Source: Candidula unifasciata (taxonomy: Eukaryota; Mollusca; Gastropoda; Stylommatophora; Geomitridae). Taken from it: DNA of 64,000 bases. The DNA is taken from positions 194,501-258,500 of the forward strand of contig CAJHNH020004891.1 in assembly GCA_905116865.2 (NCBI GenBank), read 5' to 3'. This document shows, piece by piece, positions 1 to 64,000 of this stretch (the first letter of the stretch is position 1; every line of letters begins with the position of its first letter). The notes below the pieces were generated by a model, which saw only the letters and a list, made by a program, of their open reading frames with translations, did not search any database and was not told the DNA's origin. The translations under genes and the position numbers were made by a program.

Positions 1-110
1 TGTTCTTTCTATAGCCCATGTCGTTTGGCTTTAGGAGTCATATCTATACACAGCCTTCTGTCTCATGTATTTGTAATTATTTCTAACACTTCAAACATTC
101 CAGAAGCACT

Positions 111-113
111 CTC

Positions 114-172
<59 letters not shown>
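111..172. repeat. (CT)n microsatellite
   Basis: About 60 bp of CT with one TT interruption. Confidence 0.95.
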
Positions 173-174
<2 letters not shown>

Positions 175-314
175 CATTTCCCCTTTAATGTACCTTTCCA
201 AGCGTCCTGACGTATTCAAGTTTTTTTCTCATTTTTTGTTGTTGATACCGTTACTGCCTCAATTTTTAGAGGTGTAAGCAGGAAGGCCTTTGAGTCAGGG
301 GATGTGTGGCCACA

Positions 315-520
315 CGGTCAGTGCTGTCGCCAACGACTGTACAGGTTTGGGTTTTACAACACCCTTCCCCCAACCTCCCAACCTAACCAGGACAGAAAAA
401 AGGTATCTGCCACCCAGTACTGCTGTCACCTCTCCTAGGATTCGTAACTGGAAGGAACTCTCGCAAGAGAGACAACTCAGCGTTCTTAACGGTTCGACCA
501 GACGCGCTGCCTCTTTCTCA
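315..520 (+). repeat. Interspersed repeat, family D, diverged
   Basis: GGTCAGTGCTGTCGCCAACG, GGTTTGGGTTTTACAACACC, and a terminal TTCTTAACGGTTCGACCAG. Confidence 0.5.
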
Positions 521-759
521 TCGACGTGACGAAAGAATGTACGAGTAGATTCTCTGCCCCTTCTGTCGTGGTTAATCAGTTCACTCTTGAGTTAATTTCC
601 ATCAAGACAACTTTGTCCTCCTTTATCTGTCTTCTCACTGATACCAGGTTGCAGCCCAGTTTTCTGGTCTTTATTACTTCAACTTCATTACTCCATTTAT
701 CTGTCCAGGTTCTTATCACTCATCTATAAAACCATATCTCTTCCGCTTTTACATTATTT

Positions 760-955
760 ATCGTCGACCTGGTCACCCATTGGCTAGCCGGCAGACGAAT
801 TCGTCCTCGATCGGGACATTTTTTGGGTGTCTCTTGATCATATCAACACTGCAAGAGTTCTTTTCATGGCTACTTGGTAGCGAGCAATGTTAAGCCATTT
901 AATATGGCGCAAATAAACCTAGTCACAATTATAACCAAAAATTCCCCCTTTTCTC
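760..955 (+). repeat. Interspersed repeat, family F
   Basis: CTAGCCGGCAGACGAATTCG, CACTGCAAGAGTTCTTTTC, then GGTAGCGAGCAATGTTAAGCC and AATATGGCGCAAATAAAC. Relatives: 45810-46000, 46555-46640, and 19560-19606 plus 21938-22080 (split by the hAT element). Confidence 0.68.
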
Positions 956-1004
956 TCATAGCAAGGCAAGGTTTCCACATAACTGTTCATGTAATCAGCT
1001 AAAT

Positions 1005-1105
1005 AAACTACTGGACGTAAATTTGCCTAGAAAAACCACACAACAGCCAGAAGCTGTTGGGGTTGGTTCTGCAACGTCCTGTAAAGGATTCGCAACTAAA
1101 CTTAA
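1005..1105 (+). repeat. SINE-like repeat, family A, 3' half
   Basis: Only the body from ACTACTGGACGTAAATTTGC to GTAAAGGATTCGCAACTAA is present. Confidence 0.75.
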
Positions 1106-1419
1106 TCAGCTAAATATCCATGATAAACTTCCATATTTTATCAGCATTGGAGCTACATAGTTCTACAAAATTCTCTTTCTCAGCTTAATTGACAGATTGC
1201 TTAGAATACTCTTTAGTTTATGAAATGCTGCCTTTGGTTGAGCTATTCCATATTTAATTTCGGTAATACATCTCCTATCTGCTGTCACTTGGTTACCCAA
1301 GCCAACAAACGTATTAGATTGCTCCAGAGCTGTCCCATTTTCTTGGAGGGCATACCTGGCGTGAGTGCAGCTAGTTACAAACTTGCCAGGGGTCTTCGTT
1401 TGTCTCGCTACCTGAAGGT

Positions 1420-1715
1420 TTTGGGTTCTTCTTCCTCTTCGCGTTTATCAGATGTAAACTCTGGCGGAAAATTCTGGTTGTTCATCCACTTCTGGACTTT
1501 AGCCTTGTTCCAGAACCTGAGTGCTGCATGCACATCAGTTTTACATTTCAGATTTTTTTGTGTGTAGAATGTATGTTCGTTGCCTCTCAAGCAGATTATC
1601 TCCAACTCTGAAGGAAACTCCTAATTAGTCGACTCTTACGACATGCTTGTTACGGGGCGGTTGGTCTGTTCTTGTGTACCCAATAGTAGGTCCCCAGAAT
1701 GCACACGACGAGAAG
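1420..1715 (-). repeat. Interspersed repeat, family E, with purine-rich tail
   Basis: The minus strand holds TAGTCGACT, AGTTCTGGAACAAGGCTAAA-like and CAGAATTTTCCGCCAGAG blocks, and ends in a GAAG-rich tail (about 1430-1445). Copies: 2040-2275, 36165-36320, 61325-61570 (minus); 18080-18260, 45065-45165, 58675-58890 (plus). Confidence 0.78.
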
Positions 1716-2039
1716 GTCTTGGGTTCGTTTCAGTCTATAGCGTTCGGTTTACGAGTGCATTTTTTTAACGGAGATCCATGGGGGATCGTCTGTAGAGCAA
1801 CGGAGTTCGTGCTTTATAATATGCTCTCTGCAGACCAGCCGTTGCGTGGAAGTAGACCGAGGCACGTGGGATAAAACCTGTTGCGACGAAGCTGTTTTTT
1901 TTTTTTTTTTTTTTTTTTTTTTGACGTTAGATTAAATTATCATCGCTTAAATTATTACGACTATATAGTAGAACCTCAGTTCTTAAGCTTAATTCGCAGT
2001 TAAGAGTTCTTGTTCTTTTTGTTATTATTTTTCTTCTTG

Positions 2040-2275
2040 TTCTCCTCCTCCTTCTTTGCATTCATTAGCTTTAACTCGGGAGGAAAGTTCTGGTTGTTCG
2101 CCTATTTGTGGATTTTAGCCATTTTCCATAATATAAATTTTGCGTGCACAACCGTTGTGCAGATTTGGCTTATTTGTATGTAAAATGTAGATTTCTCGCC
2201 TCTCAGACATGCACTACAACTATCCATAATTAGTCGTCTTTTACTACAAGTCTTTAGCGTGGGCTGTGGGTCTAC
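2040..2275 (-). repeat. Interspersed repeat, family E
   Basis: Same order of blocks: GAAAGTTCTGGTTGTTCGCC and TAATTAGTCGTCTTTTAC on the plus strand, with a TTCTTCTTGTTCTCCTCC tail at 2029-2055. Confidence 0.75.
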
Positions 2276-3109
2276 TGACACCCCCCCCCCCCCTCATTTA
2301 ATGGGGCCCCGGAAAAGAATTATTCGGAAACCGAATGATTTGAAAAACTGAAAGCACTTCCCCAAAAAGATATTTTATGCTACATGTATTAATTCGTTTC
2401 TTATGAGTGAATGCATGAATGAGTGAATGAATGAATGCATGAATCAAAAATCTCACATGTGCTCTGTCCTCCTCTTTAGAAACCAGCGAATAGTATTCTT
2501 AACTCTTATTTGTATTCCTAATTAGTTTTTCAACTCAGGTGAACTGTTTATGCACTTGAACTTTTATTACATTTCTTCATGAATACATGCCAGAGTAAAA
2601 ATGAAAATGTATACAATCTTGTAACAAAGAAACGAAATTAACACGATAAAAATGTCATCGAATATCAATCTTACTTCACCTGTACTATTTCACAGTCCAC
2701 TGACAAGACATCAACGTGGCTGCATCTGGATACGTCAGTTAAGTGACTGTGTGTATTCATGTGGTTTTGTTTGATTTATATTTGTGCTGATGTAGTCTCT
2801 ACTGTCACCACGTTCACGTTTTATTCGTGTTTGTTATATTGTGAAGCTCGTTGATCTACTTTTCGTTCGGTTTTATATCTTTCCTAAAGAGACTGGCTGT
2901 CACACATTCAAACTGGAAGGTTTGTCTACTTTTTCTGAAGGCGTTCCAGCTCTTCCCTGAGAAGTTAATTCCCCTGGCCCTTCACTAACTTCTGCACATC
3001 GGCACTGTCAACTTCTAATCCCATGCTACTGCCTAGAAACGCAAATTATAATAGCAACATACTCCCGCAAAGTGTTTGTCTGCTACTAAGTCTTGCCACA
3101 ATGTCTTTT

Positions 3110-3360
3110 AATGATCCAGAACACGGTCTTCAAAGTCACTTGCACCCAAGCTTTGTCGAGGATGCTTAACTAATAGAGAACAATATGTTTTTTAAAGATC
3201 CAAAACACAGTACTCAAAGTCACTTGCACCCAAGCTTTGTCGAGGATGCTTAACTAATAGAGAACAATATGTTGTTTAAAGATCCAAAACACAGTCCTTA
3301 AAGTCACTTGCACCCAAGCTTTGTCAAGGATGCTTAAACAATGGAGAACAATTGTCCAGG
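3110..3360. repeat. Tandem repeat, 84-bp unit, three copies
   Basis: GATCC at 3113, 3197 and 3281 starts successive copies containing GTCACTTGCACCCAAGCTTT and TAGAGAACAATATG. Confidence 0.88.
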
Positions 3361-4211
3361 TTTAAAGTTTGAAGGCACTTGTTTCTAAACTTGCTGACAT
3401 TTAAAATCGTAGAAATGTGGGTCCAATAAAAGCACAGCGAGTTAGTACAGTTGCAAAATTAAAAATGAAAAGATATTATGATGTAAGGTAATACTAGAAT
3501 GAGGCAGGATGAGTTTAAAAAAATAGAGGAGCTGAATTAGGAATCAGTATCACAGCACCCAGGATATTCCCATACGCGCTCCATATCCATCTTCAGCAGC
3601 GGTGCAGAGTTCAGATTACCTGATACATATAACAATCTGATTGCATATCCATCTTGCTTGTCCACCTATTATTGAGTCAGTCAGATTCCCTGCTCCCCCC
3701 TCCCCTTTTCCGCCCCCTTTCCACAGTTGCACCATTCTCTTCAGGCTGTGATAATCTATGTGTGCCTCGCATTGTTCATTAGCTTCCGACATTTAAAACA
3801 TATAGCTTTTCATTCATTATTTTGCCTTCAAGTGGTGCAGAAGCAGCAATTAAACCTGCCTGCTCGTTTTCGACACACACAAACAGATTTAGAGCAAGTA
3901 CCCAAAGGACACTAACAGTCCGGGATCTCCAAAGCGGTGCTCGCCACTATACATGTGGCACACCTGTCTTCACCTTGCTCAACACGTATTGTGGGACTGT
4001 TAAAATCACGTTATCTGTGTGAAGATAGTTTTCAGAAGAGTCAGGCCACAGTAACTACCTCAAGTCTCCATTCTAAGACTAGACATTGTGCTAACCTATG
4101 CCTGGATTTGTTACAGAAAGGGTTGTCCATTTGTTCAGACTATGAGCCCCCGTACACTTTGTCCGCCTCTCTTATACTTCTGATGGCTGTGGGATGCAAT
4201 GTTTAGCTATT

Positions 4212-4378
4212 TTGAATCCCCACCCTGACTTTTACCGGTTGCCCTAAATATAACCGGGCCTTTAATATGGCCTAACATCTGAACGGAGTTTCCGGGACCT
4301 CTCCACGGGTGATTCTCATCCTCATATTGGCACTTTGTGTCACCGGGTGTTTATCGCTTGAGTGAATTCCTGTTGGGG
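4212..4378 (+). repeat. Interspersed repeat, family C
   Basis: Same core (GGGACCTCTCCACGGGTGAT) with GTGTCACCGGGTGTTTATCG. Confidence 0.82.
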
Positions 4379-4834
4379 TACAACTACTTTGTCTGCCTCT
4401 AAAAATAGAAACATTTGTGTAGACAATAGTATCACCTGAGTGAAATTGTCGGGGAATCAGTGGCTGACTTTATCATGATGAACGTCCGCTGGTCAGTCCC
4501 TGCACTCACGATCCAGTGTTTTCAAAACCCTATACAAGTCTGATTGGAGCTCGGAAACGTCGACCAACTCCTCTCCAGCACACACGTCTAATTGTGCCTT
4601 CTGCTTGCGCCACCCAAGACCTTCCTCTTTTGACTTATGTGATGCTTTGTTTGAGACTGATTTTTGTCACTGGACATAGATTTGTAGGTCGACTCAGCAC
4701 AAAATCGGTACTGGGATTTATGTCAGGAAGCAACAGCGGCAGGCGGGAAGTCACTAACATCACACGTCAGTTGACTGATGAAACAATGTAGTCTATGTGG
4801 CAAACACTGCATGCTTCAATTGTATAAATAACTG

Positions 4835-4840
4835 TTTATT
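4835..4840 (-). promoter_or_regulatory. Candidate polyadenylation signal AATAAA for the receptor gene
   Basis: AATAAA on the minus strand about 300 nt downstream of the exon 4 stop. It is the first canonical hexamer after the stop. It is only a candidate, because the hexamer is frequent in AT-rich DNA and no cleavage evidence can be seen. Confidence 0.35.
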
Positions 4841-5138
4841 TTCATACAAATAATAATACTGAGCACATTATGAGGAGAAACGGATCGATAATCACTTGAA
4901 AGGCGGTATAATGAGAAACAAATGGGTTGAGGAAACGAAAAAGTTCTAAGAAATCACCAGACGAAGCTGTCGAGAGAAGCAAAAGGCACTGGGCTAGATT
5001 TCATCCTTGATATCAAGCGAATTGTACAAGATAGAACGAAACGGAAGAATAGTTTGTGAGCCCTTTCTAGCGTTTAACAGCACCCCATCAAGGCGATGAT
5101 ACTGAGTAATCGAAACCTACACATGATTATTCGATGAG

Positions 5139-5367
5139 TTAAAACGGCATTAAAGTCTGTGATAAAATATTATAATCACACATTAAACTCCTGGCTCCCA
5201 CATCTCTCCTGGCTGACTCGCTCAGCTCTCTTAGCGATGTCAAAATGGATACAAGTCGCGGGAAAATCTGGCGATTCCCCGGTTGCGTCTTTTCTGCGTG
5301 ACGTTGTAGGCAGGACACAACCATCCAGTGAATGTCGGAAACTTTTTCTGCTTCTGACAAAGGGCAT
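5139..5367 (-). CDS. Nuclear receptor exon 4: LBD helices 9-11 and stop
   Basis: One base completes the split Arg, then 75 codons and TAA. The acceptor TTTCTTTTTCCCACAG|A has a strong pyrimidine tract. The join to exon 3 reads APDR|CPLSEAEK. Helix 9 is VSDIHWMVVSCLQRHAEK, and helices 10-11 contain IFPRLVSILTSLRELSESAR, the typical dimerisation surface. After this come 24 residues ending NILSQTLMPF and the stop. Helix 12 should lie here, but no hydrophobic-hydrophobic-x-Glu-hydrophobic-hydrophobic AF-2 core is present. Either the AF-2 is lost or a further exon or alternative 3' end exists. A second AG 14 nt inside (exon start at 5353) is a possible but phase-incompatible acceptor. Confidence 0.92.
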
Positions 5368-5477
5368 CTGTGGGAAAAAGAAAGAAAATAAAATGAAGAA
5401 AGTTTTTTCAAATATACTCACCAAATTGAAAAAGCGATGCTTAGGTGAATAGAACAAAATATTTTCTAACAAATATT

Positions 5478-5690
5478 GTTAGTTGCGTATCCTTTGCAGA
5501 ACCAACTCCAGCATTTCTCGCTGCGATTTAACTAGACCATATTTACGTTCAGTAGTTTTCCACCGCTCCAGACGGTCGCCTCCGAATACCACTGTCGAAA
5601 CTACCGCAAGCTGATCTGTTGCTAAATCACCAGCTGTGGGGATCGAGCTTCGCACCTGGAAATCACGAAGCGCATTCAAAATGATAAAAC
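5478..5690 (-). repeat. SINE-like repeat, family A, diverged
   Basis: Inverted older copy with TTGCGTATCCTTTGCAGAAC at its 3' end and a recognisable but decayed middle. It lies in intron 3 of the receptor, about 110 bp upstream of exon 4. Confidence 0.65.
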
Positions 5691-5749
5691 CCCTGATCAA
5701 GATTGCATTCCAAGAACTCTTCTTTACGTTAGTGAAACTGAGGGCAGTT

Positions 5750-6300
5750 TGGTCTACAAGGAGAAACGGTTAAGCAGCTTCCAAATGATATGCCTCAAAA
5801 GAACACTAAGGTACGTATTAGGTGGCAAGGTCAGATCACACAGACGCTTGAGGTAGTGCAAAAGGATTATCACAACAGTATTTTCAATGTGTGGTCTTTG
5901 TAGGCACAGGTGGCTAGGGCGGATGAGAGATGGTAGCGTCCCTAAGGACATCCTCTTTAAGAATTACTGATGGGTTGGATATGTCAAGGACGGTCTCTAT
6001 TACGGTGTGAGTGCAAGTGGGCCATGGATGATGCAAGTTTTGAAGTGGATTCCTAGAAACTAAATGCCATAGACTGTATTACATGGAAAAGGGGGAATAA
6101 TCAGAAAGGGGAGACAAGAGAACATGACGGTGGACTGGTGCAGAGTTCAGTCTCCGAAAGAAGCACGCTAAAAGCATGTGATGGGAACAATGATCCTGCA
6201 ATCTCATAGTTCTATTGCGAAAGAAGTTTCTGAACGCCGGGCGGGTCTGCCCAGTCACACTCGCCGTCGCCACGGGCTGTGATTCTCGTGCTCCCATATA
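5750..6300 (+). pseudogene. LINE RT C-terminal tail
   Basis: IRWQGQITQTLEVVQK, then HRWLGRMRDGSVPKDILF, is the typical end of a non-LTR RT (thumb-like HRWLGHV block). The terminal Cys-containing stretch near 6200 is frame-shifted. It lies in intron 3 of the receptor, in opposite orientation. Confidence 0.7.
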
Positions 6301-6451
6301 TCAAGAAACAACACAACCGGCGAGAAAGAAAGAAACGTGCCAACAAGAAACAGTTCATCTGATTGAACGAAATGACACGTGCGAATAGAAGAAGGAAATT
6401 ATTTTGTTTTTATTAGTCGTCCGCTTGTGGGATGCATTTTTTTTTTTTTTT

Positions 6452-6602
6452 ATTTGAAGTTCCACTCTGGCTTTTGCCGGGGGGCCCTGATGATGGCCAT
6501 AACGGTTGAAAGGGGTTTCTGGGACCTCTCCACGGGTGATCCTCATCCGCATGGTGGCACTTTGTGTAACCGGGTGTTTATCGCTTGTGTGATGTCCTAG
6601 TG
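6452..6602 (+). repeat. Interspersed repeat, family C
   Basis: Core GGGACCTCTCCACGGGTGAT followed by CTCATCCGCATGGTGGCAC and an ACCGGGTGTTTATCGC end. Copies: 4212-4378, 40705-40870, 56300-56460 (all plus) and 56870-57050 (minus). It is probably a SINE or LINE 3' end. Confidence 0.85.
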
Positions 6603-6707
6603 GGATACATCAAGAAAGCAAGCATTTTTTGTAAACAAGCATACTGATCCAAGCAGAAATAAATATAACATTTTAAACCCCCTCCTCCCCATCCAAATAA
6701 ATTATCC

Positions 6708-6760
6708 CCCCCCCCCCCCCAGCCAGCCCCCCCCCCCCCAGCCCCCCCCCACCCCCCGGT
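6708..6760. repeat. C-rich tract
   Basis: Runs of C broken by AGCCAG and CACC. Similar poly-C/G runs occur at 2281, 7660, 10150, 10220, 18120, 41523, 42640, 43097, 59970, 61742 and 61917. Confidence 0.9.
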
Positions 6761-6869
6761 GCTAAGAAAGCTTACATGTAAGTGTTGCCGATTATAATAC
6801 TAAAGGTTTATAGCTGAGCGGATTAACATCTGGTAATCTGGGACTTGTCATTTCAAGATCTTCAATTCT

Positions 6870-7215
6870 TGTGTGATTCCAGTACTAACCTATGGATGCG
6901 AGAGCTGGAAATCAACGAAAATTCTAGACACAAAATTAGACAGTTTTGAAAATAAATGCCTTAGAAGAATGTCGGCCACGCCCTTAGAATGGATAAATCA
7001 AGACTTCCTTACCAAGCCCTCATTTGGACACCACAGGGGAAAAGATCTCGTGGAAGACCAAGGGAAACATTACGAAGAACTATCATCAGGGAAGGCTCAC
7101 TCATGGGCCACTCAAACATCCAAGACCTACAACAGATTGCAACGAACCGCCATGCATGGAGAGTCATGACCTCTGCCCTATGTGCCGCACTCGAAACAAG
7201 AGGAAAGACTAACTA
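6870..7215 (+). pseudogene. LINE RT tail, another family
   Basis: VLTYGCESWKSTKILDTKLD and FENKCLRRM, then in a shifted frame TPQGKRSRGRPRETLRRTI, are characteristic of the end of RTE/CR1-like reverse transcriptases. It ends in TAACTAACTAACTAA, a 3' tetranucleotide tail. Confidence 0.8.
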
Positions 7216-7249
7216 ACTAACTAATCTGGTAATCCTAGTTTCAGCTTCA

Positions 7250-7340
7250 TAGCAAACGGGTCACCCCATAGTTGCTCCGCTCCTGTGCCAACGAAAAACA
7301 CACGTAGCTCACAGTGTCACGCCATGCACTCAGCTCAGAA
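7250..7340 (+). repeat. Interspersed repeat, family H
   Basis: AGCAAACGGGTCACCCCATA and GCTCCTGTGCCAACGAAAAA. Copies at 26455-26560 and 36545-36640. Confidence 0.6.
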
Positions 7341-7528
7341 GCTGGGCGACGAAATTAACATCACCCAGCATAAATTCATATGTTTCGATCTCCCAGATTG
7401 GCTAACTAGCCGTTTTAAACGTGGACCGAAAGACGCAGTCCATACGACGAAATCATGACGATCAGATCGCGAGGCAAACGGCAGAACGCTAAACCGCATG
7501 GACTTTGCTCCTCTTCCTCCTTTAATTG

Positions 7529-7559
<31 letters not shown>

Positions 7560-7906
7560 GAGGAGGGGGGAGGGGGTGATAGCACACCGTGCATATTTAG
7601 TAATCTTCCTGTAAAAGTTCCGCGGCCCCATTTTGGCACATGCCCCCCCTCCCCTCCCTCCCCCCCCCCCCCCACCAAATATTGAACTATATCCCCTTAA
7701 CAAGTGCATGTATGTCACAAAAGGCGACAAAACAGGAGCTGACTGACATCACATGTGCTGGGCTGAAGGAGGCAAATGTTAGACCCTTGCTGAAAACCAC
7801 AAAACTGTGTCAAACGGCGCTTTTAAGGGCGAACACGCTGAAGATGATGATGATGAGGATGATGAAGATGTTAATGATGATGACGATGATGACGATGACC
7901 AACTAC

Positions 7907-8098
7907 CTGTCAGGAGCGACGATGCAGACAGCCTTGAGAAGAATCAACAGCTGCCTGGACAGGCTGTATCGTTTGATGATGCCCGCCATGATGAAAGCGA
8001 ACCGAGCGTAATGTCTGCCCCAGGCAGCCTCCATCTCATCGGCATGAACACAGGTGCCCCTGGGGGTCATAGCTACACCCAAAGTCTTGTTGTAGCCT
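7907..8098 (-). CDS. Nuclear receptor exon 3: LBD beta-turn to helix 8
   Basis: A 192-nt exon: one base completing Arg, 63 codons, then AG of another split Arg. It encodes a beta-turn region (TLGVAMTPRGTCVHADEM), helices 6-7 (ARFAFIMAGIIKRYSLS) and the helix 7-8 motif QLLILLKAVCIVAPDR. That motif matches the family pattern of hydrophobic LL, then A-hydrophobic, then PDR. The acceptor is CTCTGATAG|A, and its pyrimidine tract is a (CT)n microsatellite. The donor is CTGACAG|GTAGTT, directly followed by a GAT/ATC-rich microsatellite in the intron. Using the AG two bases further in would break the phase with exon 2. A long open frame runs on upstream through the microsatellites, but the Ser-Leu repeats there are intronic. 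Confidence 0.92.
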
Positions 8099-8099
8099 C

Positions 8100-8131
<32 letters not shown>

Positions 8132-8162
8132 TGTGTGTGTGAGTGAGAGAGGAGTGAGAAAG

Positions 8163-8246
<84 letters not shown>

Positions 8247-8410
8247 TGAGTGAGAAAGATTGAGAGAGAGATAGAGCGAGAGAGAGATAGAGTGGGAGAG
8301 AGTGAAAGAGTGAGAGAGAGAGAGTGAAAGAGAGAGATAGAGTGAGATAGTGAGTGACAGTGAGAGAGAGAAAGAGAGAGTGAGTGAGAGAGAGAGAGAT
8401 CTGGTTAAAC
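8099..8410 (-). repeat. Compound (CT/GA)n and (AT)n microsatellite abutting the exon 3 acceptor
   Basis: Read on the plus strand: (AG)n from about 8103, a short GT run, about 75 bp of (AT)n at 8166-8240, then imperfect GAGA/GAGT runs to about 8400. On the minus strand this is a CT-rich block that ends at the AG used by exon 3, so it supplies the pyrimidine tract. The AT block can fold into a hairpin in the pre-mRNA within about 70-140 nt of the splice site. Confidence 0.9.
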
Positions 8411-8439
8411 ACTTGTTACATGGTTTGACTTATTAGAGA

Positions 8440-8625
8440 CTGTAACAGAAGAAAAGACGCTGGCGTTGGATAGGACACACGCTGAGAACAGTAAAACTAT
8501 AGAGTGAAGTTAAACAGATGGGGAGGACATTGGGAGAGTTGCATGCGTTAGCCAAGGATAGAACGACTTGGCGTGAGTTGGCGTGAGAGCATAAGCTTCA
8601 CTGGGGGTTAGGAAGGCAGAAGAAG
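8440..8625 (+). pseudogene. Short LINE RT tail
   Basis: KRRWRWIGHTLR followed by degraded sequence, ending near an AGAAGAAG tail. Only the extreme C-terminus is present. Confidence 0.6.
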
Positions 8626-8809
8626 AATACATGGTTTAACTATGAGGTCGACACGGAAGATGGCAGAATTGACAGAGAAACAGAAACCAGATTTAATAAA
8701 GCAAGAGAACTTTATTTATATACGAATTGTCACCATAATAAGACATCCACAACTGTGAGTGCAAATATACAAATTATAAACAGCATATTCATTCCGACAT
8801 TAAGCTACC

Positions 8810-9425
8810 ACACAGAGAGCACAAATTTGTTATACTTAGTGACTCATTGTCTGTTCTCCAGGCACTATCAAGCAAAAAACAAGACAAACTAATTGCAGAT
8901 CTAAGGACCACCATTGGGTTACTCTCCAAGGAAGCAGAACTTGTCTTGCAGTGGATACCAGTCCACTGTGGTATTTAAGGAAATGAGAGAGCAGATGAGT
9001 TGGCAAAAGCTGGGAGTAATCTTCCACAACCTCATCCACCACACAGCTACAAGGAAACCAAAACAGCGCTAAAGCAGTCTTTCAAGCGGGAGTGGAGAAG
9101 GCAGAATGGAGATTACAGACCAGAGAGTGACAGCATAAACAAACTCAACCGGAAAGAACAAACAACAATTTTTAGACTTCGGACTGGACACTGTGGTCTT
9201 CGAGCACACCTGTACAGGATAGGCGTAAAAGAATCTGCTGCCTGTGATTGTGGAGCAAAAAGACAGACCCCTGGGCACATACTACAGTACTGCCCTTACC
9301 TCTCCCAGCAAAGACTGGATCTGGCCCAAGGGAGCCGCATTGAAAGAGAGGCTATGGGGGACCTATTTGTGACACAGACGGGACTCAATGTTTAGCATGA
9401 CTGATGTCGAACGCAGAAGAAGAAG
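8810..9425 (+). pseudogene. LINE RNase H domain and zinc-knuckle tail
   Basis: The frame reads FVILSDSLSVLQALSSKK and then WIPVHCGI-stop-GNERADELAKAG, a retroelement RNase H signature with one stop in the middle. From 9000 it stays open for 131 residues: RLRTGHCGLRAHLYRIGV, then CDCGAKRQTPGHILQYC, a zinc-binding tail of RNase H-bearing LINEs. The coding part ends at 9395 and is followed by a (GAA)n tail at 9415-9430. It lies in intron 2 of the receptor, in opposite orientation. Confidence 0.88.
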
Positions 9426-9619
9426 AAGAATTAAGCTACCAGTGCCAGCCATGAACATTATATAAGACCCGTGTATGTAAAATTCCCCACTGAGTAATGA
9501 GATGCCTAAGAAAAGCCACCAAACTAACCATCCGAGATCAAGTGAATAATAATACTGTCATAAACAGTGTACAATGACAACATTACTTTTGTTATTTCCA
9601 CAAAAACAACAGCTACTAC

Positions 9620-9910
9620 TTCTACTACTAAAACCAAGGTCTTCCCCATCTGGGAAGCAATTTTTCGTTTCTTTGAAAAGTTCTTGGACAGTGAGGACAA
9701 GGAATGAGCGTTGTGTCAGGGAGGGGATCTCCTGCAGTCGCCTTTCTGTCCATCCTTTTCTTAATGTTTTGCTGTTCTGTTTGCTTCACATGTAGCCGCG
9801 CCCTTGTGTAGAGCTGCACGCCATGCATTTCGATCTTGAGAGGCAGCCTCTCAATTGGTGTCATTCATCCCAAATGCTTTGAGTGAAGACTTCAAGGTGC
9901 CTTTAAAACG
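9620..9910 (-). pseudogene. LINE RT tail with CPxC zinc finger
   Basis: LKSSLKAFGMNDTN, QDRNAWRAALHKGARLHVKQ (frameshifted between) and IPCPHCPRTFQ match the terminal region of a non-LTR family that ends in one Cys2His2-like finger. The finger's histidines are lost. Confidence 0.75.
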
Positions 9911-10012
9911 TTTAAATTTATTTGCTGCTACTGCCACTACATCTACCAACATTATCGCCACCAATACCACTTTCACTACAGACAAAATAAGCAGATAATT
10001 CGCTAACCTTAC

Positions 10013-10094
10013 CTGAACGTTCCCAGCAGCCAGACCTCATCCCACGCAGATTTCAGTAAAGCTGATTGGTCCTGGAATGGCAGACTGGAAAACC
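10013..10094 (-). CDS. Nuclear receptor exon 2: LBD helices 3-5
   Basis: An 82-nt exon: two bases completing the split Gly of IPG, 26 codons, then AG of a split Arg. The acceptor is TTATTCCAG|GG and the donor TTCAG|GTAAGG, both good matches to consensus. It encodes FSSLPFQDQSALLKSAWDEV followed by WLLGTF. This is the helix 3-4-5 signature of nuclear receptor ligand-binding domains; the DQ pair and the LLK that follows are the most conserved part. The lysine of LLK usually belongs to the charge clamp that holds coactivator LXXLL helices. The entry phase (1) matches exon 1 and the exit phase (2) matches exon 3, which excludes a chance open frame. It lies 27.7 kb from exon 1 across repeat-filled DNA. 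Confidence 0.93.
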
Positions 10095-11479
10095 CTGGAA
10101 TAATTACCAAAAACGGATCTCAATATTAGAACAACTATACGTTTCTCTCCCCCCCCCCCCCCACGATATTGTCTGATATCTCCCATTGATGCATAGACCC
10201 TCAATCAACTTACGTCATTCACCCCCCCCCCCCCCCGCCCCAATCTTTTTTTTTTTTACAGCTCCCATCTTCGTTCTCTTCACATCGGCTGCAAGGCTTG
10301 ATCAATTCACACGTGTAAGCTGTTTAGACAAAATGAAGCGGTAGCAGGTAACGATTATATTGGAGAAGGTATCACGTGATATTTTCTTGGCTGTTATGAG
10401 TATGCGTACGCAGCTAGAATAGAAGTATTAGTAACTGGTAGCTGTCAGATGTTACAGTTTCAGCAAGAGTTGTTTAAGAATGCGGCGAGCATTCTTTTCG
10501 CTATGTTAACACTGTTAAAAAAAAAGCTTAACTTGCTCGGCGACACGTAAACCGAGTGGTGTATTGTAGTAAACAGTAAAAATAAGAACTCCACAAGGGG
10601 AGCGTGTACAACAGGAGTCTACCAATCATTAGTAGAAGATCTCTCGTCGAGAAAAGTTTCGGTCCATTACCTCCTAGACAACTTCAGAAGGTGGGCCGAC
10701 CTGGGTCATGACTCCCAGCCCTCGATCTTCTCCTGCTGCACTTCACCGGATGTCGGTTGTTCTCGGACAGGGACAAGACGAAAATTGTGACCATGCAACG
10801 GGTACTGTGAGATTCAAAGTTAGATAAATGTACTGTTGCTACGGTAGCCCATTAGATCAACCGGCTACCTTGACGACTAAGTGACAAGCTTACGGTTGGT
10901 TCATCGGACACATGTAAGACTTTTGCAATTGGCAGAGGGACACAGGCAGACATTTCGGACACACTGGCTTAATAAACACTAGAACTATGCATTTCCCACT
11001 TTCTCTGTTTGTGCTGGAAGAACCCCAAGCGAAACCCAAGGCCTGAAATTGCCTCGAAAATTACACCCATGCTCATCCAGAGTAGGAATTTTGGCACGAA
11101 AAGTACATTGCTGTTAAATCTGGTGAGAATGCAGCCAGACTCTACTGCATATGAGACTTTTTACAGCAGAGCATCTGGGAGGAAGCGACAGGAAGGCCAA
11201 GAAAGCGATAGATAAATGGTGTATCAGAAACCTTCACAAAGATGAACGAATCCATCAGTCAAGCAACCCGAGAAGCTCAAGACAATACAGAAGACCACGA
11301 CACTGGGCTACAACCTGGTTTCATTGAGACAACAACAGAAGAAGAAAAAGCAGAATAAAACCTTTGTTTGTTTGTCTTCGCTGGCTGTTAACTTATAAAT
11401 AAACAGAGGGGGAACCTTTGAGGCCGCTAAATATTATGAATTAATCAAGTAACAGAAAGTGTACTGATCGGTACTCATA

Positions 11480-11600
11480 GAAAGAAGTATGCAAGTTGGC
11501 ACCAAACCACTACAAAGCGACACCGGCTGCCTTTACCTTCTAGGAAATTTTGCTTTACCCATTTTACGGTGGGTCGACCTGGAAGCCGTAAACGTAAATT
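11480..11600 (-). repeat. SINE-like repeat, family B, fragment
   Basis: Inverted body fragment with ACCGGCTGCCTTTACCTTC and GGGTCGACCTGGAAGCC, just before the satellite array. Confidence 0.6.
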
Positions 11601-11649
11601 ATGAAAACTATCTCGAACACATGGCGTTTGTTCCGACAGAAAAGCGCTA

Positions 11650-14600
11650 AGCAACTGCCCCATCTGTAAGCTACTGCCCCCGTCTGTAAGCTACTGCCCC
11701 CATCTCTAAGCTATTACACCATCTCTAAGCTTCTGTCCCATCTCTAAGCTACTGCCCCCATCTCTAAGCTATTACACCATCTCTAAGCTTCTGTCCCATC
11801 TCTAAGCTACTGCCCCCATCTCTAAGCTACTGCCCCCATCTCTAAGCTATTACACCATCTCTAAGCTTCTGTCCCATCTCTAAGCTACTGCCCCCATCTC
11901 TAAGCTATTACACCATCTCTAAGCTTCTGTCCCATCTCTAAGCTACTGCCCCCATCTCTAAGCTATTACACCATCTCTAAGCTTCTGTCCCATCTCTAAG
12001 CTACTGCCCCATCTCTAAGCTACTGCCCCCATCTCTAAGCTACTGCCCCCATCTCTAAGCTACTGCCCCCTCTCTAAGCTACTGCCCCCATCTCTAAGCT
12101 ATTACACCATCTCTAAGCTACTGCCCCATCTCTAAGCTACTGCCCCCATCTCTAAGCTACTGCCCCCATCTCTAAGCTACTGCCCCCATCTCTAAGCTAC
12201 TGCCCCCATCTCTAAGCTACTGCCCCCATCTCTAAGCTACTGCCCCCATCTCTAAGCTACTGCCCCATCTCTAAGCTACTGCCCCCATCTCTAAGCTACT
12301 GCCCCCATCTCTAAGCTACTGCCCCCATCTCTAAGCTATTACACCATCTCTAAGCTACTGCCCCATCTCTAAGCTACTGCCCCCATCTCTAAGCTATTAC
12401 ACCATCTCTAAGCTACTGCCCCCATCTCTAAGCTACTGCCCCATCTCTAAGCTATTACACCATCTCTAAGCTACTGCCCCCATCTCTAAGCTACTGCCCC
12501 CATCTCTAAGCTACTGCCCCCATCTCTAAGCTACTGCCCCCATCTCTAAGCTACTGCCCCCATCTCTAAGCTACTGCCCCATCTCTAAGCTATTACACCA
12601 TCTCTAAGCTACTGCCCCCATCTCTAAGCTACTGCCCCCATCTCTAAAGCTACTGCCCCCATCTCTAAGCTACTGCCCCCATCTCTAAGCTACTGCCCCA
12701 TCTCTAAGCTATTACACCATCTCTAAGCTACTGCCCCCCATCTCTAAGCTACTGCCCCCATCTCTAAGCTACTGCCCCCATCTCTAAGCTACTGCCCCCA
12801 TCTCTAAGCTATTACACCATCTCTAAGCTACTGCACCCATCTCTAAGCTACTGCCCCCATCTCTAAGCTACTGCCCCCATCTCTAAGCTACTGCCCCATC
12901 TCTAAGCTACTGCCCCCATCTCTAAGCTACTGCCCCCATCTCTAAGCTACTGCCCCCATCTCTAAGCTACTGCCCCATCTCTAAGCTACTGCCCCCATCT
13001 CTAAGCTACTGCCCCCATCTCTAAGCTACTGCCCCCATCTCTAAGCTACTGCCCCCATCTCTAAGCTACTGCCCCCATCTCTAAGCTACTGCCCCCATCT
13101 CTAAGCTACTGCCCCCATCTCTAAGCTACTGCCCCCATCTCTAAGCTACTGCCCCCATCTCTAAGCTACTGCCCCCATCTCTAAGCTACTGCCCCCATCT
13201 CTAAGCTACTGCCCCATCTCTAAGCTACTGCCCCCATCTCTAAGCTACTGCCCCCATCTCTAAGCTACTGCCCCATCTCTAAGCTACTGCCCCCATCTCT
13301 AAGCTACTGCCCCCATCTCTAAGCTACTGCCCCATCTCTAAGCTACTGCCCCCATCTCTAAGCTACTGCCCCCATCTCTAAGCTACTGCCCCATCTCTAA
13401 GCTACTGCCCCTATCTCTAAGCTACTGCCCCCATCTCTAAGCTATTACACCATCTCTAAGCTACTGCCCCCATCTCTAAGCTACTGCCCCCATCTCTAAG
13501 CTACTGCCCCCATCTCTAAGCTATTACACCATCTCTAAGCTTCTGTCCCATCTCTAAGCTACTGCCCCATCTCTAAGCTACTGCCCCCATCTCTAAGCTA
13601 TTACACCATCTCTAAGCTTCTGTCCCATCTCTAAAGCTACTGCCCCCATCTCTAAGCTACTGCCCCCATCTCTAAGCTACTGCCCCCATCTCTAAGCTAC
13701 TGCCCCCATCTCTAAGCTACTGCCCCATCTCTAAGCTACTGCCCCCATCTCTAAGCTACTGCCCCCATCTCTAAGCTACTGCCCCCATCTCTAAGCTACT
13801 GCCCCATCTCTAAGCTACTGCCCCCATCTCTAAGCTACTGCCCCCATCTCTAAGCTACTGCCCCCATCTCTAAGCTACTGCCCCCATCTCTAAGCTACTG
13901 CCCCCATCTCTAAGCTACTGCCCCCATCTCTAAGCTATTACACCATCTCTAAGCTACTGCCCCCATCTCTAAGCTACTGCCCCCATCTGTAAGCTACTGC
14001 CCCCATCTGTAAGCTACTGCCCCCATCTCTAAGCTACTGCCCCCATCTCTAAGCTACTGCCCCCATCTCTAAGCTACTGCCCCCATCTCTAAGCTACTGC
14101 CCCCATCTCTAAGCTACTGCCCCATCTCTAAGCTACTGCCCCCATCTCTAAGCTACTGTCCCCATCTCTAAGCTACTGCCCCCATCTCTAAGCTACTGCC
14201 CCCATCTCTAAGCTATTACACCATCTCTAAGCTACTGCCCCTATCTCTAAGCTACTGCCCCCATCTCTAAGCTACTGTCCCCATCTCTAAGCTACTGCCC
14301 CATCTCTAAGCTACTGTCCCATCTCTAAGCTACTGTCCCATCTCTAAGCTACTGTCCCATCTCTAAGCTACTGTCCCATCTCTAAGCAACTGTCCCATCT
14401 CTAAGCTACTGTCCCATCTCTAAGCTACTGTCCCATCTCTAAGCTACTGTCCCATCTCTAAGCTACTGCCCCCATCTCTAAGCTACTGTCCCATCTCTAA
14501 GCTACTGCCCCATCTCTAAGCTATTACACCATCTCTAAGCTATTACACCATCTCTAAGCTACTGTCCCATCTCTAAGCTACTGTCCCATCTCTAAGCTAT

Positions 14601-17130
14601 TACACCATCTCTAAGCTACTGTCCCATCTCTAAGCTATTACACCATCTCTAAGCTACTGTCCCATCTCTAAGCTATTACACCATCTCTAAGCTACTGTCC
14701 CATCTCTAAGCTACTGTCCCATCTCTAAGCTACTGTCCCATCTCTAAGCTATTACACCATCTCTAAGCTACTGTCCCATCTCTAAGCTATTACACCATCT
14801 CTAAGCTACTGTCTCATCTCTAAGCTATTACACCATCTCTAAGCTACTGTCGCATCTCTAAGCTATTACACCATCTCTAAGCTACTGTCCCATCTCTAAG
14901 CTATTACACCATCTCTAAGCTACTGTCCCATCTCTAAGCTATTACACCATCTCTAAGCTACTGTCCCATCTCTAAGCTACTGTCCCATCTCTAAGCTATT
15001 ACACCATCTCTAAGCTATTACACCATCTCTAAGCTATTACACCATCTCTAAGCTATTGTCCCATCTCTAAGCTATTACACCATCTCTAAGCTATTGTCCC
15101 ATCTCTAAGCTATTACACCATCTCTAAGCTATTACACCATCTCTAAGCTATTACACCATCTCTAAGCTATTGTCCCATCTCTAAGCAACTGCCCTTATCT
15201 CTAAGCTATTACACCATCTCTAAGCTACTGTCCCCATCTCTAAGCTACTGTCCCCATCTGTTAGCTACTGCCCCCATCTCTAAGCTACTGTGTCCCATCT
15301 CTAAGCTACTGTCCCATCTGTAAGCTACTGTCCTATTTCTAAGCTACTGTCCCATCTCTAAGCTACTGTCCCATCTCTAAGCTACTGTCCCATCTCTAAG
15401 CTACTGTCCCATCTCTAAGCTACTGTCCCATCTCTAAGCTACTGTCCCATCTCTAAGCTACTGTCCCATCTCTAAGCTACTGTCCCATCTCTAAGCTACT
15501 GTCCCATCTCTAAGCTACTGTCCCATCTCTAAGCTACTGTCCCATCTCTAAGCTACTGTCCCATCTCTAAGCTACTGTCCCATCTCTAAGCTACTGTCCC
15601 ATCTCTAAGCTACTGTCCCATCTCTAAGCTACTGTCCCATCTCTAAGCTTCTGTCCCATCTCTAAGCTACTGCCCCATCTCTAAGCTACTGCCCCCATCT
15701 CTAAGCTACTGCCCCCATCTCTAAGCTATTACACCATCTCTAAGCTACTTCCCCCATCTCTAAGCTACTTCCCCCATCTCTAAGCTACTGCCCCCATCTC
15801 TAAGCTACTGCCCCCATCTCTAAGCTATTACACCATCTCTAAGCTACTTCCCCCATCTCTAAGCTACTATCCAATCTCTAAGCTACTGCCCCCCATCTCT
15901 AAGCTACTGCCCCCCATCTCTAAGCTACTTCCCCCATCTCTAAGCTACTTTCCCCATCTCTAAGCTACTTCCCCCATCTCTAAGCTACTGCCCCCATTTC
16001 TAAGCTATTACACCATCTCTAAGCTACTGCCCCCATCTCTAAGCTACTGTCCCCATCTCTAAGCTACTGCCCCCATCTCTAAGCTACTGTCCCCATCTCT
16101 AAGCTACTTTCCCCATCTCTAAGCTACTGTCCCCATCTCTAAGCTACTGCCCCCATCTCTAAGCTACTGCCCCCATCTCTAAGCTATTACACCATCTCTA
16201 AGCTACTGCCCCCATCTCTAAGCTACTGTCCCATCTCTAAGCTACTTCCCCCATCTCTAAGCTACTGCCCCCATTTCTAAGCTATTACACCATCTCTAAG
16301 CTACTGCCCCCATCTCTAAGCTACTGCCCCATCTCTAAGCTACTTTCCCCATCTCTAAGCTACTGCCCCCATCTCTAAGCTATTACACCATCTCTAAGCT
16401 ACTGCCCCCATCTCTAAGCTACTGTCCCATCTCTAAGCTACTTCCCCCATCTCTAAGCTACTGCCCCCATCTCTAAGCTACTGTCCCATCTCTAAGCTAC
16501 TGCCCCCATCTCTAAGCTACTGCCCCCATCTCTAAGCTACTGCCCCCATCTCTAAGCTACTGCCCCCATCTCTAAGCTACTGCCCCCATCTCTAAGCTAC
16601 TGCCCCCATCTCTAAGCTACTGCCCCCATCTCTAAGCTACTGCCCCCATCTCTAAGCTACTGCCCCCATCTCTAAGCTACTGCCCCCATCTCTAAGCTAC
16701 TGCCCCCATCTCTAAGCTACTGCCCCCCCATCTCTAAGCTACTGCCCCCATCTCTAAGCTACTGCCCCCATCTCTAAGCTACTGCCCCCCATCTCTAAGC
16801 TACTGCCCCCATCTCTAAGCTACTGCCCCCATCTCTAAGCTACTGCCCCCATCTCTAAGCTACTGCCCCCATCTCTAAGCTACTGCCCCCATCTCTAAGC
16901 TACTGTCCCATCTCTAAGCTACTGCCCCCATCTCTAAGCTACTGCCCCCATCTCTAAGCTACTGCCCCCATCTCTAAGCTACTGTCCCCATCTCTAAGCT
17001 ACTGCCCCCATCTCTAAGCTACTGCCCCCATCTCTAAGCTACTGTCCCATCTCTAAGCTACTGTCCCATCTCTAAGCTACTGCCCCCCATCTTTAAGCTA
17101 CCTCCCCCATCTCTAAGCTACTGCCCCATT
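11650..17130. repeat. Satellite array, 19-20-bp unit, about 280 copies
   Basis: The unit is ATCTCTAAGCTACTGCCCCC with variants in its second half: CTATTACACC, CTACTGTCCC, CTTCTGTCCC and CTACTTCCCC. The array is nearly uninterrupted for about 5.5 kb inside intron 1. Local arrangements differ. About 11700-12000 is dominated by a three-unit cycle (CTACTG, CTATTACACC, CTTCTG). About 14530-15180 tends to alternate CTATTACACC with CTACTGTCCC. About 15340-15650 is almost pure CTACTGTCCC. The first units (11650-11700) read ATCTG instead of ATCTC. Each unit holds an AGCT palindrome. No open frame of note spans it. Confidence 0.97.
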
Positions 17131-17304
17131 TTTTTCAACATCTTGAGGCGTGATGGGCAGACGGTACCAACACGATAAGTTTATAAACCAGTCCGTCAAA
17201 AACTGTCATCACTGCCTAGTACTTAGCACATCTACGATGTAAGTAGTGAAAGGGGAGGGGGTAAAAAAAAAAAGTGGTGGGGTGTTAGCCTCAGTATTTA
17301 GCGA

Positions 17305-17465
17305 AGCACGACTAGTGCAGTCGCCACGGACTGTGCAGGTTGTGATTTTATTTTCTGCCCCAAGAAAAAACCATAACGTTACGGAGGATTCGAGCCTGAA
17401 TCCCTTGTTTGAGAGCCGAGTGTTCTTCGCTGCTCAGGAGGCAGCGGTTCCAACGCTTTATGAAT
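17305..17465 (+). repeat. Interspersed repeat, family D
   Basis: GACTAGTGCAGTCGCCACGG, then GGTTGTGATTTTATTTTCTG and CATAACGTTACGGAGGATTC. A second copy lies at 18505-18620 and an older one at 315-520. Confidence 0.75.
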
Positions 17466-17489
17466 AATTTACTGGCTATCCGGTCGGGT

Positions 17490-17735
17490 CGGCATCTATA
17501 GCTTAGGCGTTGCTAACGCGCTTCGTAATGCCAGGGTGCCGGGTTCGATCCCAGCTGCGGGCCTTGTGCCTTGCGTAGGTTTCGTCAGTGGTATCGAGAA
17601 GCCGACCGTCCAGGAAGTGATGGCAAACTACTGGACGCAAACTTGATTAGAAAAACCACAACAGCCAAAAAATGCCGTGTTTAGTTCTGCGACGTCCTGT
17701 CAAGGATACGCAACTAACTTTTATCAGGTCGGACG
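17490..17735 (+). repeat. tRNA-derived SINE-like repeat, family A
   Basis: A tRNA-like head with a B-box (GGGTTCGATCCCAGC) is followed by a body containing GGCAAACTACTGGACG and ending in GTCCTGTCAAGGATACGCAA. Other copies lie at 51423, 57354, 50238, 35870 and 5478; tail-only copies are at 1005, 43622 and 50535. Confidence 0.85.
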
Positions 17736-17753
17736 TCCTTACATCCTTTAACA

Positions 17754-17908
17754 CAGTGGTTCTCAACCTTCCTGATACCGCGACCCAAACAATTATTTTC
17801 CTTCATAACTTCAGTGAATGTGTGTTTTTTGATGTTCTTATGCAACCCCTGTGAAAGAGTTGTTTGATCCAATAAAAGTGAACGCGACCGGCAGGCTGAG
17901 AACCGCTA
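17754..17908. mobile_element. hAT-type MITE (155 bp)
   Basis: The left end CAGTGGTTCTCAACCTT and the right end GGCTGAGAACCGCTA are imperfect inverted repeats. They are flanked by CTTTAACA (17746-17753) and TTTTAACA (17909-17916), an 8-bp target duplication with one mismatch. The ends are of the CAGTGGTTCTCAA class common to hAT elements of animals. No coding capacity. Confidence 0.85.
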
Positions 17909-18079
17909 TTTTAACACATCCAGGTACCGATTTCACTGGTGATTCAACATTCACCCCCGTGTGCGTTCTGTAGCCTCATTGTGGAGAAGAGGGAAAGGGG
18001 GGAGGAGGGGGGGGTGGACCCACTGTCCCCCAACAAGCAGTTCGTAAAAGTAGACTAATTAGTTTTTTCGAGGTCAAAG

Positions 18080-18262
18080 TTACTCTGCACGAGAGAAAAG
18101 GAACCAACAGTCTTAGTACACCCCCCCCCCCCCCCCCCAAACAAAAAAGCCAAACATGTAAAACGGATGTGCGCGTAAAACTCAAGTCCATGTCCAGAAA
18201 TGGACGAACAAGTAGAACTTTCCGCCGGAGTCAACGGCCGGGGAACATAAAGAGGAAGAAAA
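18080..18262 (+). repeat. Interspersed repeat, family E
   Basis: CTGCACGAGAGAAAAGGAAC, GTAAAACGGATGTGCGCG and GGACGAACAAGTAGAACTTT, ending in AAGAGGAAGAAAAATG. Confidence 0.7.
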
Positions 18263-18504
18263 ATGTAACAAATTAAAAACACCCAGTCAATGAGGATTTG
18301 AATGCATGGTTCATCGAGCAAGTGTTTAATAGCGCGTTTCAAAAGTCGTGTTTTCATACTAAAACACATACCTCAAAAACTCCTCTACGGATCGATGCGA
18401 AATTTTGCAAGCGGCCTTAGATTTCCCATGGCCTTAAGGTTTTATAATTTGCAATTGCGTAGATGCTGCTGTTTTCTTGAAGCGTCGAATTTCTTTTATC
18501 TTTG

Positions 18505-18620
18505 CTTGACTAGTGCAGTCGCCACGGACTGCGCAGATTGTGATTTAATTTTTTGCCCTAAAAAAAACCCCATAACATTACGGAGACAGAGATTTGTCCA
18601 CCCCCCCCCCCTTTTTCCCC
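18505..18620 (+). repeat. Interspersed repeat, family D
   Basis: GACTAGTGCAGTCGCCACGG, GATTGTGATTTAATTTTTTG, CATAACATTACGGAGACAG; truncated at a poly-C run. Confidence 0.75.
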
Positions 18621-18997
18621 CTAATATAATATACAGTAAATGACACGAGTGGGGAGTGTTTGGAAATCAAAGCATCACGCAGCGTTGCGTGTTGATTATT
18701 TCGAAAGCCTATCCCACAAACACGTGTTCATCACGGGAGGTTAATGCTGGAGATGACCACCTGAGACTGAAGCAGCCTGTGAAAGGCGTGCAATTTGATG
18801 TTTTGATACGTTTCTATTACTCAGCAATTGCAACCATGCTAATTATTGGCTGTGACTTAATTTCTATTTTTTTTATATACCGCAAATTAGGCAAAATAAA
18901 AATAGATGTTTGTTTACACTAATATCTGTCTGTCTATCTATCTGTTCACCCATCTATCTATCTATTCATCCATCCATCAAATCTGTCTATCTATCTA

Positions 18998-19171
18998 CAG
19001 TCGTGTTCACTTAAGTCGAACTCGGATAAGTCGAATTTCGGTTAAGTCGACATGACCAGCTTAGTCCCAGCAATTTTCTCTATTGTGTGTGCTATCTGGA
19101 TAAGTAGAAGTCCCGATAAGTGGAAGCATTTTCTTAGGTCCCTGCGACTTCTACTTATCCAGACTCGACTG
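18998..19171. mobile_element. pogo/Tigger-like MITE (174 bp)
   Basis: The left end CAGTCGTGTTCACTTAAGTC and the right end ACTTATCCAGACTCGACTG are imperfect inverted repeats, flanked by TA on both sides. GATAAGT motifs recur inside. TA duplication and CAGTCGAG-type ends fit Tc1/mariner-pogo elements. Confidence 0.8.
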
Positions 19172-19606
19172 TATTTGTTTATGATCGTTAACAGGTATCA
19201 TGCCAAATCTGAACAACATTCACCAAACGGTTACTGAGTTTAAAGAGATTTTTAAAGGTGGCCACGACTTGTGGAATGGACTATAGCCACTATGCAACCA
19301 CAATTGCACCTAAACCCGATGACTGGTGTCTAAAACAGTACTAAGTACGAGTTCTCGGTTAATGTCAGCACAACCTGCAGCTAGGTGATCGAGTTCTTCC
19401 TAACGACTGGCCCGATACATCTCTGAAAAAACATACCAAAGATAACCGACAGTGATTATATATAACGATGACAGGATTAGCATCATCGAGTGCCAGGTTA
19501 GGCGGCACAGATGACATTCTCTCTATAACTACTTCTTCTTAACGTTCACGATGGTCGACGCCTGTACTGGCTTAGTGGTGCGCCAATTGGGTCATTCAGT
19601 CGCCGG

Positions 19607-21937
19607 CAGTGTTGCCACTTTTCTTTGACAAAAAATATCCAAAACGGTGTCAAAAAATATCTAAAAAGATCTAAATCTGCGTGGAAAAGATCTAGACAAA
19701 ACATCCAAATTGAAAAAGTCAAAAATTACATAGCTTTTGTTATGACTTACCCTACATAATTATGTCCTCACCTTCACTGATGTCTGCCTCACAAGATCCA
19801 CAGGATAAACTTAGCTTGGATAATGAAGTTGAAGCTTCAGATCCAAAATGACCCTGGTATGCTTTAGCTGTTCAAATTTCTTTATAGGTGGAACAGTAGG
19901 CTTATTTCTCTAGTCTCATCAGGCCGAATTTTAATGGCACGATAGCATTTCAGAGGTCAAATTTCATCCTGTTTTTCAGGTTATAGTTGATATAATTCCT
20001 AGCACTGAAAACTCTTTCTACGTCAGCATTTGAGTAGGGTAGTATCATGGTAGACATGGCACTTGAAAGAGCTTACAGAATTGACTTGTTGAGACATCTT
20101 TAAATTGTCTCACTTCACTCCAAAACGCTTTAGTTTCTGTTTTGTTTGTCCATTCAGCTAACTTTATTTTGGTTAACTGATATTCTGCTTCCGCGACACT
20201 ATTTTCAGTAGCCCCTACAAATTTCATAACTTTACAATATTTAGGTATGTCCTTTATTGGCTGAAGTATGTTGCTCACAGAAAAAAAGTGAAATATTTTT
20301 CAAAACATATAGATTTTCAGGAAGTCTCTGCTTCAATTGCTTTAATAATGAGATACAAAAAATCTTGACAGTGTTCTCTTAAGTTGTTCTCTTCATTCTC
20401 TGTTTAACAGTCCTTTTGTTTTTAAATCATCAATTTTTGATTCGATTTAATATCCAAGGTGTGGCTTAGGAGCCAAATAGCTCTCTATAGTGCAAGTGAG
20501 CAAATCAGCTTTAGAAGTTGGCAACACCAGTCTTTTACCGAGTGAAATAGCAAGGTGAGATCATCAAGGAATTTAACTATCAACAAGTTTAGATTCGGAC
20601 AGTTTATTAACTTTTTGCACTTCCATTAGAATAGGTTATAAAAAGAGAATGAATGACAAATTTTTTTTTATCACTGTACATTCCATATAGTATTTCAGCT
20701 GTGTAGCACTTTTTACTTTGTCTTGTTATTTCAAAGTGTGTCTTCAACTTCAGCCATTGCTTCATAATTCTTTCAACAGCTGGTTAAATTGATAACCATC
20801 TAGTTTTGCAATCTGACAGAATTTTCGTTGGTGTGGAACCATCATTCAGGGCTGTATATAATGTATTGAATTGCTGTTGTCTGACAAATGATTTGGAAAA
20901 CCAGTAGAGTGTTTCAGCAATAAGGTTTCCAAATTCCTTGGTAAATATTTAGATGAAGCATGTGATAATGCTAGCTGCAATGAATGACGCATACATTTTA
21001 TAAGTATTGATGGGTTAGCTTCCTTCAACTTGGCATAAACGCCATTGTTTATACCAACCATCACTGAGACATTATCAGTACCAATTACAGCCAAATTCTT
21101 CAAGCCTAACTGTTTGCTGATTAAAAGGTCCTTCAGTTCATAAACTATACTTTCTACATCACACTTTTCAAAGTGAACTAGTCCAAGATTTTTTACAAAT
21201 CGATCAAATGGTCACAGTTTGAAATTGCGCAGTGACAAATTAAAAACATTGCGACTGATACTTCAACTTTTGATGATTCATTTATCAGTATAGTTCTGAA
21301 AACAGATGTCAGCGGTGTAATATCTTGAAATTAAACTGCAGTTTTATGCTTTTTTAGTCTCTGCATGCTCTTTGAGTTTTGTATTTTCGCTTTAATTTCA
21401 CACTTACAGAACTTACAACGAGCTTTGGTCATATCCCCGGTTTTTAATTTTGTCATCATGCACCCACTCTTTCCAAATTTTTTGCTCATACTTTACTTTT
21501 GGCATGTTGAAAGGTTTTTCAAAGTGACAGCCACATAAGAAGGTGAGCAATTATTTTTTTTTTAACACATGAAAAAGAAACGCAAAGTCAGCACAGTGAG
21601 GATACGGTTGAAACAAAGTTAGTATGTTTTACGCGCGTTTTTATAAATCAGTACCTGGGCTGCCAGATATTTGTGCGTTGACCCCAGTGAGAGTTCAAAG
21701 TTCAAGTAATGGCAGTTGTCATAATGTACGTGCCAGACCAAAACAAAAATATTGTAGTAAATATTTTACACAGTAATTATTAAATTGACAATGAAAGACA
21801 AAAAAAATCTATAAAATATCTAACTCCATATGAAAAGAATCTAGAAAAATATTTAGGATCTAAACGTCAAAAACAGTATCTAAATGCAATGAAAAAGATC
21901 TAAATTTGGATATAAAAGATCCAAAGTGGCAACACTG
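19607..21937 (-). mobile_element. hAT-superfamily DNA transposon, degraded (2,331 bp)
   Basis: The left end CAGTGTTGCCACTTT and the right end AAAGTGGCAACACTG are perfect 15-bp terminal inverted repeats. They are flanked by a perfect 8-bp duplication GTCGCCGG (19599-19606 and 21938-21945), the hallmark of hAT insertion. The ends also carry many short GATCTA-like subterminal motifs. The interior encodes remnants of a transposase on the minus strand. The insertion split an older interspersed repeat whose halves lie at 19560-19606 and 21938-22080. Confidence 0.95.
19880..21560 (-). pseudogene. hAT transposase remnant
   Basis: Conserved blocks survive between stops and frameshifts. Around 21103-20990, IGTDNVSVMVGINNGVYAKL is followed by CMRHSLQLALSHA and LPRNLE, the middle of the RNase H-like catalytic core of hAT transposases. 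Around 20050-19960, IPYSNADVERVFS and LKNRM form the C-terminal hAT dimerisation motif. Part of the stretch between (about 20280-20045) reads as a region containing AEAEYQLTKIKLAEW and FWSEV. Many stop codons interrupt the frame elsewhere, so it cannot make an active protein. The intact ends would let it be moved only by a related enzyme in trans. Confidence 0.88.
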
Positions 21938-22284
21938 GTCGCCGGTCAGGAAGGTGCTGGCTAGGTTTGATTATGGCACCAACACCGCAAGAGTTCATGT
22001 CTGTGCTGCTTGGTGGCGAGCAGATTTTAGCCATGAATATGGAGCAAATAAACACAGACTACAATACACCTAATAGCCCCTTCACTTCAACGCCCCCCCC
22101 CCTACCCCCTCCCCCATGCTCCCCCATCAAAGCCATAAATGGTTCTATTTCAGCGTTTAACATACGGTGGCCTGCGGACCACTAACTAGATCGGTCAGTA
22201 AAATTATTTATTCAAAAACACAAAAAGCATCAAATTTATAACACCATTTTTTTTTAAAAACCGATACGTTTTTTTTTTTTTTTA

Positions 22285-22430
22285 AAAGTAAAAGGATGCT
22301 TTTCCACGCCTTTAAAGGATGCTTTTCCACGCCTTTAAACGCAGGGACATACAGTGTTAGACCCATATTTTATAGACCAATCTATTGATGATGTTATCGA
22401 CATAACCCCGGCTGCCTTTACTTCTCAAGA
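22285..22430 (-). repeat. SINE-like repeat, family B, tail
   Basis: Inverted tail block with TTTTATAGACCAATC and GGCTGCCTTTACTTCTC, preceded by a doubled GATGCTTTTCCACGCCTTTA motif. It adjoins the GAT tail of the LINE at 22440. Confidence 0.7.
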
Positions 22431-22439
22431 TCATCATCA

Positions 22440-23670
22440 TCAGTTCTCGTTATGCCTAGTGGCACATGAGGCTTCAGAGAGGACTTTCCATGATTTCCTG
22501 TCCTGTGCAATCTTCAGTGCAGTTTTCCATGTCAAAGATGCCGCACTCAGGTCACTTTCCATCGTTCGTCTACATGTTGTTTTTGGGCGCCCCTGTTTTC
22601 TCTTTCCCTCTGGTGTCCATGTGAGAGCTGTTTTGGCAGGTATATCAGAAGTCATTCTCATAACGTGGCCAAGCCATTTCCATCTTCTCTTGGTAATCAT
22701 ACTGTCTAAAGTTTCTTGGTTTGTGGCTTGAAGTAGTTCAGTGTTTGAGATTGTATCTGGCCAGAAAATTTTGATAATTCTAAGTAGACATGTGTGGTGG
22801 AAGGTGGACAGCTTGTGTGCATCCTTTTTGGTCATTCTCCAGCATTCCGCTCCATAAAGAAGAACTGGCAAAATGATGCTCTTGTAGAGTCGGAGTTTCG
22901 TTCCTCTGCAGTAATTGTTGGATTTCCAGATTTGCCTCATCCTTCCAAAAGCAAATCTAGCTTTGATCAGACGTGACTGTATGTCTTCCTCTGTCCCTCC
23001 CAGTAGGGACATCACACTGCCAAGATATGTGAAATGTTCTACATTTTCAAGTGATTGGTTACTTATGGTCACTGATTGTTGGTTTGGACTGTTTGTCATG
23101 ATCTTAGTTTTCTTTGTATTTATTCTCAGTCCCACCATTTCTGCTGTGCAGCCTAGTCTGTTACTTGTCTCTTGTATGTGTTCATGTTTATGTGATAGGA
23201 GTGCTATATCATCTGCAAAATCAAGGTCCTCAAGCATGGTGAATGGAGTCCATCATATGCCTCTTAATGTCCTGTCTACTGTGTTCTTTAGTATCCAATC
23301 AATCACGAGGTTGAAGAGGAGTGATGACATAACACATCCCTGTCTTACACCCGTCTTTACTGGGAAAGATGTGTTGTAATTTTTTATACTGCAGGAAAAG
23401 TCTTTATAGAAGAGAGCAATTATGTTGACTATTTTTTCTGGAATTCCATAATGTTGTAAAATTTTCCACAGACCGTCTCTATGGACGCTGTCAAAAGCTT
23501 TCTCAAAGTCCACAAAATTAATATACTTCTCTGCCATTCGTTGCATTGTTCTAAAATGTTATGTATGGCGAAGATGTGCTCAGTTGTTCCTCTGCCCTTT
23601 CTGAATCCTGCTTGTTCCACTCGTAGGCGTTTATCTACTCCTTTTTAAAGCCGCATTGTGATGATTTTAC
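22440..23670 (-). pseudogene. Non-LTR retrotransposon reverse transcriptase, 5'-truncated and frameshifted
   Basis: The element runs right to left. QAGFRKGRGTTEHIFAIHNI (about 23615) and FVDFEKAFDSVHRDGLW (about 23520) are RT finger and palm motifs. VRQGCVMSSLLFNLVIDWIL follows near 23330, then LEDLDFADDIALLSH near 23237, whose FADD is the catalytic box. A 265-residue open stretch (23237-22440) continues through the thumb and the C-terminal tail with KRRWKWLGHVMRM and GKRKQGRPKTTCRRTMESDL, and ends ATRHNEN. At least two frameshifts separate the blocks. The 3' end is followed by a short (GAT)n tail at 22430-22440. The tail style is RTE-like; family assignment needs a database. Confidence 0.9.
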
Positions 23671-23679
23671 AAAATCTCA

Positions 23680-23805
23680 AGATCTTACATGGTTCAAAAT
23701 TAAGGCCGGGCCGACCAGCAAGATCATTGTTTTAAAAAGGTTTTGAAACACGACCTTCAAATCCGCAGGCGAGCTTTTAGCCACTACACTACAGCGATTC
23801 CCTAA
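23680..23805 (-). repeat. SINE-like repeat, family B, head
   Basis: Inverted head with TTAGCCACTACACTACAGCG next to the 5' end of the truncated LINE. Confidence 0.6.
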
Positions 23806-23814
23806 GTGATCTTC

Positions 23815-24695
23815 AATATGACTATTAGAAAGTTGATCTTCAATATGTCTATCAGGTCCGTTCGCCTCCACAGGCGATCTTTTTAGCTGTTGAACTGCAG
23901 CGGTTCTCTGTGTAATATGACTATTAGAAAGTTGATCTTTAATTTGACTATTAGAAAGTTGATGTATGTCTTTTAAAAAGTATGACTATGAGAAAGCTTT
24001 AATATTACTATTAGAAAGTTGATCTTCAATATGACTATTAGAAAGTTGATCTTCAATATGACTATTAGAAAGTCGATCTTCAATATGTCCATTAGAAAGT
24101 TGACCTTTAATGTGACCATTAGAAAGCTGACTTTCAATGTGACTATTAAAAAAATTACCTTAAAGGTGACTATTATAAAGTTGACCTTCAACGTGACTAT
24201 TAGAGACTTGACCTTCAATGTGACTATTAGAAAGTTGACCATTGCGACTGTCAGAAAGTTGATCAAATATGACTATTAGGGAGTTGACCAATATGACTTT
24301 TAGAAAGTTGGTCAGTGTGACTATTAGAAAAGTTGAACAAATGTGACTATTAGAAAGTTGACCAAATATGACTATTAGGAAGTTGACCAACATGACTATT
24401 AGAAAGTTGGTCAGTTTGACTATTAGAAAAGTTGATCAAATTTGACTAATAGAAAGTTGACCAAATGTGACTATTGGAAAGCTGACCAAATGTGACTATT
24501 ATAAAGTTGACCAATGTGGCTATTATAAAATTGAACTGAGTGACTATTAGAAATTTGACCTTGGTGTGACTATTTAATAAAATGACCTCCGGTGTGACTA
24601 TTGAAAAGTCTTCGCTGTGACTATAAGAGTTGACCTTCAATGTGACTATTATAAAGTTTACCAATGTGACTATTAGAAAGTATAGCTAACTAACT
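23815..24695. repeat. Degenerate minisatellite, about 27-33-bp unit
   Basis: Repeated GTGACTATTAGAAAGTTGAC with linkers such as CTTCAAT, CAAAT or CAAT. Units have diverged, and frames open on both strands give NFLIVTLKV-like repeats of no coding significance. Confidence 0.88.
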
Positions 24696-25149
24696 GTTCC
24701 CAATTTGGTCAATAGTGTCCCTTGGGTGTGTTTAAAGCCATGGGTGCTGCTATATCAGCTAGGCTGCGTAATAATTACTATGAGCCTAAACACATCTTTC
24801 GGTCCTAAGCAACACATCATGCATGACCAGGTACCAACCAACAATGTAATCTGATTTTTAGCCTAAGTATACTTCAGAAATCTGGCTAGTCATTGTAATG
24901 CCTCAACCAGGTATAAGCAGGTGACATCTGTGACAGTCAGATTATCACATTTTTACATTCACTGTCACTACTGCCAGCCTTTCTGGCATTTCATGAGATA
25001 AGTAAACTAGTCGCCTTTTACGGCATGCTTGTGGGGCTTCGGCGTGCACACACACAAAAAAAATTAAGATATCCGACAGTGATAACATTTTATGACAGTA
25101 TTAACACTGTCGGGTACTGTGTCGGGCAGCACAGGTGGTATTGCTCTAC

Positions 25150-25345
25150 TCCTTCCGTGGTGTAGTGGCTAGGCGCTTGTCTGTAGATCCGAAGGTCGTG
25201 GGATCAAGACTTTTTAAAAATAAAAATGAAAGTGGCTCATGGGTCGTTAAATGGGCACGAGGTAAAAGTCCTGGGAAGTAAAGGCGACCGTAACAATGCT
25301 GACCATATCACCCACGGAGTGCCGACTGGTCTATACAACATATGC
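25150..25345 (+). repeat. SINE-like repeat, family B
   Basis: Head TGGTGTAGTGGCTAGGCGC, then GGGAAGTAAAGGCGACCGT and CACCCACGGAGTGCCGAC; the middle is shortened. Confidence 0.75.
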
Positions 25346-26029
25346 CCAATGTGCCTGAATGGCTGGAAAAGGGTTCTTTTCCTTCTCGACGTTCTTGACC
25401 ACTTTTCCTCAGCAGTTTCTTTTGCCCGCCACCCCCTTTTTCAATGAAACGATCTCGAAGCGCCAACTCTGATCAAAAGGTTTAGAAAACTCGGATGTAT
25501 TGGACCCATGTTGAGCCCAGATTTGGCAGCTTAGCGGTAAACAGCAACATGCCAACCACATTTTAAAAGCCGAACTCATAAGACGAAGAATAAGAGAAAC
25601 GGATGAGGGGATATCTTTCTAGACCGTCCGCCGTGAAAATAGAACCTCGGTACGCCAAAAATTATGAAACCTGTCTACCAAGTCACTGAGCCGCGCTTAG
25701 TACACTTCAGACAATACGTTACATAAAAACAAAACATTATCAATACCATTCTAGGGCACAAATAAATGTACGCTAATATCTTTTGTTACCCTGTGAGGTC
25801 AGGACACAAGAAATCTGGCTAAAACAAACAAGATAACGAGTTCATTGCTCGGCCCATTCATTGACCTCACAGTACGCAACTAACGACCTGATAAAAACGT
25901 TTGTTTTAAGATTGTTAACCTCTGTATATTATTAGCTCTGATATGTACACGCAATCACAGCATTAAAAGCCTATGGTCAAGTATCAGCAAAGAACTAAAA
26001 ATTTAAATTTTGAGAGCATGCATCTTCAC

Positions 26030-26430
26030 TGCAGCAACATACGGATGTGGACTATCTCCCAGTCCTTAAGAAATAATATAGGGGCTTTCTTTCGAGCTGA
26101 AATGCTTTAGAAAGATTCTCAGAATACCATAGCCAAAGAAGAGAAGAAACGATGACATTTTAAAGGATCTGACCATCAAATAGCATCTTGGAAGCTGAAA
26201 CATGTTGGTCACATCAAGCGCCATGGCGGATTGGAAACAAAATAGTAGCAGAAGGCATTGCACCATGAAGGCGGGGCAGAGGCCGACCAACACGAAGATG
26301 GGCACAGGATACAAATGACTCCTTGAATATGAAAGTTCCCAACACTGGAGAGCTGGTGAGAGACGGGGTTTCCTTCCGGCAGACCGTGGTGAGAGCGACG
26401 TTCTGCAAAGGACCTGCTACACAATGACAA
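26030..26430 (+). pseudogene. LINE RT tail (same family as 55540-56150 and 50780-51045)
   Basis: Broken frames contain WTISQSLRNNIGAF, RKILRIPW-KKRRNDDILKDL, GRPTNTKMGTGYK and ESDVLQRTCYT, matching the better preserved copy at 55540-56150. Confidence 0.75.
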
Positions 26431-26454
26431 TGAATCAGGTAATCGCAGTTCTAC

Positions 26455-26560
26455 TTAATAGCAAACGGGTCACCCCCATTCTTGCTCCTTTCCCGTGCCA
26501 GCGAAAACCACACAGAATGTCCATGTCCCTTGTGAAACAAATTGACACAAACTGCAGTTT
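26455..26560 (+). repeat. Interspersed repeat, family H
   Basis: AGCAAACGGGTCACCCCCAT and TCCCGTGCCAGCGAAAACCA. Confidence 0.6.
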
Positions 26561-28619
26561 CATATCTAATATTAAAAGCACACATTAAAAGCATAATGCA
26601 GCCGAAAGAAGTGCTAATGCAAACATTTCCACGCCAGAAATACAGTTAATCAACGATGAAGGCAGCAGTTGCAACAGATCACTAGTTGCACACATGTACA
26701 AATAATCTTAAATATGCCAGTAGTTGGTTGTTTCGTTCATTTTATTACTTGTTGGACCTGTCGTAGGATCATCATTATTTGAACACACTGATGTTTGAAA
26801 ACACACAAAAACGCACATTTTCGTCCCACAGAATGTTAACCGACTTTTGTTTACTCCGCCATCTTGTTATTGGGAATTGGGGTCTAAAACACTGACCTTT
26901 TCGTCTTTTCAGATAATAATGTTATAGAGTAATACAGAGAGGCATGGGACTCACAGCCAGTTAAAGCCAGGTATAAAATAGAGCACAAAGCGGTAGGCAT
27001 TATTGTAAAGGCCAGGTGTTGCCCATGCAGCATGATCCCTTGTTCGACCTGCCTTGTTTACTCAAAAGGAGAGTGGCACCAATACGTTTGGAACAAAGCT
27101 CGCTGTAGAAGTGCCGAATGAAAAGAGTAGTGTTTTGTCTGCTTACCAGTGGGAGTTTCCGTCGTAGACCAATCGCCAAGCAAGGCTATGGATCCGGTTG
27201 CCCTGCCATAATTGTCTTCAGATTGCAATTCCTTGAAAACTTAAGTAGTGTTAATTTTCTTCCCTATTCACTTTTCCGTTCGGAAGTCGCTTGCACAATG
27301 TGCAATGACAGGTTTGATTACGACGCCCAACATTATGTGATAACAGGGACAATACTACCGACTACTGCCATGCGGAAGTTCATACATGTTCGTCTAAAAT
27401 GACAACAAAGAAAACTCACTGTAACAGTATATTTTCTTACACAGACACAAAGAACTAGTATTTTTAATATTAGAAAATCAAAACAATATTCTTTATCTTC
27501 CCAACTCTGGGAAACAAAGTGACAGGGGGGTTACACTACATATCAGAGTCACCAGGAAGTCAAACTCATAAGAAAAAAATGCAGTCCAATCAAAAGGCTT
27601 ACAAAAACTCGCTGGGAAAAACAACAACAACCTGGATGGAACATACTGGGGAGCCAGTACAAAAACATGAGTGCTAGTCTACACTGGAGCAGGTAAACCT
27701 TTTATGCAACACGCCTCGATCTCATTGGCCGCCAAAACTTATTTGTGAAGCCTAAACGAGGTTCAAAATAAGAGCTTACGAATATCACACTGACCAATGA
27801 GAAGTGCCCTGTAGACAGCACTAATTTTTTACTTAGTTGAAAAGTTTAAGAGACTTCGAAACCACCCGCTGAACCATAGATTTCAAGAAAAAGAAAAAAA
27901 AAAACGATTAAGAAGAAGTATATATCATTTTACAAGAGAAACTTTGACACAACATGCAAATGTAAAACTGACATAATGATGTGCAAAGCACTGACACAAA
28001 AACTATGGATTAACAGTCTATTATTATCTAGTGTAGTTCTGGAAGTCCCAGGAATAATCTTTAAGAAGAGCAGAGTCGGAACAAGAACTTTTTCATTTTA
28101 TATACTTAAAAATCAATACCCCTCCAATATTTGAACACGTACGTTGGCAGAGGATTTGGGAAAGAAGCCACAAACAGGAGGCGGGCTAATCTTCATTATA
28201 CACACTAATTGCAAGACGGAGATATATTCAATATCGGCTTGGAGATTTGAGCTAACTTCAGAGCAGAGGCATCAACCTCCTTTGATCTAAAAAGACTACA
28301 AATACTCGTTCAACTAAATAGTAAGCTTTCATATTCACATACGTAAAATCAGTCCTACAAGCAATCTCACGCTCTTAGCAAGACAGCATCAAAATGATGT
28401 GCACAAGAACAGAACTAGTCAAGCAGTGAAAATCAACCTACAGTTAATCCCTAGAAATGGACAGGCAGAGCTTACGAAGGCTATAGAAAACTTTATGCAG
28501 CTAATCTATCCCAGAACTTTGAAACGCCAAAGACACTCTATGAAGTTGAACTGGAGAGAAGACTACCAAAATTACAGACAGATCATGTTGTAAGTCGGGG
28601 GGGGGGGGGGAAGACGATA

Positions 28620-28775
28620 CAAAACAAAACTGCCAGTATATCATCATCATCATCATCATCATCATCAGCATCTCCATCAGCATCACTATCATCATCATCA
28701 TCAGCATCTTCTTCTTCATCATCATCATCCCCAGTACCAGGTCCTCCGCAAAACGTCGCTCGCATCACTGACCAT
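28620..28775 (-). pseudogene. Extreme 3' end of a LINE with GAT-repeat tail
   Basis: On the minus strand VMRATFCGGPGT matches the terminal residues of the copy at 50784-51038. It is followed at once by about 100 bp of (GAT/GAC)n at 28640-28735, the expanded 3' tail of the element. Confidence 0.7.
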
Positions 28776-28819
28776 CCAAAAAAAAATTGGGGTTCTCGTC
28801 AGCTTTCGAGCGTAGCAAA

Positions 28820-29250
28820 TTTTCCTACTGTCGACTTTTATATCATGTACCCATGAGCAGCCGGATGTACCAGTCACAAACCACCAAAAGAAAAGAATCA
28901 TTAAATCGATCAGGAAACCACCAGCCCCAGCACAAGACGACTATTTTATCATGGACAGACCAAAACAAGTAATTATCCTCCGCCTCAGAACAGGGCACAA
29001 CCGATTACGTAACCACGTGTACACAAAATTCAAGATAGGTGTATCAGCCATGAGCCCTAGACAGCAGAGCATGCACTCCACGACTGCACCGAATTTGACA
29101 CATTAAGGCAAACCTTTTGGCCAGAAAGAACAACAGTGGAACGTAAACTATGGACCAATGAATGAATTAACAACAACAGTGAAATTTATACAAGAGACAA
29201 AACTGCTGATATAGACAACTCATTTCAGGCGAACGAAAGAAGAAGAATGT
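28820..29250 (+). pseudogene. LINE C-terminal tail related to the copy at 8810
   Basis: VIILRLRTGHNRLRNHVYTK and a decayed Cys/His tail (HALHDCTEFDT) match the same region of the element at 9000-9390. It also ends in a GAA-rich tail (GCGAACGAAAGAAGAAG near 29230). Frames are broken. Confidence 0.7.
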
Positions 29251-29449
29251 ACCCATCTTCGTGCTGGTCGGCCCCTGCCCCTATTTCCTGATATCATGCC
29301 CTGCGATACTATTCTTTCCAAATCACCGTTTGATATGCCCAACATATTTTAGTTTCCGTGACAAGATGCTGTTTATTTGCCAATCATGTTCAGATATTTC
29401 CGCATTTTAATATTTTTTTACTTCTTTGCTTTTTTTTTTTTTAAATTTA

Positions 29450-29612
29450 CCTCGGGGACTCCGAGATTTCGTGGAGAGTTCCCTGGGAAAGTCCAATAGT
29501 GTAGGGATGTTAGGGTGTGAATTCAACACCGTCTAACACTAACCCTAGCCCCTACCCTTTCTACCCCGGCCACTATTGGACTTTCCACGGGAACTCCCGT
29601 GATCCATGGTAT
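29450..29612. repeat. Fold-back element with GGACTTTCC-type arms
   Basis: The arm GGGAAAGTCCAATAGTG (29485-29501) is inverted as CACTATTGGACTTTCC (29570-29585), with weaker pairing further out (GGGGACTCCGAG and CGGGAACTCCCGTG). A diverged relative lies at 61676-61815. Confidence 0.7.
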
Positions 29613-29719
29613 TGTGGGACTCTTTTGATAGCATTCCAACCCAAAAGCGTCTATTTTCTTGCCTATGCAACCCCTGATAGGAATAAACATGTAAAATATA
29701 TAACACTAACATTTATAGG

Positions 29720-29960
29720 TAGACAATAAATCAAATGGTTTGGCCATGTAACAAGATTGGCAGCAGACATGGCACTACAGAGAGCAATCTTATACAGATA
29801 CAGTGGTAACAGAGCCAGAGATCGACCACGCAGAAATGGACCGCAATAAAATCAGAGTCACTGGAAAGTATTATATACGAAGCGAAAAGAAGGGCTCGTT
29901 CTAGAGGCGAGGCGTCCAGGAGCAGAGAAAAGAAGAAGAGGAAGAAGAACACGCGTCCCT
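29720..29960 (+). pseudogene. LINE RT tail
   Basis: IKWFGHVTRLAADMALQRAI and RARDRPRRNGPQ, then an AGAAGAAGAGG tail. Frames are broken. Confidence 0.65.
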
Positions 29961-30364
29961 TATCCTTGTCGAATGCCTTGCCCCGAGCATTTAGTATAAA
30001 TGTCAATACTTATATCTAAAAAACATGTATAGATGTATCGAGTGCTGTAGTTTCGTGTCGATCTCCTTCCTTGAGAAAACTGCGTAATTTTGTATGAATC
30101 AGTCAGCATATCAAGCCGGTCGATTTGACCTGGCAAGCAGGGAGAGTTTCGTGTCAGGTCACCCCAACCTGCAAGTTCACAAACTGGGTACACAGGAGTT
30201 CTTTCACCATGGTGTGTCATCAAAGGCGGCGCTAAAAAGGTCACTGCGTGGGTGGGATAGATGTTGCAAACATGGCTCAATGCATCGATAGCGTTACTAG
30301 ACAGCCGGAGAAGACAGACAACTTGGACTAAACAGGCGACTGGAAAGTCATTTTTGGACCAGTT

Positions 30365-31225
30365 AAACGGCGCTAGGAGGTCATTCTCAGGCTAGACCAG
30401 CAGACTTGCATGCAACTCTGGGACTAGACAATCGTCAAGCATGTGGTTCTGGGACTAGACAGTCGACTAGCAGATGTTCTAGGGCTAGACAACTAACTAG
30501 CATGTGGTTATAGGGCTAAACAGGCGACTACCATGTGGTTCTGGGACTAGACAGTCGATTAGCATGTGGTTCTGGGACTAGACAGTCGATTAGCATGTAG
30601 TTCTAGGGCTAGACAACTATCAAGCATGTGGTTCTAGGGCTAGACAAATAACTAGCATGTGGTTCTAGGGCTAGACAACTATCAAGCATGTGGTTCTAGG
30701 GCTAGACAACTAACTAGCATGTGGTTCTAGGGCTAGACAACTAACTAGCATGTGGTTCTAGGGCTAGACAACTAACTAGCATGTGGTTCTAGGGCTAGAG
30801 AACTAACTAGCATGTGGTTCTAGGGCTAGAAAACCAACTAGCATGTGGTTCTAGGGCTAGACAACTAACTAGCACGTGGTTCTAGGGCTAGACAACTAAC
30901 TAGCATTTGGTTCTAGGGATAGACAACTAACGAGCATGTGGTTCTAGGACTAGGCAGGTGACTAGCATGTGGTTCTGGGACTAGACAATCAACTAACACG
31001 TGACTTTGAGAATAGACAGGTGACTAGCATGTAATTAAGGGACTAGACAACCGACCAGCATGTAGATCTGAGACTAGACTTCTCATTAGGATGTAAATAT
31101 GGGACTAAACAACCAGTTAGCTGACAGTTCTCGTACTTTACAATCGGTTACTTCGTGATTCTTGGAATAGACAGTGTATAGTCAGTACTTTTGGGACTAG
31201 ACAAATGGTTAGCACGTAATTTGGA
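30365..31225. repeat. Minisatellite, 31-bp unit, about 27 copies
   Basis: Unit around GTGGTTCTAGGGCTAGACAA then CTAACTAGCAT. The central copies (30600-30930) are almost identical; the edges are decayed. Confidence 0.94.
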
Positions 31226-31528
31226 CCGGGCAACCGACTTTTCACAAAAGTAAACTGTGTTTTGTTGCCTTTTCTCGTTCACTAAGCATATCCTTGTAAT
31301 TTAGCCTTGAAATAATATAACTTATGTGTTTGCTACTATATATAATGTAAATATTATTTTCTATTTCCTTTATTATAATTTAATTACTTGCATAAACAAC
31401 GCCTATTTAAAGTTCGTCCATCAGACATTAGACACCCGGGGCCTGAGTGGGGGGCCCAATCAGTTTCTGCCCCTCATTATGGGACACACATACACACACA
31501 CAAAAACACGACAGAAAACTAACCACCT

Positions 31529-31840
31529 GTGAGATGTTTGAAAATGGCTGTGAATAAAAACAGAAGAGATCGAGTGAGAAACGACATGATCATAAGAAAT
31601 GTTGTGACGCATCGTCAAATTTATTGCGAAACAAAGAATGGAATGGTTTGGTCATCTAATGAGGATGAAACCAACGATGCCAGGGACAAGAGCGTACAAC
31701 CTGAAAATCGACACATCAAGGGGCAGGGAAAGAGCGAGAAGAAATGGACTGAAGAAGTCACTGACACCTTGAGACTGCATAACACCACGGCATATCAAGC
31801 GACTGAGCGCGCCCTGGCTCGGCTGCCGATTGTCTGATGA
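31529..31840 (+). pseudogene. LINE RT tail
   Basis: A shifted frame gives RIEWFGHLMRMKPTMPGTRA, with a SRGRERARRNGLKKS block and a terminal AYQATERALARLPIV. Gene-like length, but only the RT C-terminus. Confidence 0.65.
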
Positions 31841-32574
31841 CAATGTAGGGGATTATAACCACTGAGCCACCGAAACTTTTAAAACGTCTGGGACCCCTCC
31901 ATATACAATGTTTAGTCACGCCTACGTCACAAGAACGTAGCAAACGTCATTCAATATGGCGCACGGCCATGAAGTGATAACCGTGTCCGGATATACATCA
32001 CCCACCGCGCGAATGTCACCCGTGGCTGAAACATTCGCCCCCTTGTTACTTGTCACTCAAGAAGCCGAGATTCTCAAAGTTTCCCAGGCTGACCCAGTGT
32101 AAAATTGGGTACCAGGAAATTTAAGTAGGTAAAGTAAAGGTCACTTTCCACGTCTTCGGGCGTTCTGGCAATACAGGACTATATCTATATTTTATAGACC
32201 AATGGGCACTTGTATGAACTTCTGCCTTGGATACTCCCCAAGTAATAAGTCAAGATCTGTTATACATAAGACGGGACAAGGCAGTCTAATTCCTCTTTAG
32301 TCGATCCAACTGGGGCCACTAAAGATGTCTTGCTATGTAAAGCAAAAACACAGAAGCAAATTCATATAATTACAGATATAAGTACCTAGAGCCTGAGTGT
32401 TATGTGCGTTCTTAGAGGGTAACGCATCCAGCCAAGCACCCAGGGTGTATGACTTGCTCCAGTCACATACAAGAGCTCCCTCAGACGACAAAACGATTGT
32501 CTGGTTCCTACAGAACAGCAAGGAGAGGCAAACGAAAACAATAGCACCACTATAAGCCAGTCACAGTAACGAAC

Positions 32575-32645
32575 GAACAAACGAACAAACTTTATTTTCA
32601 AAGGGTTACAAATTGGGCATGCAGGCCCGTCTGACATTCGGTCCT
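32575..32645 (-). mobile_element. LINE/SINE 3' end with GTTC-repeat tail
   Basis: The minus strand reads TTGAAAATAAAGTTTGTTCG followed by further GTTC units. This is a typical non-LTR 3' terminus with a tetranucleotide tail rather than poly(A). Confidence 0.5.
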
Positions 32646-32879
32646 TCTAAGCACTCATTTTTCAGAGTACCAATGCCTGTTATCAATAATGCATGTTTTG
32701 GATATAATAAAGAAGTATGCATTATAGAATAGCAAGTTACCATGTCCTATCGTAACCACTAACAACACACACGCGGTGATTGTAACTGGCTCATAGAGCA
32801 TGTTAAGAAAGGCGAAAACAGGCATGCTTCGTGCATAGTGGCAAGTATCACTTCAGAGATGCCGGGTAGTTAGCATCGT

Positions 32880-33250
32880 TTGGAAATTTTCTTCAGGGTA
32901 TGTTGGTGTTTTGGGAAATGAGCAGATAGATAGACTGGCTGGCTCTGCACCACTTGGTGGTGAATTGATGCATGGCAAGTTAGATGTTGTGAGGATCCTT
33001 TGGGAGCGAGTGGACAGTGCGAAGGCACAGATAGATCCTTACGGTTTAAGGAGAATGGCGCTGCGAGAAGTTACCAGGGGATGTGACGCACGACTCTCAG
33101 GGGAAGGATGAGACGGATATACAATCAGACGGTTACCGGTACCATCGGAATTGGAACTCTTCGCTTGCTACTGAAGATGGGAACTGAGCACTTATGGTAG
33201 TGTCCCGAAGTGCTGTGATGTCGATTCCTAATTTAACATTCGTAACTATT
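32880..33250 (+). pseudogene. LINE RNase H C-terminal fragment
   Basis: VGVLGNEQIDRLAGSAPLGG is the end of an RNase H domain (PGHxGVxGNExADRLA type). A linker and two stops follow. It is a decayed copy related to those at 41890-42370 and 33955-34200. Confidence 0.75.
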
Positions 33251-33394
33251 AACATTGTCTACGAATACTTTGATATACTGCACCACACCAATTATGATCT
33301 TATAGTGCCATCAGTCTCTTTATTATAAGTCAACACATTGTGACGAAGATGAACTGGAAAAATCCACTCACATCGGCAGTCTTTCCAAACATGG

Positions 33395-33740
33395 ACAATA
33401 CACGACCGGCTTCAGCTAATGTGCCGTGCTGCTGACGTCACCGGCTCGGGCTAACGATGCATTAACACAGCGGTTCTCAAACTAGAAATAAACTATTTTC
33501 GACAGTGGTGAGGGAAGACATCTTAAATTTCAACTTTTAAGTATCCACATGCCTTCTTTAATAATTTCAAAATTTTGAGCCGACTTTTCTTGATTACTGC
33601 CGCGGCACTCTTGGCATACGCTCATGGCACATCAGGGTGCCTCGCACCCAGTTTGAGAACCGCTGCGTTAACGCATCGTTAGCCCGACCCGATGACGTCA
33701 GCAGCACGACCCGTCAGCTGGAGCCGGTCGTGGACAATAC
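33395..33740. repeat. Long inverted repeat (fold-back element) split by a MITE
   Basis: The left arm (about 33395-33467) and right arm (about 33666-33740) are inverted copies of about 75 bp with few mismatches. Both contain CGGGCTAACGATGC and a TGCTGCTGACGTCA block. Without the 198-bp insert the arms would meet at GTTAAC, making a nearly perfect palindrome of about 150 bp, itself probably a fold-back MITE. Confidence 0.85.
33468..33665. mobile_element. hAT-type MITE (198 bp) nested in a larger palindrome
   Basis: CAGCGGTTCTCAAACT at the left and AGTTTGAGAACCGCTG at the right are a perfect 16-bp inverted pair. The flanks CATTAACA and CGTTAACG form a diverged 8-bp duplication. It sits in the centre of an older inverted repeat (33395-33740). 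Confidence 0.88.
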
Positions 33741-33954
33741 ACCTCCAGCGAACTATGTACAAGGTGGCAGTAAAGGGGAACTCCCGTTCGATCGCACAGA
33801 TACACCTAAGTAATGACAGTCCCCCACCGGATCCCCCACTAAGCGACCCCGCCACCCGAGGACTCAAAGAAGATGCACTGCTTGGTAAAAAGAATCCAGA
33901 CCTCCCGCCTACATCCTAGTCACTCACTGAAATTAGTAAGTTAGTTAGTTAGTC

Positions 33955-34200
33955 GACAGATTATCCTCACTGCACGTCGAACCACTCAGCCCATAAGTGC
34001 TCAGATCCCCTCCTCAGTAAATCCTGCAGCGTGTAGCGGCTAACGACACCAGTTCTGTGTTGGTTTATTCTTCTTCTTTGACTACCCACGTAGTGTTCTT
34101 GTTTGTAGGAAGTATCTGAAGTATCACTGATCAACATTCCGTTAACCAGCCTCCCCGATATATCCCCATTACAACTCCACGTTGGCCTGAATTGCATTTG
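33955..34200 (-). pseudogene. LINE tail fragment after RNase H
   Basis: RRINQHRTGVVSRYTLQDLL and a terminal SEHLWAEWFDVQ stretch match the equivalent part of the element at 41890-42370. The same TTAGTTAGTTAGT-type 3' end is present in both. Confidence 0.65.
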
Positions 34201-34769
34201 TAACCACGTTATCTCGCATAATATATAAAGTTTCTATGCCCAACTTTTTATTTTCCTACTATTTATGATATATATAACCTATGGCCATATACGATGTAGT
34301 CCATTCATTAAAATGCCCCAGGCTGCAGATGTTTGTATCTTTTGTTTTTGTTCTTGCATTGCATTCTCTGGCGGCATCATTTATGAATTTATTGTATGGT
34401 CTGCTTTTAAGCAGATTTGACTACTTTTGTTTAGGGTACATTATCATGGTATTTATTCTTTAATGCATGCCCTATTTCTAGACTTTTAACTGCAAGACAA
34501 TATTTTCCCGTCTAGTTTGTGTCTCCTCCTCTTCCTTCTCCTTCCCCTTCTTCTTCTTAAGAAAATTAAAAACAGGTATAAGTATCTCACATTGTCTCAA
34601 TTATTCCCATACAAATGATCTAGAATCCTTAGTGATAGAGTGTGTCTGGCTGGAAGTCAAGCCGTCAAACAACTTTTTATTGTTTACCAATAAAAAATCC
34701 TTGCGCAGTTAACAATCGGTGTGACGACTTCACTTCTATATGGGATGAGTTTTTAGCATAGGAAAATTA

Positions 34770-35875
34770 TTCTTCTTCTAGGAGATTTCAACAAACCAAA
34801 TCAAACCAGACATGGGACGATATCATCCTATCCTAAAACTTTAAACAAATAATTAACCTTCCCACGAGAGTGACAGAAACCTCTTTAGCTATACCCGATC
34901 ACATTTATGTATCTTTCCCAACAAATGTTATTGAATGTACTGTAACCTCTAGTGCACTCAGCGACCACTATCCTGTCTGCATTACCTGATCAGAGAGGGG
35001 ATTTAGAGCTCCTAAAAGTAAGCATTTGGCTATTAAAAATTGTGAAGTTTTAAAAATTATCATCCGGATTTAATTGAACACAACCTGCAAAAAGTAGGGC
35101 TGGATCATGTTTATCAACTTCCTGAACCTGACGACGCTATAGCCTATTGGACTAAAACATTCTACAATGTTTTTGATAAACATGTACCAGTTAAACAAGT
35201 TGGAGTCAGTGGATAACTAGTGCAGTTCTAGAAACTATGAGAGAACAAGATGTGGCACATAAAAATTAAAATTTTACTGCCTATCTCAAATTAGGAAATA
35301 AAGTGAAATGGGAAGTTCGTAAAATAGAGAAAGATCACTTCAAAAGATTCACTAAAGATAAAACAAACAGTGACGACAGATGGAAGGCTATTAACATGCT
35401 AACCAACACGAAATATTCTTAAGATCAGGCAATACCTTATTCTCTAACACGTGAAGAGTTAATTCCTTTTTCAAATCAGAAATTAGGAATTCAAAGTCCC
35501 CAATACCAGACTCACAGTGTGACTTAAGCTTGCTAGCATCATTCTGTGAGGAAAAATGCAGCACGACTATACCTTCTGAGATTTCCCTTTGATCTGTTGC
35601 GAAAGTGTATAAATATTTCTCCAACCTCAAGAAAACACCTATGGCATAGATGGAATCAGTAATCGAATTCTTCGATGTGCTGCCCAAGTCATTAGTGACT
35701 CCTTATCATTCATTTATAATTAATGCTTTGCTAAGAACTACTTTCGATCAGCATTTAAAATTGCTAGAGTTTATCATCTGCCGAAACCTGGCTCAGCTAA
35801 CAACAGTTCTTTTGGTAATTACAGACCCCTTTCTCTACTGTCCTCGCTATCCAAACCATTAGAGAAACAAGGTTA
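34770..35875 (+). pseudogene. Non-LTR retrotransposon fragment: endonuclease to start of RT
   Basis: LLLGDFN near 34780, an IPDHIYVS block, and SALSDHYPV near 34960 are endonuclease (APE-type) signatures. After a connector with several stops, YHLPKPGS and FGNYRPLSLLSSLSKPLEK near 35780-35865 mark the beginning of the reverse transcriptase. The element stops at an insertion of a SINE-like repeat at about 35870. Stops and frameshifts are frequent, so it is inactive. Open frames on the opposite strand here are shadows. Confidence 0.85.
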
Positions 35876-36102
35876 GTTGCGTATCCCTTACAGGACGTTG
35901 CAGAACCAACCTCAACAGCCCTGGCTGTTGTGTGGTTTTTTTAAGCAAATTTACGTCCAGTAGTTTGCCATTGCTTACTGGACGGTCGGCTTTCTTGATA
36001 CCACTGTCGAAGTCAACGCAAGGCGCATGGCCCACAGCTGGGATCGAACCCAGCATTACGAAGCGTTCGCATCGACTTAGCCACAGAGCCGACATTAGGG
36101 AA
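35872..36102 (-). repeat. SINE-like repeat, family A
   Basis: Inverted full copy inserted into the RT fragment of the LINE at 34770-35870; it reads TTAGCCACAGAGCCGAC at the complement of the head. Confidence 0.82.
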
Positions 36103-36164
36103 ACATACATGAAATAACGTTTCAACACTTAAATAACAACAATCTAATACAGATCTGGCTCATT

Positions 36165-36325
36165 TTTAAACAGACTGTTGGTACCTTGCCTCTCAGGCAA
36201 ATGCACGTCAACTTTGAAGAAAACTCGATAATTAGTAGACTTTTACGACATACTTGTTAGGAAGGTAGTGGTTCTTTTCTTGCCACCTCCCAAAATAGGA
36301 TCCCGGAACCCACACGGCGATAAGT
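36165..36325 (-). repeat. Interspersed repeat, family E, fragment
   Basis: GCCTCTCAGGCAAATGCACG and TAATTAGTAGACTTTTACG; only the 5' half remains. Confidence 0.65.
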
Positions 36326-36544
36326 TTGTTTCAACAGTAGCGGACTCTATAATTTTTGATACAAATTTATTTTGCTTAAACTTTTAATTGCTTTTAATGT
36401 GTATCAAAATATGTGTTTTTTATAGTCAACCAACAAAGGAAGACAAATACAACTCAGGACTTAAAGATGGTGTTTTAAACGAGAATGCCTAATATTCTCA
36501 TACCCGTTGAGTAATATCTGTGCTACATTAAGTTTTAGTCGTAG

Positions 36545-36740
36545 ACGAGGTCTCCACTTCACTAACGATGGGTCGCCCCATAGCTGCCCCTTTCCTGCGG
36601 CAGTAAACATCACATGAAATGTCCCATTTGGAAACTAGTGAGCAAACACTCAGTCCTGGCTAAATGCAGAAACATGCACCTGCCGTTAATGCATAGGGCG
36701 CTGTTAGAGATGCCAACACCAACACTGCAATTTGTCGCTG
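36545..36740 (+). repeat. Interspersed repeat, family H
   Basis: GATGGGTCGCCCCATAGCTG and CCTGCGGCAGTAAACATCAC, then a body that partly matches 26560-26640. Confidence 0.55.
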
Positions 36741-37039
36741 ATAGAAGTAAATTGTTTGTGTAAGTAGAGTTAAGTAATATGTTACATAAAACAACTCATG
36801 AAGGGTTTGTGCAGATTTTAAACACAATGATTATCATTAACATCAACAGTTTCATCGTCGTCGTCACTATCATCTTATACATATCCTTTAGTTATCTTTG
36901 TAGCAAACGCAATGTGTGCGCCGACAATATTCAGTTTCGTGATTCAATCTGTTCTCAAAACATTCTACCTCTTTGGTTAGTACACACGTGACACATATTT
37001 GATAATAAATTTGGAAATGTTTGGGGTGTATAATGTTAG

Positions 37040-37800
37040 ATAATTAACATAGAAGGAGATGTTTGACTTAGTCAGTAACACAACAAAAACAGACTCCCGT
37101 AAAATACACCGTAAACACAGACGGAGATGTTTGGCGTAGTCAGTTAACACAAGACAGACAAACGTGCAGTATACAGTTAACCAACCTGAGATGTTTGACG
37201 CAGTCAGCTAACATAAGAAAGACATACGTACAGTATACAGTTAACCAGACTGAGATGTCTGACGAAGTCAGTTAATATAAGCCAGATAAACGTACAGTAC
37301 ACAGTTAACCAGACTGAGATGTGTGACGTAGTCAGTTAACACAAGACAGACAAACGTACAGTATACAGTTAACCAGACGGATGTGTTTGACATAGTCAGT
37401 TAACATAAGAAAGACATACGTACAGTATAAAGTTAACCAGACTGAGATGTCTGACGAAGTCAGTTAACATAAGAATGATATACGTACAGTACACAGTTAA
37501 CCAGACTGAGATGTGTGACGTAGTCAGTTAACAGATAAAATACAAACGTACAGTATACAGTTAACCAACCTGAGATGTTTGACGTAGTCGGTTAACACAA
37601 GTCAGATAAACGTACAGTACACAGTTAACCAGACTGAGATGTGTGACGTAGTCAGTTAACAGAAAAAATAAAAACGTACAGTATACAGTTAACCAACCTG
37701 AGATGTTTGACGTAGTCGATTAAGACAAGACAGACATGCGTAAAGTACACAGTTAACCAGACGGAGAAGTCTGTTAAAACAACAACACAGACACTCGTAA
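37040..37800. repeat. Minisatellite, 64-bp unit, about 12 copies
   Basis: Units contain GAGATGTTTGACGTAGTCAG, TTAACACAAGACAGACAAAC and GTACAGTATACAGTTAACCA. Copy starts at 37188, 37252 and 37316 fix the 64-bp period. The array ends about 15 bp inside intron 1 from the exon 1 donor. Confidence 0.93.
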
Positions 37801-37813
37801 AACACAAGCCTAC

Positions 37814-39980
37814 CTGGTATTTCTTTCGCAAATTCGACGTATCCTTGTATCCACGTCGTAGCCCTCTGGACGATCTCAGCTTCTGATTCACCACGTACAC
37901 TCAAGGAAGAACTCCACCTTCCCACACGAGACCAGCCGCAAGCGTTTGTTCCATTATTCACAGGAGGACTTGGTTTTGCAGCGGCTGCGTGTTTACGTAT
38001 ATTGTCATGAGGATCATCACAGTCTTTGTCACCAAAGCTCCAATCGAAACATCCACTTCCAGGTTTATCTCCCTGAGTACTACGGTTGTTCAAAGTTGCA
38101 TCAGACGAGGTATTTGAGTCTTCTGCCGAAGAGTTAGAATCGTGCGTAGGCACTATCTTTCTAAAAGAAACGTCTTGGGAAATTACATCCTTACGTTTTC
38201 CACATTGCTTACAGTTTACAGAATAAGTGTAGCTTCTGACTGATGAAGTACTGTCTGCATTGTTAAATGTATTATCATGCAGGAACTTCTCAGTGTCCTG
38301 AGAGGTTTGCATTATATTTAGGTCAGTGATTTTCCTCTTGACTTGTCCTTGAAAGCTGGCAGGGTAGTTTGTCTGACTGTTCTCACAACGACAGAAATCG
38401 TCTGCTCTCTGAATGTCCTTTTCTGAAAACTGTTTTCCTAAATGATTTCTATCAACAGAAGGGAAATAGTCTCTGCACAGACTACAGCAGCTGTAGCAAC
38501 TGAGCGCACACATTTGTCCATTTCGTGAAAGTTGCTCCGACGTTTTCACTGCGGCGACATTATATTGTTTATCAACCTCAACACAAACGGTTTCTGTCTT
38601 CTGCTCTTTGGTGTGGCTTTTTGAATGATCTATACATTTTGAGACATCTTCTTGTTTAGCAAAGTCTACACTATTGGAGGTGGCACTGGTGTATCTATTG
38701 GTTACCGCTTCATCAACAAATCCTGAGTCAGAAGACAACTGGGACCACGACCCTGAAGGTGAAGGCTGCTGTCCAGATTTGTCACTATTATTTTGGCAGT
38801 CTTTGTTCTCGGATGTTTTCGATGAACTGTCATGGCCAAACGATGGACCCACTTTTTCAGGGATTAGTTCAGGATGATTCCCAAATCTTTTATATAGAAG
38901 ATAAATATTATGATACTCCAGTTGTTTTTGATAGATCCAGTCACTTGGGGCATCGGTATGTGAAACCATCAGAGACTCATGAGCGGTTAGAATACTTTTA
39001 GTTACAATGTCTAAATCTAGTTCTCCCGAGGTGGGATTTGGCCATTTTTGAAGTCTTTTCACCTCCAGCGTGTCCCGGGTTCGCTTTTTGTAAGAGTAAC
39101 GACCCGTTTTAATGGATTCTCGGGCCATTCCCAGACTTAAACATTTTTTATAGCGGCAAAATCTACATGTGCTTCTTTTATTTCCTTTCACGTCACATTT
39201 TTTACTTTTCGGGCATTTGAACACAACTGGCCGTTTTAAAGCTCGCCGGAAAAATCCTTTACAAGCTTCGCAAGTGTTGACTCCATAATGAAGCCCAGAT
39301 GCTCTGGCTCCACAGATTCGACATGGTGGCAACACAGCGGCTGGTGAATGTTTCGATTTGTTTAAAAAAGTCTTGGGGTTGTTTCTGAAGCTGATACTGT
39401 TGTCCTTTTTGCGGATTTGATTGTGGGTGTTGTTGTTAGTGTCAAAGCAGTTCTTTCTTTCTTTGAAACTGACTGCAGAAAAATTCGCTGAAGTCAAAAC
39501 ACTTATTTGACTTTTCTTTGAATTTTCTAGGTCATCAGCATTCTGTGTAAAAGCTTGTTTAGCGCCCTCCATCTCGTTATGATTTTCGATGGTTGAAATT
39601 GCATTATAGCGTTCTAAACAATTGCCAGGTATGTTTAGCCTTTGTCGATCTTCTTGATCGCTGTGGTTGTCAAAACCATTGTTACATTCGTTACTGAGTT
39701 TATCGTTCACGTTTTCTTCATTAACTTTGTCACTTATTGCGTTGGTAAATGTATAATTACACTGCCCGCATTTGTACATCATAGATTTATAGTTTCCACC
39801 CAACTCGGAACAGCTTCTCATTGTACCACGGGTAGGTATGTCTTTATCTACATTAGTGCGGGTGTATTTATGTATACTTGTAGGGGAAGCAGAAGGCCAA
39901 ACTGGCTCCTGTGTTGTCAGAATGATGGCGTAAGTGGCTAGGATATGGCGCCATAAATGGCTGTCACTGAAATTAGACAT
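37814..39980 (-). CDS. Nuclear receptor exon 1: A/B domain, DNA-binding domain, LBD helices 1-3
   Basis: This 2.17-kb exon codes for 722 residues plus the first base of a Gly codon. The ATG at 39980 is the first after an in-frame TAA at 40017-40019. Its context is weak (T at -3); a Met at residue 54 (39821) has A at -3 and could be the real start. Residues 1-219 are a polar A/B region with a CxxC pair (C71, C74). Residues 220-294 are the DNA-binding domain: finger 1 uses C220, C223, C237 and C240, finger 2 uses C256, C262, C272 and C275, and the P-box reads CEACKG. A basic extension (GMARESIKTGRYSYKKR) follows. Residues about 322-365 resemble LBD helix 1 (IVTKSILTAHESL). A Ser/Asn/Cys-rich stretch of about 315 residues then separates it from helix 3 (about 701-722), which ends VEFAKEIPG. 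The exon closes at CAG|GTAGGC, phase 1. Confidence 0.95.
39099..39323 (-). other. Nuclear receptor DNA-binding domain (two C4 zinc fingers) with C-terminal extension
   Basis: The sequence shows all eight zinc-binding cysteines with normal spacing, the HYGVNTCEACKGFFRR core of finger 1, and the RFCRYKKCLSLGM end of finger 2. The P-box, which selects the response element, is C-E-A-C-K-G; most NR1 receptors have C-E-G-C-K-G. The five-residue D-box between the first two cysteines of finger 2 is PKSKK. The domain lies wholly inside one exon, although many animal receptors have an intron inside or next to it. The following Lys/Arg-rich stretch can serve as nuclear localisation signal and minor-groove contact. 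Confidence 0.97.
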
Positions 39981-40019
39981 GGATTGCAGATTGAATACAG
40001 TGGAGAACAAATGGAATTA

Positions 40020-40700
40020 ATAAACGATGTTATCATTATTTGGAAGTGAAAAATCTAGTTTTTTTTTAATTATCTATCGGTGACAATTTGTTTATTTACA
40101 TAAATGTAAGTAGGCTTTTAGTTTAAGTTTCCTTGCTCTCAGGTGGAAGCAGCATAAAATTGAGTCACATCTATTTCCTCGCAAGTAGTATAATGAGTAC
40201 ATCGATGGTGAGCATAAAGTCTGTCTCAAACTATCGAATCAATAAATTTATGGAGATCTTCTAAAGTATATGTTTGAAACTAACGTCTGTATAGAGGTAT
40301 GCAGGGGTGACGCAACCTGGTATATATTTATATATATTAATAAAAATGTAAAGATCTGCTGCTTGTAATAACTATTCTCCGAAAGTTCTTCACCGATTGC
40401 TTTCAAATTTTCACACAACGTTGCATTCCTCCTCTCCACAGTCTGCGATCTCACGCGCGTGTTTTTATGTAACAGTGTGGCACAATCCACGAACAACGTA
40501 GCTACAGCAACGATCACATCAGTTTTTGTTTCTTTACCGGCCCGGAATTGTTTTTAGTTCCGCAGCTTGGACTGCTGAGCAGGGCTGCCAATACATGCCC
40601 TTTCCCCATGATCCGGGTCTTTAAACGGGTTTATATATTTTGGAACACTTTTTAAAATAAATACTAATGTACTTCTCGTCCTTTTTAGGACGAAATTTTT
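40020..40700. other. 5' flank of the receptor gene: no gene seen
   Basis: AT-rich DNA upstream of the first ATG. It should hold 5' UTR and perhaps a promoter or an upstream intron, but I see no clear TATA box, CpG-rich block or splice site that I would defend. Confidence 0.5.
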
Positions 40701-40704
40701 CGTT

Positions 40705-40870
40705 ATTTGAAGCCCTACTCTAGCTCTTGCCAGGGGCCGCAATATACCCTGGCCATAAATATGGCCTAAAGGCTGAACGCGGTTTCTGGGAACTCTCCAC
40801 GGTGATCCTCATCCACATGGTGGCACATTGTGTCATCAGGTGTTTATCGCTTGTGTGATGTCCTTGTGGA
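40705..40870 (+). repeat. Interspersed repeat, family C
   Basis: Core GGGAACTCTCCACGGTGATC and TGTCATCAGGTGTTTATCGC, about 700 bp upstream of the receptor start codon. Confidence 0.8.
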
Positions 40871-41522
40871 GTAGAAAGTCAGTCAGTCGTTAAAAAGTAC
40901 TTTTTTTAAAAAAAATATATCTTTATATTACAGTGGGTAAATGTTTTATTTCCTAACCATACGTTTTATACTATTTATCAATCTTGGGTTTTTGTTTTCA
41001 TATTTTGATCTTTGCTTGTGTAGTGCTTTTTTTTTTTTTTTTTTGGTCAGCCTAGTTTGGTTTTTCATACACGTCCCATTGACAGCTCTGCTGCCTACCT
41101 TACACATCTGCGTTAAGCTGTATGCCAATCGTTTTCCACCAATTGCTTTTTTATTGTCACACACCGTTGCATTCTTATACGCGCATGTTGTTACATAGAA
41201 GTGTCCAACAAAGCACGGGTACCAAAGCTTTCAGTTCGTGAGTATACTTTGATTGTCCCTATTGTTTTGCATTTCCTTTTTTGTACTATGTCTATTATTT
41301 TGCATTGCAAATGGCGGCGGAGTTGAACTGTCTTGAGTGATCCGCGTTCGTTATGCGCACGACGAGTTGCTGACTAAATATATGGATATGCAACGACCTG
41401 AACCTGAGAGATTAGTAATTAGTATGGACTATCATCACTGCTTTCCGCACAATGTTTGCAATTCATCTGTGTCGTTTACCATAGCGACTATTTCTTGAGT
41501 ATACTGTATTCGTTTATTTATT

Positions 41523-41556
41523 CCCCCCCCTCCCCCCCCCCCCCCCCCCCCCCCCA
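41523..41556. repeat. Poly-C tract
   Basis: About 33 bases of C with one T. Confidence 0.92.
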
Positions 41557-41889
41557 TTGTTTCGCTTTTTTTAAAACTATTTTTTTAAATGTTACATTAC
41601 CTGTCCACTGTGTGTTTTGACCGCTCTGCATATGATTTCACATATTTCCTAAATTTTCTCCGATTATTATTATTTTATCGTTGTTTGTTAGTTAATGTTT
41701 GTCCTTTTGTATTGTGTTGCAATCCAAATAAAAAAAAAATGTAAATATTAATACTTTTTTGTTACACTGTCTGTGGACTTGAGCTAGCAAGTTTCCTTTT
41801 CGATTTGGTGGACATAAGTTTGAATCCCCATCCTACGTGATTCTTCCTAACAGCTCTATTGTGTCCCAGTGTATCTGTTAGCTAGTTAG

Positions 41890-42370
41890 TTAGTTAATCC
41901 ACAGATTATCCTTATTGCAAATCGGACAATCTTCAGCGCTCGGATCCCATCTTCAGTATACTCCCCGGCGTGTAGCGACTGATAACTCAAGTTCTGTGTT
42001 GGTTTACTATTCCTCTTGTGCTACCTGTACAGTATTCATGTTTGGCGATCCATCTTTTGACCTGAAATTCTTGTAGTCGTTTGAGTGTTGCCGATTCAAC
42101 GTCGTCTCCTGAATCATCTTCTCGTCTTGCCTCCTTGAGATCACAGAGAATGTCATTCCGGTCCATTGCTTTTGTTGTACCTACCGTGGCCCTGCCAGCA
42201 AGCCAGACTGCTCATTCATTCCCTCTTACCCCAGGGTGTCCTGGCACAAAAATGAAACTAATTCCTATCAGACGTGATTTCCTCAGCGACTCCAACCATT
42301 TTCTTCCTACCCATCCTGTCTCTTTTTTGCTTAAACACGCTCATGGAATCACTTAGAAAGCACGCATGGG
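41890..42370 (-). pseudogene. LINE RNase H domain fragment
   Basis: On the minus strand, ISFIFVPGHPGVRGNE is followed by a stop and then WLAGRATVGTTKAMDRNDIL, the end of a retroelement RNase H. INQHRT and SRYTPGSILKMGSER follow, as in the copy at 33955-34200. Several stops. Confidence 0.75.
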
Positions 42371-42828
42371 AAAAATTGTTCAGTTTCTAGCCACATCAGT
42401 ATAACTGTACTATATGGCACTATGGTTAAACGGGGTTTCCCGGATCTGTGTTTGATTCTCGTTCACGGAGATGCTAATCCTACAGACTGCATAAATTAAA
42501 AAAAAAATTATTCCAAAGTGTCTTGACCTTCCAGGTTGACCCAGTCCATCCACAAATGGATATAAGCAGGGGCGTACCATGAGTGCTTGACACCCATGGC
42601 AGGGAAATTAGGGGGAGGAGTGTTTGAGGGTGAAACAGGGGGGGGGGGGGGGGGGGGGGAGTCTCAAACAATTCGTAAATTTACATTAGATGTACTCTGC
42701 TTCAGGGCTACTTTTAAAGAAAACAAAATGATATTTTATCGGCCAAGTGAAACATCGGTGCAAGTCAAACTTTAGGGGTTACAGAGTAAATTACAAAAGA
42801 CAGTGAAGCTCATACTAGAGACAAATAT

Positions 42829-42831
<3 letters not shown>

Positions 42832-42917
<86 letters not shown>
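42832..42917. repeat. (AT)n followed by poly-T
   Basis: About 58 bp of AT with one slip, then about 27 T. Confidence 0.9.
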
Positions 42918-42921
<4 letters not shown>

Positions 42922-43149
42922 GCGAACGAAAAAAGAAGAAGATATTTTATTGTATTAAGAAACATCTACCGGGTAGGGTGGTAGGTGACCGTGTAACTAT
43001 ACACGTAAAATCTCTAACCTCCTTTAACAAAATGAAACTCAGTTTGGTTCCTTAACATGAGTCGCTGCCACATGAAAAAAACACGTTTTTTTTAGGGGGG
43101 GGGGGGGGAACCGTCCTTCTTTTTTTTTTTAAACTGGTGCCGAAGGCAT

Positions 43150-43385
43150 CCTCCTTACCTGCCACACCATGGGCATGTCCCTGGGTACAAGAAGATGTTA
43201 TGGGAAGTAAACGGGGCCAACGTGATTCCAACCACATCATCCAATCGAGTGCTGACCATTCTACACAGATTTGTGGCCATCATCCTATTACAGAAAATTT
43301 CATGGGAAGTAAAGGCATCCGGTGTGATGCTGAACACATCACCCACCAACTCCCGACTGCTCTATATAATACAGGTCTAGCCCTA
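43150..43385 (+). repeat. SINE-like repeat, family B, duplicated tail
   Basis: Two successive copies of the tail block: GGGAAGTAAACGGGGCCAAC at 43202 and GGGAAGTAAAGGCATCCGG at 43303, about 100 bp apart. Confidence 0.7.
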
Positions 43386-43621
43386 TTTGCCCAGTACTCC
43401 CGAATACGTTGAAAATGGTCCTTAGCTTTACTACACCGTATTCCCACAAATCCTGAATTCTTGGAAATATATCCTTTAGTGTTTACACCACTTTAACCAC
43501 ATCTACTCCGTTTCTAAATGTGGGTTTTTCCACTTTAAAAAAAAATGGTCTTCCTGCTTCAACGATCATTTTTTTTTTTTTTTTAGGTACTTGCATGTTG
43601 AATAATCTATATTAGGACAAT

Positions 43622-43725
43622 GTTAGTTTGCTATCCCTTACAGTCGTTGCAGAAACAACCCAAGGATATTTTGGTGGCTGTTTTGGGGTTTTACTGTGGG
43701 ATGTTACTTGCATTAGTTTGCAATA
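43622..43725 (-). repeat. SINE-like repeat, family A, diverged 3' half
   Basis: Inverted body fragment beginning TATCCCTTACAGTCGTTGC; decayed. Confidence 0.55.
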
Positions 43726-44112
43726 TATTAAAGCGTAGCAAAATACAGGGGGTTCGAACAAGTAACTATACACAAAATAAAAGAAGTAACTATACAAAGA
43801 TAAGCTTCCAAAAGTCAATTCCTCTTCTTCTTCTTCTTTTCCCTACCACTGGAATGCCTCGCAGCGTCGGGGGTGGGAAGGGGGGGGGGAAGGAAGGGGA
43901 GAATTTAGAGATCCCAGGGACGGGTCCTCATTATCCACATATTTCACAAGTAACAACGCACGCATCACATATTGTTAAGAAAAGTAACTATACACATAGA
44001 ATTTAGAAACGAAAGTTACTATGCATATATGGTCTACAGTTTCAAAAAGTAACTATACACATATAGCCCAATTTCCAGAGAAACTTTTTATGTACTATCT
44101 ACAATCTAGAAA

Positions 44113-44115
<3 letters not shown>

Positions 44116-44183
<68 letters not shown>
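44116..44183. repeat. (AT)n microsatellite
   Basis: About 65 bp of pure TA, preceded by TGTGTGTG. Confidence 0.93.
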
Positions 44184-44188
<5 letters not shown>

Positions 44189-44284
44189 CTACAGTTTCTC
44201 AAAGTAACCATACACGTAGTATATATCTACAGTTTATAAAAGTAACTATACACCTATTTTCTACATTTTCAAAATATTGGCTAT

Positions 44285-44590
44285 CTATTGAGAATGAACC
44301 AAGAAACTCTAGACCGTATGATAACCAAGAGAAGATGGAAATGGCTTGGCCACGTTATGATAATACCAAAAACAGCAATCACATGGATACCAGAGGAAAA
44401 AAGGAAAAAAAAGGGACACCCCAAAACAACATGGAGACGACCGATGAAAAGTAACGTGAGTGCGGCAACTTTGACATGGAAAACTGCACTGAAGATTGCA
44501 CAGAATAAGAAAGCATGGAAAACCCCATCTGAAGCCCCATGTGCCACTAGGCATAAAGACAATTGATGATGTTGATGATGATGATGATTG
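44285..44590 (+). pseudogene. LINE RT tail (same family as 22440-23670)
   Basis: NQETLDRMITKRRWKWLGHV, a short deletion, then KGHPKTTWRRPMKSN and KTALKIAQNKKAW match the last 90 residues of the minus-strand copy at 22440. It ends in ATRHKDN followed by a GATGATGTTGATGATG tail. Confidence 0.85.
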
Positions 44591-45164
44591 AGAATAAAAC
44601 CAGACGAAATTATCAAATTGTATGTGAGACTGTCTACAGACAAACGTCTGGGCGAAAAGGGGGTGGGGGAGGCTAAGGAAGATACGGTAACGCTGAATAA
44701 AGCAAAAGATGAAGAAATCCATCACTAAAGCTCCAGAAACTCAAGACACGAACACATCACCAAGGCAGTATGAGCTACAACCTGATAAACGTGTGACGAC
44801 AAAACACAAGAAGACGAAGAAGAAGATCAACACTTTTCTATAGTATTCATAAATAGCTACTACTAAAATGAATTAAATGGTGAAAGACACAATTCTGAAT
44901 CCTGAGAGAGAAACAGCCTAATTTCTCGATATAGAAGAAGCTACCTCAAACTTTAGAACTCTAAATTAAAATGTTTACAACTAAGTTACGTATTTTCAAT
45001 TCCAATGCATATGTCAGTTGAAGAACAGCAAAAGACACGGAACGAGAGAAAATTATTTTCGAAAGGAAATGTCTAACCCAAGTTCTGGAATAAGACTAAA
45101 GTCCAATTGCTGGCACACAAAAAAAGAAAAAAGAAATTGTTCGCCTGAGTTTACAGCCGATGAG

Positions 45165-45497
45165 CGCGAAGAAGAAGAAGAAGAAGAAGAAGAAGAAGAA
45201 GAAGAAGAAGAAGAAGAAGAAGAAGAAGAAGAAGAAGAAGAAGAAGAAGAAGACGACGAAGAGAAGAAGAAGGAGATGAAGAAGAAGAAGAAGAAGAAGA
45301 AGAAGAAGAAGAAGAAGAAGAAGAAGAAGAAGAAGAAGAAGAAGAAGAAGAAGAAGAAGAAGAAGAAGAAGAAGAAGAAGAAGAAGAAGAAGAAGAAGAA
45401 GAAGAAAAAGAAGAAGAAGAAGAAGAAGAAGAAAAAGAAGAAGAAGAAGAAGAAGAAGAAGAAGAAGAAGAAGAAGAAGAAGAAGAAGAAGAAGGGT
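45165..45497. repeat. (GAA)n microsatellite, about 330 bp
   Basis: Almost pure GAA/AAG with a few interruptions (GACGACGAAGAG near 45252, GGAGATGAAG near 45270, AAAAAG near 45407). It follows a family E repeat (45065-45165) whose tail reads GATGAGCGCGAAGAAG, so it looks like an expanded retroelement tail. Long homopurine tracts of this kind can form triplexes. Open frames through it (poly-Glu/Lys, poly-Phe/Ser) are artefacts. Confidence 0.95.
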
Positions 45498-45809
45498 GAG
45501 AAAAATAAGAAAAGAGAATCAACGACGGGCCCTCTCAATAACTAGGAAATAAATGTACTGAAAAGTCGACAGCGCCCAGAAGAAACTTATATAAGGGTAA
45601 ATTGTTTACCGAAATATCGTTTAGAATGTTTACTGAATTATTACTGTTTGAGCTCGTTTCGACATGGCAAACAAATCATGTGATCATCAGTAACGTCAAA
45701 CATGGCGATGTTTGCCCATAGCTGCCGCCATAATTGCACCAAAAGTGATGACGTAAACCGTCAAAGATCACGATCAAGGTTTGAAGTGTAAAGTCAAGAA
45801 GATTGCACA

Positions 45810-46010
45810 CATTATCGGCGACCGAGTCGCCCACTGGCTCGCCGATAGACGACTTTGTCACCGGTAGACGATTTCATAGCCGGTCGGGACAGTATTTGGG
45901 TCTGCTTTGATCGGATCTACACTGTAGGAGTCGTTTTGAGGGTTTTTGGTGGCTAGTTAGTTTGTCAGTGGTTACGGTTCCGGTATCACAGCAAAGGAGC
46001 TTTGCCCATA
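45810..46010 (+). repeat. Interspersed repeat, family F
   Basis: ATCGGCGACCGAGTCGCCC, CACCGGTAGACGATTTCAT and CTACACTGTAGGAGTCG. Confidence 0.6.
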
Positions 46011-46639
46011 ATTGCTTAACCGCCTATGCCAGTGATTCTATTCACAAACTGAGTCAGAGACGCTGGACACTTCAAGTGTATGCCGTAGCCCTACAAAGTG
46101 TCCTCAGTCAGCAATACACACACGATTTGATCTGGCAAAGCATAAGGTGCATGCCTCCTTAAACACACTGCGAGACCAGGCGTCATTGTTGAAAATCAAC
46201 TTAATTTGACGAATAGCTGGGCGATGAGTAGATTAAAACTGTTCCTGGCCATTCGCCACACGTCCTCGGCCAAGTTGCAGCCACGGCCAGTAAATAAATA
46301 ACAGCTTGTCACAGCAACACAACGCAGAAAATACATCACCCATCATTGCCATTTTGTACGAATCTGGAACTCAGTCAACAACCGATAATCACAGCTCACA
46401 GTGCCACAAGGAGCACTAAACTCAGTAGCTCCGGCTGCAAACCAGACTTCCACAATCTTGCAACATCGAAACTGAAGGAGAAACGGCGACGAGAACGGTC
46501 AACATAAGCCAAGTTCTCAACCGTCATCCAGTCCCTATATCAATGTTGGAACCGGAAGCCGCTTTTGGTGGCGTGCAATGTTAAGCCGTTTTATATGGCG
46601 CACATACCCTAGTCACAATTATAACCTAAAGTTTCCCTA

Positions 46640-47450
46640 CGGAAATTCTGGTTGAACGCGATTAGCACAGCATCTGATTAGATTGCACCTACCATGCCAA
46701 GTTTTATTCCTCGTGGCTAGGCATGTCTCTCAAGTGCAGCTAGCCAATAGTAGGTAGCGTCGCGCAAGGCTGCAACCTTTGATCTACGATCCACGGGAAT
46801 CTCCGTAACAATTGTACTTATGTAAAGTTAGGTCATGCTGATATTACTTTAACTTTTGGTAAACCAAACGAAAGCTTGTCGCTCGGTCGTCCAGGCACGC
46901 TGACTGTTCTAATTAGGCTGCCGCTACGACTTCTTATCTCACAGTACCTTCTGCAAATCACCAAGTCGTCTTGTCCCTATCCGAAAGAAAAACACCATCC
47001 GGTAATCTCGTGCAGCAGGGTACCAGCCCTGAGCTTCATGAACTCAGGTGGGCCCACCTCCGAAAGTGTATAGGAATCGTGGGCCGAAACGCTTGTCGAC
47101 GAGGATAATTTCTACTGATGACTGGTAGATCCCTGCTGTACTTGCTCCCTGTGAGTTTATTCCTACGATAGTTATTTTTACAATTTAGACGATGATAACT
47201 GATGGTTGATATTGCTTCGTTCTTGTCAGACTTCATAGAAGATATGGGTGACTAAAATATTATTTTTAGAACTACTGTCTTGCCTGTATATATCTCTTTC
47301 AAGGATGTTGTAGAACAATTAGATTTATGAAAGTGAATGACAGACAGCTGGCCAATTGGTAAAAAATAATTTATTTGATTTGCAAGCGGTGAAGATGTGG
47401 TTTTATAGACGAATGATGAAAATACTATAAACATTTAAAAAGAGTAATGA
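46640..47450. other. Gene-free stretch
   Basis: No recognisable domain on either strand; short open frames only. Possible old repeat pieces (CTGCAAACCAGACTTCCAC at 46438 recurs at 47674). Confidence 0.4.
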
Positions 47451-47454
47451 AGAC

Positions 47455-47630
47455 GTCTTCGCAGAAACGGACTCACGAAGAGAACTGATTGCCCACATCA
47501 GAAGAAAACAATCCACATTCTTTGGTCATGTGATGAGAAGGAGAAAACTTGCGTACATCGTGACTGTAGGAAAGCTGGAGGGGAGGAGAAGCAGAGGGAG
47601 ACCGAGATAACAGAAGCTGGACAGTTTGAC
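47455..47630 (+). pseudogene. LINE RT tail (same family as 51640-51910)
   Basis: AHIRRKQSTFFGHVMRRRKL, then VGKLEGRRSRGRPR and a stop. Truncated at both ends. Confidence 0.7.
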
Positions 47631-47979
47631 ATTATGACGTGAAGGATCATCTGTATGATAGTTGACTCCGGCTGCAAACCGGACTTCCACAATCTTACAC
47701 GAGACAGAAGGTTGTGGATACACATGTCTACCAACGCCAAACGGCATGATCTTTAAGAAAAAGACGATGATGATAAAACTAACTGTGACCATACATTTAC
47801 TACCAGAGTTTCCAACGTCAGCGAAGCGCATTATTATTGTTAGTTTCACAACTGCACATAGTGAAAATAAACTTAGTGGAGATATTAACAAGCCCACATT
47901 GGCTGCTGCTATGTTTGAATATACTCAGGCTGCTCCAGAAGGAGGAGGAGGAAGGAGAATGACGGGAAGAAACGGAGGG

Positions 47980-48135
47980 TAAGAAGAAGAAAAAGAAGAA
48001 GAAGAAGAAGAAGAAGAAGAAGAAGAAGAAGAAGAAGAAGAAGAAGAAGAAGAAGAAGAAGAAGAAGAAGAAGAAGAAGAAGAAGAAGAAAAGGAGGAGG
48101 AGGAGGAATGAATAATAATAATAATAACAATAATA
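47980..48135. repeat. (GAA)n then (AAT)n microsatellite
   Basis: About 100 bp of GAA/AAG followed by AATAATAATAACAATAAT. Confidence 0.93.
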
Positions 48136-48239
48136 ATAATAAGATTGATGATGAAAATAAAAAAAAAAATTGTATTAATAATTATAGTAATAATAATAAG
48201 AAGTAGAAGAAGACGATTAGGAGGGTTGAGAAGTAACTG

Positions 48240-48700
48240 CATCAGACGTGAAGATTATAGCAAACCAAAATGATAACACTTAAAACTAATACAGGCAACA
48301 TTGGTTAACAATGATTTCTACTCACATGTTTCTTGCCCTCCAGGTAAGAATTGTATACTAAAAACTATATAATTTATTGTTTTTTGATACTCAGAACTAA
48401 AGTCTTTTGATTGCAAATTGTGTGTTCAAACAGAAATCCAGTAAACCCCTATTTATCTATACTTAACATTTTTAACTAGTAAAGATTGGGACAGAAAATA
48501 CACCAATGTTCAGTATCGTAACAGTGGTAGGTTTTCCTTTTAATTATATACAAATTGTTTTATTTATCTTTCTGATAAAAAATACTACTGTTACTTGTAG
48601 TAATACACATTTTCATTCGAATGATATCCAATTCAAACATCAGTATTATATCCGGGATATATATGCATATATATATATATAAAATATATTTTTTTATAAA
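48240..48700. other. Gene-free AT-rich stretch
   Basis: Nothing recognisable beyond short AT runs. Confidence 0.4.
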
Positions 48701-48704
48701 ATAT

Positions 48705-48899
48705 CCAGACACTATGATTTCTTAGCCCTTTGGCTCGGTACTATGGATATCGCAACCCTTCGGCCTTGATTCCATGATAAATACCGTAAATCTGAAAGAA
48801 ATGTGGCTTTTCTGCCTACCCCCGGGCGTGAAAACGGGCCACAAGAAGTTCGTCACCCGGTTGTCGCGAAGTCAGGATTAGCCAACTACGCTAGCGAGC

Positions 48900-48905
<6 letters not shown>
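48705..48905 (-). repeat. tRNA-derived SINE-like repeat, family G
   Basis: Inverted relative of 54650-54860: GCCCTTTGGCTCGGTACTAT, TACCCCCGGGCGTGAAAACG and AAGTTCGTCACCCGGTTG, followed by an (AT)n run. Confidence 0.78.

Positions 48906-48977
<72 letters not shown>
48904..48977. repeat. (AT)n microsatellite
   Basis: About 74 bp of AT with one slip at 48944, adjoining the 5' end of the inverted family G repeat. Confidence 0.92.
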
Positions 48978-48979
<2 letters not shown>

Positions 48980-49400
48980 CAGTATCACTGTATATTCACA
49001 GTTTACGTCTGCTATTGTATATATCATTTTATTATTTCTTCTAGTCATAATTGTTATTTCTATTGTTATTATTTGTTTTAGTCATTATTATTTTCATTTC
49101 TTTGTTACTTCTTACAATCACTATTGTAATTTTTATCGTTATTATTTGTGTCAGTCATTGTTGTTATTTATATTTTTATTTCTTTCAGTCATTATTGTTT
49201 TTCATTTTGCCGTTATTTAAACATAAGTTCCTGTTCCTACCTGCTGTAGCTAAGGGTGCCGGAAACTGGTTGGTTTAGCATGCCAACTCTTTCCCTCTCC
49301 ACCATACAGAGGCTAAGCAGTCCCCTCTAACCATGTATAGACGCTCTCATGTATACAGAGACAAAGCCGTAAAAAAGAGATGCCAGAAAATAAAGACACT

Positions 49401-49402
<2 letters not shown>

Positions 49403-49484
<82 letters not shown>

Positions 49485-49760
49485 ACAGAAAAAAGACACT
49501 AAAAAATAGAGACACTACAGAAAAAAGACACTAAAAAATAGAGACACTGCACACTACAAATAGGAGACACTACAAAAAAAGAGAGACTACAAAAAAGAGA
49601 CATTACAAAAAGAGACGCTACAAAACAGAGACACTACAAAAAAAAGAGAAAAAAAAATAGGGACACTACAAAACAAAACAAAAAGACATTACAAAATAGA
49701 GACACTTCACAAAAGAGACACTGCAAAAAGAGACACTGCAAAAAGAGACACTACCCCCCC
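49403..49760. repeat. (GA)n microsatellite and derived AGACACTACAAAA repeats
   Basis: About 80 bp of (GA)n at 49403-49482, then degenerate units of AAAAGAGACACTACAAAA to a poly-C/poly-A run at 49754-49780. Confidence 0.85.
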
Positions 49761-50034
49761 CCCCCCCCCCCAAAAAAAAACTGAAAACGATATCTCCTCT
49801 CTGCGACGCGTTACGGCACCAGCAGTGGGACAAAGGAAAGAAGTGTATACATTTCATATCTTTTTAAATATATTATTTCATGCATTCACTTTTCAGCACA
49901 GTAATATTATAGTTGTTATTATTTTGTTCTTAAACAAGGAATATGCTCAATGAGACCCTCTTTTTGCATAGAATCAATATCTTCTCCGTGTCGGCGTGCA
50001 TGTCTGTATCAGTAGTAGTTTAGTTATTTATATG

Positions 50035-50195
50035 TTTGGTTATATATATATGTTTAGTTATATATATGTTTAGTTAAATATATATTATATATATATTCAG
50101 TTATGTATATTAGTTATATATATGTTTAGTTATATATATGTTTTGTCATATATATGTTTAGTTATATGTTTGGTTATATATATATGTTTGGTTAT

Positions 50196-50240
<45 letters not shown>
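50035..50240. repeat. TATATATGTTTAGT repeats and (AT)n
   Basis: Irregular units of GGTTATATATATGTTTAGTT, then a short (CA)n and about 30 bp of AT. Confidence 0.85.
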
Positions 50241-50478
50241 TTGCGTATCCTTTACAGGACGTTGAAAAACTAACCCCAGCATGTTTTCGTGTGTGTTGCT
50301 TTTGTGGTTTTTCTAGGCAAATCTTACATTCAGTTGTTTTCCATTGCACCTCAACGGTCAGCTCTCAGTACCACTGTCGAAACCAACGCAAGACAAACCG
50401 TCCGCAGCTGGGATCGAAACCCGGCATCTCGGTATTACGAAGCACGTTCGCAACACCTAAGCCACAGTCGATGATACT
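50238..50478 (-). repeat. SINE-like repeat, family A
   Basis: Inverted copy: starts TTGCGTATCCTTTACAGGAC and ends with the complement of the tRNA-like head near 50465. It abuts an (AT)n run at its 3' end. Confidence 0.82.
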
Positions 50479-50534
50479 TCTTCTCTTTCACCTTGTACTT
50501 CAGTGAAGTGTCGATGTAATAGTCATAATACACT

Positions 50535-50640
50535 AAAGCAATAGCAAACTACTGAACGTAAATTTGCTTTAAAAATCACAACAGATAAAAAAATGTTGGG
50601 GTTGGTTCTGCAACGTCCGGTAAAGGATTCGTAACTATCA
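50535..50640 (+). repeat. SINE-like repeat, family A, 3' half
   Basis: Body fragment from GCAAACTACTGAACG to GTAAAGGATTCGTAACTA. Confidence 0.75.
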
Positions 50641-50779
50641 TATTATATATACTATTGAATCCTCCTAGGTTATAACTGGGCACAGAGTTACTGGTACTGT
50701 CTTCCCGAATTATGATTAGAATGGCTGTTTTATTAAATAATTTATGGCAGTTTATTGTTTTCTATTAAAAAAAAAAAAA

Positions 50780-51060
50780 TTATTTGCTGTTATTTAAATT
50801 TTGTAGTCGTCTAATTATGAAACGTGTATATAAAGAAATTGAAAATGTCACACACTTTATAGCAGAAGGCATGGTAGCAGAAAGGAGGGGCAGGGGCCGA
50901 CCGACACGAAGATGGGCACAGGATTTGAGTGACACCCTTAGTATGAAAGCACATGAGGCGGGAGAACTGGCGTTATACGGAGTTTCTTTCAGGCAGACTG
51001 TGATGAGAGCGACTTTCTGCAAAGGACCTGCTACATGATGATGATGATGATGATGATGAT
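50780..51060 (+). pseudogene. LINE RT tail with ATG-repeat 3' end
   Basis: An 84-residue open stretch holds GRGRPTRRWAQDLSDTLSMK and SFRQTVMRATFCKGPAT, followed by TGA and (ATG)n to about 51063. Sequence and 3' tail match 55540-56150 and 28735-28775. Confidence 0.82.
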
Positions 51061-51372
51061 GATGTATTGTACTGATAATGAAATACTATACTACTAAAAT
51101 ACTATAACAATTTACAATATGAATTTTTTTTTTTCGGCTTACATGCTTATTGACAATTTTGATACAACGGAACCATGACCAATTGGGCAACTCACAGAAT
51201 GGGAGAGGAAGTACTGTTTTGTTATGACCACATCAAATTGTCACTTCCAGAATCGTTAAACGTGAAGTGTCATTTCTGTTTCTTTCTGGAAACATGCCTA
51301 AATGTCCGGACACTCGGTATCCGTTGTACTGGGTAGATGTACGTCCGCCAAAATGAAGGACAATCTGGCTGA

Positions 51373-51403
<31 letters not shown>

Positions 51404-51422
51404 GACAAGTCTTTTAATCTAA

Positions 51423-51640
51423 CGTCGGCCTTGTGGCTAAGTCGATGCGAACGCTTCGTAATGCCGGGATGCCGGGTTCGATCCCAGCTACGGGTCATGC
51501 GCCTGCGTCTGCGTTGGTTTCGACAGAAAGCAATGGCAAACTACTGGAAGTAAATTTTGCCTAGAAAAACAACACAACAGCCAGGGGCTGTTGGGGTTGG
51601 TTCTGCAACGACCTGTAAAGGATACGCAACTAACCTTAAC
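51423..51640 (+). repeat. SINE-like repeat, family A
   Basis: Nearly full copy: head TTGTGGCTAAGTCGATGCG, B-box GGTTCGATCCC, end GTAAAGGATACGCAACTAAC. Confidence 0.85.
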
Positions 51641-51930
51641 CTTTTCCTATAACTAGTCATCATCATCATCATCATCAGGTGCCTTGCCGACTGGCGTGGG
51701 CGATCATGCCTCTCCATAATCCGCGATCTCCTGCAGCATGTATCAGTTCGTGTGCCGACACACCTCCATGCCATGCAACAAGACTGTCAAGCATCTTCTC
51801 TCGTTGTCTTCCTCTATCCCTCCTTCCACAGATCTTTCCAGTGGTCACAACATGTTCTATTTTCCCTCTTCTCATAACATGGCCGAAAAATGATGACTGT
51901 CTCCTTCTGATGTCAGTGATACGTTGATTT
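51640..51930 (-). pseudogene. LINE RT tail with GAT-repeat 3' end
   Basis: On the minus strand: FFGHVMRRGKIEHVVTTGKI, DRGRQREKMLDSLVAWHGG and a terminal HDRPRQSAR, then (GAT)n at 51658-51678. Confidence 0.82.
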
Positions 51931-52124
51931 AATTCAGTATAGTATAGATCTTGCTTATAACAAGAAATATGCTAGACGATTCATTTATTGTGTTGATCTT
52001 CGCCGTTCAAATTTACAAAGGAAAAACGCTGTTTTGAATCTGAAATTAATGTTTTCAATTTAGTAAAATACTAGTCAAACATCTATCATTCAATAATTTG
52101 TTAAATGTTAACAAATTAGCGTTA

Positions 52125-52350
52125 AATATTAAAAATTATAATAATAGGGTTGGTGTTAAAATAATAGCTTTTAGTGTTAAAATGATGGCGTAAAATGTTA
52201 AAATACTGAAACTGAAATAACGGCTTTAAATGTAAAAATGGCGTAAAATATCAGAATAATGGAATTCGTTTTAGAATAATAGCGTTAAATTTTACAATAA
52301 TGACGTTAAATGTTAATATAAGCGTTAAATCAGTTGTTAAAGCAACAGAT
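52125..52350. repeat. Degenerate AT-rich repeat
   Basis: Repeated GTTAAAATAATAGCG- and GTTAAATGTTA-like units of about 20-25 bp. Confidence 0.65.
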
Positions 52351-52629
52351 AAATGTTGAATTTAAAACACAGCCACAGGTTTTTAACACAACAATACTCA
52401 CATTTCCTTGCTATATTAAACATTAATTTTAATCTGTAAATAAAACGGTGACCTACCCATAGTAAATGTTACAATAATTGTCAATAATTATATTACTGCG
52501 ATACCGACCTAATAATTATTTTCCTAACCTCTATACATCAAAGTTATTAATTACTTTCTCTAATCAACAAAGGGATAACAGGCACGTTACATCCCAATCA
52601 CCTCTTCTTTCTTCCATCGCTTCGACTCA

Positions 52630-52880
52630 GAGAATACGCTCGCCCCGTCTCTTGTCACACACCGCTAGCTGAGGATGATAGTGTTTCTGCCAGAGCCGCG
52701 TGATTACTGGCTGTCGAAACGTGATGTCCTCAAATGTATGGTGGCGCGACATGGAGCAGTGGCGAGCCAACGTGACACGTACCTTAACCCAGAAACTTAC
52801 AGCGGGCACACAACTGGGACATTTGGGTTCTTCAGGCCCCACAAGAACTCGGTAACCGTGACTTAGTTTAATTTTTCGCT
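52630..52880 (-). pseudogene. Possible LINE C-terminal Cys-rich tail
   Basis: A minus-strand open stretch contains LVGPEEPKCPSCVPAVSFWV followed by a Cys/His-containing tail, vaguely like the zinc-binding end of RNase H-type LINEs. The match is weak, and it could be unrelated. Confidence 0.35.
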
Positions 52881-52915
52881 TTCTGTCCTTTTCATAATTC
52901 ACTTGACTGTCTCCG

Positions 52916-54605
52916 CGTATGTATGTCAGCTTGTCTATTTAAGTTTCTTAGGTTTTCTGCCTTATTTATGTCAGCCTGTCTATATTAGTTTCTTAGGTTT
53001 TCTGCCTTATGTATGTCAGCTTGTCTATATTAGTTTCTTAGGTTTTCTGCCTTATGTATGTCAGCTTGTCTATTTTAGTTTCTTAGGTTCTCTGTCTTAT
53101 GTATGTCAGCTTGTCTATATTAGTTTCTTAGGTTTTCTGCCTTATGTATGTCAGCTTGTCTATATTAGTTTCTTAGGTTCTCTGTCTTATGTATGTCAGC
53201 TTGTCTATATTAGTTTCTTAGGTTTTCTGCCTTATGTATGTCAGCTTGTCTATATTAGTTTCTTAGGTTTTCTGCCTTATGTATGTCAGCCTGTCTATAT
53301 TAGTTTCTTAGGTTTTCTGCCTTATTTATGTCAGCCTGTCTATATTAGTTTCTTAGGTTTTCTGCCTTATGTATGTCAGCTTGTCTATATTAGTTTCTTA
53401 GGTTTTCTGCCTTATGTATGTCAGCTTGTCTATTTTAGTTTCTTAGGTTCTCTGTCTTATGTATGTCAGCTTGTCTATATTAGTTTCTTAGGTTTTCTAC
53501 CTTATGTATGTCAGCTTGTCTATATTAGTTTCTTAGGTTCTCTGTCTTATGTATGTCAGCTTGTCTATATTAGTTTCTTAGGTTTTCTGCCTTATGTATG
53601 TCAGCTTGTCTATATTAGTTTCTTAGGTTTTCTGCCTTATGTATGTCAGCTTGTCTATATTAGTTTCTTAGGTTTTCTGCCTTATGTATGTCAGCCTGTC
53701 TACATTAGTTTCTTAGGTTTTCTGCCTTATGTATGTCAGCCTGTCTATATTAGTTTCTTAGGTTTTCTGCCTTATGTATGTCAGCTTGTCTATATTAGTT
53801 TCTTAGGTTTTCTGCCTTATGTATGTCAGCCTGTCTATATTAGTTTCTTAGGTTTTCTGCCTTATGTATGTCAGCTTGTCTATATTAGTTTCTCAGGTTT
53901 TCTGCCGTATGTATGTCGCCTGTCTATATTAGTTTCTTAGGTTTTCTGCCTTATGTATGTCAGCTTGTCTATATTAGTTTCGTAGGTTTTTTGCCTTATG
54001 TATGTCAGCCTGTCTATATTAGTTTCTTAGGTTTTCTGCCTTATGTATGTCAGCTTGTCTATATTAGTTTCTTAGGTTTTCTGCCGTATGTAAGTCAGCT
54101 TGTCTATATTAGTTTCTTAGGTTTCCTGCCTGTCTATATTGGTTTTTTTTTTTAGGTTTTCTGCCTTGTGTATGTCAGCTTGTCTATATTAGTTTCTTAG
54201 GTTTTCTGCCTTATGTATGTCAGCCTGACTATATTAGTTTCTTAGGTTTTCTGCCTTATGTATGTCAGCGTGTCTATATTAGTTTCTTAGGTTTTTTGCC
54301 TTATGTATGTCAGCTTGTCTATATTAGTTTATTTGTATTCTGCATTATGTATGTCAGCCTGTCTATATTAGTTTTTTAGGTTTTCTGCCTTATGTATGTC
54401 AGCTTGTCTATATTAGTTTCTTAGGTTTTCTGCCGTATGTATGTCGCCTGTCTATATTAGTTTCTTAGGTTTTCTGCCTTATGTATGTCAGCTTGTCTAT
54501 ATTAGTTTCTTAGGTTTTCTGCCTTATGTATGTCAGCTTGTCTACATTAGTTTCTATGTATTCTGCCGTATGTATGTCAGCCTGTCTATATTAGTTTCTT
54601 AGGTC
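52916..54605 (+). repeat. Minisatellite, 45-bp unit, about 37 copies
   Basis: The unit is GTATGTCAGCTTGTCTATAT plus TAGTTTCTTAGGTTTTCTGCCTTAT. Because 45 is divisible by 3, a frame of 345 codons stays open (52903-53940), with 15-residue repeats of the type VCQLVYISFLGFLPY, and reopens after a 1-bp loss at about 53918. The last third is decayed. I treat it as a non-coding array: there is no upstream gene structure, and the variants change amino acids as freely as silent sites. Confidence 0.92.
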
Positions 54606-54649
54606 AAGGTCCATCCAAGGAAGGAAGGAGCTGGTTATCTATGATATGC

Positions 54650-54862
54650 GCCCGGCTCTCTAGCGTAGTTGGCTAAACCGGATTGCGCAGTGACCGGGTG
54701 ACGAACTCCTTGTGGTCCGGGTTCACGCCCGGGGGTAGGCAGAACAGCCATATTTTCTCCCAGATTTACGGTATTTACAATGGAATCAAGGCCGAAAGGT
54801 TGCGATATCGATAATACCGAGCCTAAGGGTTAACAACTCATGGCTTCTGGATACTAAAACAA
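54650..54862 (+). repeat. tRNA-derived SINE-like repeat, family G
   Basis: Head CTCTAGCGTAGTTGGCTAAA, B-box-like GGTTCACGCCC, body with GTATTTACAATGGAATCAAGG, end in AAACAAACAAACAA. Confidence 0.8.
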
Positions 54863-55534
54863 ACAAACAAACAATCTATGATATGCGTTTTTTGTCTGCC
54901 ATCCAGATTGATGTGTTTTGTTTTTTGTTTGTTTTAATCTCAGGGTGCTATACTTTCAGCTAGCTGACTGGAGTGAGCAAACTGATCGATCGATTGAGAA
55001 GCATTTAACAGCAGCTTAAAAAAAAACGCAAGGCGAAGGTCACTTGTCTCACTACAAAAACCTGATTTCTGTGACGAACTATGGACTGACTGACATTCTT
55101 GTATTTGTCTAGAATGGAATGCAAGACTGTTTTTTTTTTAACTTTATTATTTTACTTTTTATTTTTGGACGTATTCTGGCTGTGAAGATTTTTTTTTTAA
55201 ACTACATTTTTTTATTCGCGTATCCAGATTCTAACTCCTGTTTGTTGAACTAGAAGCTTTTTTTGTTTTTTTTGTTTGAAACATTTATGTTTAAATAATG
55301 ATGTGTCCCACAGAATGGAAAGCGGGGAATGGGTGGGTGGGGGGTAAAAAGAGGGGGGGGGGGACAGGGATTATTTGTTCGTTCCAGGGGCCAGTAGGAT
55401 GAGGTGAGGAACTAGCAACACAAGAAATGTTGTGCTTTTTTAATGTTCTTCACGTGCGTACTTTTTTGTAGTTTGTAGTTTCTGGAGGCAAATTTGTGTT
55501 GTTGTTGTTGTTGATGTGGAATAAATCATCATTA

Positions 55535-56150
55535 TCGTGTAGCAGGTTCTTTGCAGAACGTCGCTCTCATCACGGTCTGCTTTAAAGAAACTCGGTCTTT
55601 AGCCAGCTCTCCCACCTCATGTACTTTCATACTCAAGGAGTCACTTATATCCTGTGCCCATCTTCGTGTCGGTCGGCCCCTGCCTCTCCTTCCTGGTACC
55701 GTGCCTTTTGCTATAAAAATTTTTCCAATCCGTCGTGGCGCTTGATATGACCAAAATATTTCAGCTTTCGAGACAGGATGCTGTTTATTAGCCAATCTTC
55801 CTTGATGTTCAGATCTTTTAAGATGTCAATATTCCTCCTCTTCTTTGTCCAAGATATTCTGAGAATCTTTCTATAGCATTTCAGCTCAAAAGCCCCTATT
55901 CTCTTTCTTGAGGACTGAGAGATAGTCCACGACTCACATCCGTATGTAGCCACAGGGAAGATGCATGCTCTCAAAATTCTAATTTTTATCTCCTTGCTGG
56001 TGCTTAACCATAGATTTTTTAGGCTGTTTAATCTTTGCATTGCTATGGAATCCTCCTTTTAATTTCTGTCGAACAGTCTCCATTGCAGTTTATTATAGAG
56101 CTGAGATATTCAAAGTTAGTGACATTTTCAATTTCTTCATCATTTATTGT
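55535..56150 (-). pseudogene. LINE RT C-terminal half
   Basis: Two overlapping minus-strand open stretches read through the thumb and tail: CIFPVATYGCESWTISQSSR, KCYRKILRISWTKKRRNIDI, RKLKYFGHIKRHDGLEK, then after a frameshift RRGRGRPTRRWAQDISDSLS and TVMRATFCKEPATR. It is the best preserved copy of this family in the window; the catalytic RT part is missing. Confidence 0.85.
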
Positions 56151-56299
56151 TATTTTTGAGTGACAGCCAGTTTATATGTGGACACTATTTTCGTTTAGGG
56201 AATAAACCATATAATCAAATAAACACGCAACTGACATAACAATAAAGCATAAAAGTCACAGAGCAACCGAGTATAGTGGAAACAAAATTTCAATTCTGC

Positions 56300-56460
56300 C
56301 TTAGTATGGGACGCATTTTTTTTCTGGCTGTCATTGGCGCTCCTAAATGTAACCTACGGGTTGAACGGGGTTTCTGGGACTTGCGCTCGGGTGATTCTCA
56401 TCATAGTAGTGACACTTTGTGTCACCGGGTGTTCATCGCTCGTTGTGCGGTCTTGGTGAG
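56300..56460 (+). repeat. Interspersed repeat, family C
   Basis: GGTTTCTGGGACTTGCGCTC and GTGTCACCGGGTGTTCATCG, followed by the GTCA-rich microsatellite at 56465. Confidence 0.78.
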
Positions 56461-56462
56461 GT

Positions 56463-56600
56463 TGAACGTCAGTCAGTCAGACAGTCGGTCAGTCAGACAG
56501 TCAGTCAGACGGTAGGTCGGTCAGTCAGTCAGTCAGTCAGTCAGACAGACAGACAGACAGACAGACGGTCGGTCAGTCAGACAGTCAGTCAGTCGGTGAA
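56463..56600. repeat. GTCA/GACA tetranucleotide microsatellite
   Basis: Mixed CAGT and CAGA units after a family C repeat. Confidence 0.92.
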
Positions 56601-56869
56601 GTGAAAAACCCCGTTAAGACCATACTCTGAGCGATTAACAGCCACTGTTCGGATGAGAATCCCTGCGGTACAGATCACAGGAACCCCCTTTCAACTGTAA
56701 AGTCATATTAAAGAAACCCCGTTCAACCCATAGGTTAAGTTAGATTAGGACCCCCTGCAACAGCAGGAGTGGGGCATTAAAATAACGCAAAATTGCTTCC
56801 CATACTGGGACTGTGCTGATGTTGCAACACAGTGAGGGATGACCTGATCAACAAAACTTGCTTGCTTGC

Positions 56870-57050
56870 TTGTTGTACGCCACCAGGACATCACACACAG
56901 TGCCACCATGCGGATCACCCGTGGAGAGGTCCTAAAAACCCCTTTCAGCTCTTATTGCCACATTTGTGGCCCAGCTATATTCAGGGTCCCCGGTAAAAGC
57001 CAGGATGGGGTTTCAAATAACGAAAAATTGCATCCAATAAGGGGACGTAA
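56870..57050 (-). repeat. Interspersed repeat, family C
   Basis: Inverted copy: CAGTGCCACCATGCGGATCA, CCGTGGAGAGGTCC, and a GGGGTTTCAAATAACG end. Confidence 0.78.
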
Positions 57051-57059
57051 AAAACAAAG

Positions 57060-57328
57060 GAAATGACTCTTTTCCACGCCTTTCGGCTTATAGAACATTT
57101 AGGACTAGACCTATATTTTTATAGACCAATCGGCACAAGTTGGGTGGTGTGGTCAGCATCACGCCGGCGGCCTTTACTTCCTGAGACTGCACCCGGTACC
57201 CACTCAAGGCTGGGTCGACCTGGGAGGCAAGGTCATTTTTGAAAAAGCCTAGCTCTTCCAGGATGCGAACCCATGACCTTCTGAACCGCGGCGAGCGTCT
57301 AGTCGCTACGCCACGGCGACTCCCACAT
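57060..57328 (-). repeat. tRNA-derived SINE-like repeat, family B
   Basis: Full inverted copy. On the minus strand the head reads GGCGTAGCGACTAGACGCTC, with a B-box-like GGTTCGCATCC. A middle with GGTCGACCCAGCC and a tail with AGTAAAGGCCGCCGGCGTG follow, then TATAAAAATATAGGTC. Other copies are at 25150, 43160, 22285, 23680, 58140 and 61840. Confidence 0.8.
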
Positions 57329-57353
57329 AAGGGGACGACTAGTAGCTAAACAG

Positions 57354-57575
57354 TCGGTTCTGTGGCTAAGTCGATGCGAACGCTTCGGAATGCCGGGATG
57401 CCGGGTTCGATCCCAGCTGCGGGCCATGCGTTGCGCTGGTTTTGACAGTGGTATCAAGAAAGCCGACCGTCCAGGAGGCAATGGCAAACTACTGGACGTA
57501 AATTTTCCTAGAAAAACCACACAACAGCCATGGGTTGGTTCTGCAACATCCTGTAAAGGATACGCAACTAACCAG
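57354..57575 (+). repeat. SINE-like repeat, family A
   Basis: Nearly full copy, the cleanest head in the window (TGTGGCTAAGTCGATGCGAA, B-box GGTTCGATCCC), ending GTAAAGGATACGCAACTAAC. Confidence 0.87.
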
Positions 57576-57579
57576 TAGC

Positions 57580-58140
57580 TAAGCAAACAAAACATTTTTG
57601 TGTTAACGATCTTGTCTTCTGTGTCGACGCATTCCTAAAGGGTAACAGAAAATGTGCTCTGGTCTATACAAACATAGGTTTACCATTATATATTCCATAA
57701 ACTAGCGGCGTGAAAATTGTGCCTTGCATTGGAGTTATCACCCTTCATTTATTCTTCTTTTTCATCACAGAGAAACATTCTATAGCTGGGTGCTTCAAAC
57801 CAGAGTTGTGGTACCGTGGCGCTGCTTTGGTTTCATAGGACCAGAAATATCCCTTTCAGGGACGATACGTAGCTATGTCACTCCTCGATTCCTTGTCGGA
57901 AGCTATTTTTTTTTTACGGCATATCTGAAAGCAGTATAGCAAGAGGCAGACAAAGGAGATCTTGGACAGACTATACTGGCAGTTATTTCAGCAAGTCTGT
58001 AGCCGACAGTCAACCTCTGCCCGTAAATCTTTCAACTGCTGTCTACATCAGCCGTTAAACCTTTCGCCAGTTACCTCACTCTGAATTCACGTTTCTCACC
58101 GTTAATCTCACTTTGCCCTCAACCTTTTCACCGTTAATCT
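57580..58140. other. Gene-free stretch
   Basis: No domain or repeat that I can name between the family A copy and the LINE tail. Confidence 0.4.
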
Positions 58141-58245
58141 GACGCTGGGAGCCAAGGTCATTTTTAAAGAAAAAGGTCCGGCTCCGCCAGGTCCCGAACC
58201 CAGACCTTCCGAGTGTCAGCCTCACAGCGGCTCCCATTGTTTTGA
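58140..58245 (-). repeat. SINE-like repeat, family B, head
   Basis: Inverted head and middle: GGAGCCAAGGTCATTTTTAA, TCCCGAACCCAGACCTTCC, CAGCGGCTCCC. Confidence 0.65.
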
Positions 58246-58261
58246 AAGAAATTTTAAATAA

Positions 58262-58500
58262 TATTAATTTTAAAAAAGGCACTTGAAATATTGTGTCCAC
58301 ACTACAAGATTGACATTGTTTCGAAACCCATACTCGAGAGTAAGAGAGCAAGAGGTAGACAACGATACAAGTGGGACGAAAACATCACTAGATGGGCCAA
58401 CAGCAGTCTGAGAGTGTACTGTCGAGACAAGAGACAGAGCGTGTTTGAGATCCATTGCAAACAACACTCACTGTGGAGACGGCACCTCATTGACTGATTA
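58262..58500 (+). pseudogene. LINE RT tail
   Basis: An open stretch reads KRARGRQRYKWDENITRWAN and ends CKQHSLWRRHLID, the tail of a non-LTR RT. The upstream part is absent. Confidence 0.65.
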
Positions 58501-58674
58501 AATTGCCCCATCTCCACAATGTAGGTCAGCGCAGTGTGTCCCTGCTAAGCAAGGGAATACCAAGTGATGAGGCAGCGGTCTCTTCCACGGTGCGACTCTC
58601 ATACCACTGCCTTTCCCGTGTCGGCTCCGTTGTTGGGGAAACAAGAATAGACCCACCATCTGCCCAAAAGCATG

Positions 58675-58890
58675 CCCAAGTCGACTAATTGGGTGCTTCC
58701 TTCAAAGTCAGAGTACATCTGCCTGACAAACAAGGAACCAACAGTCTGCATGCAAATGAGTCAGACCTGTGAAACGGATGTGCATGCAACCCTCAGTTTC
58801 TGGAACAGGACTAGAATCCAGGAGTAGACGAACAACCAGAACTTTCCACCGAAGTTTACCGCCGTAAAACATGAAGTAAAAGAAAACAGA
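58675..58890 (+). repeat. Interspersed repeat, family E
   Basis: CAAGTCGACTAATTGGGTGC, GTGAAACGGATGTGCATGC and GACGAACAACCAGAACTTTC; ends in AAGTAAAAGAAAACAGAAG. Confidence 0.78.
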
Positions 58891-59519
58891 AGATATCACT
58901 ATCTGATATCAACGAGGACGGTCTTCTAAATTACCTACAGTGGGAATAGAGCCCCAATAAACGTTGAGTATTACACCGTGAAACGATTTCACTTGCTTCT
59001 AAGCCGCATAACGTTACTATCTCATGCATTTCCTATAACCCGTGATTTTCTTAAAATTAAAAAAAAGTATATGAAGGCTAATGAAGCTATTTCCCCTTGT
59101 GATGGCAACATTATACCCGGTCGAATGCTTAGCATGCTGGGCTTTCAAGCAAGAGACCCGAGTTCGAGTCCTCGGTAAGGCTGATGGACTGTCTTTTCTG
59201 TCGGAGGTAAAAAAAAAATCCTTACCTGCACAGACCTTGGCGAAAGCACTAGCCATGCGATCCTAAATCCTCCGGGCCAAAGACTCTCCTGCCTCAACTG
59301 CAAAAATAGTAAATATCAGCAGTAGTGGTAGTGTTTTATACAGCTAAGGGAACACTCGTGCTGGGTAAAGGAGACATTCTGAAAACCACTTATGCAAACG
59401 GAAGACACCATATTAGATAAAATAACATGCACAACAATGTGTGAACGAGGAAATGGGTGTGGACTCGGCAAGGAGCGAAACAGACTGTAAACTATCTCAG
59501 CCTTAAGTACGCATTATAT

Positions 59520-59520
<1 letters not shown>

Positions 59521-59565
<45 letters not shown>
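59521..59565. repeat. (CT)n microsatellite
   Basis: About 45 bp of pure CT. Confidence 0.95.
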
Positions 59566-59569
<4 letters not shown>

Positions 59570-60109
59570 CTCCCTTGTTCAACACAACGTATTCATACAC
59601 AGACAAGCGAAAGACAGTATCAATGTGATCATATTTTATGTACAAAAATTTTATACAAGTAAAATAAGGGTGGCAGTTTTGATTCTGTTACTGTTCTGGT
59701 ATCTGCAGTGACAAAATATCAAGAAAAGATATAAAACCAAATGAAAAGTATATTAGCAAGCTTCACAATACAACAAATTCAACCAAAACGTGAACTTTGC
59801 GGCTATGAAGCCTTCATCAGCACATACACAAATCAAACAAAACAATACAAATACACAAAATCACTTAGCTGGTGTCTCGAGGCAGCCGGGTCGATGACTT
59901 CTTAACAGGCTGCCGACATGCCTGGGCCACGGGGAAAAATACTCCTTGTGAACTACCAGAGGCCATAACTGGGGGGGGGGGGGGGGGGTTTTATAGCTGT
60001 ACAGTGTAGAAGAGTGTTTGAGAAATCCTACTAAATTTATTAATTGCACACAGAAGCAGTATTTACACACAATTTAAAAAAAAAATGGAAGCATTACTTT
60101 TTGACCATC

Positions 60110-61110
60110 CTTCATAAACAAAGTTCACTCAGCCTAACTTCCAGCAAAAATGTTAAGTAACATTACACAAATAATGTTAACCCAGCCTAACTTCCAACAA
60201 AATTGTCAAGTAACATTATAAAAATAATGTTAACCCAGCCTAACTTCCAACAAAATTGTCAAATAACATTATACAAATAATGTTAACCCAGCCTAACTTC
60301 CAACAAAATTGTCAAATAACATTATACAAATAATGTTAACCCAGCCTAACTTCCAACAAAAATGTCAAGTAACATTATACAAATAATGTTAACCCAGCCT
60401 AACTTCCAACAAAATTGTCAAATAACATTATACAAATAATGTTAACCCAGCCTAACTTCCAACAAAAATGTCAAGTAACATTATACAAATAATGTTAACC
60501 CAGCCTAACTTCCAACAAAATTGTCAAATAACATTATACAAATAATGGTAATCCAGCCTAACTTCCAACAAAAATGTCAAGTAACATTATACAAATAATG
60601 TTAATTCAGCCTAACTTCCAACAAAAATGTCAAGTAACATTATACAAATAATGTTAACTCAGCCTAACTTCCAACAAAATTGTCAAGTAACATTATAAAA
60701 ATAATGTTAACCCAGCCTAACTTCCAACAAAAATGTCAAGTAACGTTGTACAAATAATGTTAACTCAGCCTAACTTCCAACAAAAAAATCAAGTAATGTT
60801 GTACAAATAATGTTAACCCAGCCTAACTTCCAACAAAAATGTTAAGTAACATTATTCAAATAATGTTAACTCAGCCTATTTTCAGACAAAAATGTCAAGC
60901 GAGATTATACGAATAATGGTTACTCAGCACAACTTCCAGTAAAAATGTCAAGTGACATCATACCACAAAAAAAGTAACTTAGCCCAACTTCCAGTAAAAA
61001 TGTCAAGTGACATCCTACAAGCACACAAAAAAAAATAAAAAATAAAAAGGTAACTCAGCATAGCAGTGAAAATGTCCAGTAACATTATACAAATAATGTT
61101 AACTCAGTCT
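60110..61110. repeat. Minisatellite, 53-bp unit, about 18 copies
   Basis: Unit built of CAGCCTAACTTCCAACAAAA, then TTGTCAAATAACATTATACA and AATAATGTTAACC. Copies at 60181 and 60234 give the period. Edges are decayed (60880-61110). Confidence 0.93.
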
Positions 61111-61324
61111 TATCATCAGGCAGAAATGTCAAAAAAAATTTGCTCAAATGCAAAAACTAAAGATTCACCCGAATGTATAATTTAAGTCACCCGAAAGTCA
61201 TTAAAAAAAACATTAAGTCACTCTAATCTCATTATAAATAACTTCAATTCACTCTAAAAAGAATGCTCATTCAGGCACTCTTACTGCAAACACAATCACA
61301 AAGTAAACTAGACTTATGCTGCCT

Positions 61325-61570
61325 TAATTTTCTTCTTCTTCATGTCCACTAGAAAGTTCTGGTTGTTCGTCCACTTCTGGACTGCAGCCCTGTTCCAGAA
61401 CCTGGGTGCTGTGTGTGCATCGATTTTACAGATCTGACCCATTTGAATACAGACTGTTGGTTGCTCGAATCGCAGGCAGATGCACTCAGACTTCATAGGA
61501 AGTGATCAGTTAGTCGACTCTTACAACATGCTTTCAGGGCCAGTGAACAGTGAACCCACACAGGGATCTT
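61325..61570 (-). repeat. Interspersed repeat, family E
   Basis: GAAAGTTCTGGTTGTTCGTC, CCACTTCTGGACTGCAGCC and TAGTCGACTCTTACAACATG on the plus strand, with a TTTTCTTCTTCTTC tail at 61328. Confidence 0.78.
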
Positions 61571-61675
61571 AATGTTCAAAACAATTTAACATACTGGCTG
61601 CAAGTTAAAGTTAACAAAAAAGGAAGTAAAAGACACTTTCCACACCATTATTACAGTGGGCAGAACTTTTTTTTT

Positions 61676-61815
61676 TTAGTTCACCCCATCTCTGGAACTT
61701 CAAGGTTTTGTGGGGAGTTCCTGATAAAATACAAGTTTTAGGTGGGGGGGGGGGGGGGGGGTGTCACCCTTACACCCCTATAATGTTGGACTTTCTCGGG
61801 AGCTCCCTGCGATGA
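61676..61815. repeat. Diverged relative of the fold-back element at 29450
   Basis: GGGGAGTTCCTG and GTTGGACTTTCTCGGGAGCTCC match the element at 29450-29612 in both arms. A run of about 18 G lies in its centre. Confidence 0.55.
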
Positions 61816-61829
61816 GCTGAATTAAAAGA

Positions 61830-61998
61830 AACACACTGGGATCAAGACCTGCACACCTGATGGGTGATGTCATCAACATAATGCTTGGTTTGACCTGGAT
61901 GACATAGTCACTTGTGGGGGGGGGGGGGGGGGGGGAAATGTCCAACTTGATGTGGATCTGAACCCAAGCATCCAACTAATACACCACCGTGATCCCCA
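61830..61998 (-). repeat. SINE-like repeat, family B, diverged
   Basis: Inverted: GGGTGATGTCATCAACATAA, TTTGACCTGGATGACATAGT and a terminal TACACCACCGTGATCCCC. It is interrupted by about 20 G. Confidence 0.6.
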
Positions 61999-62329
61999 AG
62001 TGCTCATACATAAGTTCAGTCCAGTGTATATGATTGGAAATAATGTTTCATTTAGTCTCTGCCATCTCTGTGGGTCCCACGTGGGGAAAGGGGAGAGACA
62101 TACTTAATTGCTTTTTTATAATCTTTTAATAGAAACACAGGCCAAAAGCTGAGCGTCTGAGATGAAACAGATTAACAGATGCCATGGTAACAAATAATAT
62201 CTCACTTCACCTCACATAGCAAAATAACTTCCCTTTACATCAAATTCTGAACCCGTTTTTAAAATCAAAGTTTGTTCATAAAATTTTTTTTTTTTTACTT
62301 CAGCCTAACATACTAATTACCTCACTTTA

Positions 62330-63590
62330 ACATCCAATAACAAAATCATCTTACTATGCATCCACAAAAAGCATGTCATTTTGCTCTTACATTAAAACAA
62401 TACCAACTATTTTAACTTTATATAACAAAATCATCATCCTTTAACCTCATATGAAACAATCATCTCCCATAAATATCATATAACAAAATCATCTCCCTTT
62501 AACCTCAGTTAACACAAGCATTTCCCTATAACCTCATACCAACACACTTATCTCCCTTTATCCCCATATAACACAATCATCTCCCTTTAACCGCATATAA
62601 CACAATAATCTCACTCTAATCTCACCTAAAAGTATGTCACTGTAACTGCCTATTACAATTACAACATAAATGAAACAATTTAAAATCATTTAACATCTCT
62701 CATCAAATATCTCTCTTTAACATCACCTACAGGTATCCAATCCTATTTTAACCTCGTTTAACATAATCATCTCATTTTAACCACACCTGAAAGTATCCCA
62801 CTTTACCTCTTTGAGTCCCAAGGAACGCATCATAGGTTCATAGGTTCCTACCTAGAAGCCCAATGAACGCATCATAGGTTCATAGGTTTCTACCTAGAAG
62901 CCCAAGGAACGCATCATAGGTTCATAGGTTTCTACCTAGAAGCCCAAGGAACGCATCATAGGTTCATAGGTTTCTACCTAGAAGCCCAAGGAACGCATCA
63001 TAGGTTCATAGGTTTCTACCTAGAAGCCCAAGGAACGCATCATAGGTTCATAGGTTCCTACCTAGAAGCCCAATGAACGCATCATAGGTTCATAGGTTCC
63101 TACCTAGAAGCCCAATGAACGCATGATGCGCCGATTTTATTACTCTCTTTACTAACCCCTGGGCCTGTGATGCTAAACCCCCTGGGACTCAAAGAGTTAA
63201 CCTCATTTAACATAATCAACTATTTAATATCAATTAAAAGTATCTAACTTTAGTCTCACCTAAAAGTATCTCTTTAACCTCAGTTAAAATAATCATCTCT
63301 TTTATTCTCATTGAAAAGTATCTAATTTTAACCTTAATTAATATAATAATTTCTTTTTATTATCTCCCTTTAACCTTTCACAACACAATCATCTCACTTT
63401 GGCCTCACCTAAAAGTATCTCACAAAGGTAACTCACATTAACCTCATTTAGCATAATCATCTCTTTTTCATCTTACCTAAAAGTATCTCACTTCAACTTT
63501 ACCTAAAAGTATCTCACTGTAATCTCACCTAAAAGTATGTCACTTCAAATTTGCCTAAAAATATCTCGCTTTAACCTCACCTAAAAAGTA
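62330..63590. repeat. Degenerate array of about 24-28-bp units
   Basis: Loosely repeated ATCATCTCCCTTTAACCTCA and CACCTAAAAGTATCTCAC motifs. Old minisatellite, interrupted by the young 42-bp array at 62815. Confidence 0.75.
62815..63128. repeat. Minisatellite, 42-bp unit, about seven copies
   Basis: Unit CATAGGTTCATAGGTTTCTA then CCTAGAAGCCCAAGGAACGCAT. Copies are nearly identical, so the array is young. The flanking GAGTCCCAAG and GGGACTCAAAGAGTTAACCTC suggest expansion inside an existing repeat. Confidence 0.93.
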
Positions 63591-63978
63591 TTTCACTTTA
63601 ACTTTACCTAAAAGTATCTCACTTTAACCTCACCTAAAAGAATAACTGCAACCACACCTAAAAGTATCTCACTTTAACCTCACCTAAAAGAATAACTGCA
63701 ACCACACCTAAAAGTATCTCACTTTAACCTCACCTAAAAGAATAACTGCAACCACACCTAAAAGTATCTCACTTTAACCTCACCTAAAAGAATAACTGCA
63801 ACCACACCTAAAAGTATCTCACTTTAACCTCACCTAAAAGAATAACTGCAACCACACCTAAAAGTATCTCACTTTAACCTCACCTAAAAGAATAACTGCA
63901 ACCACACCTAAAAGTATCTCACTTTAACCTCACCTAAAAGAATAACTGCAACCACACCTAAAAGTATCTCACTGTAAT
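63590..63978. repeat. Minisatellite, 50-bp unit, about seven copies
   Basis: Unit AAAGTATCTCACTTTAACCT, then CACCTAAAAGAATAACTGCA and ACCACACCTA, repeated exactly at 63661, 63711 and so on. It grew out of the degenerate array to its left. Confidence 0.94.
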
Positions 63979-64000
63979 AACTTCAAGTGACAATACAACT

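Follow-up and report, generated by a model that had tools for sequence, protein, structure and literature searches.

Two described receptors offer close comparisons for the land-snail gene analysed here. The vitamin D receptor (VDR) carries a disordered insertion of variable length between helices H1 and H3 of its ligand-binding domain (LBD), and this segment can be deleted or swapped with little effect on activation (PMC3042382). The mollusc oestrogen receptor has lost ligand control; a filled pocket and stabilisation of the active state have made it constitutively active, and the abstract of that study mentions no large insertion (PMC3886901). At the family level, Vogeler (2014) described NR1P as a molluscan NR1 group of Crassostrea gigas outside NR1C–F (PMC4070562), and Kaur (2015) left four Biomphalaria receptors, BgNRU1–4, unclassified (PMC4388693).

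The Candidula unifasciata gene is very probably a functional nuclear receptor gene, encoding an NR1 factor (probably NR1P) with a single DNA-binding domain (DBD), a single altered LBD and a presumably weakened AF-2 switch. It resembles VDR in its H1–H3 insertion, but the segment comprises 325 residues in Candidula, compared with residues 165–218 in human VDR (hVDR), and the AF-2 acid loss of Candidula is not reported for VDR in the passages cited (PMC3042382). Like the oestrogen receptor it is molluscan, and the ligand control lost there (PMC3886901) is probably weakened in Candidula. As a receptor gene it is unremarkable and was annotated before. Its LBD architecture appears undescribed within the open-access papers searched, where no description of the H1–H3 and AF-2 arrangement was found.

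Gene structure and public annotation

The window, the whole stretch of 64,000 nucleotides that was analysed, contains the gene on the minus strand. Four exons at 39980–37814, 10094–10013, 8098–7907 and 5367–5139 (2167, 82, 192 and 229 nt) join into a product of 889 residues. All three introns (27,719, 1,914 and 2,539 nt) have GT...AG borders, the splice phases at the joins are 1, 2 and 2, and the reading frame is uninterrupted to a TAA at 5141–5139. Exon 1 (37814..39980) encodes the N-terminal region, the entire DBD, H1, the long insertion and most of H3, and ends at a phase-1 GT donor. Exon 2 (10013..10094) carries the LBD signature and H3–H5, exon 3 (7907..8098) the middle of the LBD, and exon 4 (5139..5367) its end and the stop codon. 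The sequence-only reading had proposed these exons, joins, intron sizes and phases, as well as an LBD family signature rebuilt across the 27.7-kb intron. All of this held up on recomputation, with the splice model, Pfam and tblastn of relatives in agreement.

The gene span contains 5,692 open AG...GT segments of 60–250 nt, so agreement of splice phases alone is weak evidence, and four exons might in principle be a chance set of splice-like sites or a pseudogene. When nine database proteins were searched against the window by tblastn, matches at E ≤ 0.05 were confined to the four exon segments, and all four exons were matched by six of the nine proteins. Identity to the Bradybaena similaris protein BsWGS_16732 (P0002) over exons 1–4 was 51, 79, 83 and 74%, and the same nine-protein search of the reversed window returned zero matches. 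Because the exons were found with other snails' proteins and without the proposed model, these matches support the exon set independently. No stop or frameshift interrupts the frame, and conservation is concentrated in the DBD and LBD. A Candidula unnamed protein product in the public databases (P0001, 836 residues) is identical, letter for letter, to residues 54–889. The tblastn exon matches and this identity refute a pseudogene or chance assembly, to which we give practically no probability.

The gene was thus not hidden, contrary to what had been supposed: the identical exon chain stands in the public annotation, and the model is a correct one of a known kind, already in databases. The 5' end is the doubtful point of the proposal. 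The start at 39980 lacks support, with a T at position −3 (poor context), and the database model begins 53 residues later, at M54 (39819..39821, minus strand), where the ATG at 39821 has an A at −3. Residues 1–53 are missing from both P0001 and P0002. In neither of these records is the protein called a nuclear receptor, and neither comments on the LBD architecture.

The concern that automatic annotation might truncate such a protein applies to the models of some relatives but not to Candidula, for which the full chain is annotated. The Lymnaea stagnalis model P0178 has only the LBD family and lacks zf-C4, and the Biomphalaria pfeifferi orthologue is labelled a serine/threonine-protein kinase. 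Among the 82 proteins matched in a first homologue search (E ≤ 0.001), three (P0003, P0008 and P0017, from short 'lgn' contigs) lose alignment just past the end of exon 1. They track the receptor up to I/L-P-G at that point and then diverge, as would be expected of a contig running on into an intron, which suggests that the intron position is common to them and the Candidula gene. The Candidula genome annotation drew on homology, transcripts and mapped RNA-seq, and median gene and intron lengths in this genome are 11,931 and 2,025 bp (PMC8496239); by this measure the receptor gene is long, as is its 27.7-kb intron.

Tandem arrays make up at least 7.7 kb of intron 1 (10095..37813, minus strand). 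A 20-bp satellite of about 280 copies occupies 5.5 kb at 11647–17127, and a 64-bp minisatellite with 11 copies (37056–37767) starts 46 nt past the exon-1 donor. A 265-codon ORF at 22440–23237 (minus strand) has a sub-threshold match to RVT_1 (E 6.2e-6; 26.5 bits against a cut-off of 29.6) and is a putative retrotransposon remnant. The acceptor of exon 3 directly adjoins CT and TA microsatellites (8104–8399), and repeat-length variation could therefore affect exon 3 splicing. Elsewhere in the window are a GAA triplet run of about 109 copies (45168–45494) and a 345-codon ORF (52903–53940, plus strand) made by a 45-bp tandem repeat of about 38 copies (52918–54604). A Med31 match of this ORF is probably spurious, as no single stretch passes alone.

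Domains and family placement

When the 889-residue product was searched against the two profiles suggested for it, both matched. The two-finger C4 DNA-binding domain (zf-C4, PF00105) lies at residues 219–287 (E 2.7e-25; profile 2–70 of 70), within one exon at 39120..39326 on the minus strand, and has the P-box CEACKG. The LBD fold of the superfamily is represented by Hormone_recep at residues 709–867 (E 4.2e-11). At E ≤ 0.001, 436 distinct PDB sequences matched, the top one being RAR-gamma, with the DBD and LBD as two stretches. The single zf-C4 stretch rules out a 2DBD-NR, and the presence of both domains rules out NR0.

The Bradybaena protein P0002 shares 61% identity over the searched region, and a profile search retrieved 573 proteins at E ≤ 1e-10. 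The best 120 of these 573 come from molluscs, annelids, nemerteans, a brachiopod and others; most have the P-box CEACKG, and labels among them include vitamin D3 receptor-like, retinoic acid receptor-like and NR1D-like. In a 74-row tree, made by a quick search with SH-aLRT support only, the window protein groups with Bradybaena (100), then with Physella, Biomphalaria pfeifferi and Bulinus in a five-row clade (100). This clade sits among 17 gastropod rows (99), including Pomacea, Babylonia and Nucella. The whole group, 64 rows with oyster (P0086, P0133), mussel and other lophotrochozoan receptors, separates (100) from the 10 PPAR, E75, E78, HR3, NR1D and RAR rows. The gene therefore belongs to a lophotrochozoan CEACKG-type group within NR1, with orthologues in at least six named pulmonates.

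This group is probably the published NR1P, which is likewise set apart from receptors of these kinds and contains oyster proteins (PMC4070562). The likeness lies in the published description; membership of NR1P as defined there would mean a shared clade with CgNR1P1–11 and MgNR1G. Unlike the Candidula receptor, most bivalve members of the group have the usual H1–H3 spacing of 59 and an acidic AF-2. By description, the counterpart of the Candidula gene could also be one of BgNRU1–4 (PMC4388693).

An altered ligand-binding domain

The oddest part of the gene was overlooked in the sequence-only reading: spacing, the AlphaFold model and alignment reveal a large insertion within the LBD and a changed AF-2. 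H1 and the next helix (residues 320–365; 38886..39023, minus strand) align with H1 of PPAR and RAR. In the AlphaFold model of P0001 they are helices 267–284 and 293–312, with block pLDDT of 79–96 except for one edge block of 58–59. The insertion follows at residues 370–694 (37899..38873, minus strand); it is predicted to be disordered, with pLDDT mostly below 50 over P0001 residues 317–641, is Ser-rich and has CxxC motifs in common with Bradybaena. H1–H3 spacing is 227–365 residues in the pulmonate orthologues compared with the usual 59. A long hinge was rejected as an explanation for the Candidula gene, since the helix before the segment is modelled as part of the LBD. Long DBD-to-H1 hinges (>150) do occur in 12 of the 74 rows, and all 12 retain E at AF-2, which indicates that hinge length and H1–H3 length are separate traits.

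Disorder and rapid divergence are what would be seen if the insertion were partly an annotation artefact, with exon 1 in every pulmonate model extending across an undetected intron. Insertion identity between Candidula and Bradybaena is 42% (134/321, with 10 gap columns), compared with 92% in the DBD and 80% in H3–H10, and falls to 16% against Physella. Nevertheless, the segment is open over 325 codons in the Candidula genome, aligns to Bradybaena with few gap columns, is identical to P0003 at 136 of 318 positions, and is expanded in eight pulmonate-clade rows from separate assemblies or contigs. The genome-wide public annotation also drew on mapped RNA-seq (PMC8496239). We consider such an artefact improbable; judged from these identities, the insertion is a retained yet fast-evolving segment. 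Two cysteine motifs within it, CSLC and NCKxCG, are present in Candidula, Bradybaena and P0003 and absent from Physella, P0008 and Lymnaea, and are possibly a small metal-binding element. A simple pattern search of the insertion found no LxxLL or corepressor-box motifs.

At the AF-2 position (residues 881–886, ILSQTL; 5151..5168, minus strand), Candidula carries Q884 in place of the E or D found in most relatives; confidence in the modelled H12 is low (block pLDDT 49 and 47). Sequences were compared in an alignment of 151 rows, 13 with a long H1–H3 segment and 138 others. Left out of the 151 were 27 lower-ranked homologue matches (P0054, P0057–P0082), mostly of other NR1 groups, although P0058 has a CEACK box. 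P0017 is counted among the 138, with an unreliable spacing of 60 owing to misalignment of an incomplete sequence. Among the other rows, 134 have a residue at the AF-2 column, and it is E or D in 131 of them. Eleven long rows have a residue at this column: S in four, Q in three, N in two, and A and D in one each.

The receptor could instead be a normal ligand-regulated one, in which the long segment is an inert loop and coactivators still bind with Q or N at AF-2. Non-acidic residues at AF-2 in 10 of the 11 long rows, compared with three of the 134 others, argue against this, as does a motif within 45 residues before H3, G-[IVLM]-[DE]-x-[DN]-x-[RK], which is absent from all 13 long rows but occurs in 120 of the 138 others; the pulmonate orthologues all lack its G-[IVLM]-D-x-D-x-R form. 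Pointing the other way, the basic clamp residue on H3 (K or R) is retained in 13 of 13 long rows, so that the clamp is only half changed, and the LBD core is 80% identical to that of Bradybaena. The AF-2 glutamate is replaced by Q or N in five of six pulmonate orthologues, and this is a mild change that counts against a lost switch. Loss of the acid in every pulmonate was rejected, as Lymnaea stagnalis P0178 carries D; its long segment together with an acidic AF-2 reads as a point against a weakened switch. The VDR insertion, dispensable for activation, is an opposing precedent (PMC3042382), and the mollusc oestrogen receptor a supporting one (PMC3886901). A normal receptor is a possibility to be taken seriously, though not the favoured one.

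Proposed function and evolution

The most likely reading of these sequences is a receptor that binds DNA and whose ligand-dependent activation switch is weakened or altered. Sequence-specific DNA binding is established for the nuclear receptor superfamily, and with its intact and typical DBD the Candidula protein would likely bind NR1-type half sites. The LBD fold would be kept, while alteration of half of the classical AF-2 charge clamp would weaken it. Ligand-dependent coactivator recruitment may be weaker, or other surfaces, perhaps the disordered insertion, may have taken its place. Regulation might then pass through a corepressor, a dimer partner or the disordered segment, and the receptor would serve chiefly in constitutive regulation or repression, not as a classical hormone switch.

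A bivalve receptor clade has its own H1–H3 expansion with S or A at AF-2, independent of the pulmonates. When the insertion and AF-2 columns were removed before a 71-row tree was built, two changes were needed to account for the long segment and six for a non-acidic AF-2. The two traits occur together in 10 rows, the long segment without the acid loss in 1, the acid loss without the long segment in 3 and neither in 57. An independent-pairs test on this tree did not reach significance (p 0.5), and could not do so because only two independent pairs exist. Related to the bivalve clade (support 97) are two Sinanodonta rows, P0137 and P0149, which lack the pre-H3 motif but have a spacing of 51 or near and E in the AF-2 tail. 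This hints that the motif was lost first and that the insertion and acid loss came later.

Tentatively, and with less than even confidence, NR1P-like receptors of pulmonates and some heterodont bivalves may have gained a disordered H1–H3 insertion of tens to hundreds of residues and lost the pre-H3 motif and AF-2 acid, in a repeated dismantling of the hormone switch that moved regulation to a disordered LBD segment. If the insertion and AF-2 acid loss do co-occur in independent lineages, molluscs would provide a natural test of whether insertions can replace ligand control, and automatic labels of the kind vitamin D3 receptor-like, retinoic acid receptor-like or serine/threonine-protein kinase would be uninformative about the ligands of these receptors.
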